NCBI RefSeq assembly: GCF_009711405.1
Contig: NZ_SMLW01000662.1
Location: 1-41,237 of the forward strand
DNA from: Fulvivirga kasyanovii
Lineage (GTDB): Bacteria; Bacteroidota; Bacteroidia; Cytophagales; Cyclobacteriaceae
DNA: 41,237 nucleotides
Reading direction: 5' to 3'
In this document: positions 1 through 41,237 of the stretch, one piece after another
Layout: every line of letters starts with the position of its first letter
Numbering within the stretch: the first letter of the stretch is position 1
Made by a program: the position numbers and the translations under genes
Notes under the pieces: model-generated
Databases searched by the model: none
What the model saw: the letters and a program-made list of their open reading frames with translations, nothing else
What the model was told of the DNA's origin: nothing

Positions 1-491
1 TGGCTCTGGCTTTCGTAACCTTCGGGGCCTTGGCACAACACGATCATGCAGGACATGGTAAACAATCCGGTGGACAACAGATGGATCCAATGTTCAAAGA
101 TGAAGCGATGAGCAAAGCTTACGGCCATTATATTCACCTCAAAGAAGCATTGGTAGCATCTCAGCCGGATGAAGCTAAAGGGGCTGCTGATAAGCTTCAA
201 AAGTCTTTGGCTTCCTTAGAGAATACCAAATCTGCACAGGCCGAAGCAGGTAAAGTAGCTTCAGCTTCCACCCTGGATGAGCAGCGAAAAGCCTTTGCCG
301 TGTTAAGTAATGAAATGACAACATTGGTTAAAGCCAGTACACTCTCAATGGGTGAAATATACCTGGAGTACTGCCCGATGGCCAATGGAAACACCGGTGC
401 TTTTTGGTTATCAAATGAGAAGGAGATCAAAAATCCTTATTTCGGTGACAAAATGTTGAAATGTGGAAGTGTGAAGGAAACGATCAATTAA
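1..491 (+). CDS. DUF3347 domain periplasmic protein (5' end cut by window edge)
   Basis: The reading frame is open to the left edge. The residues before the TTG at position 30 read ALAFVTFGALAQ, the end of a signal peptide with an A-L-A cleavage site, so the true start lies outside the window and the TTG is not the start. The mature part begins with a short His/Gly-rich stretch (QHDHAGHGK) and continues as a helical domain that ends in the signature YCPMANGNTGAFWLSNEKEI and NPYFGDKMLKCGSVKE. That ending is typical of the DUF3347 family, which in Bacteroidota is found alone or attached to CusB-type copper efflux adaptors. The CPM and KCG cysteines and the histidines suggest metal (copper) binding in the periplasm. 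The family call is firm; the copper role is inferred from the family and the neighbours. Confidence 0.85.
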   Translation, partial: ALAFVTFGALAQHDHAGHGKQSGGQQMDPMFKDEAMSKAYGHYIHLKEALVASQPDEAKGAADKLQKSLASLENTKSAQAEAGKVASASTLDEQRKAFAVLSNEMTTLVKASTLSMGEIYLEYCPMANGNTGAFWLSNEKEIKNPYFGDKMLKCGSVKETIN

Positions 492-500
492 ATCTCAAAC

Positions 501-560
501 CCTGTGGGAAAGGTTGCAGTTATTTCATCAATCAGATGATGATCATTGCATTCCCACAGG
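501..560. promoter_or_regulatory. Long inverted repeat before the metal-binding membrane protein gene
   Basis: CCTGTGGGAA at 501-510 is perfectly repeated in inverse as TTCCCACAGG at 551-560. The 40-base loop holds a smaller hairpin, CATCA (526-530) with TGATG (537-541). It fills most of the gap between the DUF3347 gene and the next start at 581. No T-run follows, so an ordinary terminator is unlikely. An operator or a structured leader is possible. Confidence 0.6.
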
Positions 561-580
561 TACCATAAATCTTTTCAATT

Positions 581-976
581 ATGGACAGACAATCAATAAT
601 AATACTTTCTGGATTTGGCCTTTTAATCATTGGAGGCCTTTTCTGGCAATTTTCTGATGTGTTTAACCGAATTCCGGTTGAAGTAAAGGAAAATGAGCAA
701 ATACCGAACGAACTGGTTTGTATGGTCAATGATGCCTTCATGGGGGTAGAGCAAATTCCCGTTGAAGCAGACGGTAAAACGTACTATGGCTGCTGCCAAA
801 TGTGTGTTGCCAAAATAAAAGAGAATACCGACAATGTGCGGTACACCATAGACCCTTATTCAGGAGAAAAGGTGGATAAAGCGGAGGCATTTATTGCTTT
901 TAAACCGGGACAGCAAAAGGAAGTCCTGTATTTTTCTTCTAAAGGAAACTATAACGCTTATTTGGATAAGCATTAA
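581..976 (+). CDS. Membrane-anchored YHS/TRASH-like heavy-metal-binding protein
   Basis: The 131-residue product has one N-terminal membrane segment (about residues 6-24) and a soluble domain outside. The domain contains LVCMVNDAFMG, then GKTYYGCCQMCVAKI, then YTIDPYSGEKVDKAEA. Closely spaced cysteines at the bend and the DPYSGEKV strand resemble small treble-clef metal-binding modules of the YHS/TRASH group. Such modules bind soft metals such as copper and act as chaperones or sensors. A second YHS-type protein is encoded at 20700-21053. The role as an envelope copper carrier is inferred from the cysteines and from the copper-resistance neighbours. Confidence 0.65.
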   Translation: MDRQSIIILSGFGLLIIGGLFWQFSDVFNRIPVEVKENEQIPNELVCMVNDAFMGVEQIPVEADGKTYYGCCQMCVAKIKENTDNVRYTIDPYSGEKVDKAEAFIAFKPGQQKEVLYFSSKGNYNAYLDKH

Positions 977-1032
977 GTATACCTTTAAATGTACCGGCAT
1001 AATTATTATATTTAAATATCCATTTCAGGTAA

Positions 1033-1521
1033 ATGCTTCAATTTGTAAGAAATAAAAACCTTGTGATTGCCATACTGGTACTTTTTGTAAGTACCGGGGC
1101 TATTCGTATTGCCTGTGGCATGGGAAGTTGTTTCTGCATTGAAGAAGTAAGTTGCCCTCCATTAGCCGATGTTCATGAGGTTAAGCAGCATAACCACAAT
1201 AAAAAAAGTGATTTATCAAAACCGCATAGAGGTAATGAAGATCATCATACAAAAAGTGATTCGGAAGATAAGGGAGGTTGCTGTCCAACACAAAAGTGCT
1301 GTGATTCAATAAGCCAAATTTACCTGTACAAAAAGGCTGGTGAATTTAGCCTGATTGACCTGGGCCAGAAAGAGTTGAAAGTATTTGTGAGCAATGAGTT
1401 ATGGACTGCTTACTCTACATACCTATTAAATACCAACCACTGGATTAAATGGATACGACTTAAAGCTCCCCCCTTTAAGAATATTAACATTAGAATCTTT
1501 ATCCAGTCATTTTTGAATTAG
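1033..1521 (+). CDS. Cys/His-rich exported protein, paralogue of the 15583-16050 product
   Basis: The 162-residue product begins with a hydrophobic export segment (about residues 8-26), followed by a cysteine-rich stretch (CGMGSCFCIEEVSC), a His/Lys/Asp-rich linker, and a second cysteine cluster (GGCCPTQKCCDS). The last residues, NIRIFIQSFLN, are nearly identical to the C-terminus of the protein at 15583-16050 although the middles differ. I do not recognise a named family. The ten or so cysteines and many histidines suggest soft-metal binding in the envelope. Small His-rich proteins of this build commonly sit beside metal-efflux genes in Bacteroidota. The start ATG at 1033 follows the sequence TTTCAGGTAA, which offers a weak ribosome site. 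Confidence 0.6.
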   Translation: MLQFVRNKNLVIAILVLFVSTGAIRIACGMGSCFCIEEVSCPPLADVHEVKQHNHNKKSDLSKPHRGNEDHHTKSDSEDKGGCCPTQKCCDSISQIYLYKKAGEFSLIDLGQKELKVFVSNELWTAYSTYLLNTNHWIKWIRLKAPPFKNINIRIFIQSFLN

Positions 1522-1530
1522 CCTATCATT

Positions 1531-1583
1531 TCTACTTACTGAATTACCCGAAGTAGAGATACTTCTATTTCTGCTCTACTTTT
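1531..1583 (+). promoter_or_regulatory. Three-arm alternating hairpin, possible terminator/antiterminator
   Basis: TCTACTT at 1531-1537, AAGTAGAG at 1551-1558 and CTCTACTT at 1574-1581 can pair as arm 1 with arm 2, or as arm 2 with arm 3, but not both. The second pairing is eight base pairs long and is followed by TTTAAGTTT. Mutually exclusive pairing of this kind is the layout of an attenuator. It lies ten bases after the stop of the Cys/His protein gene and before the PepSY gene. A simple terminator is the plainer explanation. Confidence 0.5.
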
Positions 1584-1659
1584 AAGTTTAAAATAATGGT
1601 ATGGCCCTTAAGACTGCTTCAAAAGCATAAGGTGAGGCATATCAGAAATGTATTGGTGA

Positions 1660-2364
1660 ATGAAAAAAAACAGGAATTATTATATCAGAAAAATACACCG
1701 TTACCTTGGCGTCATCATAGGTGTTCAGTTTTTATTCTGGTCAATAAGCGGATTATACTTTAGCTGGACGGACATTGACGAGATCCACGGTGATCACTTT
1801 TTAAAACCGCCCCCCGAGCATGCCGTGACCGGTCTAATTGGCCTGGATCAGATAGATTCAACCCTCGAGGTAAGCTCTTTAGTGCTCAAGTTCATTGATG
1901 GTAAGCCCTATTACTGGATTAATGAGACGTATCTTGTTCATGCCACCACTGGTGACTTGAAGCATGATATTTCTAAGGATGAGGCAATTGCCATTGCTAA
2001 TGAGCATGTAGCCGATCAGTTTCAGGTTGAAGAGGCACAGTACATAACTGAAGTTACCAATCATCACGAGTACAGAGAACGGCCTTTACCTGCCTGGGCG
2101 ATTAGTTATCAGCAATCGCCTAATCTAATGGCCTACGTATCGGCTACAGATGGAAGTTTTCAACGGGTACGACATAGAAGCTGGCGGTGGTTTGATTTCT
2201 TATGGATGACGCATACCATGGATTATGAGAGCCGTGATGACTTTAATAATTGGCTTCTAAGATCATTTTCTGCATTCGGCTTACTGACGGTACTATCAGG
2301 ATTCGTGTTATTTTACATTTCTTCACCTACAGTGCGCAAGGTCAAAAAACTTCCATACCGATAA
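1660..2364 (+). CDS. PepSY domain inner-membrane protein
   Basis: The 234-residue protein has an N-terminal basic segment and a membrane helix (RKIHRYLGVIIGVQFLFWSISGLYFS, about 10-35), a periplasmic region, and a C-terminal membrane helix (about 205-225). IRKIHRYLG is the usual opening of PepSY-associated transmembrane proteins. A PepSY-like stretch, DEAIAIANEHV, lies around residues 108-118, and WWFDFLWMTHTMD-type residues precede the last helix. In Bacteroidota such proteins accompany copper- and iron-handling genes and are thought to take part in membrane redox or metal reduction, although this is not proven. It sits between the Cys/His protein and the HMA-AraC regulator, only 17 bases before the latter, so the two are probably co-transcribed. 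Confidence 0.8.
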   Translation: MKKNRNYYIRKIHRYLGVIIGVQFLFWSISGLYFSWTDIDEIHGDHFLKPPPEHAVTGLIGLDQIDSTLEVSSLVLKFIDGKPYYWINETYLVHATTGDLKHDISKDEAIAIANEHVADQFQVEEAQYITEVTNHHEYRERPLPAWAISYQQSPNLMAYVSATDGSFQRVRHRSWRWFDFLWMTHTMDYESRDDFNNWLLRSFSAFGLLTVLSGFVLFYISSPTVRKVKKLPYR

Positions 2365-2381
2365 AATAAAGCTACTGTAAA

Positions 2382-2951
2382 ATGACAACTACACTACATA
2401 TAAAAAATATGGTTTGTCCCCGGTGTATAATGGTTGTAGAAAATGAATTAAAGGCGTTAGGTGCTGAGGTGCAAGCTGTAAAGCTGGGTTATGCCGAGGT
2501 TACATTGCCAGAGGCTATTACACTTCATATTGTAGATAATAAGCTCAAAGAATTTGGGTTTGAACTGCTATACGATGCGGATAGCATATTGGCCGAAGAG
2601 GCCAAAACTGCCGTACTGGCTTATCTGAAGCATTTAGAGCAGGAAGGTAAAAATGCGAAAAAGCTATCGGATTTTGTTTCTTCAGAAATAGGCAAGAATT
2701 ACAATTATCTAAGCAAGGTTTTTTCTAAGCAGACCGCGCATACACTGGAAAAATACTACATCCTTTTGCGGGTTGAAAAGGTAAAGGAGTTACTGGATTA
2801 TGATCAGCTTAATGTAAGTGAAATTGCGTTACAATTGGGCTATAGTAGTGTACACTATTTATCAAACCAGTTCAAGCGAATTACAGGGTTATCTATATCC
2901 GATTACAAAAAAAGATTAAGGATCAACAGAGGATTTTTGGATGACCTATGA
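2382..2951 (+). CDS. HMA-fused AraC-family transcriptional regulator
   Basis: Residues 1-70 resemble a heavy-metal-associated (HMA/CopZ-like) ferredoxin fold with the metal site MVCPRC (Cys12 and Cys15). Residues about 85-180 are a two-helix-turn-helix AraC domain, ending in the classic LNVSEIALQLGYSSVHYLSN and FKRITGLSISDYKK. At 189 residues this is the minimal fusion. The protein probably binds Cu(I) or a similar thiophilic ion through the two cysteines and changes expression of the neighbouring copper genes. A longer paralogue with the same N-terminus and DNA-binding domain lies at 16291-17148. The recognition helices are nearly identical, so both may read the same sites. Domain calls are firm; the metal and the targets are inferred. 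Confidence 0.85.
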   Translation: MTTTLHIKNMVCPRCIMVVENELKALGAEVQAVKLGYAEVTLPEAITLHIVDNKLKEFGFELLYDADSILAEEAKTAVLAYLKHLEQEGKNAKKLSDFVSSEIGKNYNYLSKVFSKQTAHTLEKYYILLRVEKVKELLDYDQLNVSEIALQLGYSSVHYLSNQFKRITGLSISDYKKRLRINRGFLDDL

Positions 2952-2993
2952 CTGAATTTTGTATAAAAAAGAAATCATTTTATACATTTTCAG
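2952..2993 (+). terminator. AT-rich hairpin after the HMA-AraC gene
   Basis: GTATAAAA (2961-2968) pairs perfectly with TTTTATAC (2978-2985), and the outer arms CTGAA (2952-2956) and TTCAG (2989-2993) also pair. The structure starts on the base after the stop codon. There is no clear downstream T-run, so it may be a weak terminator or an mRNA-stabilising hairpin. Confidence 0.5.
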
Positions 2994-3129
2994 GTCATTC
3001 AGTGGATATAATTTTATAAGCATCTGAATATCAGTGCTATAAATACATGAATGAGATCCTTATGTTTTCCGGGCTGTTTTTCTCTGTGTAATTCCTGATA
3101 CACTTTTTGGATAGTCTTTCATTTTCAAT

Positions 3130-3149
3130 TTTACAAAAGGCTTTGTAAA
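3130..3149. repeat. Perfect 8-bp inverted repeat in the oxidase leader
   Basis: TTTACAAA and TTTGTAAA flank the four-base loop AGGC. It lies about 200 bases before the multicopper oxidase start, and its symmetry would suit an operator for a dimeric regulator. No function is known. Confidence 0.45.
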
Positions 3150-3250
3150 TCAATCACTTACGTCATTTGGCTATCATTGGCAAGATTTTTTGAACTAGCC
3201 TCTTGTATTTATTGATAATGCAAGAATGTCCGCGTCAATATTAGAAAGAT

Positions 3251-3283
3251 AAAATATCATACATCTAAAGTGAAGTTTCATAA
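3251..3283 (+). promoter_or_regulatory. Shared motif site 1, upstream of the multicopper oxidase
   Basis: The core at 3257-3279 reads TCATACATC, ten bases, TTTC. Its 15-base left part, AAAATATCATACATC, is identical to the one at 21074-21088. Similar sites lie at 14738, 17171 and 30509. It ends 75 bases before the oxidase ATG, a distance that fits a promoter element or an activator site. Confidence 0.6.
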
Positions 3284-3353
3284 CTAAAACAGGGTTGATG
3301 TATGTTACTTCCTTAATAAAATCTAAAGATCAGAGAATCAACAAATTAAATAT

Positions 3354-5678
3354 ATGAAAATAAAAAATATACTAATTGTAGTATTACTGACCCTAGGCGC
3401 TTCATCGGTGTTGGCTCAAACTGACACGACAGTATACAATCTAACGATAAGACAAGAAACTGTCAATAAAGCTGGAAAAGAAACTATGGGAATGACTGTC
3501 AATGGCAGCATTCCAGGACCCACTATTCGGTTTAAAGAAGGTGATTATGCCGTAATATATGTAAAAAATGAGATGGATGTGGAAACCTCTGTTCATTGGC
3601 ATGGATTACTACTACCCAACTTTTATGACGGTGTGCCCTATTTAACTACTCCGCCTATAGAACCTGGTCAAACTCAAAAATACGAGTTCCCACTGATACA
3701 ATCCGGTACTTACTGGTACCACTCCCATACCATGTTGCAAGAGCAAAGTGGAGTGTATGGTTCTATCATAATAGACCCGAAAGAAGGGGAAACTCTGGAA
3801 TATGATAAGGAGTTAGTGATGGTGCTTTCTGACTGGACTAATCAAAAACCAAGAAATGTGCTGCGCAATTTAAAGCGGGGTAACGAGTGGTATAACATCA
3901 AGAAAGGTACGGCAACTCCGCTCAATCAGGTCATTGCCCGTGGGGCCTTTGGTGCCCAGTTAAATTTCTGGAGACAAAGGATGGAAAGTGCTGACATTGC
4001 CGACATCTATTACCCTGCCTTTCTTAACAACGGGGAGGAAGTGCAGGAATACCCACAATTTGAGCCGGGAGAGAAGGTGCGTCTACGCATTATCAACGGA
4101 GCAGCCTCTTCGCAATTCTGGATGACCTTTGGTGGGGAAGCCCCCTTATTGGTAGCTGCCGATGGACTAAATGTAGTACCAGTGAGGCGTAATAAGACTT
4201 TTATTGGCATAGCTGAAACATATGATTTTATCGTCACTATTCCGAACGAGGGTAAGATTGAATTTAGAGCAATGGCCCAGGATGGGTCTGGTCATTCCCA
4301 GGCTTATCTCGGCAAAGGAAAAATTTTAGCTGCTCCCGTGGTAGAAAGGCCGGATAAGATCAAGATGATGCAACAAATGGCCAAAATGAATATGCGAATG
4401 GGAGCACCCGCTATGAAATTCAACCCCAGTAATGAAGAACCCGATGAGATGATGAACAACTGGGGTATGCAGATGGATAGTGACATGAAAATGGAGGGTA
4501 TGGATCATTCCAAAATGAATCATGGCATGAACAATCAGCAGGAAACCCAAATGGAGGGCATTAAGCAAAACATGGATCATTCACAAATGGGCCATGAACA
4601 AGACATGGAAATGAAAGTATCAAAATCGGAAGACCAAATGGCTGGTATGAATATGTTCTCCGAATACAATTATGATTATTTGAAAGCTCCTGCCAACACT
4701 GTAATTGATGACAATCAGCCGGTAAGAAACATTTTGCTCAACCTTACCGGTAACATGTGGCGCTACATCTGGAGCATGAACGGTGTCCCTTTGTCAGAGG
4801 CCGACATGATCAAGATTTCCAAAGGCGAAAAGGTGCGCATCACCTTCAATAACCTGACCATGATGCACCATCCCATGCACCTTCACGGCCATTTTTTCAG
4901 GGTAATCAATAAGCATGGTGATTATTCTCCTTTAAAGCACACAGTTAATGTACCGCCTATGCAAAAAACGGTAATTGAGTTTGATGCTAATGAAGATAGT
5001 GATTGGTTCCTGCACTGCCATGTACTCTATCACATGATTGGTGGTATGGCCAGAGCAGTAAGCTATGGTACAGAGCGTGATCCCCGATTGGAAAAATATC
5101 CGGCCGAGATTTTATTTGGAGAGGCCAATCATTTCTACAGCTGGGGTATGGCTGATGTCGCTTCACACATGACAGAAATCAACCTCGTATCTTCTAACAT
5201 AAGAAATCAGTTTAACCTAAATGCTGAAGTGGGTTATAATGAAAATATGGAAACCGAATTCACCTATGAAAGATATCTCTATGACTATTTCAGGGTTTTT
5301 GCCGGGGTGAACGTAGAGAACGAAATTCAGAACAGTTTAGATGATCTTTCTGTCACGGCAATTGCCGGTATTAGGTTTTTCACTCCTTATATGTTCAACC
5401 TGGATGTAAGGATGGATAACAAATTACGGCCTGAAATCAGGGTAAGCCGGGAGATTATGATCTTCCCACGAACCGCCATATTTGGCAACTACGAATACCA
5501 GGCTGATTTCGGCTTGGTTAATAATTTGACAGAGGAAGGGAGTGATGAGCCTGTAGACTACAAAGGTGAAACTACATGGTCAGCCGGAGTGGAGTACTTT
5601 CTATCCAGAAACTTTTCCCTGATGGCCAGTTACGATAATCGCTTCGGAGCTGGGGGAGGCTTATCTGTCAGATTTTAA
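3354..5678 (+). CDS. Multicopper oxidase fused to a C-terminal outer-membrane barrel (CopA-CopB-like)
   Basis: The 774-residue protein has a signal peptide (cleavage near SSVLA-Q, residue 21). Its cupredoxin domains carry all four copper motifs: HWHG near residue 81, HSH near 123, HPMHLHGH near 506 and HCHVLYHMIGGM near 552. Residues about 340-430 form a Met/His-rich insertion with repeats such as MDHSKMNHGM and MDHSQMGH, typical of CopA/PcoA oxidases that bind Cu(I). After about residue 590 the sequence changes to alternating beta strands and ends in GGGLSVRF. A final phenylalanine is the usual outer-membrane barrel end, and this part resembles CopB/PcoB. CopA oxidises Cu(I) to the less toxic Cu(II) in the periplasm; the fusion would tether that activity to the outer membrane. 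It is preceded by a long regulatory gap and followed by a DUF305 gene. The oxidase call is firm and the barrel call is good. Confidence 0.92.
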   Translation: MKIKNILIVVLLTLGASSVLAQTDTTVYNLTIRQETVNKAGKETMGMTVNGSIPGPTIRFKEGDYAVIYVKNEMDVETSVHWHGLLLPNFYDGVPYLTTPPIEPGQTQKYEFPLIQSGTYWYHSHTMLQEQSGVYGSIIIDPKEGETLEYDKELVMVLSDWTNQKPRNVLRNLKRGNEWYNIKKGTATPLNQVIARGAFGAQLNFWRQRMESADIADIYYPAFLNNGEEVQEYPQFEPGEKVRLRIINGAASSQFWMTFGGEAPLLVAADGLNVVPVRRNKTFIGIAETYDFIVTIPNEGKIEFRAMAQDGSGHSQAYLGKGKILAAPVVERPDKIKMMQQMAKMNMRMGAPAMKFNPSNEEPDEMMNNWGMQMDSDMKMEGMDHSKMNHGMNNQQETQMEGIKQNMDHSQMGHEQDMEMKVSKSEDQMAGMNMFSEYNYDYLKAPANTVIDDNQPVRNILLNLTGNMWRYIWSMNGVPLSEADMIKISKGEKVRITFNNLTMMHHPMHLHGHFFRVINKHGDYSPLKHTVNVPPMQKTVIEFDANEDSDWFLHCHVLYHMIGGMARAVSYGTERDPRLEKYPAEILFGEANHFYSWGMADVASHMTEINLVSSNIRNQFNLNAEVGYNENMETEFTYERYLYDYFRVFAGVNVENEIQNSLDDLSVTAIAGIRFFTPYMFNLDVRMDNKLRPEIRVSREIMIFPRTAIFGNYEYQADFGLVNNLTEEGSDEPVDYKGETTWSAGVEYFLSRNFSLMASYDNRFGAGGGLSVRF

Positions 5679-5737
5679 ATAATAAGAACACACTATACTA
5701 AGTGGATAAATTAATAACCTAATCAAAATCAATTAAG

Positions 5738-6301
5738 ATGCAAAACGAACAGAAACACGGCAACAATTACGCTAAATTTTTTGCAATGATTGCAACCGCA
5801 ATGGTAGCAATGTTTTTTTTAATGTACACCCACTCTTACCAGATTATTGATCATTTCTGGTTTAGTGAAACAAGGCTTTTTATGACGCTGATTATGGCCG
5901 GATCCATGATTATCATCATGCTATTGTTTATGCTTAATATGTACAAGAAGCGAAGTGCCAATATCGCGATTATTACATTGGGTGTTTTGCTCATTGCCGG
6001 TGGTATTGGACTGGTGAGAAGTCAGGTTACCGTCACAGGTGTTGACTACATGGAAGGTATGATTCCACATCATTCAATTGCTATTTTAACGAGTGAGCGT
6101 GCTCAAATAAAAGATGTACGAGTAAGGGAACTCGCTGACGAAATCATCAAAGCCCAACGCAGGGAAATCATGGAAATGCAATGGTTGATCAATGACATCA
6201 GAGAAAACGGTGTAGTAGAAACAGAAGAGGAAAAGAAAAACAGGCCTGTACCTAAGTTCGAGGGTAAACTTGATCAAGAAACCAGAAATCTGAATGAATA
6301 A
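5738..6301 (+). CDS. DUF305 membrane protein
   Basis: The 187-residue product has three predicted membrane helices (about 14-32, 44-66 and 74-92) and a C-terminal helical domain outside. That domain opens with VDYMEGMIPHHSIAI and continues with RELADEIIKAQRREIMEMQWL. The MIPHH motif followed by an E-x-x-EI-x-x-M helix is the hallmark of DUF305. This ferritin-like family includes copper-binding proteins such as cyanobacterial CopM. The histidines and methionines probably bind copper in the periplasm. A terminator hairpin starts 11 bases after the stop, so this gene probably ends the oxidase transcript. Confidence 0.88.
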   Translation: MQNEQKHGNNYAKFFAMIATAMVAMFFLMYTHSYQIIDHFWFSETRLFMTLIMAGSMIIIMLLFMLNMYKKRSANIAIITLGVLLIAGGIGLVRSQVTVTGVDYMEGMIPHHSIAILTSERAQIKDVRVRELADEIIKAQRREIMEMQWLINDIRENGVVETEEEKKNRPVPKFEGKLDQETRNLNE

Positions 6302-6311
6302 TCAGGTATCG

Positions 6312-6343
6312 AACTCTAATGTAACAATTGTTACAGAGTTTTT
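6312..6343 (+). terminator. Rho-independent terminator after the DUF305 gene
   Basis: AACTCT (6312-6317) pairs with AGAGTT (6335-6340), and GTAAC (6321-6325) with GTTAC (6330-6334) around an AATT loop, with a three-base bulge on the left. The right arm runs into a T-tract (GTTTTTGT). The centre is also a 16-base palindrome, TGTAACAATTGTTACA (6320-6335). Confidence 0.7.
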
Positions 6344-6387
6344 GTCGCTAAACCATTAAGCTATAACAGAACTAAAAAGTACATGTC

Positions 6388-6774
6388 ATGAAATATTATC
6401 ACGAAAAATAACTGAAAAATATCAGCTTCGATGAGGCTATAGAAAGAGTTACTGATGCATTGAAAGAAGAAGGGTTCGGTATCCTTACTGAAATTGATGT
6501 GAAAGAGACACTGAAGAAAAAATTGGATGAAGATTTTCGCCCTTACAGAATTTTGGGTGCGTGCAATCCACCTTTCGCTCATAAAGCACTTCTGGCTGAA
6601 GATAAAATCGGAGCGATGTTGCCCTGTAACGTAATCGTTCAACAAAGTGATGATGGTATAGAGGTCGCAGCAGTGGATCCGGTTGCCTCCATGCAGGCGG
6701 TAGATAATAAGGACCTGGCTGAAATAGCCAAAGAAATACAGTCTAAGCTAAGGTCAGTGATTGAAAGTCTTTAA
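6388..6774 (+). pseudogene. DUF302 gene with an in-frame stop near the start
   Basis: The ATG at 6388 gives MKYYHEK and then TAA at 6409-6411. The same frame then continues without a break as LKNISFDEAIERVTDALKEEGFGILTEID to the stop at 6774. The paralogue at 20307-20696 begins MEYYHSK and continues through the equivalent position with no stop, so the TAA here looks like a nonsense mutation (AAA or GAA to TAA, for example). No in-frame ATG follows before the conserved region. Only CTG at 6412 or TTG at 6460 could restart translation. The remaining DUF302 motifs are intact (VKETLKKKLDEDF, LGACNPPFAHKAL, IGAMLPCNVIV). DUF302 proteins are small soluble alpha/beta proteins of unclear function, often found in metal and redox clusters. 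A sequencing error or an alternative start remain possible. Confidence 0.7.
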
Positions 6775-6803
6775 TGAGAGTTTGAATTTTAAGAAACAGA
6801 AAA

Positions 6804-7559
6804 ATGGAACAATTATTAAAAGGAAAGACCGCAATAATCACAGGAGCTTCATCAGGGATTGGTAAAAGTACTGCAGTACTTCTCGCCAAAAACGGTGCAA
6901 ATATAGTAGTGGCGGATATTGATGAAAAACAGGGGAAAGCAGTAGTAGAAAAGCTGAAGACCCACGAGATAGAATCAATTTTTATCAAAGTTGATACATC
7001 CAATGCTGAAGATGTTTCTAATATGGTTAACGCCACAATGGACAAATTTGGAAGCCTGGATATTGCCGTAAACAATGCGGGTGTTGGAGGAGAAAGTGCA
7101 TTGATCGGTGAATACAGTGTAGAGTCGTGGGATAAAACCATAGCCATTAATTTATCCGGTGTTTTTTATGGAATGAAGTACCAGATTCCGGCCATGCTTA
7201 AAAACGGTGGAGGTACTATTATTAATATGGCTTCAATCCTCGGACAAGTTGGTTTTGCCTCCAGTTGTGCCTATGTCGCTGCCAAACATGGGATAGTTGG
7301 ACTCACCAAAAATGGCGCACTGGAATATGCCAAACAAGGGATCAGAGTCAATGCCATTGGTCCCGGATTTATCAAAACCCCGCTTTTGGAGAATAATCTG
7401 GATGATGAACAGATGGAACAAATTACCTCTCTTCATCCGCAGGGAAGACTGGGGGAACCAGATGAGATAGCTGAGCTTGTACTTTGGCTTGCAACCGAGA
7501 AGTCTTCTTTTGTCAATGGAGCATATTTACCTGCTGACGGAGGATACCTTGCCCAGTAG
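6804..7559 (+). CDS. Short-chain dehydrogenase/reductase
   Basis: The 251-residue length fits classical SDR enzymes. The cofactor motif TGASSGIG lies at 13-20 and NNAG near 90. The catalytic Ser (about 144), Tyr157 and Lys161 are present in NMASILG...YVAAK, and GPGFIKTPL and the ending VNGAYLPADGGYLAQ also match. Asp in VVADIDE after the second strand favours NAD(H) over NADP(H). Sequences of this type are often labelled glucose 1-dehydrogenase or 3-oxoacyl-ACP reductase, but the substrate cannot be read from the sequence. It lies between the broken DUF302 gene and a metal-binding lipoprotein, possibly as a redox enzyme of the stress response. Confidence 0.88.
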   Translation: MEQLLKGKTAIITGASSGIGKSTAVLLAKNGANIVVADIDEKQGKAVVEKLKTHEIESIFIKVDTSNAEDVSNMVNATMDKFGSLDIAVNNAGVGGESALIGEYSVESWDKTIAINLSGVFYGMKYQIPAMLKNGGGTIINMASILGQVGFASSCAYVAAKHGIVGLTKNGALEYAKQGIRVNAIGPGFIKTPLLENNLDDEQMEQITSLHPQGRLGEPDEIAELVLWLATEKSSFVNGAYLPADGGYLAQ

Positions 7560-7620
7560 CATCTTTTTCCAAAAGCAGCTCAGGTATAGGCAATAATTTA
7601 AATACCTAAAACAGAAAACT

Positions 7621-7860
7621 ATGAAAAATTCAATAAATCAATTTGTTAAAATACTCATCGTATTGTTTGTTACCTCACTTACAATCTCTTGCACCACGCA
7701 ACAACATGACGAAAACCAGAATCATGGCGATATGATGGATGATGACCAAACCGAAATGATGGAAGGCGATAATGACCACATGCATGAGAACGAACAGTCT
7801 GACCAACATATGATGAATGATACGACTTCTATGGACATGAATAAAGAAATGGAACAATAG
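7621..7860 (+). CDS. Small Met/His/Asp-rich lipoprotein
   Basis: The 79-residue product has a lipoprotein signal peptide with the lipobox LTISC. The mature chain is almost entirely Asp, Glu, Met, His, Asn and Gln, with repeats such as HGDMMDDDQTEMMEGDNDHMHENE. It has no recognisable fold and is probably disordered. The Met and His residues would suit periplasmic or outer-membrane copper or silver binding. A similar but longer protein is encoded at 22593-23081. The lipoprotein call is good; the sponge role is inference. Confidence 0.7.
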   Translation: MKNSINQFVKILIVLFVTSLTISCTTQQHDENQNHGDMMDDDQTEMMEGDNDHMHENEQSDQHMMNDTTSMDMNKEMEQ

Positions 7861-7895
7861 TACCATTTCAGGTAACACCAGGTTAAAAATTACAG

Positions 7896-7928
7896 CCGGG
7901 AAGCCTCGCAATTGCCTGGGGTTCCCGG
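7896..7928. repeat. GC-rich hairpin between the lipoprotein and SHOCT genes
   Basis: CCGGGAA at 7896-7902 pairs with TTCCCGG at 7922-7928 around a 19-base loop. No T-run follows. It may protect the upstream mRNA end or reduce read-through to the SHOCT gene. Confidence 0.5.
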
Positions 7929-7956
7929 TATTACATACAATTAAAACACTCAAATT

Positions 7957-8160
7957 ATGATGTACGGATGGATTATCGGGGTGATACTCGTCATCGTTCT
8001 GATTGTCGTGCTAGGGAGAGGTGGTATCTTTCAAAAAGGAACCAATCAATCCAACCACGAAAGCTCTGCGCTGGAAATAATGAAAAACCGCTATGCCAAA
8101 GGAGAAATAAATAAAACCGAGTTTGAAGAAAGAAAAGCTGAACTGGAAAAGACCAATTAG
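7957..8160 (+). CDS. SHOCT domain small membrane protein
   Basis: The 67-residue protein has one N-terminal membrane helix (about 4-20) and a short C-terminal SHOCT motif, ALEIMKNRYAKGEINKTEFEERKAEL. SHOCT is a two-helix motif often found at the C-terminus of small membrane proteins and thought to mediate oligomerisation. A paralogue lies at 21205-21417, with the nearly identical motif LKKRYAKGEISKEEYEDIKK. The stop is three bases before the GTG start of the next gene, so the two are probably translated together. Confidence 0.82.
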   Translation: MMYGWIIGVILVIVLIVVLGRGGIFQKGTNQSNHESSALEIMKNRYAKGEINKTEFEERKAELEKTN

Positions 8161-8163
8161 ATA

Positions 8164-9480
8164 GTGGGAAAATATAAGAAGAATAGCCTATCACTCACAG
8201 GAGCTATATCACTTGGTACCGGGGTTATGATTGGAGCAGCCATTTTTGCCCTGCTGGGGCAAGTGGCTGAATTATCCGGATCATTGTTTCCTATTGCCTT
8301 TCTGGTTGGAGCAATAATCGCTGGGTTTAGTGCATATGCTTACATAAAAATGTCAAATGCTTATCCTTCAGCCGGAGGGATAGCTATGTACTTGAAGAAA
8401 GCTTATGGTAAAGGTATCATTACGGCAGTGGCTGCTCTATTGATGGCTTTCGCCATGGTCATTAACCAGAGTTTGGTAGCCAGGACTTTTGGCTCTTATA
8501 CCATGCAGTTATTTGATGGAAATCAACATGATTTTTGGATACCTTTACTGGGTGTAATTTTATTGATTATCACTTTTTTGATCAATATTTCAGGCAATAA
8601 GGTCATCGACAGAGTTTCTTTTGTGATGGCAATAGTCAAGGTTGGCGGTATCGCCATTTTTGCCATTGGAGGGCTTTGGGCAGCCGGTTTTTCATTTGGC
8701 GAAGTTGTTCCAAAAGAAATTTCAGGCAACTACTCCATCGGAAGTTATTTAGGTGCTCTTGCGCTTTCAATTCTGGCTTATGCAGGATTTACCACCATCA
8801 CCAATAGTGGTGAAGAAATTGTGAAGCCTCACAAAAACGTAGGAAGAGCGATATGGATATCTCTCATTATCTGTACAATTGTCTATTTGCTGGTAGCATT
8901 CGCTGTATCGGTCAACCTTTCCGTTCCAAAAATAATAGAAACCAAAGACTACTCCCTGGCTGAAGCGGCCAGGCCTGCTTTTGGAAAATATGGCCTCTGG
9001 TTCACCGTAGGAATCGCCATCATTGCTACCGTATCAAGTGTTTTAGCCAATGTGTTCGCCATTTCCAGGATGACCGCCATGCTTACCGAAATGAAGTTGA
9101 TACCTCATAGACATTTCGGGATGCCAGGTAACCTGCAACAGCATATGTTGACATATACCATAGTTATCGCTATCACCTTAACCATATTTTTTGATCTCAG
9201 TAGGATAGCTTCTTTAGGTGCGATTTTTTATTTAATCATGGACGTCATTATACAATGGGGCGTTTTTAAATATTTACGCAAAGAAATCAAGGCAAACGGA
9301 GCAATACTTTTGGCCACTATTGTGCTTGACCTAGTTGTTTTGGCGGCTTTTATATGGATGAAAGTGGAGAGTGACATGCTGCTCATTATTGTTTCGGCTG
9401 TTTTGCTATCACTGATTTTCATGGGGGAAAAGTGGTTTTTGAAAATGAGGAAAGATAAGGCTGAATTAAGTAAAAACTAA
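8164..9480 (+). CDS. APC-superfamily amino acid permease
   Basis: The 438-residue protein has about twelve membrane helices. It opens with LSLTGAISLGTGVMIGAAIFALLGQ, the glycine-rich first helix of APC transporters, and has the helix-6 region LGALALSILAYAGFTTITNSGEEI. These features match amino acid/polyamine/cation permeases; the substrate cannot be named. The start is probably GTG at 8164, just after the SHOCT stop, with the same spacing as translationally coupled genes, since no ATG lies close by in frame. The link to metal resistance is unclear; uptake of a metal-binding amino acid or polyamine is one possibility. Confidence 0.85.
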   Translation: MGKYKKNSLSLTGAISLGTGVMIGAAIFALLGQVAELSGSLFPIAFLVGAIIAGFSAYAYIKMSNAYPSAGGIAMYLKKAYGKGIITAVAALLMAFAMVINQSLVARTFGSYTMQLFDGNQHDFWIPLLGVILLIITFLINISGNKVIDRVSFVMAIVKVGGIAIFAIGGLWAAGFSFGEVVPKEISGNYSIGSYLGALALSILAYAGFTTITNSGEEIVKPHKNVGRAIWISLIICTIVYLLVAFAVSVNLSVPKIIETKDYSLAEAARPAFGKYGLWFTVGIAIIATVSSVLANVFAISRMTAMLTEMKLIPHRHFGMPGNLQQHMLTYTIVIAITLTIFFDLSRIASLGAIFYLIMDVIIQWGVFKYLRKEIKANGAILLATIVLDLVVLAAFIWMKVESDMLLIIVSAVLLSLIFMGEKWFLKMRKDKAELSKN

Positions 9481-9492
9481 AACAAGAAAATT

Positions 9493-9615
9493 ATGATGGA
9501 TCAGGGATCAGGATTTGGGATGCACGGAGGTGGCTGGATGTGGCTCTTTTGGGGGCTGCTGCTAGTCGTGCTTGTGCTATTGATTATCTGGCTGATAAAG
9601 CAGATACGGAAATAA
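9493..9615 (+). CDS. 40-residue Gly/Trp-rich single-span membrane protein
   Basis: A short open frame reads MMDQGSGFGMHGGGWMWLFW and continues with a hydrophobic helix (GLLLVVLVLLIIWLI) and a basic end (KQIRK). It starts 13 bases after the permease stop and ends 18 bases before the second multicopper oxidase. A Gly/Met/His/Trp start followed by one helix is common in small proteins of Bacteroidota metal-resistance clusters, and resembles SHOCT proteins without the SHOCT tail. Its size and in-operon position support it as real, but the function is unknown. Confidence 0.65.
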   Translation: MMDQGSGFGMHGGGWMWLFWGLLLVVLVLLIIWLIKQIRK

Positions 9616-9632
9616 TTTGAACCTAAAGAGAT

Positions 9633-11300
9633 ATGAAAAAACCTTTCGGAATAAACAGAGGAAAATTTCTTGCAGCGGCTGGAGCAGGTGCTGCAGTAAC
9701 CATGATATGGCCTTTCTTTTCTTCATGTGACAGTAGACCCTCTACCACGGTAAAGCCCGAATTAAGTGAAGGGTTCAAGCCGGATGTAGACCTGGAATTG
9801 ACTGCTACACAATCAAAAGCCTCAATACTAACTGGAAATAAAACAGAGGTTTGGGTCTTCGTGAGTACTTTACTAAAGGGAGATAAAAATACACTTCAAA
9901 AACTGGAAGGCAGCTATTTGGGGCCAATTATTAAAGTTCGGAAAGGGCAAAAAATACGCATCCGTTTCAAAAATAATTTGCCGGTAGAAACCATCGTACA
10001 TTGGCACGGCATGCATGTACCGGAACAATATGATGGCCATCCCCAGGATGTGATCGGTAATGGTGAAACCTATATCTATGAATACGAAATAATGAACCGG
10101 GCCGGTACCTACTGGTTCCACCCACATCCGCACGGCCGCACAGGCCCGCAGGTATATAATGGCCTGGCCGGGTTATTATTGGTCACCGATGAAGAGGAAG
10201 AAAAACTCAATTTGCCAAAAGGAGCATTTGATGTACCGGTGGTCATTCAGGATCGTACGTTTGATAACCAAAACCAACTGATCTACCTCGATGGACAGAT
10301 GAAACGTATGCAAGGTTTTTTGGGCGATCAGATACTCATTAACGGGAGTGCCAGTCAGGAGATAAGCCTGAAAGCAGGTTGTACCTATCGCATGAGATTA
10401 CTAAACGGGTCTAATTCGAGAATTTATAAATTGGGTTGGGACGATGGCAGCCCCATGACCATTTTTGGGGTCGATGGCAGTTTACTGGGCTCACCCAAAG
10501 AATTACCCTACCTGATGCTGGGGCCAGCCAAGAGAGTTGACCTTTGGCTGGACCTGAGAGATAAAGATGAAGGAACTGTATTAACGATGAAAAGCCTGAG
10601 TTTCCCATTAGACGGCATGTCCGGTGGAATGATGGGCGATGGCATGATGGACGGAGTAGTAAGCAAACTGCCCCACGGAAGCGAATTTGAAGTTTTTTCA
10701 GTAAAGCTTGTTGATTCTGGTAGCAACAGTGCCGAATTACCTGCCCGACTTGTCAATTATCAACCCCTTGATCCATCCACGGCAACTAACTTAAACAGTC
10801 CCAGGCAATTTGCTTTTAACATGGGCCACATGGAACTGACGATAAACGGCCGTACCTGGGAAACCACAGAAGTGGCTGACGAAGAAATAGTGAAACTAGG
10901 GACCACCGAGGTTTGGGAGTTGATCAATGGGGACGGAATGATGAGTAATGATGACGGTGGTGGCATGATGGATGGCCACGGTATGATGGGTGATGGCGGA
11001 ATGATGGGAGGCGATAGTGGTATGATGGGCAATATGATGCAAATGCCACACCCGGTTCACATACATCAATTACAATTCAATATACTGGAAAGGAACGTGG
11101 ATGGCATGGATCCCGGGTTATGGGATGCCATAAAAGAAGGCTTTGTAGATGAAGGCTGGCATGATACGATATTACTGATGCCTGGGATGAAAGCAAAGGT
11201 TATCATGCAGTTCAAAGATTTTAAGGGCTTGTTTGTATACCACTGCCACAACCTTGAGCATGAGGATATGGGTATGATGCGGAATTTTAAAATCGTTTAA
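9633..11300 (+). CDS. Multicopper oxidase (CueO/CotA-like) with Met-rich loops
   Basis: The 555-residue protein begins with a basic stretch and a hydrophobic export segment (NRGKFLAAAGAGAAVTMIWPFF). It looks Tat-like but has only one arginine at the twin-Arg position, and the FSSC that follows could serve as a lipobox. Copper motifs are complete: HWHG near residue 123, HPHPHG near 163, HPVHIHQ near 472 and HCHNLEHEDMGM near 537. There are two Met/Gly-rich insertions (about 328-345 and 434-470, with repeated GGMMGDGM units), as in CueO-type cuprous oxidases. It probably oxidises Cu(I), silver-sensitive phenols or Fe(II) in the periplasm. It is a different subfamily from the barrel-fused oxidase at 3354, so the island carries two non-redundant oxidases. 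An unknown membrane protein gene starts four bases after the stop. Confidence 0.92.
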   Translation: MKKPFGINRGKFLAAAGAGAAVTMIWPFFSSCDSRPSTTVKPELSEGFKPDVDLELTATQSKASILTGNKTEVWVFVSTLLKGDKNTLQKLEGSYLGPIIKVRKGQKIRIRFKNNLPVETIVHWHGMHVPEQYDGHPQDVIGNGETYIYEYEIMNRAGTYWFHPHPHGRTGPQVYNGLAGLLLVTDEEEEKLNLPKGAFDVPVVIQDRTFDNQNQLIYLDGQMKRMQGFLGDQILINGSASQEISLKAGCTYRMRLLNGSNSRIYKLGWDDGSPMTIFGVDGSLLGSPKELPYLMLGPAKRVDLWLDLRDKDEGTVLTMKSLSFPLDGMSGGMMGDGMMDGVVSKLPHGSEFEVFSVKLVDSGSNSAELPARLVNYQPLDPSTATNLNSPRQFAFNMGHMELTINGRTWETTEVADEEIVKLGTTEVWELINGDGMMSNDDGGGMMDGHGMMGDGGMMGGDSGMMGNMMQMPHPVHIHQLQFNILERNVDGMDPGLWDAIKEGFVDEGWHDTILLMPGMKAKVIMQFKDFKGLFVYHCHNLEHEDMGMMRNFKIV

Positions 11301-11303
11301 ACA

Positions 11304-11825
11304 ATGGATTTAAGCTTTGGTATTTTCGTTGTGCCGTTTATTGCCTTAACGTTGATTATAACGTTATTTATCCATTTTTTGAAGAAGGTAGCAGACAAGC
11401 GAAATTATAAGTATTTTATAGTTTCTACAGCTATTGTAGCCTTTGTGCTAAACTTTGGTTGGGAGGTAGTTCAGGGCCCCTTATATGAAAATTTTGAATA
11501 CGATTTTGAACATGTTTCTTTTTGTGCATTGGCCTCCATAGCGGATATGCTCATGGTGCTCGTTCTGCTCTTCTTATTTGGCCTTATTTACAACAACGTT
11601 TATTGGATTAAGCGTTTAAAATTTACCAGAACTTTAACATTAATCCTTACTGGTTTCCTAGGTGCTATTTTGGCGGAGTTGTGGCATACATGGCGAGGAG
11701 ATTGGTCGTATGCTGATACAATGCCAATGCTCCCTCTGGTTGAAGTAGGCATTTCACCGGTCTTGCAGTTTTCTGTTTTACCGTTGATCATATTTGTCAT
11801 AAGCAGAAGAGCCTTAAAACTATGA
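11304..11825 (+). CDS. Five-span membrane protein of unknown function
   Basis: The 173-residue protein has about five membrane helices (near 7-26, 38-53, 73-95, 108-124 and 148-167). Conserved-looking loop residues include NFGWEVVQGPLYENF and ELWHTWRGDWSYADTMPML. The many Trp, Glu and His residues near the membrane edges could bind a metal or a pigment, but I do not recognise the family. It begins four bases after the multicopper oxidase stop, so it is co-transcribed with it. A very distant relation to the lycopene-cyclase-like fold crossed my mind because of similar size and helix number, but I cannot support it. Confidence 0.7.
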   Translation: MDLSFGIFVVPFIALTLIITLFIHFLKKVADKRNYKYFIVSTAIVAFVLNFGWEVVQGPLYENFEYDFEHVSFCALASIADMLMVLVLLFLFGLIYNNVYWIKRLKFTRTLTLILTGFLGAILAELWHTWRGDWSYADTMPMLPLVEVGISPVLQFSVLPLIIFVISRRALKL

Positions 11826-11893
11826 GTAATAGCAGTTGTGAAATGCACAATAAAACATGGAGAAGGATTTTAGCTAAACAATTATCAATATGA
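11822..11893 (+). CDS. Possible 23-residue micro-ORF with ATGA junctions on both sides
   Basis: The frame reads MSNSSCEMHNKTWRRI and then LAKQLSI. Its ATG overlaps the stop of the upstream gene (ATGA at 11822), and its TGA overlaps the next gene's start (ATGA at 11890). The double overlap exactly fills the gap. It could pass ribosomes from one gene to the next. Chance is also plausible for so short a frame. Confidence 0.25.
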   Translation: MSNSSCEMHNKTWRRILAKQLSI

Positions 11894-12105
11894 AAATGGA
11901 TTATGAATTACGATCAAAGAAAAATAAGGCGTGGGGAGAAATAGGCTATGGGATTATGTGGCTTTTTGTAGTAGCCTTAATAGAGGGAATATCATATGCC
12001 GAAGGACTTGAAGGCTTGTTTTATCATATAATGTCCATACCTGCTGGAATAGCTGCTATTTATAAATTTGTAATTGGTTTCAGAAAATTTAAAAATATCA
12101 AATAA
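11890..12105 (+). CDS. Small two-span membrane protein
   Basis: The 71-residue product has a charged N-terminus, two hydrophobic helices (about 17-33 and 42-61) and a basic C-terminus. I do not recognise a family. It lies between the unknown five-span protein and the DUF318 permease, separated from the latter by about 100 bases that hold only a weak hairpin (AACCG...CGGTT near 12105-12125). Confidence 0.55.
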   Translation: MKMDYELRSKKNKAWGEIGYGIMWLFVVALIEGISYAEGLEGLFYHIMSIPAGIAAIYKFVIGFRKFKNIK

Positions 12106-12209
12106 AACCGGCATGCCTGCGGTTGGCAAACAAGGCCGAAGCAAAATTAGGACACACAGGAGGATGACTAAATTTTATTGCTAGTTAGACACGTGTAAAA
12201 TTTAAACGA

Positions 12210-13496
12210 ATGAAAAAAGGTAAAGCGATTATTTTAATGGGTATGCTTATTTTGGCTCCAATGGCGGTATTTGCCCAGGAGGAATCAAAAAACATTGTAG
12301 ATTTATGGGGAGAATCTGCCAAAACAGCCTTGGGCTTTTTCTGGAAATCCGGTTGGGCATTTGTTTTAGGCTATATGGTCAGTGGAGCTATTCAGGCCTT
12401 CGTCCCCAAAAAGAAACTCACCAGCCACATGGGGCAGAGCAATATCAAAAGCGTCTCACTTTCTACTTTTTTTGGTTCCATATCTTCCTCTTGTTCATTT
12501 GCTGCACTGGCAGCAGCAAGGTCACTGTTTTTGAAAGGTGCCCACTTTGTAAGTACGGTCGCCTTTATGTTTGCTTCAACCAACCTCGTAATTGAGTTGG
12601 GGATCCTCATCTTTATTTTTCTGGGTTGGCAGTTTATAGTAGCCGAAGTGATTGGTGGACTTATTCTTATAACAATTAGCTCAATTCTCATCAAGCTGAC
12701 TTATCCGAAAAAGTGGATAAAAGAAGCCAGGGAAAAAGTGGAGGAAGAATCGGCTGAAGAGGAGGATTTTGACTGGAAGAAGCGCATAAAATCAAAAGAA
12801 GGCTGGTTTTTGGTGGGAAAAAAATTTGTGATGGAGTGGAAAATGGCCTGGGAAGACATTCTCATTGGCTTCACCATAGCCGGGTTTGTTTCTGTATTAG
12901 TGCCACAATCTTTCTGGGAAGCGATTTTTTTAAACGGGATGCAGGGTGAATTACCTGATTTTGTGATACGGTTGGAAAATGCTTTGGTAGCACCATTTGT
13001 AGCGGCAGCCACTTTCATTGGCTCTATGGGTAACATACCACTTGCCACTGTGCTCAATGAAAACGGTATTCTCTTTGCCGGCCTGATGGGGTTCATTTAT
13101 TCCGATTTGATGGTGCCGCCTTTGGTGAATATGAATAGAAAATACTATGGGACGAGAGTGGCCTTTTATATTGCCGGGATCATGTACGTGAGTATTGTGA
13201 TTACTGCTTTGATACTTAACTATAATTTTGATTTATTGGGCGTGTTACCCGAAGGCAGCAGGAAGGTCGCAGAGGTAACGCAGTTCAAGATCGATTACAC
13301 CTTCTGGTTCAATATTGTTTTCGCATTATTTACGGCCCTGATGTTGTATTTCAATTTCAAAACAAAAGAAATGGATTCGGGCGGTGGAGGTCATGATCAT
13401 GATCATGGGGATGATGGGGTTTCCTTTAAAAGAATAATAGTTTATGCGTTTGCCCTGATCGTGGCTGTAGGATTGATTATCTACTTATTATTTTAG
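12210..13496 (+). CDS. YraQ/ArsP-type permease (DUF318)
   Basis: The 428-residue protein has an N-terminal signal-like segment (ending VFAQ) and about eight to ten membrane helices. The first repeat holds GSISSSCSFAALAAARSLFL (about 88-108) and the second holds FIGSMGNIPLATVL and SDLMVPPLVNMNRKYYG (about 270-315). These are the hallmarks of the DUF318/YraQ permease family. It includes ArsP, which exports methylated arsenicals, and relatives in copper and zinc resistance clusters. A cytoplasmic charged linker (about 170-190, many Glu and Lys) separates the repeats, and a His/Asp-rich loop, GGGGHDHDHGDDG, lies near residue 395. It probably exports a metal or metalloid species; which one is not evident. 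Confidence 0.85.
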   Translation: MKKGKAIILMGMLILAPMAVFAQEESKNIVDLWGESAKTALGFFWKSGWAFVLGYMVSGAIQAFVPKKKLTSHMGQSNIKSVSLSTFFGSISSSCSFAALAAARSLFLKGAHFVSTVAFMFASTNLVIELGILIFIFLGWQFIVAEVIGGLILITISSILIKLTYPKKWIKEAREKVEEESAEEEDFDWKKRIKSKEGWFLVGKKFVMEWKMAWEDILIGFTIAGFVSVLVPQSFWEAIFLNGMQGELPDFVIRLENALVAPFVAAATFIGSMGNIPLATVLNENGILFAGLMGFIYSDLMVPPLVNMNRKYYGTRVAFYIAGIMYVSIVITALILNYNFDLLGVLPEGSRKVAEVTQFKIDYTFWFNIVFALFTALMLYFNFKTKEMDSGGGGHDHDHGDDGVSFKRIIVYAFALIVAVGLIIYLLF

Positions 13497-13504
13497 GTGC
13501 CTTT

Positions 13505-14410
13505 ATGAATTGGTCATTATTCATAGCATCAGTTTTATTACTATTTACAGTAGCCTATGACTTTTTCTTTACTGTTATATCAATCAATGGAGCAGGCCTG
13601 GTTTCCTCGAGACTTTCAGGCTGGATTTCAGAACTTTTTTTAAATCTTAACAAAGCTGTGAATGGTAGAAAAGTGCTAAACTACTGTGGGGTATCGATAA
13701 TACTATCACTTATCATATGGTGGATTGGAGGGCTATGGTTAGGATTTTATCTATTGATACTATCTGACGAGCGCTCAGTGGTTACTGCTTCCACAGGAAT
13801 TGCAGCTGATGTATCAGACAAGTTTTACTACAGTGGTTATGTGCTTTCAACCATGGGCAATGGTGATTTTGTGCCTGGATCGCCTGGCTGGCAAATAGTA
13901 ATAGCCGTTTTTTCGTTTTCAGGCTTTATTTTCATTACCACTGCAATGACCTATCTTATTTCGGTATCATCAGCAGTCATCCATAAACGATCTCTCAGCC
14001 TTTACATAAATGATATTATGACGCTAAATGAGGAAGATAGAATAAACTGTTTGTATGAAAATGCAGCAGAGATAAGAAATATGATCAATCGTCACAATCA
14101 GAATCATTTTGCATATCCAGTGGTACATTACTTTTTTAGTACGGATAAAAAAACTTCCTTTTCAATCGGCTTATGGAGATTAAACGCATTGCTCACTTCC
14201 ATTCAAAATGATTCAGGACACCCATCACACAAGGTGATGCCTCTCATTAGGTCTATTGATAACTATTTGTCCACAATGAGTGAAGCTTTTATTCCTAAAA
14301 ATGAGGGAAATCCTGGTAAAAATGATGATGGGAGTGATTTAAAAAAACTGCAGTTAATTAAATTATTAAATAGTGATGGTTGGTACGCAGCAAAAAAAGA
14401 AATACTATGA
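13505..14410 (+). CDS. Two-pore-loop ion channel family protein with atypical filter
   Basis: The 301-residue protein has an N-terminal helix (about 4-24), further helices near 62-84 and 134-155, and a pore-like loop, GYVLSTMGNGDFVPGSPGW, before the last one. In K+ channels the loop usually reads T-V/I-G-Y-G-D. Here it is T116-M-G-N-G-D121, with Asn in place of Tyr, so ion selectivity may differ. The C-terminal half is soluble and helical, possibly a regulatory domain. The ATG of the next gene overlaps the stop (ATGA at 14407). The fold call is good; selectivity is unknown. Confidence 0.75.
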   Translation: MNWSLFIASVLLLFTVAYDFFFTVISINGAGLVSSRLSGWISELFLNLNKAVNGRKVLNYCGVSIILSLIIWWIGGLWLGFYLLILSDERSVVTASTGIAADVSDKFYYSGYVLSTMGNGDFVPGSPGWQIVIAVFSFSGFIFITTAMTYLISVSSAVIHKRSLSLYINDIMTLNEEDRINCLYENAAEIRNMINRHNQNHFAYPVVHYFFSTDKKTSFSIGLWRLNALLTSIQNDSGHPSHKVMPLIRSIDNYLSTMSEAFIPKNEGNPGKNDDGSDLKKLQLIKLLNSDGWYAAKKEIL

Positions 14411-14709
14411 AAAACTACGACACACTTTCCGAAGCGTTGAATGATCTTAAGACAAGAGGTTATTCAAACGATTTTAATCTCAAACCACATTGTATTGAAT
14501 GCCCGGCCCATAAACTCGAGCTATACCCTGAACAGTTTGAAGTAAAAGAAGTATATCGGTTTGAAGGCATGAGCAATCCTGATGATAATTCTATTCTTTA
14601 CGCTATTGAGTCAAAAGATGGGTTCAAAGGGGTGTTGGTAGATGCCTATGGAGTATATGCAGAATCATTGACCGAAGAAATGATCAGAAAACTGAAAGTG
14701 GTCAGGTAA
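14407..14709 (+). CDS. 100-residue CxxC protein, free-standing form of the domain fused to the HMA-AraC regulator
   Basis: The start at 14407 overlaps the channel gene's stop (ATGA) and gives MKNYDTLSEALNDLKTRGY; an ATG 27 bases earlier in the same frame is less likely. A CIEC pair lies near residue 29, followed by VYRFEGMSNPDDNSILYAIE and GFKGVLVDAYGVY. The C-terminal 95 residues of the regulator at 16291-17148 follow the same pattern (LSEALHDLREKGY, CLEC, FYRFDENE, IYGIETPDGLKGLLID). Databases often label such proteins as PRPP-synthetase-like, but no catalytic motif is visible, so I treat that name as unsafe. The CxxC suggests metal or redox sensing. Confidence 0.7.
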   Translation: MKNYDTLSEALNDLKTRGYSNDFNLKPHCIECPAHKLELYPEQFEVKEVYRFEGMSNPDDNSILYAIESKDGFKGVLVDAYGVYAESLTEEMIRKLKVVR

Positions 14710-14737
14710 ACAGATAGCTGGTATATGGTAGTGAATT

Positions 14738-14760
14738 TTATACATATTTGATGAGATTTT
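14738..14760 (+). promoter_or_regulatory. Shared motif site 5, upstream of the DUF2231 gene
   Basis: The sequence reads TTATACATA, ten bases, TTTT. It is the weakest match of the five but keeps the exact spacing. It ends 57 bases before the ATG at 14818. Confidence 0.4.
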
Positions 14761-14817
14761 GTAAAGGTGTTTCATTTAAAGAGCGATAGATTTATTGTTT
14801 TATCAGAACACGCTAAT

Positions 14818-15474
14818 ATGAAAAAACTTTGGATCACATTATATCTTGCAGTTTCAGTTTTCACCCTCTCTGCGCATGAAGGGGAGAAACATAACAAAAG
14901 TGAAAAACAGGATTCAGTGGAGACAGAACAGGTTGTAGAGAATTCACATGAGGATCAAGTACATGAAGACGACCATACAGGCCATGAGGACAAAAAAGTA
15001 ACAGCCGATTTTGATGATTTTCCAAACCTGCATCCTCTGATGGTACATTTTCCCATTGTATTGTTATTGGTGGGAGCCGTATTAGCCATTGCTAATGTAT
15101 TCTTTCTCAAAAAGGAAATTGATTGGGTGATCACCGGGCTTATTTTTGTGGGGGCATTAGGTGCTTACCTATCAGGGAGAACCTTTCATCCACATACCCA
15201 TGATCTTACCGAGCATGCTAAGCAAGTACTGGCACAACATGACAAATGGGCGGATTGGACAATTTACCTGAGCATTGCAGGATTCGTTGTTCAGATAGTA
15301 AGCCAGTTCTTTTTTAAGCAAAAACGGTGGGCAGTGGCGGTAGTAGCCCTTATACTTATCGCATCAGCCTATACCGTGTCACGCACCGGTCATTATGGAG
15401 CCCAATTAGTACATATTGAAGCTGTGGGGCCTCAGGGTAAATTCCTTGAATCAGGAGAAAGTCACTCGCACTGA
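14818..15474 (+). CDS. DUF2231 membrane protein with His/Glu-rich linker
   Basis: The ATG at 14818 begins a clear signal peptide (MKKLWITLYLAVSVFTLSAH), so an earlier in-frame ATG at 14767 is not the start. After it comes an acidic, His-rich linker (about 20-65), then FPNLHPLMVHFPIVLLLVGAV, the DUF2231 signature, and three or four more membrane helices. DUF2231 proteins are small multi-span membrane proteins of unknown function, often found near haem, copper or redox genes. The conserved HPLMVHFP histidines and the later HPHTHDLTEH could bind haem or copper. The product has 218 residues. Confidence 0.8.
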   Translation: MKKLWITLYLAVSVFTLSAHEGEKHNKSEKQDSVETEQVVENSHEDQVHEDDHTGHEDKKVTADFDDFPNLHPLMVHFPIVLLLVGAVLAIANVFFLKKEIDWVITGLIFVGALGAYLSGRTFHPHTHDLTEHAKQVLAQHDKWADWTIYLSIAGFVVQIVSQFFFKQKRWAVAVVALILIASAYTVSRTGHYGAQLVHIEAVGPQGKFLESGESHSH

Positions 15475-15489
15475 TAATTATTAAATTAT

Positions 15490-15510
15490 AACATTGATTT
15501 TTATCATGTT
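15490..15510 (+). terminator. Weak hairpin after the DUF2231 gene
   Basis: AACAT and ATGTT pair, with an inner GAT/ATC and a short T loop, then TTTC. The stem is short and AT-rich, so this is a tentative terminator. Confidence 0.3.
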
Positions 15511-15582
15511 TTCAACCAATATCTATCATTTGACTTATAACTGATTTTTACTAGCTTTATGCAATAATTGTCACGCAAGGCC

Positions 15583-16050
15583 ATGATAAAGAGATTGCAT
15601 AAACGAAAAGAATACATAGTGATCCTGTTGCTTACAGGATTCATTAGTGTTTTTGTATGTGATGCTCTTTGTGATTTTGGGGTGATCTCTTGGGGAAATT
15701 ACTCTGCAGTTGTTAATAAAACGGATACTCATCCAAAAAAAGCGCATGACCATGATCATCACGATACTAATACAGATCATCACCACGATAACAAGCATAG
15801 CCATGATGGTAACGAGGAGGATGAGTGTTGTGATGAAGTAGTGAATAACCTCTATGCCTCATTAATTAAATATGAGCTAAAGCAAATACCGGTTGAGACT
15901 CCCGTCTTTCATGTGCTTTATCAGGTTTATACTGTAGATTTTGAAGTAGAAAACTTTAATCAGCAATTACTCCCGTTTTTATATACAAATCTGCCGCCAC
16001 CTCTTAGTGGTAACCATATTCGTATTTTTATTCAATCCTTCCTCAATTAG
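15583..16050 (+). CDS. His-rich Cys-containing exported protein, paralogue of the 1033-1521 product
   Basis: The ATG at 15583 follows CAAGG and is preferred over a TTG at 15568. The product has 155 residues with an export helix (about 13-31), a short Cys segment (CDALCDFG), a strongly His/Asp-rich linker (HDHDHHDTNTDHHHDNKHSH) and a second Cys pair (ECCDE). The C-terminus GNHIRIFIQSFLN matches that of the product at 1033-1521. Both genes are followed by an HMA-AraC regulator, which suggests they arose by duplication of the same unit. Metal binding (copper, zinc, nickel) is inferred from composition. Confidence 0.62.
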   Translation: MIKRLHKRKEYIVILLLTGFISVFVCDALCDFGVISWGNYSAVVNKTDTHPKKAHDHDHHDTNTDHHHDNKHSHDGNEEDECCDEVVNNLYASLIKYELKQIPVETPVFHVLYQVYTVDFEVENFNQQLLPFLYTNLPPPLSGNHIRIFIQSFLN

Positions 16051-16062
16051 CATTCATCTGTT

Positions 16063-16111
16063 AGGCTGATCGTAAAGTTTGCAATACTCTATTCCGCAAG
16101 CTTATCAGCCT
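16063..16111 (+). terminator. Strong hairpin between the His-rich protein and HMA-AraC genes
   Basis: AGGCTGAT (16063-16070) pairs with ATCAGCCT (16104-16111), and AAGTTTGC with GCAAGCTT inside it, with one G-T pair and a four-base bulge. The right arm is followed by the T-rich TGTTCTATTCTTTTC. It fits a terminator 12 bases after the stop. The rest of the 240-base gap shows nothing else I can name. Confidence 0.65.
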
Positions 16112-16290
16112 TGTTCTATTCTTTTCAATAATTCTTAACAAATTTTTCTGCGCGGAGCAATATGTTGCCGGCTTTAAATTATTGTTGAAACCATTCATTT
16201 GGTAATGAGCAATAAGAATTTGATTAGCTAGTACCTCTTCGCAATCACTGAAATTAATTCAGGATCAGAAAAGTTTAATCCTTATAACAG

Positions 16291-17148
16291 ATGAAAACAA
16301 TTAATCTAAATATCAAAAATATGGTATGCCCAAGATGTATTCTGGTCATACAGAACGAACTAGAGTCATTGGGAGCATTCATCTCTACAATTCGGCTTGG
16401 GCATGCCACTATACAAGTGCCTGAGACGGTAACAAAAAGCATTATAGCAGACAGGTTAAATTCTTATGGCTTTGAGCTCCTTGAAGACAAAGAGCAAATC
16501 CTCATGGAACAGATAAAGCTGGGCATCCAACACTATATAGAAAAGCTGGAGAATTCCTCCAAAGAGGCTATGTTGTCCGATTTTCTTGCCCACGAGATAG
16601 GTAAAAACTACAATTTTCTTAGCAAGCTCTTTTCAAAAAGCGAAGGGGTCACCATAGAAACCTACTATATAAACAAAAGAGTTGACAGAGTAAAAGAGCT
16701 AATAAAGTATGATGAACTCAACCTAAGCGAAATCGCAGTTAAGCTTGGATATAGTTCTGTACATTATCTATCCAGCCAGTTTAAGCGTGTAACCGGTCTT
16801 TCAGTCTCTGATTATAAAGAAATGATGCGAAACGAGAACCGGTATTATAAGAGCTTGTCCGAAGCACTGCATGATCTCAGAGAAAAAGGCTATACCTATA
16901 ATTTTAGTAAGAAAAATGACTGCCTGGAGTGTAAAGACCTATGCGCGAGCTTTCAGATTGAAGATTTAAATATTTCAGAATTCTATCGGTTTGACGAAAA
17001 CGAAGATGCAGCAGGTAAATCCGTGATCTACGGAATAGAGACACCGGATGGCTTGAAAGGGCTTCTTATAGATAACAGTAACCTTCAAAACAAGACACTA
17101 TTCAGGAGACTTTCTGATAAGTTGAAAGACGGGTTAAACGAAAAATAG
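16291..17148 (+). CDS. HMA-AraC regulator with extra C-terminal CxxC domain
   Basis: The 285-residue product has three parts. Residues 1-72 are an HMA-like domain with MVCPRC (Cys13, Cys16). Residues about 85-188 are an AraC DNA-binding domain (LNLSEIAVKLGYSSVHYLSS, FKRVTGLSVSDYKE). Residues about 189-285 match the free-standing protein at 14407-14709, with CLEC and GIETPDGLKGLLID. The first two parts align closely with the regulator at 2382-2951. The extra domain may bind a metal or a small molecule and add a second input. It stands before the cytochrome/porin module, whose leader carries the shared motif. Domain layout is clear; ligands are unknown. Confidence 0.85.
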   Translation: MKTINLNIKNMVCPRCILVIQNELESLGAFISTIRLGHATIQVPETVTKSIIADRLNSYGFELLEDKEQILMEQIKLGIQHYIEKLENSSKEAMLSDFLAHEIGKNYNFLSKLFSKSEGVTIETYYINKRVDRVKELIKYDELNLSEIAVKLGYSSVHYLSSQFKRVTGLSVSDYKEMMRNENRYYKSLSEALHDLREKGYTYNFSKKNDCLECKDLCASFQIEDLNISEFYRFDENEDAAGKSVIYGIETPDGLKGLLIDNSNLQNKTLFRRLSDKLKDGLNEK

Positions 17149-17170
17149 GTTGAAAGTGACAATCTAAATC

Positions 17171-17193
17171 TTGTACATAAAAGACAAGATATC
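17171..17193 (+). promoter_or_regulatory. Shared motif site 4, upstream of the cytochrome module
   Basis: The sequence reads TTGTACATA, ten bases, TATC, with the spacer AAAGACAAGA identical to that of the site at 21080. The inner part also forms an inverted repeat, ATCTTGT and ACAAGAT, around nine bases. It ends 59 bases before the cytochrome ATG at 17253. Confidence 0.55.
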
Positions 17194-17252
17194 GAAAAAA
17201 GACCATGCATTAATCGACTTATTTTTGATAAAAGCCTTAAAAACATAATGCT

Positions 17253-17666
17253 ATGAACGAGACCAATTATCACTATTTGAAAATACCAGTCTTAATCATC
17301 CTTTCTATTTTATTGGTAGCATCGATACCTGTCCTGCAAAGCGGAGACTGGAAAGCTCCAAAAGAGGCGGATGCATTAAAAAATCCTTATAAGGGTGACA
17401 ACGAGGCTATCAAAGGAGGTAAAAAGATTTACGCCACTATGTGCGTCATTTGCCATGGTGAAAAAGGTAAAGGAGATGGAGTAGCGGGAGCAGCACTTAA
17501 TCCAAAACCTACCAATTTAACCACAACGACCTTTCATGCTCAAAGTGATGGAGCTATTTTCTGGAAAATCACAGAGGGAAGAGCGCCAATGGCATCTTAC
17601 AAAGCCACACTTTCTGAAGAGAAAAGGTGGCAATTGGTCAGTTACTTACGAACACTGAAACAATAA
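17253..17666 (+). CDS. Membrane-anchored monohaem c-type cytochrome
   Basis: The 137-residue protein has an uncleaved-looking N-terminal helix (about 10-28) and one haem c site, CVICH at residues 64-68, followed by GEKGKGDG. The probable axial methionine is in GRAPMASYK near residue 112. The layout (YATMCVICHGEKGKGDG, then NPKPTNLT) is that of class I cytochromes c in the c6/c-555 style. It likely carries electrons on the periplasmic side of the inner membrane. It is the first gene of a tight run through 20696. Confidence 0.88.
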   Translation: MNETNYHYLKIPVLIILSILLVASIPVLQSGDWKAPKEADALKNPYKGDNEAIKGGKKIYATMCVICHGEKGKGDGVAGAALNPKPTNLTTTTFHAQSDGAIFWKITEGRAPMASYKATLSEEKRWQLVSYLRTLKQ

Positions 17667-17678
17667 ATTTTTGGACTT

Positions 17679-18848
17679 ATGAAATACAAATACTTATTAA
17701 GCTCCTTGTTGATCATTCTGGTGTTAGTTGAATCAAACGCACAGAATCAATCAGGGATACTCGACCCCAAACCGGGCAATAGTCGGTTTTTACTGCGTGG
17801 CTATTCTGATGCAACGTTTATGTCCAATGATGAAGAAACTACCTTTGGGAACGCACGGTTTGTACCTCTTTTTCTCTACAAACAATCTGACAAACTATTC
17901 TTCGAAGGGGAATTAGAATTTGAAGTTGAGGACGGTGAGGTTGAAGTTGCGCTGGAATATGCAAATGTTAACTATAGTATTGCTCCCAACCTAAACCTGA
18001 GAGCTGGTAAAATTCTAATTCCATTTGGAATATTTTTCGATAGACTACACCCATCCTGGATTAATCGTTTACCTACCGTTCCACTTGGCTATGGACATGA
18101 TGGAATTCTCCCAACCTCAGATTTAGGGGTGGAAATAAGAGGAGCATCTTATTTGAGAGGGATGAGGTTCAATTACTCACTTTACGTAATGAACGGTCCG
18201 CGCATAGAAGATGGTGAGGATGAAGCAGAAGAAGTAGGAATGATAGTACACGAAGGGAATGAGGATAATAACAATAACAAGGCAATAGGAGGGCGCTTAG
18301 GCGTATTCCCTCTTAGGGATCAATCACTTGAAATTGGTTTTTCTGCTCAATCAGCTAAGCTCGGTAACCGCGACTCTGAGCTGGAAGAAGTTGGTGCCCT
18401 TCTCTATGCCTTTGACTGGACTTACGTAAGAAAAGTCTCTTTTCTTGGTGGAGTGATCGATCTTAAAGGACAAGTCAACTTCATCAATATTGACGATCAG
18501 ACATACACTGTCGAAGAAGATAGTGTGATGGAGTCCTACACGTTTGACAACAAGTCCAACTCAACCTTCTTCCAGCTTGGCTATCGTCCTACTTTTGGGT
18601 CAAGCCAATTCATTAAAAATCTGGAGCTTGTTGGGCGCTATTCAACGTTAAATACACCTGAAGAAGCACCCTGGGAGTCAGAGAGTACACAATTGGCATT
18701 AGGACTAAACTATTGGATTGATTGGAGGACGGCCGTTAAGTTTGCTTACCAAATGGACAGTATCACCGGAGGACACGCTGAAGATGGCGAAGAACCAGAA
18801 TCACTGGATGTGAACACTTTTTATATTCAATGGACTATAGGCTTTTAA
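17679..18848 (+). CDS. Outer-membrane beta-barrel porin
   Basis: The 389-residue protein has a signal peptide (cleaved near SNA-Q) and long alternating strands. Typical parts are RFLLRGYSDATF, NYSIAPNLNLRAGKILIPFG and LELVGRYSTLN, and the last residues FYIQWTIGF end in the phenylalanine of outer-membrane barrels. An acidic, Asn-rich loop (about 180-205) may face outside. It resembles phosphate-selective porins or general barrels of Bacteroidota. It lies among three c-type cytochromes, so a role in moving electrons or metal ions across the outer membrane is possible but unproven. Confidence 0.75.
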   Translation: MKYKYLLSSLLIILVLVESNAQNQSGILDPKPGNSRFLLRGYSDATFMSNDEETTFGNARFVPLFLYKQSDKLFFEGELEFEVEDGEVEVALEYANVNYSIAPNLNLRAGKILIPFGIFFDRLHPSWINRLPTVPLGYGHDGILPTSDLGVEIRGASYLRGMRFNYSLYVMNGPRIEDGEDEAEEVGMIVHEGNEDNNNNKAIGGRLGVFPLRDQSLEIGFSAQSAKLGNRDSELEEVGALLYAFDWTYVRKVSFLGGVIDLKGQVNFINIDDQTYTVEEDSVMESYTFDNKSNSTFFQLGYRPTFGSSQFIKNLELVGRYSTLNTPEEAPWESESTQLALGLNYWIDWRTAVKFAYQMDSITGGHAEDGEEPESLDVNTFYIQWTIGF

Positions 18849-18857
18849 ACCAAAAAA

Positions 18858-19169
18858 ATGAAGGATATAAATAAAATACTACTCTTAATATCTGTTGTGG
18901 CTTTTACAGCAACAGTTTTTACACAATGTGCCTCGCAGCAAAATGCTACGAGTGCTGAAAGTGCCACTAAAGGGGTACCAGAGTACGTTTTGCAGAAAAG
19001 TGGTGCTCAGCTATGGGCAGAGTCCTGTATCAGGTGTCACAATACTGCCTCTCCAGCCACTTTTAGTGATGTGCAATGGGATGTGGCGGTTAAACATATG
19101 GAGATACGGGCACAGCTAACCAGGGTGGAAGCAGAAAAGGTTTTAGAATTCCTAAAGTCAGCCAATTAA
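18858..19169 (+). CDS. Small lipoprotein c-type cytochrome
   Basis: The 103-residue product has a signal peptide ending in FTQCAS, a lipobox-like site, and a single haem c motif, CIRCH at 57-61. The likely second haem ligand is the Met in VKHMEIRAQLT near residue 76. The C-terminal helix (TRVEAEKVLEFLKSAN) is typical of short cytochromes. Its stop overlaps the next ATG (TAATG at 19167), so the two cytochromes are made together. It may be held to the outer membrane and meet the porin next door. Confidence 0.8.
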   Translation: MKDINKILLLISVVAFTATVFTQCASQQNATSAESATKGVPEYVLQKSGAQLWAESCIRCHNTASPATFSDVQWDVAVKHMEIRAQLTRVEAEKVLEFLKSAN

Positions 19170-19711
19170 TGGGACCGTTATCGAAATATTCGGTTTCTTC
19201 GGTTAAGATTATACTCTTAAGCCTTTTCTTTCTTACAGTAACGAAGGCCTTCTCGCAAAATGGAGAACTACTTTTTACTCAAAACTGTACTGCCTGTCAT
19301 ACCATTGGCGGTGGGCCGTTGGTTGGTCCTGATCTCAAAGGAGTCTCAGAAAAATATGAGGAAAGCTGGCTTTTGAAGTTTATTCAGTCCTCTCAGACGA
19401 TGGTAAAGGCAGGTGACGAACAGGCTGTAGCCACCTTTCAGCAGTACAACATGGTACCTATGCCTGATTTTCCTTTTAAAGTTGATGAAGTTAGAGCAAT
19501 ACTGGACTATATAGAATCAAAGAGCACTGTGACAGCAACAGTTGAACCTGAACAACCGGAACCCACTGCAAAAGAAAATAATGCCTCGGTGTTGCACCCT
19601 GATAAAAAATCATTGGACTACTATCATCCTTACAAGAGATTGATGTTTTGGTCATTTACGCTGGCAATAGTGACTGCTTTAGTTTTAATATATTTCACAA
19701 CACGGTCATAG
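19169..19711 (+). CDS. C-type cytochrome with C-terminal membrane anchor
   Basis: The 180-residue protein has a signal peptide (AFSQ), one haem motif, CTACH at 40-44, and an axial-type methionine in NMVPMPDFPF near residue 95. A flexible Glu/Pro/Thr linker (about 125-150) leads to a membrane helix (about 160-176). The build is that of a tethered electron shuttle. The next gene begins on the base after its stop, which shows tight packing. Confidence 0.85.
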   Translation: MGPLSKYSVSSVKIILLSLFFLTVTKAFSQNGELLFTQNCTACHTIGGGPLVGPDLKGVSEKYEESWLLKFIQSSQTMVKAGDEQAVATFQQYNMVPMPDFPFKVDEVRAILDYIESKSTVTATVEPEQPEPTAKENNASVLHPDKKSLDYYHPYKRLMFWSFTLAIVTALVLIYFTTRS

Positions 19712-20293
19712 ATGGGAAGTAGCTCTTTGGTTAAAACTACACTATTCCTAGCATTTGTTATTGCTATGATTTTCTCAAATATTAATTTGGCAAAAGCTCA
19801 AAATCAATATCACACTACCAATGGTCGCGTGATGTTGACAGTTCCGGTAGGTGATTCAGTAATCAACCTTCATTCGCAGAAACTTTTAGTGGAACTTGAT
19901 TATAAGGAGGCGAACTTCAAAATGAAGCTACCCATCATTTCGCTGCATTCAGGAGCAGATTCACTAGATACTATCATTTCATCCTTGGAAGATCAAGAGG
20001 TTACACTTGTGGGTAAGCTATACATCGAAAACAGTAGTGATAGCCAGGATAAAATAGATACATCTAAGCACCCTCCCATGACTTTTGAGTTCAGTGCAAA
20101 GATGAGCTACAAGCAAACTGATTTGCCGGTAACAGGAACAGGTTCCCTGGAACATATTAAAGGTGGATCACACTTGAAATGCATTCTGGGTCTGACATTT
20201 GAATTTAAAGCCGATTTTCTTCAAAATAAGTCATTGGAAAACGAAAATATCAAAGTTCATATACACCAGCTGGTGTTAGATCAAACATTATAA
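19712..20293 (+). CDS. YceI-like periplasmic protein
   Basis: The 193-residue protein has a signal peptide (cleaved near AKA-Q) and a beta-rich domain. The segment TSKHPPMTFEFSAKMSYKQ and the strands around it resemble YceI, a lipocalin-like family that can bind isoprenoid lipids such as quinones. The match is by general pattern, not by a strong motif. Adjacent to cytochromes, a quinone- or lipid-binding role is reasonable, but the family call is tentative. Confidence 0.5.
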   Translation: MGSSSLVKTTLFLAFVIAMIFSNINLAKAQNQYHTTNGRVMLTVPVGDSVINLHSQKLLVELDYKEANFKMKLPIISLHSGADSLDTIISSLEDQEVTLVGKLYIENSSDSQDKIDTSKHPPMTFEFSAKMSYKQTDLPVTGTGSLEHIKGGSHLKCILGLTFEFKADFLQNKSLENENIKVHIHQLVLDQTL

Positions 20294-20306
20294 ACTATCA
20301 GGTTTC

Positions 20307-20696
20307 ATGGAATATTATCACAGTAAATTGATCAATGACGCAGAGTTTGAAGAAGTGATCGACCGAGTAGTTAAAGAATTAAAAAAAGAAGGGTTTGGAA
20401 TTCTTACAGAAGTAGATGTACAGGAGACCATGAAAAATAAACTCAATATTGAATTCAACCCCTATAAAATATTAGGTGCCTGCAACCCTGAGTATGCTTA
20501 CAAGGCATTAAAGGCCGAAGATAAAATTGGGACAATGCTTCCTTGCAACGTCATCGTTCAGGATCTCATGGAAGGGCATATTGAAGTTTCTATAGTTGAT
20601 CCCATTAGTTCCATGCAGGCCGTCAGCAACGAAGACCTTGAAATGGTGGCTTTGAATATTAGAACGAAATTACTGGAGGTTTTAAAAAATGTATAA
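20307..20696 (+). CDS. DUF302 family protein (intact)
   Basis: The 129-residue product carries the full DUF302 signature: KEGFGILTEVDVQETMKNKL, ILGACNPEYAYKAL, EDKIGTMLPCNVIV and SMQAV. It is the complete counterpart of the broken gene at 6388. DUF302 proteins are small soluble proteins that recur in metal, sulfur and redox clusters; their biochemical role is unknown. It follows the cytochrome run with a 13-base gap. Confidence 0.88.
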   Translation: MEYYHSKLINDAEFEEVIDRVVKELKKEGFGILTEVDVQETMKNKLNIEFNPYKILGACNPEYAYKALKAEDKIGTMLPCNVIVQDLMEGHIEVSIVDPISSMQAVSNEDLEMVALNIRTKLLEVLKNV

Positions 20697-20699
20697 GTT

Positions 20700-21053
20700 A
20701 TGTCAACATTTAGTAAGATAGTAGTATATGTTTTGGCTATGATGATGTTGATAGTAAATACTTCTTGTTCTGTAAATAGGAGGCACTTGACATCTAATAT
20801 GCATACCGATCCTGTTTGTGAGAATTCTGTTAATGCGAACACTATACTTCAGTATCCATACAATGACGTTGTTTTCTACTTCGATAGTGACGAGTGTCTT
20901 CAAGTATTCAAAAAAAATCCTGAAAAATTCAGTACCTCAAAAAAAAGGCAAATGCATGGGGCTATCACTAACAAATGGTGGGTGCCGGTTATGGCTGGGA
21001 TGATGGTTATAGTAATGGGTGCAGTTATGCTGTTTGATGATGATAACCACTAA
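20700..21053 (+). CDS. YHS domain lipoprotein with C-terminal membrane helix
   Basis: The 117-residue product has a signal peptide with lipobox-like VNTSC and a YHS-type module: DPVCENSVNANTILQYPYNDVVFYFDSDECLQVFKKNPEKF. A C-terminal helix (about 93-110) follows. YHS modules coordinate copper or other soft metals with two cysteines, here in DPVC and DEC. It starts three bases after the DUF302 stop. The other YHS/TRASH-like protein of the window is at 581-976. Confidence 0.8.
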   Translation: MSTFSKIVVYVLAMMMLIVNTSCSVNRRHLTSNMHTDPVCENSVNANTILQYPYNDVVFYFDSDECLQVFKKNPEKFSTSKKRQMHGAITNKWWVPVMAGMMVIVMGAVMLFDDDNH

Positions 21054-21073
21054 GCTATTGATGTTTTGATGGC

Positions 21074-21102
21074 AAAATATCATACATCAAAGACAAGATT
21101 TC
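21074..21102 (+). promoter_or_regulatory. Shared motif site 2, upstream of the SHOCT/PII/Usp genes
   Basis: AAAATATCATACATC at 21074-21088 is identical to the sequence at 3251-3265, then ten bases, then TTTC at 21099-21102. It ends about 103 bases before the SHOCT ATG. The 150-base gap around it shows no other structure. Confidence 0.6.
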
Positions 21103-21204
21103 AAAAATAGGATGCGTGACAATGTGCTAATTTTGAATAGTGCAAATCAGTAATGGTTTGATACGGTCAGATTACAATATTTCAAAATTTAAAAAATACA
21201 TATT

Positions 21205-21417
21205 ATGCATTGGTTTGAAGGACACTATTGGGGTATGCACATCATCTGGTGGGTAATCTGGGTGATTTTTATCATTTGGGTTTTTGCTACACCATGGGAT
21301 ATCCCAGGACAAAGAACAAAAAAGGAGACACCATTAGACCTTTTGAAAAAGAGGTACGCCAAAGGAGAAATCAGCAAAGAAGAGTATGAAGACATAAAAA
21401 AGACCCTGCAAAAATGA
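21205..21417 (+). CDS. SHOCT domain membrane protein
   Basis: The 70-residue protein has a His/Trp-rich N-terminus (MHWFEGHYWGMHIIWW), one membrane helix (about 11-30) and a SHOCT motif (LDLLKKRYAKGEISKEEYEDIKKTL). The N-terminal His/Trp/Met residues could bind a metal at the membrane face. Its stop overlaps the ATG of the PII-like gene (ATGA at 21414), so production is coupled. It is the paralogue of 7957-8160. Confidence 0.85.
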   Translation: MHWFEGHYWGMHIIWWVIWVIFIIWVFATPWDIPGQRTKKETPLDLLKKRYAKGEISKEEYEDIKKTLQK

Positions 21418-21758
21418 AAGAAATAAAAGCTTTCGTCAGGCCGGACCGATTATCAGAAATTGTAAATCATCTGCGAGAAGAAGGAATTTGTTGCTTAACC
21501 GTTTTTGAAGGAGAAGGTACAGGACATTATACTGATGAGCGTAAAGACTTTCCTTCGTTACGACACCCATTTTCTCACTCCAAAATTGAAAAGCTAGAAG
21601 TAGTAATACCCGACCAGAAGGTGGACAAAGCAATGGAGATCATCCATAAATATGGGAAAACGGCTCATTCCGGAGATGGTATCATTTATATGACTGAAGT
21701 GATGGACATGGTGAAAGTTAAAACGTTAGAACCTGATTTAGAAAATTACGACTCATGA
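21414..21758 (+). CDS. PII-like (GlnB-fold) regulatory protein
   Basis: The 114-residue length and the opening MKEIKAFVRPDRLSEIVNHLREEGICCLTV match the PII fold, as does the B-loop-like HSGDGIIYMTEVMDMVKVKT near the end. The T-loop region is unlike GlnB/GlnK: it reads GEGTGHYTDERKDFPSLRHPFSH and lacks the usual LYRGAEY with the uridylylated Tyr. PII proteins bind ATP/ADP and small ligands and control a partner, often a membrane protein. Here the overlapping partners are a SHOCT membrane protein upstream and a universal stress protein downstream (ATGA overlaps on both sides). The ligand is not predictable; nitrogen control is unlikely in this context. Confidence 0.8.
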   Translation: MKEIKAFVRPDRLSEIVNHLREEGICCLTVFEGEGTGHYTDERKDFPSLRHPFSHSKIEKLEVVIPDQKVDKAMEIIHKYGKTAHSGDGIIYMTEVMDMVKVKTLEPDLENYDS

Positions 21759-22588
21759 AGAATATTTTAGTACCCACAGACTTTTCCGATGCAGCCAACC
21801 GGGCGGCTGATATTGCCATTGCCATAGCAGAAAAATCCGGTGCTGAAATCCATTTTTTACATCTTCAGATCACTCCTGTTCCTTGGGTCAAACTTGATAA
21901 AGAGAAGGAGCAGCGATTTCCTGAGACCCTAAAAGAAATAGGCCATGCAAAGGACGCTCTCAATAAACTGGTGAAGAAAGCTGAGAATAAAGGATTGAAG
22001 GCAGAAAAGTTTATGGTTTATGATGTGGGAAGAGAAGAAATTCTGAAACATATTCCCTTTCATCACCACGATTTTGTGGTGATGGGTTCGCACGGTGCAT
22101 CCGGTGCAAAAGAACTATTTGTTGGATCTAATGCTCAGAAGGTTTTGAGAGATGCCTCTGTACCAGTGCTAATTGTAAAAGAAGCATCTACCTGGCCCAT
22201 AAAGAACGTGGTTTTCGCATCCAACTTTGAGGAAGATGTGAAAGAACCGTTCCGCACAGTAGTGAATTTTGCCGATCTCAACGAATCAAACATTCACCTT
22301 CTTTACGTCAATGTGCCGTTTTCATTTGAAGAGACCGACAGGAGCATGGAAAAGATGCATGCTTTTCATGAAAGTTGCCCTCGTGGAGGAACCTGCACAA
22401 CCAATATCTATAATTCGCTGAATGAAGAACGTGGCATCCTAAAGTTTGCTGAATCTGTAGAAGCCGATCTCATTGCCCTGACCACTCATGGCAGGTCGGG
22501 CTTCCTAAGCCTAATGAGTAAGAGCATAACCGAAAGCCTGGCCAATCATTCTGAAATACCCATTCTAAGCATTAATCTTAACCGATAA
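21755..22588 (+). CDS. Tandem universal stress protein
   Basis: The 277-residue protein has two UspA domains. The first opens MKNILVPTDFSDAANRAADIA and has the nucleotide motif VVMGSHGASGAKELFVGSNAQKVL. The second ends ALTTHGRSGFLSLMSKSITESL and is less conserved in its loop. A Cys-containing insertion (ESCPRGGTCTTN, about 207-218) sits in the second domain and could bind a metal or form a disulfide. Usp proteins bind ATP or act in stress survival. It overlaps the PII-like gene by four bases. Confidence 0.9.
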   Translation: MKNILVPTDFSDAANRAADIAIAIAEKSGAEIHFLHLQITPVPWVKLDKEKEQRFPETLKEIGHAKDALNKLVKKAENKGLKAEKFMVYDVGREEILKHIPFHHHDFVVMGSHGASGAKELFVGSNAQKVLRDASVPVLIVKEASTWPIKNVVFASNFEEDVKEPFRTVVNFADLNESNIHLLYVNVPFSFEETDRSMEKMHAFHESCPRGGTCTTNIYNSLNEERGILKFAESVEADLIALTTHGRSGFLSLMSKSITESLANHSEIPILSINLNR

Positions 22589-22592
22589 CGAT

Positions 22593-23081
22593 ATGAAAAA
22601 TATTTTAAAAACAGTGGTGACACTTACTTTATTGATCGTGGCTTCATCTGCCTGTCAGCAACAGAAGGATGTAAGCACATTGTTAGAAAAAGATGACACC
22701 CGAAATGAAATATTTAATACCATCATTTCCGATCATGAATACGCTGAACAATTGATAACCAAAATGATGGAAGATGATCATACCCAAATGATGATGAAAG
22801 GAAACCAGGAAATGATGGGTATGATGATGTCAGAGAATGAAGACATGACGGCCATGATGAAGGATAATCCGGAAATGATGCACGGCATGATGAGCAATAT
22901 GATGAATATGGCTGAGGCAGATTCATCAATGTGCGCACACATGATGACTATGATGAAAGATAAACCCAATATGATGGGACAGATGATGGAAATGATGCAC
23001 AAAGAAGGCATTATGGACAAGGAAACGATGATGAGAAACAAAGAAAAGATGGGGAAAGAAAACCATCCCGGCCACCACTAA
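22593..23081 (+). CDS. Met-rich lipoprotein
   Basis: The 162-residue product has a lipoprotein signal (SSACQQQ) and a short helical N-terminal part. About 90 residues rich in Met follow, with repeats such as NPEMMHGMMSNMMNM and MMGQMMEMMHKEG, then a His/Lys-rich tail. The Met content, about one residue in four over the tail, points to Cu(I)/Ag(I) binding outside the inner membrane. It is the larger relative of the lipoprotein at 7621. The antisense frame looks like a protein only because ATG-rich sequence reads CAT on the other strand. Confidence 0.72.
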   Translation: MKNILKTVVTLTLLIVASSACQQQKDVSTLLEKDDTRNEIFNTIISDHEYAEQLITKMMEDDHTQMMMKGNQEMMGMMMSENEDMTAMMKDNPEMMHGMMSNMMNMAEADSSMCAHMMTMMKDKPNMMGQMMEMMHKEGIMDKETMMRNKEKMGKENHPGHH

Positions 23082-23093
23082 AAACCTGAAGTT

Positions 23094-23333
23094 ATGAGAA
23101 ATCACATGTTTTGGATGCTGGTAGGATGCCTGGGGTTATTCCTACTGCTATTCCTGTTGCCGGTTTTCGGCTTCAACGGGACAAATTCGCTGTTTATCTT
23201 CCTCATTATTTTTTTCGTGGCCCACCTATTTATGATGGGAAGTCATGGAGGACACGGAGGCCATCGCGGCCATGGTAGCAATCAGGAAAATCAATCTAAA
23301 AACGAAAATGATCATGCAACACATAAACATTAA
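23094..23333 (+). CDS. Small membrane protein with a His/Gly tail
   Basis: The 79-residue product has two hydrophobic helices (about 5-25 and 30-46) followed by GSHGGHGGHRGHGSNQ and a polar tail. The layout resembles DUF2933-type small proteins of metal clusters, but the match is not secure. The next gene starts within its last 20 bases. Confidence 0.6.
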   Translation: MRNHMFWMLVGCLGLFLLLFLLPVFGFNGTNSLFIFLIIFFVAHLFMMGSHGGHGGHRGHGSNQENQSKNENDHATHKH

Positions 23334-23595
23334 AAAATTCGCACTGGCCTGGGGGGTAGCAGGTGTGGTATTCTACCTGGGCTGTATTATACTGATGGCC
23401 ACTGTAGGCCGTGAAGGTACCATCCTGTTTTTTAACAGTTTGCTCCACGGACTTGACACCAGCCCCATCATCAGAATGGACGTACCCTGGACCGAAGCAC
23501 TCATCGGACTGGTAGAAATGTTCATACTGGGCTGGTTATTTGGCGCACTCATAGCTACGGTCTACAATATATCTTTTAATAAAAAATACCGATGA
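23314..23595 (+). CDS. DUF5676 membrane protein
   Basis: The frame opens earlier, but the ATG at 23314 (or 23308) gives MQHINIKKFALAWGVAGVVFYLGCIIL, the usual DUF5676 opening. The product continues with SLLHGLDTSPIIRMDVPWTEALIGLVEMFILGWLFGALIATVYN. The family consists of two-helix membrane proteins of unknown role, common in metal-resistance and mobile clusters. It overlaps the previous gene by 20 bases. Confidence 0.75.
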   Translation: MQHINIKKFALAWGVAGVVFYLGCIILMATVGREGTILFFNSLLHGLDTSPIIRMDVPWTEALIGLVEMFILGWLFGALIATVYNISFNKKYR

Positions 23596-23605
23596 TTTAG
23601 TAAGG

Positions 23606-24325
23606 ATGATAGACTATGTATGGCTGATTTGGTCTTTGATCATTCTTGCAGTATGGGGAATGATCTTTTTATTTAGAAAAGATTATAGAAAGGTGATGCT
23701 CAAAATGAGCCTCATCACTATGCCTTTTGGCCTGACAGAACCATTATTTGTTCCTCAATATTGGAATCCTCCTTCAATTTTTGATTTAGCTAAAAGCACA
23801 GGTTTTGATATTGAAAGCCTGATCTTTTCGTTTGCGATTGGGGGCATAGGGTCAGTGCTATATCAGTTGGTTTTTAAAAAAGTAACCGTTGAAATGCACC
23901 CATCAGAACGCACGCATAGACGCCATCGGATGCATCGGTATATCTTGTTTGTTCCTCCGGTAGTATTTCTCATCCTGGCTTATTTCACCAGCTTAAACCA
24001 TATTTATTGTGGCATTATAGCCATGTTTACCGGTGCAATTGCTACCTTATACTGTCGCCCTGATCTTAAAGGCAAGATATGGATCGGTGGTTTTCTATTT
24101 ACCCTGTTGTACTTTATTTATTTCGGTAGCATCTTACCATTTTTCCCCGAGTATGTGAACCTCTACTGGAACCTTGATGCTTTGACGCATATACTCATAT
24201 TGGGAGTACCCCTGGAAGAACTTCTATTTGCTTTCACCTTTGGCATGTATTGGTCAAGCCTGTTTGAGCATCTGTACTGGCAAAAATTGCAAGAACACCC
24301 TTTAAAAATGCATGTTTATGAATGA
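23606..24325 (+). CDS. Lycopene-cyclase-domain membrane protein
   Basis: The 239-residue protein has about seven membrane helices. Key parts are GLTEPLFVPQYWNPPSIFDLA, TGFDIESLIFSFAIGGIGSVLYQ and VPLEELLFAFTFGMYWSSLFEH. The acidic pair in P-x-EE and the two-repeat layout match the heterodimeric-type (CrtYcd) lycopene cyclase domain family. In true cyclases these glutamates help protonate the polyene. No carotenoid synthesis genes (phytoene synthase or desaturase) lie nearby, so the substrate may not be lycopene. A TAAGG lies directly before the ATG. The stop overlaps the NADH dehydrogenase start. Confidence 0.78.
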   Translation: MIDYVWLIWSLIILAVWGMIFLFRKDYRKVMLKMSLITMPFGLTEPLFVPQYWNPPSIFDLAKSTGFDIESLIFSFAIGGIGSVLYQLVFKKVTVEMHPSERTHRRHRMHRYILFVPPVVFLILAYFTSLNHIYCGIIAMFTGAIATLYCRPDLKGKIWIGGFLFTLLYFIYFGSILPFFPEYVNLYWNLDALTHILILGVPLEELLFAFTFGMYWSSLFEHLYWQKLQEHPLKMHVYE

Positions 24326-25646
24326 ATATTGTAATACAGATGAGATGGTTTGCTTACCGGAAACCAATATGCCCCGGCTTGTCATTATTGGAGGAGGCTT
24401 TGCGGGACTTGCTCTTGCTAAGGCATTAAAGAGAAGTAGGATACAGGTTGTGCTGGTTGATAGACATAACTTTCATCAATTCCAGCCACTATTTTATCAG
24501 GTGGCTACCAGTGGCCTGGAGCCGGATAGCATCGTATTCCCATTTCGCAAACAAATCAGTGGTAATAAAAATACAATATTCAGGTACGCCACAGTTCAGC
24601 AAATAGAAGCAAAACAAAACCGGGTATTAACCAATAAAGGTATCATTGACTATGATTTCCTGGTTATAGCCACTGGGACCAAAACCAATTTTTTTGGCTT
24701 GACCGATATTGAAAAGTGGAGCTTGGGCATGAAAAGCATTCAGGATTCCCTGAATATTCGCCATACCATGATCCAGAACCTGGAGCAGGCAGCTATCACC
24801 TGTGATGAACATGAAAAAGACATTCTCACCAATTTTATTATAGTGGGTGGAGGCCCTGCCGGTGTTGAAATGGCAGGTGCCCTTGCAGAATTCAAGAAAT
24901 ATATATTACCGGGAGATTATCCGGAATACTCCTCCGAAATAATGGATATCTATCTGCTGGAGGCAGGTGATCAATTGCTGGCATCCATGTCTGACAAAGC
25001 TTCAGAAAAGGCACTGAAATATTTGACCCGGCTGGGCGTACAGGTTATGCTTGAGGAAGCAGTAGAACATTATGATGGATCGGCTGTCTCAACAAATTCA
25101 GGAAAGAAACTCTACGCTAGTAATCTGATCTGGACTGCCGGGGTAACAGGAGATTTTCCTGAAGGTATTGGAGAAGAAAGTATTGTTCGGGGAAACAGGC
25201 TTCAAGTGAATAACACCCTGCTGGTAAAAGGATACACCAATATTTTTGCCATTGGCGATATAGCTGCAGTAGTCAGCCAAAGAACACCCAAAGGCCATCC
25301 TCAGGTGGCACAGGTGGCCATCCAACAGGGTAAATATCTGGGTGAAGTGATTAAGTACAGAATTGCGGGTAGAGAATATTCAAAACCATTTCGTTATCGG
25401 GATAAAGGGTCACTGGCCACTGTCGGTAAAAGAAGGGCGGTAGCCGATCTGGGTAAATTTCGGTTTGGTGGGTATATCGCCTGGTTGTTATGGTCGGTAG
25501 TACATCTTTTTTCCATTAGCGGTTTCCGAAATAAGCTGATGGTAGCACTGAACTGGGTGTGGAATTATTTCACCTATGACAAAGGCAATCGGCTAATCAT
25601 CCGGGAGTACAAAAACAAGGACTTAGAAAAGGAGGAGTCCAAATGA
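24312..25646 (+). CDS. ndh: Type II NADH:quinone dehydrogenase
   Basis: The 444-residue protein has the FAD motif LVIIGGGFAGLALAKAL (about 23-39), a second nucleotide motif VGGGPAGVEMAGALAEF near 178-194, and the late FAD motif IFAIGDIAA followed by PQVAQVAIQQGKYLG. The C-terminal region has the hydrophobic patch (about 375-410) that anchors NDH-2 to the membrane. It moves electrons from NADH to quinone without pumping protons and uses only flavin, no iron-sulfur clusters. The start may be ATG 24312 or 24318; both overlap the previous gene. It overlaps the nhaA start at its end (ATGA at 25643). Confidence 0.9.
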   Translation: MFMNEYCNTDEMVCLPETNMPRLVIIGGGFAGLALAKALKRSRIQVVLVDRHNFHQFQPLFYQVATSGLEPDSIVFPFRKQISGNKNTIFRYATVQQIEAKQNRVLTNKGIIDYDFLVIATGTKTNFFGLTDIEKWSLGMKSIQDSLNIRHTMIQNLEQAAITCDEHEKDILTNFIIVGGGPAGVEMAGALAEFKKYILPGDYPEYSSEIMDIYLLEAGDQLLASMSDKASEKALKYLTRLGVQVMLEEAVEHYDGSAVSTNSGKKLYASNLIWTAGVTGDFPEGIGEESIVRGNRLQVNNTLLVKGYTNIFAIGDIAAVVSQRTPKGHPQVAQVAIQQGKYLGEVIKYRIAGREYSKPFRYRDKGSLATVGKRRAVADLGKFRFGGYIAWLLWSVVHLFSISGFRNKLMVALNWVWNYFTYDKGNRLIIREYKNKDLEKEESK

Positions 25647-26971
25647 TTACCCGCCTAAACAACTCTTTGAATAATCTGGTAAAGAACCAATCAGCTTCAG
25701 GGATTGCCATTTTTCTGGCTGTACTGGTAGCCATGATCTGGGCTAATTCCCCATTCGGGGAAGTATATCAAAACTTTATTCACACTGAAATCTCGCTCTT
25801 GGTTGGGGAATTTGCTTTGTCAGAGTCACTATTACTTTGGGTAAATGATGGCTTAATGGCCATCTTCTTCCTGCAGGTAGGCCTGGAACTGAAAAGAGAG
25901 ATTATTGGAGGTAAATTGTCCTCTCCCAAAAAGGCCATCTTACCCATAGGAGCGGCTATTGGCGGCATGGTAGTTCCGGCAGCCATTTATCTTATTTTCA
26001 ACTTCAATGCTGCTACCGAGCACGGTTGGGGAATCCCAATGGCCACAGACATAGCCTTTGCCATTGGAGTGCTTTCTTTTTTTGGAGATCGTGTACCTAT
26101 CGGGCTCAAAGTATTTTTGGTGGCACTTGCCATAGTAGACGATCTCGGTGCCGTACTGATTATTGCTATTTTTTACACTTCCGGAATTTCATATATTGAT
26201 TTGCTTCACGGTGTATTATTCCTACTTGTGTTGGTAGGAGGTAATTACATTGGCGTTCGCAAAGCCTGGTTTTATGCACTCATTGGGATCGGTGGGGTTT
26301 GGTTGGCATTTTTTTTCTCCGGGGTACATCCGACCATTGCAGGCATTCTCACTGCTTTCACCATTCCCGGTAAGGTTAAGATCAAGGAAGAAGATTACTT
26401 AAAAAATCTCCAAAAACTTCATTTGCAATTCTTAGAGGCAACTCCTATTAAGGGTAACTTCATTTCAGAAAAACAACTCAGTATTCTGGAAGAGATCAAG
26501 CAAAAATCAGATGATGCTGAAACTCCCTTGCAAAAAATAGAGCATCACCTGGCACCTATTGTAGGATTTTTTATTCTGCCCTTATTTGCCCTGGTCAATA
26601 CCGGGATTCACATTCATGGAAATTTAGTAGAAATTTTAAGTCATCCCATTAGCCTGGGGATAGGTTTCGGGCTTTTGGTTGGCAAGTTTACCGGTATCTT
26701 AGGAGTAAGCTGGCTTTTGGTGAAATTTAAGCTGGCCGAGTTACAAGAAGGAATTTCCTGGAGACACCTTTCGGGAGTAGCCATGATAGCCGGAATAGGC
26801 TTTACCATGTCACTATTCATCACTGAATTGGCATTCCAAAAAGAGGAATATACATTCATTGCCAAGCTAAGTATTTTGTTTGCTTCAGTGCTTGCCGGTG
26901 TCATTGGTGCAATTATACTTTGTCTGTATGGCAGAACAGAATCTACAACTAAACCGGCAATGAACAATTGA
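25643..26971 (+). CDS. nhaA: Na+/H+ antiporter NhaA
   Basis: The 442-residue length, about twelve membrane helices and the sequence VALAIVDDLGAVLIIAIFYTS identify NhaA. The paired aspartates (Asp166 and Asp167) are the ion-binding residues equivalent to Asp163/Asp164 of E. coli. The helix FFLQVGLELKREIIGGKLS and the region MATDIAFAIGVLSFFG are also typical. It exports Na+ in exchange for protons. The extra loop around residues 245-300 is charged and probably cytoplasmic. It is coupled to ndh, and a K+ channel gene follows, so the three form an ion/energy group. Confidence 0.95.
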   Translation: MITRLNNSLNNLVKNQSASGIAIFLAVLVAMIWANSPFGEVYQNFIHTEISLLVGEFALSESLLLWVNDGLMAIFFLQVGLELKREIIGGKLSSPKKAILPIGAAIGGMVVPAAIYLIFNFNAATEHGWGIPMATDIAFAIGVLSFFGDRVPIGLKVFLVALAIVDDLGAVLIIAIFYTSGISYIDLLHGVLFLLVLVGGNYIGVRKAWFYALIGIGGVWLAFFFSGVHPTIAGILTAFTIPGKVKIKEEDYLKNLQKLHLQFLEATPIKGNFISEKQLSILEEIKQKSDDAETPLQKIEHHLAPIVGFFILPLFALVNTGIHIHGNLVEILSHPISLGIGFGLLVGKFTGILGVSWLLVKFKLAELQEGISWRHLSGVAMIAGIGFTMSLFITELAFQKEEYTFIAKLSILFASVLAGVIGAIILCLYGRTESTTKPAMNN

Positions 26972-26981
26972 CTTAGACACA

Positions 26982-27539
26982 ATGGTATACAAAATAGACT
27001 ACGATAGTTTCTTAAAACAACTGATCAAGCGCCTGAGTCCGGCTGTGATACTGGTGGCTTTGGTGGCCATCGTTTATGTCTACCTCATGCAATTTGTTGA
27101 TCATAAAATAAGCTGGGTGCCTTACCTGGTGGTTTTATTTGCCCTGATCAAAACCATATATTTTACATTTTTTACTTTCAAACAGGTAAATAAATCCATT
27201 CGCCAGTGTCATTCCTTTGGGCAATTGCTCTGGATTTTCGGGTTACTGGTACTGTTGATTATCTTCTCCTATGCAGCAGATTATAGCTGTATTGCTGCTG
27301 CCAATAAAGGCTCATTTCAGGGATTTAACACCTCGGACAACATGGGTTATCTCAGCTTTTTATTTGAGTTCTTCTATTTCAGTGTGGTAACTTTTGCGGC
27401 AATCGGTTACGGAGACATCGTACCCTTAACGTATCCTGCCAGGATATTGGTGATCATGGAGATCGCTCAAAGCTTTGTACTGATCGTATTCGGATTATCC
27501 AACATAAATAATATTCATACCAAAATTAAAACGCAATAG
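26982..27539 (+). CDS. Two-span potassium channel
   Basis: The 185-residue protein has about four hydrophobic helices. Its pore loop reads VTFAAIGYGDIVPLTYPAR, with the canonical filter (I)-G-Y-G-D at residues 141-145 before the last helix. It probably conducts K+. There is no regulatory domain. It starts 10 bases after nhaA and ends four bases before the GAPDH gene. Confidence 0.88.
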   Translation: MVYKIDYDSFLKQLIKRLSPAVILVALVAIVYVYLMQFVDHKISWVPYLVVLFALIKTIYFTFFTFKQVNKSIRQCHSFGQLLWIFGLLVLLIIFSYAADYSCIAAANKGSFQGFNTSDNMGYLSFLFEFFYFSVVTFAAIGYGDIVPLTYPARILVIMEIAQSFVLIVFGLSNINNIHTKIKTQ

Positions 27540-27543
27540 CATT

Positions 27544-28560
27544 ATGAAAAAGAAAATAGCACTTATCGGATATGGTGTAATCGGCAAAAGAGTAGCGGAT
27601 GCTATTACCCTGCAAGAGGATATGGAATTGGCCGGAGTTTGTGATGTAATCAGTGATTGGCGCATTCAAGCAGCGGTAAGCAAAGGATACCCTATTTATG
27701 CTGCTACTCCTGAAGCTAAAAGCAACATGGAGCAGGTAGCTATTTCCCCGGCAGGCAATATGACTGACCTTTTAGATGTAGCAGATTTAGTAGTGGATTG
27801 TACCCCCAAGAAGATAGCTGCCCAAAACGTACAGACGTACAAAGAGCGAGAAATCAAATTTATCCTTCAAGGAGGTGAAAAACACGAAACCACCGGACAT
27901 TCCTTTAGCGCAGAAAACAATTATGCTTCCGCCCTAAACCGGGACAGTACCCGGGTAGTTTCGTGTAACACCACTTCAATTGTCAGGACACTTTCGGCAT
28001 TGAAAAGAGCCGGACTCTTAGAGAGTGCACGTGGCACTTTGCTTCGTAGAGCGACCGACCCCTGGGAAAGCCATCTTGGTGGTATCATGAATACCCTGGT
28101 ACCTGAAAAAGACATCCCCAGCCATCAGGGACCTGATGCGCAAAGTGTAGACCCAGAGCTGGATGTAGTTACTATGGCGGTGAAAGTTCCTCAAACCCTG
28201 AGCCATCTACATTACTGGAATGTGCGACTTACCCGACAAGCTGATAAAAAGGAGGTGATAGAGGCATTTCAGACATCTACACGAATCACGTTGATGAGCT
28301 ATAACGAAGGGTTGGTTTCCAATAATACGATCAAAGAAAGATACCTGGATATGGGACGACCCTGGGGCGATATGTATGAGGTAGCACTGTGGCAAGACAT
28401 GCTAAAAGTAGAAGGTAATGAGCTCTATTACGCCTATGTAGTGGACAACCAGGCCATTGTAATCCCGGAGACCATTGATGCGATCAGGGCATTGACCGGG
28501 ATAGAAGAAAGTGCCGAGAGATCAATTAAAAAGACAAATGAAAGTTTGGGGATCATATAA
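27544..28560 (+). CDS. Archaeal-type (type II) glyceraldehyde-3-phosphate dehydrogenase
   Basis: The 338-residue protein has a Rossmann start (IALIGYGVIGKRVADAI) and the catalytic SCNTTS with Cys141, matching Cys140 of methanogen type II GAPDH. The segments ATDPWESHLGGIMNTLVP, QGPDAQSVDPELDVVTMAVKVP and the histidines near LSHLHYWN also fit. This class catalyses oxidation of glyceraldehyde-3-phosphate with NAD(P) and phosphate. It is standard in archaea and uncommon in bacteria. Its TAA overlaps the next ATG (TAATG at 28558). Confidence 0.88.
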   Translation: MKKKIALIGYGVIGKRVADAITLQEDMELAGVCDVISDWRIQAAVSKGYPIYAATPEAKSNMEQVAISPAGNMTDLLDVADLVVDCTPKKIAAQNVQTYKEREIKFILQGGEKHETTGHSFSAENNYASALNRDSTRVVSCNTTSIVRTLSALKRAGLLESARGTLLRRATDPWESHLGGIMNTLVPEKDIPSHQGPDAQSVDPELDVVTMAVKVPQTLSHLHYWNVRLTRQADKKEVIEAFQTSTRITLMSYNEGLVSNNTIKERYLDMGRPWGDMYEVALWQDMLKVEGNELYYAYVVDNQAIVIPETIDAIRALTGIEESAERSIKKTNESLGII

Positions 28561-29882
28561 TGAGCTTGTTTGATACAGAAATAAAATCTCTCAAATCACT
28601 TAATACCTATCTTAAAAAACTAGTAGCAGGCAAGCTCTGGTTAAAGGTACTCATTGCACTTTTCTTAGGAGTGGGTTTTGGCCTTCTTTTAAGCCCACAA
28701 AATGGATGGGTGAGCAAAGCCACTGCCGATGTTTTAGGTAACTGGCTGGCCCTGCCCGGCATGCTCTTTCTTAAGCTCGTGCAAATGATCATGATCCCGT
28801 TAATCGTGGCCTCTATCATTACTGGTATCGCCAGTAATGACAAAGACAACCTGAAAAAACTGGGAGGTGGTGTTTTTCTTTATTTTGTGGCTACCACCAT
28901 TATCTCCGTGAGTATAGGAACCCTTCTTGCTACCGTTTTTAAACCGGGGAGATACCTGCATGAACAGGCAGCTGCCGAGCATGAAGCAGTACTGGCGGCA
29001 GGCGAAGAAAATGCTGAATTATCGTTTGGCATCAATGATATGCCGGGCATCATTACCGATCTGCTGCCTGAAAACCCGCTGGCCTCTATGGTAAGCGGGG
29101 AAATGTTGAGCATTGTCATCTTCACCATTATTATTGGAGTGGCAGTATTATCATTGCCAGATAATCTGCTGAAACCTGTGAAGTTATTGCTGAGTGCTGT
29201 ACAGGAAATTTGTATGACAGTAGTTAAGTGGGCCATGATTTTAGTACCCATAGCAGTTTTTGGTCTCATGGCTCAGCTTACATCCAGTGTAGGTCTAAGC
29301 TCCCTTGCCGGACTAGGTTATTACGTGATAGTAGTCTTGGCAGGTTTACTAATTTTAGTAGGCATATACCTGATGATGGTGAGTTTGTTAGGCCGCAGGA
29401 ATCCGCTAAAATTCTTGGGAAAGATCAGAGACGCTCAACTCCTGGCTTTTTCCACCACCAGTTCTGCTGCAGTAATGCCTCTTTCGTTGCAAACAGCAGA
29501 AGAGGAATTAAAAGTGGATACTGCGATCAGTAATTTTATCATCCCTATTGGGGCAACTGTCAATATGGATGGCACAGCTCTTTATCAAACCATAACCACT
29601 TTGTTCATTGCACAAGCGTACGGGCTGGAAATGAGTTTGCTTAATATTATCGTTGTGGTTATAACTATAGTTGCTGCGTCAATAGGTACACCGGCCATTC
29701 CGGGAGGAGGAGTTGTAATTCTTGCATCTGTCTTGGGCAGTGCAGGTATTCCGGCAGAAGGTATCATCATCATTATCGGTGTAGAGCGATTATTGGGAAT
29801 GTTTCGTACAGCGGTTAATGTCACCGGAGATCTGACTGCCTGTGTGGTTTTCAATCAATGGTATGGTACAGTTATGCGTTAA
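28560..29882 (+). CDS. Dicarboxylate/glutamate:cation symporter
   Basis: The 440-residue protein has the family signature AFSTTSSAAVMPLSLQTAEE (serine-rich hairpin) followed by NFIIPIGATVNMDGTALYQ, and the late GTPAIPGGGVVI with RTAVNVTGD. These define the DctA/GltP (DAACS) family, which imports C4-dicarboxylates, glutamate or aspartate with protons or Na+. About eight helices plus two hairpins are expected. An acidic loop (about 138-160) lies outside. The substrate is not settled by sequence. Confidence 0.92.
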   Translation: MSLFDTEIKSLKSLNTYLKKLVAGKLWLKVLIALFLGVGFGLLLSPQNGWVSKATADVLGNWLALPGMLFLKLVQMIMIPLIVASIITGIASNDKDNLKKLGGGVFLYFVATTIISVSIGTLLATVFKPGRYLHEQAAAEHEAVLAAGEENAELSFGINDMPGIITDLLPENPLASMVSGEMLSIVIFTIIIGVAVLSLPDNLLKPVKLLLSAVQEICMTVVKWAMILVPIAVFGLMAQLTSSVGLSSLAGLGYYVIVVLAGLLILVGIYLMMVSLLGRRNPLKFLGKIRDAQLLAFSTTSSAAVMPLSLQTAEEELKVDTAISNFIIPIGATVNMDGTALYQTITTLFIAQAYGLEMSLLNIIVVVITIVAASIGTPAIPGGGVVILASVLGSAGIPAEGIIIIIGVERLLGMFRTAVNVTGDLTACVVFNQWYGTVMR

Positions 29883-29921
29883 GCAGTCATAGCTCCTAAA
29901 ACCGTGGAAAGTAATAAATGA

Positions 29922-30479
29922 ATGATTCCGAGAGTCATGGAGGAATATGTTAATCACACAAAAGCAATTCGAGGTTACTTTCTTACCGATAGAAAACTCA
30001 TCAAATTCATCAAAAACCGTCCCGGTAATCAGGATATTGATGTCATCAAAGAGAAGGTTATGGCAGTAGCCGATCATGACAGGGTTGATTATTTCATCAT
30101 GGGCGGCTTTCATGATCATATTGAAAGGCTAAAAATTGATGAACCTCTGACCAAAGGCGACCTTTCAATTGCCATTGGTATTGCTCAAAATGGGCATAGC
30201 GGTATTGATAATGAAACCATAGCATTTGCATCCAGGTATTGTGCAGTTCATGCCCCGATGTTTTTTCCATTATGGAATAAACATTCATTGAAAGTAATTC
30301 AAAGTTATCACCACAAGACTTTATTGCCATCCGATTATTTGGAATACGGTGAGTTGGTGCGTGAGATAAAATCAAAGTTTAGCATGGCTCCTTTAAACTT
30401 CTTTGATATCAGTAAATTCTTTTGGATTTATCAGGACTACCTCATCGATTATTACCGCGAAAAGAGCTTTGACACATAA
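29922..30479 (+). CDS. Conserved protein of unknown function
   Basis: The 185-residue soluble protein has no signal peptide or membrane helix. The middle, IAFASRYCAVHAPMFFPLWN, followed by DYLEYGELVREIKSKF and FFDISKFFWIYQDYLIDYY, resembles a group of uncharacterised helical proteins that share a FASKYC-type core. Function is unknown. GGAAAG lies before the ATG, and 39 bases separate it from the symporter. It is the last gene before the regulatory gap that precedes the next operon. Confidence 0.6.
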   Translation: MIPRVMEEYVNHTKAIRGYFLTDRKLIKFIKNRPGNQDIDVIKEKVMAVADHDRVDYFIMGGFHDHIERLKIDEPLTKGDLSIAIGIAQNGHSGIDNETIAFASRYCAVHAPMFFPLWNKHSLKVIQSYHHKTLLPSDYLEYGELVREIKSKFSMAPLNFFDISKFFWIYQDYLIDYYREKSFDT

Positions 30480-30508
30480 CCTCAGAAACGTTTTTGGGTA
30501 TCATAATT

Positions 30509-30531
30509 TCATACATCGAAAGTGAGATATC
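30509..30531 (+). promoter_or_regulatory. Shared motif site 3, upstream of the nuclease/nucleotide operon
   Basis: The sequence reads TCATACATC, ten bases (GAAAGTGAGA), TATC. It ends 59 bases before the ATG at 30591, as at 17171. Confidence 0.6.
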
Positions 30532-30536
30532 GTAAA

Positions 30537-30551
30537 TACCTCCGAGGGGTA
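30537..30551 (+). repeat. Short hairpin in the operon leader
   Basis: TACCTC pairs with GGGGTA (one T-G pair) around CGA. It lies between the shared motif and the larger inverted repeat, so it may be part of the leader RNA. Confidence 0.35.
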
Positions 30552-30559
30552 ATATTCTA

Positions 30560-30583
30560 ACTTTAACATTGGATTGTTAAAGT
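30560..30583. promoter_or_regulatory. Perfect 9-bp inverted repeat just before the operon's first ATG
   Basis: ACTTTAACA (30560-30568) and TGTTAAAGT (30575-30583) flank a six-base loop. It ends seven bases before the ATG at 30591, so as RNA it would occupy the ribosome-binding region, and as DNA it could be an operator. Confidence 0.55.
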
Positions 30584-30590
30584 AGTATAA

Positions 30591-31445
30591 ATGTCAGAAA
30601 AGACCGTTCTCATCACAAAAGCTTCAGGAGAAAGAGCCGCTTTCTCAGCAGAAAAATTAAGGCAATCGCTGGAACGAGCCGGAGCAGATTTGGCTGTAAC
30701 AGATCGGATTGTGAGCGAAATTGAGAAGCAGCTATTTGATGGAATGTCTACAAAAAAAATATACAGTCAGGCCTTTTCCATGCTCAGGAAGTACTCAAAA
30801 CCTGTCGCAGGAAGGTACAAAACCAAGCAGGCTATTTTAGAGCTGGGACCATCAGGATACCCCTTTGAAAAGTTCATTGGTGAAATTCTCAAACACCAGG
30901 GATACCGCACTAAAGTAGGGGTAATCATTCAGGGCCATTGTGTGACTCACGAAATAGATGTGGAGGCCGAAAAGGATAATAAGCACTTTATGGTAGAGTG
31001 CAAATTCCATAATCGGCAAGGTTATAAGTGCGATGTAAAAATTCCACTCTATATAAAATCCCGGTTTGAAGATGTAAAAAAGCAATGGCAGAAACGTAAA
31101 GATCATGCTACTAAGTTTCATCAGGGTTGGGTGGTGACCAATACCCGGTTCACCGAGGATGCCATTCAATATGGTAAATGTTCCGGTTTGATTCTCATAG
31201 GCTGGGATTATCCCCAACAAGGAAGTTTAAGTGAACGGATTAATTTGTCCGGTTTACATCCTATCACCTGCCTCACTACGCTTACCAAATCCGAAAAGCA
31301 ACAGTTGATTGATAAGATGGTAGTACTCTGCAAGGAGCTTTGTGACAAGCCAAAGATGCTTAATGAAATAGGAATATCTGATAAACGGATCAGAGGGATA
31401 CTTAAAGAAGGAAACGAAATTTGTTCAAGCAGGGCGGTCTATTAA
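30591..31445 (+). CDS. ATP-cone/PD-(D/E)XK nuclease fusion
   Basis: Residues about 4-90 form an ATP-cone (VLITKASGERAAFSAEKLRQSLERAGA), the regulatory nucleotide-binding module of ribonucleotide reductases and NrdR. Residues about 90-195 carry the restriction-type nuclease core, with HEIDVEA (Glu121, Asp123) and MVECKFH (Glu136, Lys138). This is the Mrr/PD-(D/E)XK pattern. A helical tail (about 235-284) follows. The fusion would place nuclease activity under ATP/dATP control. The target (DNA or RNA) is unknown. It heads the last operon, eight bases ahead of a TTG-opening frame whose ATG is at 31465. Confidence 0.8.
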   Translation: MSEKTVLITKASGERAAFSAEKLRQSLERAGADLAVTDRIVSEIEKQLFDGMSTKKIYSQAFSMLRKYSKPVAGRYKTKQAILELGPSGYPFEKFIGEILKHQGYRTKVGVIIQGHCVTHEIDVEAEKDNKHFMVECKFHNRQGYKCDVKIPLYIKSRFEDVKKQWQKRKDHATKFHQGWVVTNTRFTEDAIQYGKCSGLILIGWDYPQQGSLSERINLSGLHPITCLTTLTKSEKQQLIDKMVVLCKELCDKPKMLNEIGISDKRIRGILKEGNEICSSRAVY

Positions 31446-31464
31446 AAATGATTTGTATTTAAAG

Positions 31465-32835
31465 ATGAAAGAAAAAATAACCATAAAATTTTTAGGTGCG
31501 GCTGGTACCGTTACAGGATCCAAATATTTGCTTGAAACCGGAAGTAAAAAGCTGATGGTGGATTGCGGTGTTTTTCAGGGATTAAAAGAACTGAGACTGC
31601 TCAATTGGGAGCCACCCAAGTATGTCCCGGCATCTATTGACGCGGTAGTACTTACCCATGGGCACCTTGATCACACAGGCTACCTGGCCCGCTTGGTGAA
31701 ATTAGGCTTCAAAGGCAAAATATATGGAAGTGCGCCCACCCTCAAGATCGCTGAAATTATACTAAAAGACAGTGCTAAAATTCAGGAAGAGGAGGCTGCC
31801 AGAGCCAATAAAGAAGGATATAGCAAACACCATCCGGCAGAGGCTTTCTATGACCTGAAAGATGTTGAAAATACAATTTCTCTTTTTAATCCTGTTTCAG
31901 AAGGAAAATGGCATGTGATAGAAGATGACTTTAAGGTGAGGTGGCAGTATAATGGGCACATTATCGGGTCAACTTTTATTGAAATAGAGGTCAACGAGAA
32001 ACGTTTTGTGTTTTCTGGCGATATCGGACGCAAAAAAGATTTACTGCTATATGCGCCTAAAAAGCCTGAAAAGGCAAATGTACTGCTAATTGAGTCCACC
32101 TATGGAGGCAGGGTGCATCCGGAAGAAGAAACTATAGTTCCTGAACTGGAACGTATCATCAATGAAACTATTGAACGGGGAGGCAGCCTGTTCATACCGA
32201 GCTTTGCGGTAGAGCGCACGCAATTGATGATGCTGATGATATGGCGGTTATTGAAAGAGAAGAAGATACCAAAAATACCCATGATCATGGACAGTCCGAT
32301 GGGTGCCAATGTACTTCATCTCTTCCATGCCTCGCGGGATTGGCATATGCTTAAACCTGAAGAATGTGATGAAATGTGTTCTCATTTTCAGGTAGTTAGC
32401 AACTATCGGGAAACCCTGGCGCTGAGGGAAGACAACAAATCCAAGATCGTCATTGCCGGAAGTGGAATGATGACGGGCGGACGAATACTGAACTATATGG
32501 AAACAAGATCAGGCAATAGTAATGACACCTTACTTTTTGTAGGCTATCAGGCAGAAGGAACCAGAGGAAGAAAACTGCTGGAAGGAGCGAAAGAAATTAA
32601 AGTGTATGGCAAATGGCTACCATTCAAAATGCACATGGAACACATTGAAGGACTGAGTGCGCATGGTGACCAAAACGATTTGATTGACTGGCTCTCTGAA
32701 ATTAAAAAACAACCCGAAAAAGTATTCATTATTCATGGGGAAGCAGCGCAGGCAGAAGCTTTATCAAAAGCCCTGGAAGATAATAAAGGATGGCAAACAC
32801 ATATCCCTCAACTTAATCAAACGGTAGAATTGTGA
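31465..32835 (+). CDS. Metallo-beta-lactamase/beta-CASP RNA-processing nuclease
   Basis: The ATG at 31465 is preferred over a TTG twelve bases upstream. The 456-residue protein has the zinc motif THGHLDHTGYL (about 71-81), the strand FSGDIGRKKDLLLY, the beta-CASP region SFAVERTQLMMLMIW, SGMMTGGRIL, and the late HIEGLSAHGDQNDL and IHGEAAQAEAL. It belongs to the CPSF73-like group of ribonucleases, which use two zinc ions. It may release nucleotides or process RNA during stress. The stop overlaps the next ATG (TGATG at 32833). Confidence 0.92.
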   Translation: MKEKITIKFLGAAGTVTGSKYLLETGSKKLMVDCGVFQGLKELRLLNWEPPKYVPASIDAVVLTHGHLDHTGYLARLVKLGFKGKIYGSAPTLKIAEIILKDSAKIQEEEAARANKEGYSKHHPAEAFYDLKDVENTISLFNPVSEGKWHVIEDDFKVRWQYNGHIIGSTFIEIEVNEKRFVFSGDIGRKKDLLLYAPKKPEKANVLLIESTYGGRVHPEEETIVPELERIINETIERGGSLFIPSFAVERTQLMMLMIWRLLKEKKIPKIPMIMDSPMGANVLHLFHASRDWHMLKPEECDEMCSHFQVVSNYRETLALREDNKSKIVIAGSGMMTGGRILNYMETRSGNSNDTLLFVGYQAEGTRGRKLLEGAKEIKVYGKWLPFKMHMEHIEGLSAHGDQNDLIDWLSEIKKQPEKVFIIHGEAAQAEALSKALEDNKGWQTHIPQLNQTVEL

Positions 32836-34355
32836 TGGAAGCAAAGGATACCCGCCATAACGTATTAAAATTAGTAAGACTAGGCATTGATGCACGCAAT
32901 GAATACATGGTATTTATGCGCAAGGATTGTCCGGTATGTGTGTCCGAAGGATTTGAGGCTTTAAATCGTATAAAAGTTTCAAAAGGAAATAAAACCATCG
33001 TGGCCTCACTCATCGTTTGGGACAATGAAGAACATCTGACTCATGACCAACTAAGCTTATCAGAAGCAGCCATTGATTCATTGGGAGCAAATGCTGGGGA
33101 TGAACTCACCTTGAGTCATTTGGATGCCTTGGATTCCATGAGTGATGTCCGTAAGAAAATTTATGGACACCGCTTGAACCAGGCAGCGTTTGACAGGATC
33201 ATTGGCGATATCGTCAATCGGAATTTATCCAATATTCAACTTTCAGCTTTTCTGGCTTCCAGCACAGGGAATGCATTAAATCAGGAAGAAGTGATTGCCC
33301 TGACCCGTTCCATGATTAATGTGGGTTTTAAACTGGATTGGGGTAAAGATAAGGTCTATGATAAACACTGCATAGGTGGCTTGCCCGGTAACCGAACTAC
33401 CCCACTGGTAGTGTCTATTGTTGCCGCAGCGGGGCTGACCATTCCTAAAACTTCTTCCCGTGCCATTACTTCTCCGGCTGGTACCGCTGACACCATGGAG
33501 GTAGTTACCAACGTAAATCTTACCACCGAGCAAATGAAAAAAGTGGTGGATCTAGAAGGGGGGTGCCTGGCCTGGGGCGGATCAGTACAGTTAAGTCCGG
33601 CTGATGATATACTCATCCGCGTGGAAAAAGCACTAGATATTGATAGCGAAGGGCAGATGATCGCTTCCGTGCTTTCAAAAAAGGCGGCAGCAGGTTCTAC
33701 TGATGTTGTGATTGATATTCCTGTCGGCCCAACGGCTAAAGTGCGCTCCCGGGAAGCTGCTGAGCATCTGTCAGAAAAGATGGTTGCCGTAGGCAAAGCC
33801 ATCGGACTGAATATTGATATTATATTAACCGATGGATCGCAACCTGTAGGGCGGGGCATCGGCCCTGCACTGGAGGCAAGGGATGTTTTGTCCGTCTTAA
33901 GAAATGAAGACCATGCACCTGATGACCTGCGTGAAAGAGCAGTACTACTGGCAGGCAGGTTACTTGAAATGGGAGGAAAAGTAGCCGAAGGGGCAGGCGC
34001 TCTTGAAGCTTTGAAAATTTTGAAAAGTGGAGAGGGCTACAAAAAATTTACCGCTATCTGCCAGGCACAAGGCTTTTTCAGGGAACCTGAAGTAGCCCCC
34101 CATAAGCACAAGATCAAGTCCATAACGACTGGGGTAGTTTCAGAAATTGATAATCGCAGACTGGCGAAAGTGGCTAAGCTGGCTGGTGCTCCTGAAGCGA
34201 TGACAGCCGGCATTTTGCTTCTTACGCCTTTGAATACTCAGGTGGAAGAAAACGATACCCTGTTTGAAATCCATGCTGAGTCTCACGGAGAGCTTGAGTA
34301 CGCCCTTTCTTACCTGGATACACAAAAAGAAATTATTAAAATCAAAGAGACATAA
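32835..34355 (+). CDS. Archaeal-type AMP/thymidine phosphorylase
   Basis: The 506-residue product starts at ATG 32835; the GTG just before it is less likely. It has the N-terminal extra domain of archaeal AMP phosphorylases (about 1-85). The phosphate site KHCIGGLPGNRTTPLVV lies at about 177-193, and SSRAITSPAGTADTMEVV follows at 207-225, as in the archaeal rather than the E. coli DeoA line. Such enzymes phosphorolyse AMP (giving ribose-1,5-bisphosphate and adenine) or thymidine. No ribose-1,5-bisphosphate isomerase or RuBisCO lies in the window, so its product must be used another way, perhaps with the PRPP synthetase next door. Confidence 0.88.
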   Translation: MEAKDTRHNVLKLVRLGIDARNEYMVFMRKDCPVCVSEGFEALNRIKVSKGNKTIVASLIVWDNEEHLTHDQLSLSEAAIDSLGANAGDELTLSHLDALDSMSDVRKKIYGHRLNQAAFDRIIGDIVNRNLSNIQLSAFLASSTGNALNQEEVIALTRSMINVGFKLDWGKDKVYDKHCIGGLPGNRTTPLVVSIVAAAGLTIPKTSSRAITSPAGTADTMEVVTNVNLTTEQMKKVVDLEGGCLAWGGSVQLSPADDILIRVEKALDIDSEGQMIASVLSKKAAAGSTDVVIDIPVGPTAKVRSREAAEHLSEKMVAVGKAIGLNIDIILTDGSQPVGRGIGPALEARDVLSVLRNEDHAPDDLRERAVLLAGRLLEMGGKVAEGAGALEALKILKSGEGYKKFTAICQAQGFFREPEVAPHKHKIKSITTGVVSEIDNRRLAKVAKLAGAPEAMTAGILLLTPLNTQVEENDTLFEIHAESHGELEYALSYLDTQKEIIKIKET

Positions 34356-34359
34356 AAAT

Positions 34360-35256
34360 ATGGAAATGATAGTTTTTGCCTTACCGGGCAACGAAGATCT
34401 TACTGAAAAAATAGCCGGACACCTTCAGGCTGAAAAGGGTGAGGCAACTATGCGGCAGTTTCCCGATGGTGAGAGCTATGTGCAGATACATTCTGACGTA
34501 AAAGGAAAATGCGTGGTGATGGTTTGTACCTTATATAAACCGGACGCTAAGTTACTGCCCTTATACTTTCTAAGTAAAACAGCCAAAGACCTGGGAGCTG
34601 CATGTACCTGCTTTGTGGCACCCTATCTGGCCTACATGAGGCAAGACAAACAATTTAACCCTGGAGAAGGGATCACCTCAACGTATTTTGCACAATTGAT
34701 CTCCGGATTCGCAGAAACACTTACCACCGTAGACCCGCATCTGCACCGTAGAAGCTCGTTAAGCGAAATCTATAACGTACCTAATACTATAGTGCATGCG
34801 GCATCACACATTTCAAAATGGGTGAGTGATAATATTGAAATGCCGGTATTCATCGGCCCGGATAGCGAAAGTGAGCAGTGGGTTTCTGAGGTGGCAAAAG
34901 AAGCCAATGCGCCCTTTACAGTATTGGAAAAAATACGACATGGTGACCGGGATGTAGAAGTATCCATCCCCGATGTAGCAAAATATAAAGGTCATACCCC
35001 GGTGCTGGTTGACGATATTATTTCCACTGCAAGGACTATGATTGAGACAGTGGGCCACTTAAAAAAGGCCAACATGAGACCTCCTGTGTGTGTGGGAGTT
35101 CATGCTGTGTTTGCAGAGTCGGCTTATAAAGACCTGAAAAATTCAGGCGTGCAGCAGATCGTAACGTGCAACACCATCCCTCATGAAAGCAATGCTATTG
35201 ATCTTTCTGAAACTTTGGCAATGGAGATTAAAGCGTTAATGAAGCACCATGCGTAA
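34360..35256 (+). CDS. prs: Ribose-phosphate pyrophosphokinase (PRPP synthetase)
   Basis: The frame extends further upstream, but the ATG at 34360, just after the phosphorylase stop, gives MEMIVFALPGNEDLTEKIAGHL, the normal Prs opening. The 298-residue product has FPDGESYVQI, APYLAYMRQDKQFNPGEGITS, TVDPHLHRRSSL and the PRPP-binding loop PVLVDDIISTARTMIET. The loop has Ala-Arg where most Prs have Gly-Gly. The enzyme makes PRPP and AMP from ribose-5-phosphate and ATP. Its AMP could feed the neighbouring AMP phosphorylase or PPK2. It is a shorter, divergent form; activity is likely but not certain. Confidence 0.85.
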   Translation: MEMIVFALPGNEDLTEKIAGHLQAEKGEATMRQFPDGESYVQIHSDVKGKCVVMVCTLYKPDAKLLPLYFLSKTAKDLGAACTCFVAPYLAYMRQDKQFNPGEGITSTYFAQLISGFAETLTTVDPHLHRRSSLSEIYNVPNTIVHAASHISKWVSDNIEMPVFIGPDSESEQWVSEVAKEANAPFTVLEKIRHGDRDVEVSIPDVAKYKGHTPVLVDDIISTARTMIETVGHLKKANMRPPVCVGVHAVFAESAYKDLKNSGVQQIVTCNTIPHESNAIDLSETLAMEIKALMKHHA

Positions 35257-35932
35257 TATCCTCTTCCTCATATTGATATTTCTGCAATTTACTCCCGGCA
35301 TGTCCTATGGTCAGGAAAAGGAAATGTTGATTGAGCAGATTGCTGAAAAAAAAATAGTTCGCAAAAATTTTGACAAAAATGGAAACTCACAAGGCATGCA
35401 AATCTTTCTGACCGGAGAGTTAAAGCGGGAAAGTGAAACTTATACTGTAGAAGTGTTGGTGGAGTTGTATGATGAAAATAACCAATTGGATGAAAAATAT
35501 ACCACCACTTACAAGTGTAACCCCAGAGAATTTGATGTGCTGCTCAATGTATTTCCTTTTACCGATCCGGGAGATGAAAAGATAAAAGTGGATATTGCCT
35601 CAGAAGATTTTAAGCAGTTATATGATTTACAAAGTAGCACTAAGTTGAAAGATATCCATTTGAAGATAAGTGTTGAATCGGGCGTACTCAGTTTTTTTGG
35701 TTCTAAAAGCCTGGTTACCATAAAAAACAGGCAGAGCAAAAAAGAAAATGGAAAGATAACTATTAGTAGTGATGCTGTAGTTGAAGCCTATGTGATGGGC
35801 CTAAAGATAAAGACCATCAATTACACGGTTGAAGAATACCTGACTGAGAGTTTAGTATTACAGCGTCAGAAAATCACGGAGGATGACGGAGCATATTTTA
35901 CCATGACCTATGAGCAAAATAATAAAGAGTAG
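35249..35932 (+). CDS. Exported protein of unknown function
   Basis: The 227-residue product has a signal peptide (MRNILFLILIFLQFTPGMSYG-Q) and a beta-rich mature domain with no cysteines in obvious pairs and no motif I recognise. It overlaps the prs end by eight bases and lies three bases before ppk2, so it belongs to the operon. Function is unknown; it may be the envelope partner of the copper ATPase further on. Confidence 0.6.
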   Translation: MRNILFLILIFLQFTPGMSYGQEKEMLIEQIAEKKIVRKNFDKNGNSQGMQIFLTGELKRESETYTVEVLVELYDENNQLDEKYTTTYKCNPREFDVLLNVFPFTDPGDEKIKVDIASEDFKQLYDLQSSTKLKDIHLKISVESGVLSFFGSKSLVTIKNRQSKKENGKITISSDAVVEAYVMGLKIKTINYTVEEYLTESLVLQRQKITEDDGAYFTMTYEQNNKE

Positions 35933-35935
35933 AAA

Positions 35936-36667
35936 ATGGTAGACTTATATCATATTACCACCTTGCCGCCAGCAGAAGCCGATAAAATGGAAACAAAGAA
36001 GGCACTTAAAAAACTGCGTAAGGAGCTTTTTAAGCTACAGAATAAGTTCTATGCCGATGGCAGATACAGTATGCTTATCATCTTGCAGGGCCTTGACACC
36101 TCAGGCAAGGACGGGACCATCCGTCACGCTTTCAGTGGTATGAACCCACAAGGTATGCAGGTTACTTCTTTTAAAAAGCCTACAGCTGACGAGCTCAAAC
36201 ACGATTTTTTGTGGCGCATTTATCCCCACTTTCCTGAGAAAGGGATGATCAAGGTATTTAACCGATCCTACTATGAAGACATTTTGGTGCCAGCGACAAA
36301 CAAAAGCTTGTCAGAGAATGTGTTGGAGCATCGCATCAATTTGATTAACGAATTGGAGCATCACCTGCTCGCAAATAATACTTTGATCTTAAAGTTTTAC
36401 TTGCATATCTCAGCTGATGAGCAGGTAAAGCGTATAGAAGATCGGAAAACAAAACCACACAAACGCTGGAAATATGCCAAAGAAGATGAACTCGTACCCA
36501 ACCAATGGGATGATTATCGGGAGGTGTACCATACCATACTGAATACTTGCGACCACTTGCCCTGGCATATCATCCCTGCAGACAAGCGTTGGTATCGCAA
36601 TTATACCGCAGCGAAAATTTTAGCTGATCAACTTGAAAAACTTAACTTGGAATACCCCAACATCTAA
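35936..36667 (+). CDS. ppk2: Polyphosphate kinase 2 family protein
   Basis: The 243-residue protein has the Walker A-type motif ILQGLDTSGKDGTIRHAF (about 46-60), the Walker B-type FNRSYYEDILVPATN and the lid HKRWKYAKEDELVPNQWDDY. These are the hallmarks of PPK2, which uses polyphosphate to phosphorylate AMP, ADP or GDP. One PPK2 domain of about 230 residues fits class I or III; the class cannot be fixed by eye. With prs (which releases AMP) in the same operon, regeneration of ADP/ATP is a sensible role. Confidence 0.9.
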   Translation: MVDLYHITTLPPAEADKMETKKALKKLRKELFKLQNKFYADGRYSMLIILQGLDTSGKDGTIRHAFSGMNPQGMQVTSFKKPTADELKHDFLWRIYPHFPEKGMIKVFNRSYYEDILVPATNKSLSENVLEHRINLINELEHHLLANNTLILKFYLHISADEQVKRIEDRKTKPHKRWKYAKEDELVPNQWDDYREVYHTILNTCDHLPWHIIPADKRWYRNYTAAKILADQLEKLNLEYPNI

Positions 36668-36678
36668 ATTTTGTAAAT

Positions 36679-38832
36679 ATGGAAAATCACAAAGGACATA
36701 ATCACGAGCACCATCATCACAGCAATACCTCCAAAGAAGAGGCACGAGATAAGAAAGAAGAGGTGAAAGATTCCTTAGCAGAAAAATCCAAACACGGTCA
36801 TGAGAAGGCGATGGATCATTCATCTCATGGAGGACATGGTGACCATTCCGGTCATAACCCCGGACATGGAGAAATGGGCCATGACCATCACAAAATGATG
36901 ATTGAGGATTTTAAAAAGCGTTTTTGGATATCCCTTGTTTTGACGATTCCGATTTTGGTCTTTTCTCCCATGATCCAGGGCTTTTTTGGCTATGAATGGC
37001 TGCTGCCGGGCAATGCGTACATTTTGTTCGGGCTTTCTACCATCGTTTATTTTTATGGGGGCTGGCCTTTTCTGAAAGGGTTAAAGGATGAGCTGAAGGA
37101 GGGTGCCCCGGGCATGATGACTTTAATTACTATGGCCATCAGTGTAGCCTATTTTTATAGTTCCGCAACAGTTTTCGGCCTTGAAGGGGAGGATTTCTTC
37201 TGGGAACTGGCCACCCTAATTGATATCATGCTACTGGGCCACTGGCTGGAAATGAAGTCGGTTCTGGGAGCTTCAAAAGCGCTGCAATTGTTGGTAAGTA
37301 TGATGCCTTCTGAGGCCCACAGGGTCAAAGGCGATGCTGTAGAAGATGTGAAGCTGGAAGACCTGCAAAAAGGAGATATTATCCTGATCAAACCTGGTGA
37401 AAAAGTTCCGGCTGATGGTATTATCGTAGAGGGGGAAAGCTATCTGAACGAGTCTATGCTGACCGGGGAATCCAAACCTGTCAAAAAAGGTATGGAGAAT
37501 AAAGTAATCGGAGGTTCGCTTAATGGCAATGGTTCACTCAAAGTAAAGGTGGAGCATACCGGCAAAGACAGCTACCTTAATAAGGTAATTACGCTGGTAC
37601 AAGAGGCGCAAAAGTCTAAGTCAAAAATGCAAAATTTGTCAGACCGTGCCGCCAAGTGGCTTACCTATATCGCATTAGCGATAGGCTTTGGGACGCTGGC
37701 TACCTGGTTGTTTTTAGGTTTTCCATTTGTCTATGCCTTGGAGAGAATGGTGACGGTGATGGTTATTGCCTGCCCTCATGCATTAGGTTTGGCCATACCG
37801 TTAGTAGTAGCCATATCCACAGCAGTTTCTGCTCAGAATGGATTATTGATACGCAATAGAACGGCATTTGAGGAATCCAGAAAGATTTCGGCCCTTGTTT
37901 TTGATAAGACCGGAACACTAACTAAAGGTGATTTTGGTGTTACCCGTGTAGAGGCGGTAGATCAGCAATTTGAACCAGATGAATTACTGAGGCTTTCCAG
38001 TGCATTAGAGCAAAGTTCGGAGCATCCTATTGCCGTTGGCATCATTAAAAAAGTCAAAGAGAAAGACATTGCGGTTCCCAAGCCTGAAAACTTCAATGCC
38101 ATTACCGGTAAAGGGGTTGAAGCAAAAGTGGAAGGGAAAGATGTGAAAGTAGTGAGCCCCGGCTATCTGAAAGATGAGCATATTTCCATACCTGATGGTG
38201 CCTACAGCAGTGCAGCCGAGACAGTCGTTTTTGTTCTCGTGGATAATAAACTGGCCGGGTACATCGCCCTGGCAGATGAGATCAGACCGGAAAGTGCCGA
38301 GGCAATTAAAGTGTTCAAAAACAACAACATCAAAGTGATGATGGCCACCGGTGACAATGAAACAGTCGCCAAAGCAGTAAGTGAAGAACTAGGCCTAGAC
38401 GGCTACTATTCAGAAGTACTGCCACATCAAAAAGTGGAAATAGTAAAAGAGCTTCAGTCTAAGGGCGAGTTTGTCGCCATGACCGGTGATGGTGTGAACG
38501 ATGCGCCTGCTCTGGCACAAGCCAATGTGGGTATTGCGGTAGGCTCAGGAACCGATGTAGCAGCCGAAACAGCCGACATAATCTTGGTAAACAGCAACCC
38601 GCAGGATATAGCCAACCTGATTTTATTTGGGAAGGCCACTTACAATAAAATGATTCAAAACCTGATATGGGCTACCGGTTATAACACTGTTGCAATTCCT
38701 TTGGCAGCAGGGGTGCTTTACACATCTGGTTTCGTTTTAGGTCCGGCAGTTGGTGCGGTTTTTATGAGTTTGAGTACGATCATAGTGGCCATCAATGCAC
38801 AGCTACTGAAGAAGAAAATCGGTAACAAATAA
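36679..38832 (+). CDS. copB: CPH-type copper P1B ATPase
   Basis: The 717-residue protein starts with a His-rich tail (about 1-75, with HNHEHHHH and SHGGHGDHSGH) instead of a Cys HMA domain. The membrane ion site is Cys-Pro-His (residues 365-367) in MVIACPHALGLAIPL. This marks the CopB-like P1B-3 group, which exports copper and silver. The phosphorylation site DKTGTLTKG starts at Asp409, the HP motif is SSEHPIAVG, and TGDGVNDAPALAQANVGIAVGSGTD follows near 602. It pumps copper out of the cytoplasm using ATP. Its stop overlaps the MFS start (TAATG). Confidence 0.95.
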   Translation: MENHKGHNHEHHHHSNTSKEEARDKKEEVKDSLAEKSKHGHEKAMDHSSHGGHGDHSGHNPGHGEMGHDHHKMMIEDFKKRFWISLVLTIPILVFSPMIQGFFGYEWLLPGNAYILFGLSTIVYFYGGWPFLKGLKDELKEGAPGMMTLITMAISVAYFYSSATVFGLEGEDFFWELATLIDIMLLGHWLEMKSVLGASKALQLLVSMMPSEAHRVKGDAVEDVKLEDLQKGDIILIKPGEKVPADGIIVEGESYLNESMLTGESKPVKKGMENKVIGGSLNGNGSLKVKVEHTGKDSYLNKVITLVQEAQKSKSKMQNLSDRAAKWLTYIALAIGFGTLATWLFLGFPFVYALERMVTVMVIACPHALGLAIPLVVAISTAVSAQNGLLIRNRTAFEESRKISALVFDKTGTLTKGDFGVTRVEAVDQQFEPDELLRLSSALEQSSEHPIAVGIIKKVKEKDIAVPKPENFNAITGKGVEAKVEGKDVKVVSPGYLKDEHISIPDGAYSSAAETVVFVLVDNKLAGYIALADEIRPESAEAIKVFKNNNIKVMMATGDNETVAKAVSEELGLDGYYSEVLPHQKVEIVKELQSKGEFVAMTGDGVNDAPALAQANVGIAVGSGTDVAAETADIILVNSNPQDIANLILFGKATYNKMIQNLIWATGYNTVAIPLAAGVLYTSGFVLGPAVGAVFMSLSTIIVAINAQLLKKKIGNK

Positions 38833-40067
38833 TGGGTAATCGCGAAATCCTTGGCAGGATCATCATTATCCTGCTAAGTATTTTTGTAGTTATGAGTGGG
38901 TATGGTGTATTGCTTCCCGTTTTGCCCTACTATACGGAAAGGCTTGCATTAAAATCCGGCATTGTAGCTGAAGAGGATATCAACTATCACATTGGAATTC
39001 TCACCAGCATTTACCCGTTTTTTCAACTTCTTTTTGCTGTCATCTGGGGCAAATTGTCTGACCGTTTCGGTCGTAAGGCACTGATCATTATGGGTTTGTC
39101 AGGCTTTGTCGTTATGCAGGTTTTAACCGGGCTGTCTACTTCTTTGGCCATGCTTTATGTCGCCCGTATTCTAGGAGGTATATTCTCGTCTTCGGTTATA
39201 CCCGTGGGCAATGCTTTTCTTAGCGACCTTACCAACAGCATGCAGCGCAGAAAAGTACTGGCCTGGTCGGGGGTGGCAGTAAGTACGGGAGTGATTACCG
39301 GGCCTATGATTGGTGGTTACCTGGCCCAAACCAATTTACATTTAAATACCAGAATGGGGCATTTGCTGTTAGATAGATTTAGTATCCCGTTTCTTGCAGT
39401 CGCCCTTTTAGGAACCATTATTTTGTTGCTGGCAATCGGATGGCTCAAAAACCCCAAAGCACAAAATCTTAACATCATAGAAGCAGGCCAAAAGCCAGAG
39501 TCAAATGTGAAACGTGATTTTGTTCTACTATTGTTTCTCTCATTAATTCTTCAACTGGCCGTAACCTTGTTTGAGACGGTGTTTTCTGTTTATGCCAAAG
39601 ACATTCTCTTGTTTGACACTTCCCAGGTAGGACTTGGGTTTATGCTTTGTGGCCTGGTTATGGCCGTTTTACAGCCTTTATTTGCCAATGTAGATGCAAA
39701 AACTATCTCTGTAAACACACAACTTTTTATCGGTTTTGCATTGGCTGCTTTTGCTATGATTGTTTTTTCTTTTTGGACATACAATATCTATGTATATACC
39801 ATGATTGTATTTTTTGCGATCGGAGGTGCAATGGTCACCCCCAACCTAATTACCATGATTTCTTTGGTGGATAAAAACCATACCGGGGCGAATCTGTCTT
39901 TACAAACATCAGTGAATAGTATTGGTCAGGTATTGGGACCGATGTTAGGCATATGGTTATACACAATCGGTAGCTCATGGCCTTATCCGGTGATTGGCAC
40001 GGTGTTATCGCTTGTAGCCGTTCTCATAATTCCGAACTTAAGATTTAAAAGCCAAAAAATGACATAA
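38832..40067 (+). CDS. MFS transporter
   Basis: The 411-residue protein has about twelve membrane helices and the MFS motif GKLSDRFGRKALIIMG after helix 2, with VARILGGIFSSSVIPVGNAFLSDL as helix 4. The substrate is unknown; many relatives are drug or metabolite exporters. An additional cytoplasmic stretch lies between the halves (near 210-230). It starts one base into the copper ATPase stop. Confidence 0.88.
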   Translation: MGNREILGRIIIILLSIFVVMSGYGVLLPVLPYYTERLALKSGIVAEEDINYHIGILTSIYPFFQLLFAVIWGKLSDRFGRKALIIMGLSGFVVMQVLTGLSTSLAMLYVARILGGIFSSSVIPVGNAFLSDLTNSMQRRKVLAWSGVAVSTGVITGPMIGGYLAQTNLHLNTRMGHLLLDRFSIPFLAVALLGTIILLLAIGWLKNPKAQNLNIIEAGQKPESNVKRDFVLLLFLSLILQLAVTLFETVFSVYAKDILLFDTSQVGLGFMLCGLVMAVLQPLFANVDAKTISVNTQLFIGFALAAFAMIVFSFWTYNIYVYTMIVFFAIGGAMVTPNLITMISLVDKNHTGANLSLQTSVNSIGQVLGPMLGIWLYTIGSSWPYPVIGTVLSLVAVLIIPNLRFKSQKMT

Positions 40068-40088
40068 GACAGTAGTAACTATATAAAA

Positions 40089-40190
40089 ATGAGATGCTAT
40101 GAAATGAGCATGTTTGGGAAACACCAACCAGCGATGAATGCTGATGATGTGAATTCCATGTGGCCACTAAAAAAAATTACATACACATGA
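40089..40190 (+). CDS. Possible 33-residue ORF coupled to the aldolase gene
   Basis: A short frame reads [20 protein letters not shown] and continues to a TGA that overlaps the aldolase ATG (ATGA at 40187). A leader peptide that couples translation is possible, but so short a frame can arise by chance. The remaining bases of the gap hold nothing else. Confidence 0.25.
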
Positions 40191-41237
40191 AAAAAATAAA
40201 TGAATATTTAGGAGATCAGGCAGAATACCTTCTGCAACATACTTGTAAAACGATTGATAGAACAAGACTTACTTTACCTGGTTCAGATTATCTGGATAAT
40301 GTTTTTGTCAATAGCAACAGAAATCCACAAGTACTCAATGCACTTTCACGCCTGTATAACAGTGGCAATCTCTCTGGAACAGGCTACCTATCCATCCTTC
40401 CGGTGGATCAGGGTATTGAACATTCAGCCGGAAGTGCTTTTGGCCCTAATCCCGACTACTTTGACCCCGAGAATATTGTACAACTTGGTTTGGAAGCAGG
40501 TTGTAACGGTGTAGCCTCTACCTTTGGCGTATTAGGGCTTACCGCAAGAAAATATGCACACAAGATTCCATACATCGTAAAAATCAATCATAACGAGTTA
40601 CTGACTTATCCGAACAAGCATGACCAGATCTTATTTGGGACGGTGAAGGACGCCTGGAACATGGGAGCTTGTGCGATTGGTGCAACTATCTATTTTGGGT
40701 CACCCGAATCAAACAGGCAAATACGTGAAATCTCAGATGCTTTCACTTATGCCCATGAATTGGGAATGGCTACCATTTTATGGTGTTACACCCGAAATGA
40801 ATCCTTTAAAACAAAAGACAACGACTATCACACAGCTGCAGACCTTACCGGACAGGCCAACCATCTGGGAGTGACCATTCAGGCAGATATCATCAAACAA
40901 AAACTGCCGGATACAAATGGTGGTTTCAGAGACCTGAAATTTGGTAAGACCTCTGAAGAAATGTACGGCAACTATATTTCCGATCATCCCATTGATATGT
41001 GCCGCTATCAAGTAGCCAACTGTTATATGGGCAAGATAGGCTTGATCAATTCGGGAGGAGCTTCCTCTGGAGAGTCGGACTATGCTGAAGCAGTAAAAAC
41101 AGCCGTGATTAATAAAAGAGCAGGTGGAATGGGTTTGATTTCGGGAAGAAAAGCATTCCAAAGACCAATGAAAGAAGGTGTTGAATTGCTCAACCTGATC
41201 CAGCAAGTGTACCTGGATGAAGAAATTACAATTGCTT
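40187..41237 (+). CDS. fbaB: Class I fructose-bisphosphate aldolase (cut at right edge)
   Basis: The frame runs from ATG 40187 through 350 codons to the edge, where the final T is probably the first base of the stop, since the family ends YLD-EEITIA as here. Typical segments are [32 protein letters not shown] with the Schiff-base lysine near residue 237, and [19 protein letters not shown]. It is the FbaB/DhnA class, common in archaea and used by some bacteria during gluconeogenesis. Unlike class II aldolases it needs no metal. The reaction splits or forms fructose-1,6-bisphosphate. Confidence 0.93.

Follow-up and report, generated by a model that had tools for sequence, protein, structure and literature searches.

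The window analysed here is the whole of contig NZ_SMLW01000662.1 from Fulvivirga kasyanovii (41,237 nucleotides); from position 23245 to the contig end it carries, on one strand, a nearly contiguous string of genes (23245-41236, gaps of at most 119 bp) encoding NDH-2, type II GAPDH, a beta-CASP nuclease, an AMP-phosphorylase-like enzyme, a PRPP synthetase, PPK2, a predicted CopB-type copper ATPase and a class I aldolase. The features of the window are as follows.

2382..2951, + strand: AraC-type regulator (HTH_18) with an N-terminal metal-binding-like motif read in the sequence (NMVCPRC, MxCxxC)
3354..5678, + strand: multicopper oxidase 1, CopA/PcoA-like; Cu-oxidase Pfam domains, TIGR01480 at 419 bits, below the cut-off of 479
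9633..11300, + strand: multicopper oxidase 2, CueO-like; best NCBIfam model CueO at 262 bits, below the cut-off of 525
16291..17148, + strand: second AraC-type regulator, NMVCPRC motif (sequence)
22593..23081, + strand: Met-rich secreted-looking protein (sequence); similar Met-rich proteins recur in relatives
23245..23595, + strand: DUF5676 small membrane protein, a frequent companion (8/18 target stretches vs 0/20 controls)
24312..25646, + strand: NDH-2-type NADH:quinone oxidoreductase (PF07992, PF22366, PDB match)
25643..26971, + strand: NhaA Na+/H+ antiporter (TIGR00773 411 bits, cut-off 254)
26982..27539, + strand: ion channel-like protein (PF07885)
27544..28560, + strand: type II (archaeal-type) glyceraldehyde-3-phosphate dehydrogenase (NF003251, TIGR01546, PDB matches)
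28560..29882, + strand: glutamate/dicarboxylate symporter, SDF family (PF00375)
29922..30479, + strand: protein without family assignment (no Pfam match)
30591..31445, + strand: protein with ATP-cone and Mrr-type nuclease domains (PF03477, PF04471, PF22357); in 57/80 relatives
31453..32835, + strand: MBL beta-CASP nuclease, close to RNase TTHA0252 and Cas14/aCPSF1 (profile and PDB comparison)
32832..34355, + strand: AMP-phosphorylase-like "thymidine phosphorylase family" enzyme (TP); NF003338 653 bits, best PDB match 4ga5
34360..35256, + strand: divergent PRPP synthetase (NF005537 392 bits); the mechanical ORF starts at 34264, 34360 being the likelier start
35249..35932, + strand: secreted-looking protein (sequence), present in 25/80 relatives
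35936..36667, + strand: PPK2, nearest to polyphosphate:AMP phosphotransferases (TIGR03709, PDB match 5lc9)
36679..38832, + strand: predicted CopB-type copper-exporting P-type ATPase (TIGR01511, CPH motif, His-rich N-terminus)
38832..40067, + strand: MFS efflux transporter; nearest models Tet-type, scores below the cut-offs of the families shown
40187..41236, + strand: class I-type fructose-bisphosphate aldolase FbaB, cut by the contig end (PF01791, PDB match)

Among the window ORFs scanned, which comprise all but a few small ones, there is no mobility gene. The two multicopper oxidases that the first-pass annotation had counted within the enzyme island are real, but they lie upstream of it. 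That annotation was silent on the MBL nuclease, AMP-phosphorylase-like and PRPP synthetase block (31453-35256), which is also copper-linked.

Profile and PDB comparisons confirmed the enzymes previously named from the sequence, i.e. NDH-2, class I aldolase, type II GAPDH, PPK2 and the copper ATPase. The NDH-2-like protein scores over the cut-off with PF07992 and with the NDH2_C domain PF22366 (46.8 bits vs 27.7), and its best solved relative is a non-electrogenic NADH:quinone reductase (237.5 bits). The type II GAPDH reaches 447 bits with NF003251 (cut-off 185) and 330 bits with TIGR01546 (cut-off 233), and its four PDB matches are all archaeal. The catalytic-type Cys141 is present in 47 of 47 aligned sequences, all of which have Gly, Ser or Ala and none Cys at the +4 position; the genome's own GapA carries the classical pair C150/C154. 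The aldolase (PF01791, 192 bits) has a class I fructose-bisphosphate aldolase as best PDB match, and the window protein has Lys opposite both lysines of the 1ojx KIK stretch. The ATPase scores 622 bits with TIGR01511 (cut-off 397) and has a CPH motif, a His-rich N-terminus and Cu-type TM7/TM8 motifs, features that we take to be the criteria of CopB copper ATPases; on this basis it is CopB-type, a predicted copper exporter. PPK2 matches 5lc9 best (214 bits) and falls in subfamily TIGR03709, with the AMP and ADP transferase equivalogs below cut-off; its nearest relatives, polyphosphate:AMP phosphotransferases, are presumably class III.

TP matches 4ga5 at 338 bits vs 94 bits for 1azy thymidine phosphorylase, structures which we take to be the Thermococcus kodakarensis AMP phosphorylase and the Escherichia coli enzyme, respectively; it stays below the cut-off of the AMP phosphorylase equivalog TIGR03327 (472 bits vs 535), and the sister family NF003338/TIGR02645 fits better. 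The PRPP synthetase is only 25-27% identical to the standard-type copy of the same genome and has the motif DPHxH in 25 of 27 long matches. It contains 6 cysteines and keeps the active-site-region His, to which a second His is added, so that the sequence shows no obvious way of evading Cu(I). A Cas14 identity of the MBL protein was rejected (365 bits, far short of the cut-off of 800), as was a defence-system reading of the nuclease pair, for which the matches were weak.

The first-pass annotation had described the set as metal-free or alternative versions of core enzymes. Freedom from metals does not unite the set, because several of the enzymes need Mg or Zn (PRPP synthetase, PPK2 and PFK are presumably Mg enzymes, the beta-CASP protein a Zn enzyme) and classical GAPDH is itself metal-free, its copper problem probably lying in its thiols. 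The set is nevertheless accessory, as had been supposed: standard counterparts are present elsewhere in the genome, namely GapA, Prs, two class II aldolases and the 49-kDa gene of complex I, so the island enzymes are extra copies and a housekeeping role for them is excluded. The class I aldolase is no special substitute, since FbaB is ordinary in Bacteroidota (201 of 390 sampled genomes). None of 20 ordinary FbaB loci examined holds a copper gene of the panel, and FbaB by itself was therefore discarded as a sign of copper adaptation. A second FbaB of the same genome is flanked by TolC- and CusB-like genes within an RND gene string of the CusA/CzcA type.

The copper link is real. Of 16 type II GAPDH genes sampled across the phylum, 7 have a motif-checked copper ATPase no more than 8.5 kb away, vs 0 of 40 control loci (Fisher p 4.9e-5, a nominal value as loci share ancestry), which bears out the association seen in the first pass. 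The sample comprises 18 of the 395 genomes over the cut-off; 16 whole genes from 16 other genomes were counted, neither the window nor the split G297 gene being among them, and the DUF5676 count given above used all 18 stretches with both G297 stretches included. Some target stretches are short owing to contig ends, and the linkage thresholds were set by us. The 20 GapA controls were chosen by us from the listed weak NF003251 matches, three coming from genomes that also have type II GAPDH, and all hold a GapA homologue with 41-64% identity to the GapA of this genome; the 20 FbaB controls were likewise our choice from 201, include two short stretches of 11.5 and 5.5 kb, and exclude the G198 and G084 copies, which belong to type II GAPDH loci. 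The 40 control loci contain no copper genes except for a single CusA hit. In the related loci, the best 80 of at least 547 confirmed matches (two of them near-copies of the window), FbaB occurs within 8.5 kb in 67 and NDH-2 in 60. The 10-kb flanks end many of these loci before PRPP or CopB, so that 13 of the 23 PRPP loci are informative (at least 1.5 kb of room) and 10 are not; 12 of the 13 have a CopB homologue, counted at 300 bits or more without motif check, about 1-3 kb from the PRPP gene. Chance is unlikely because much of the neighbourhood recurs across the 80 related loci and the controls, that one CusA hit aside, are without copper genes. Separate GAPDH-II clades pair with different copper genes, namely CopB, CueR with a CPC ATPase, or a multicopper oxidase, and relatives often carry Cus RND or CopA.

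Related sets are found on plasmids of five phyla, the same enzyme kinds recurring in Bacteroidota, Pseudomonadota, Actinomycetota, Deinococcota and Chlamydiota. Of the plasmid records, we sampled 15 of the 37 that carry type II GAPDH and 8 of the 115 that carry TP, chosen non-randomly for taxonomic spread, together with six background plasmid stretches picked by us at arbitrary places. Five of the eight TP stretches hold a motif-checked copper ATPase, four within 10 kb of TP and one, in Pontibacter, at a distance of about 17 kb; another of the eight has a heavy-metal ATPase, and no such ATPase was found in the six other stretches of such plasmids. The Variovorax ATPase lacks the full copper motif set, that of the Criblamydia stretch scores below 200 bits with CopA/CopB probes beside a CusA, and in Sphingobium xenophagum the TP-PRPP pair lies among Usp genes and mgtA with copper genes absent. 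Among the 15 type II GAPDH plasmid loci, only 3 show a motif-checked copper ATPase no farther than 8.5 kb away. At least 19 of the 37 type II GAPDH plasmid records also carry a TP-family gene, an overlap based on 60 listed of the 115 TP records and on the same record, not adjacency, with closely related plasmids included. "Plasmid 9" of Legionella adelaidensis carries ribosomal genes and may not be a true plasmid. The energy genes of relatives comprise phosphoketolase, acetate kinase, PFOR and arginine deiminase on plasmids, as well as glycogen phosphorylase, PFK and D-lactate-dehydrogenase-like enzymes; the Agrobacterium plasmid also carries nosZ.

Two island enzymes, type II GAPDH and the PRPP synthetase, duplicate as divergent versions the two Cu(I) targets of Staphylococcus aureus. 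According to the parts of two reports used here, copper binds and inhibits GapA, and extra gapA gave no rise in copper tolerance in the wild type (PMC6350627); in vitro, 2 uM Cu(I) lowers Prs activity 7-fold, and cells overexpressing prs grow better in Cu (PMC10249872); the aldolase gene fda is up under copper in rich medium (PMC6350627, PMC10249872). There the cell's own enzymes change, and the same parts describe no mobile replacement enzymes (PMC6350627, PMC10249872). Replacement of shown copper targets (GapA, Prs) together with ATP without respiration is a better common denominator for the set than freedom from metals.

We propose that the window belongs to a mobile two-level copper-tolerance island, in which target replacement and respiration-free ATP stand beside efflux; we regard this as an even bet. 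At the first level, pumps and oxidases (CopB, the multicopper oxidases and, in many relatives, Cus RND or CopA) would exclude copper; at the second, the linked accessory central metabolism would sustain the cell once Cu(I) enters the cytosol. Type II GAPDH would substitute for Cu(I)-inhibited GapA and the divergent PRPP synthetase for Cu(I)-inhibited Prs, the latter possibly fed through nucleotide recycling by the beta-CASP nuclease and the AMP-phosphorylase-like enzyme; FbaB would bypass class II aldolases, and NDH-2 the Fe-S-rich complex I. ATP without respiration would come from PPK2 and, in relatives, from glycogen phosphorylase, PFK, phosphoketolase, acetate kinase, D-lactate-dehydrogenase-like enzymes or arginine deiminase. 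We infer that the genes would be jointly induced by copper, that the island enzymes would tolerate more copper than their standard counterparts and that a route may run from the nuclease to PRPP. Counting against target replacement, GAPDH-II keeps its catalytic-type Cys and FbaB is common in the phylum. The same holds for the cysteines and histidines of the PRPP synthetase, the failure of extra gapA to raise tolerance in wild-type S. aureus, the 3 of 15 count for type II GAPDH plasmid loci, the Criblamydia, Variovorax and Sphingobium TP stretches, and the low-oxygen induction of same-named Bradyrhizobium genes.

The main rival is an energy module for low oxygen or respiration failure, its enzymes carrying out fermentation and substrate-level phosphorylation under oxygen shortage; copper would not be the trigger, and the copper ATPases would be present since Cu(I) is worse without oxygen, or would serve copper oxidases. 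We think it possible, though rather unlikely. It ranks first among the rivals because same-named genes with consecutive locus tags are all induced in microoxic Bradyrhizobium diazoefficiens: in the portion of the study used here, the MBL gene bll3115 (protein log2 FC 2.9, transcript FC 15.4), the PRPP synthetase gene bll3116 (4.4 and 7.7) and the thymidine phosphorylase family gene bll3117 (2.1 and 5.1) are up at both levels at 0.5% O2 and are not marked as direct FixK2 targets (PMC6515984). The same table lists phosphoketolase, 1-PFK-type kinase, CusA/CzcA and DUF302 genes, of which phosphoketolase, CusA and DUF302 are likewise induced; the trigger there is oxygen, and orthology to the window genes is by name and order only (PMC6515984). 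The fermentative and nosZ genes on plasmids fit this rival, as does the greater toxicity of copper under anaerobic conditions stated in the part of another report used here (PMC9040851). However, the 80 related Bacteroidota loci show no excess of FNR/CRP-like boxes (7 vs 8.7 expected for one pattern, 29 vs 44 for the second), as judged with simple patterns against base shuffles only; the window itself has one box of each pattern (0.32 and 0.96 expected). By these patterns, boxes near the genes are not above chance, and FNR-type oxygen control was not found in the Bacteroidota loci. The local regulators are instead metal-motif AraC proteins, 54 of 56 homologues in the 80 loci (best 80 of at least 547) keeping MxCxxC, and the window ATPase is predicted to be of the CPH/CopB type, not the CPC type that would be expected for oxidase assembly.

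It is improbable that the genes form a general starvation or energy-stress island of polyphosphate, glycogen and RNA recycling, functionally uncoupled from metal resistance and sharing its mobile carriers as both are useful in sediments and polluted soil. Usp genes within 8.5 kb in 52 of the 80 related loci (best 80 of at least 547), and the presence of PPK2, glycogen genes and the ATP-cone nuclease in the sets, would suit such an island. Against it, CopB lies close to the PRPP gene in 12 of the 13 informative Bacteroidota loci, and separate GAPDH-II clades pair with different copper genes. Chance accretion of useless metabolic genes by a metal island, for which the variable gene content between relatives could speak, is highly improbable given the same enzyme kinds in five phyla, controls without copper genes and a catalytic-type Cys kept in all 47 GAPDH-II sequences.

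The copper-tolerance island proposed here resembles known copper-resistance islands and plasmids (copA/copB, multicopper oxidase, cus) in its CopB ATPase, multicopper oxidases, metal-type AraC regulators and plasmid relatives. Classic copper islands, as usually described, comprise efflux, oxidation and binding only, and the window adds a central-metabolism block in the same gene string. As for the archaeal AMP phosphorylase pathway of Thermococcus, the window enzyme is closest to 4ga5, aligned from residue 47, whereas E. coli-type thymidine phosphorylases align with it only from about residue 105; unlike in that pathway, ribose-1,5-bisphosphate isomerase and RuBisCO are absent among the families matched in the window. 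The logic would be that of target-replacement drug resistance, for example by extra dihydrofolate reductases, in which a mobile, less sensitive second enzyme is acquired; here the agent would be a metal and the insensitivity of the island enzymes is presumed. At the level of titles and abstract openings in the open PMC literature, the combination of copper genes with backup metabolism is apparently undescribed.

A second principle of metal resistance, with mobile copper-tolerant GAPDH, PRPP synthetase, aldolase and NADH dehydrogenase, respiration-free ATP and a copper-sensing regulator in at least five phyla, is suggested tentatively, at somewhat less than an even chance. If true, mobile copper resistance would include a metabolic bypass; metal-resistance plasmids would be read anew, and one could test directly which enzymes of the cytosol copper really hits in nature. 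Plasmid genes that are often annotated but have had no explanation ("thymidine phosphorylase family", "MBL fold", "type II GAPDH", "ribose-phosphate pyrophosphokinase") would gain a role as well. Even as a low-oxygen module, a transferable backup glycolysis tied to copper efflux across phyla would be worth knowing. Besides exporting copper, bacteria of several phyla may withstand it through substitutes for the enzymes that it hits.

Annotated genes from position 23245 to the end of the contig share the + strand; several overlap, and no intergenic gap exceeds 119 bp. The window is one entire contig (C564) of a 7.17 Mb genome in 680 contigs. The relevant features are:

2382-17148, upstream of the island: the two multicopper oxidases, together with a pair of AraC regulators that carry an NMVCPRC motif
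23245 to contig end, + strand, first part of the island: DUF5676, lycopene-cyclase-domain protein, NDH-2, NhaA, ion channel, type II GAPDH, SDF symporter
same, middle: protein without family, ATP-cone/Mrr protein, MBL beta-CASP protein (MBL), AMP-phosphorylase-like enzyme (TP), PRPP synthetase
same, end: secreted-looking protein without family, PPK2, CopB-type ATPase, MFS transporter, class I aldolase (FbaB)

The first-pass annotation had noticed NDH-2, class I aldolase, type II GAPDH, PPK2 and a copper ATPase beside two multicopper oxidases, and this observation holds; the oxidases are real but fall upstream in the 2382-17148 region, not within 24312-41237. A strikingly Met-rich, secreted-looking protein at 22593-23081, with similar ones in related loci, looks like a periplasmic copper-binding protein. 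At 30591-31445 an ATP-cone is fused to an Mrr-type nuclease domain; this companion, conserved in 57 of 80 related loci (the best 80 of at least 547 matches), is a putative nuclease, possibly sensing the ATP level. The beta-CASP protein (31453-32835) scores 365 bits against a type VII Cas14 model, whose cut-off is 800.

That the island enzymes are simply the housekeeping copies can be set aside, because standard copies exist in the same genome: one classical GAPDH (GapA), two class II aldolases, the complex I 49-kDa subunit gene and a copy of the standard PRPP synthetase (Prs) type. Besides the window copy, PRPP synthetases comprise an island-type enzyme (66% identical) and two divergent matches (26-27% identity), one with a DLHADQIQGFF stretch that we take as the mark of standard Prs. 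The second island-type enzyme lies on contig C452 (locus L152, 3997-12205) accompanied by a further AMP-phosphorylase-like gene and a further ATP-cone gene; a run of eleven ORFs of 142-149 aa, whose starts look alike on visual inspection ('VPC... GF.. EEFR'), adjoins this ATP-cone-TP-PRPP cluster. The genome's second FbaB, on contig C316 (locus L153, 4257-14136), sits inside a CusA/CzcA-type RND gene string, flanked by TolC-like and CusB-like genes, and this CusA/TolC/CusB-type setting is an independent link between aldolase and copper.

FbaB is ordinary in Bacteroidota (201 of 390 genomes); type II GAPDH exceeds the cut-off in 18 of 395, F. kasyanovii included. For 47 sequences, a topology with one Bacteroidota clade is rejected (32 rows versus 14, p-AU 9.7e-8), so the enzyme has moved between phyla. 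Matches occur in 37 of 72,556 plasmid records, and in 35 of these the match covers 80% or more of the query; 17 of the 37 are typed as conjugative and at least 19 also hold a TP-family gene. A 98%-identical enzyme in the same gene order lies on a contig assigned by binning to the alphaproteobacterium Thalassovita (L010, PBYL01000347.1), through either mis-binning or very recent transfer. The reactive cysteine is kept; the second cysteine of the classical enzyme is missing from 47/47, and this difference is a whole-family trait and no evidence of copper selection.

Among 16 phylum-sampled loci, a motif-checked copper ATPase lies within 8.5 kb of type II GAPDH in 7, and any heavy-metal-type P-type ATPase in 10, against 0/40 for either type in the controls (20 classical GapA loci, in which the presence of GapA was checked, and 20 ordinary FbaB loci); a CusA match occurs in 1/40. 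A separate count over all 18 type II GAPDH stretches gives an ATPase in 11, versus 0/20 controls. A P-II-like protein occurs in 8/18 of these stretches (L105-L107, L109-L111, L113, L116) versus 0/20 controls, adjoining the copper ATPase in 5/8 by listed order. Fifteen plasmid GAPDH loci hold a motif-checked copper ATPase in 3, a heavy-metal-type match in 9 and any strict copper gene in 4. Within the best 80 of at least 547 loci, 23 include the PRPP synthetase; in the 13 that continue for 1.5 kb or more past it, a CopB homologue lies nearby in 12 (within 2 kb in 10/12).

Five of eight plasmid stretches fetched for TP contain a motif-checked copper ATPase, within 10 kb of TP in L. adelaidensis, Leisingera (PRPP, then the ATPase), L. 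fallonii and Sphingobium TA15 (cueR, ATPase, copCD), and about 17 kb away in Pontibacter. In the Legionella fallonii plasmid a metal-sensitive regulator, copper ATPase and RND pump diverge from MBL-TP-PRPP-phosphoketolase. The Variovorax heavy-metal ATPase has an incomplete copper motif set, and the chlamydial Criblamydia plasmid carries consecutively CusA, another cation ATPase, phosphoketolase, glgP, ATP-cone, MBL, TP, PRPP and acetate kinase. The stretch fetched from Sphingobium xenophagum lacks a copper gene, and six other stretches of such plasmids yielded no P-type ATPase or oxidase, one holding an annotated, cut-off CusA/CzcA gene. The joint, copper-linked and, judging by its plasmid relatives, mobile nature of the gene set is well supported; a search of the open-access literature found no paper describing this combination of copper genes and backup metabolism.

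Related loci (again the best 80 of at least 547) carry FbaB in 67, NDH-2 in 60, ATP-dependent PFK in 42 and a D-lactate-dehydrogenase-like enzyme in 33. Plasmid versions add, in varying sets, glycogen phosphorylase, phosphoglucomutase, PEP synthase, enolase, phosphoketolase, acetate kinase, PFOR and arginine deiminase genes. These companions are glycolysis and respiration-free ATP rather than a list of metal-free enzymes. The proposal of a substitute metabolism for metal stress is partly supported: it stands as regards extra copies and copper linkage above controls, but 'metal-free' is not what unites the set.

By structure matching, the window TP is closest to 4ga5, an archaeal AMP phosphorylase (338 bits, versus 94 for 1azy), the nuclease groups with RNase TTHA0252, and PPK2 with polyphosphate:AMP phosphotransferases. 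The island could lead from RNA through nucleotides and ribose phosphates to PRPP or into glycolysis, while PPK2 would regenerate ATP. Copper regulation of the island may be inferred, since an AraC homologue occurs in 56 of the best 80 of at least 547 loci and keeps MxCxxC in 54 of the 56.

For both GapA and Prs the island encodes a divergent counterpart. According to two Staphylococcus aureus studies, GapA is bound and inhibited by copper (PMC6350627), Prs activity in vitro drops 7-fold at 2 uM Cu(I), and prs expression sets copper sensitivity (PMC10249872). Against target replacement, extra gapA in wild-type S. aureus gave no gain in copper tolerance (PMC6350627), type II GAPDH retains its reactive cysteine, FbaB is common in the phylum, and the PRPP synthetase of the island is not poor in cysteine, keeping the histidine and adding a second. 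We regard replacement of copper-sensitive enzymes together with ATP production without respiration as the best reading of the island's purpose, at roughly even odds.

The chief rival is a low-oxygen module. In PMC6515984, Bradyrhizobium genes of the same names (MBL, PRPP, TP; orthology only by name and order) are induced in proteome and transcriptome at 0.5% oxygen, and the same table (Table 2) lists phosphoketolase and a CusA gene; this induction is the most important point against the copper reading. FNR-like boxes, sought with simple patterns in related Bacteroidota loci, showed no enrichment. Absence of oxygen raises copper toxicity (PMC9040851), so the copper and low-oxygen readings may both describe the same habitat from different sides.
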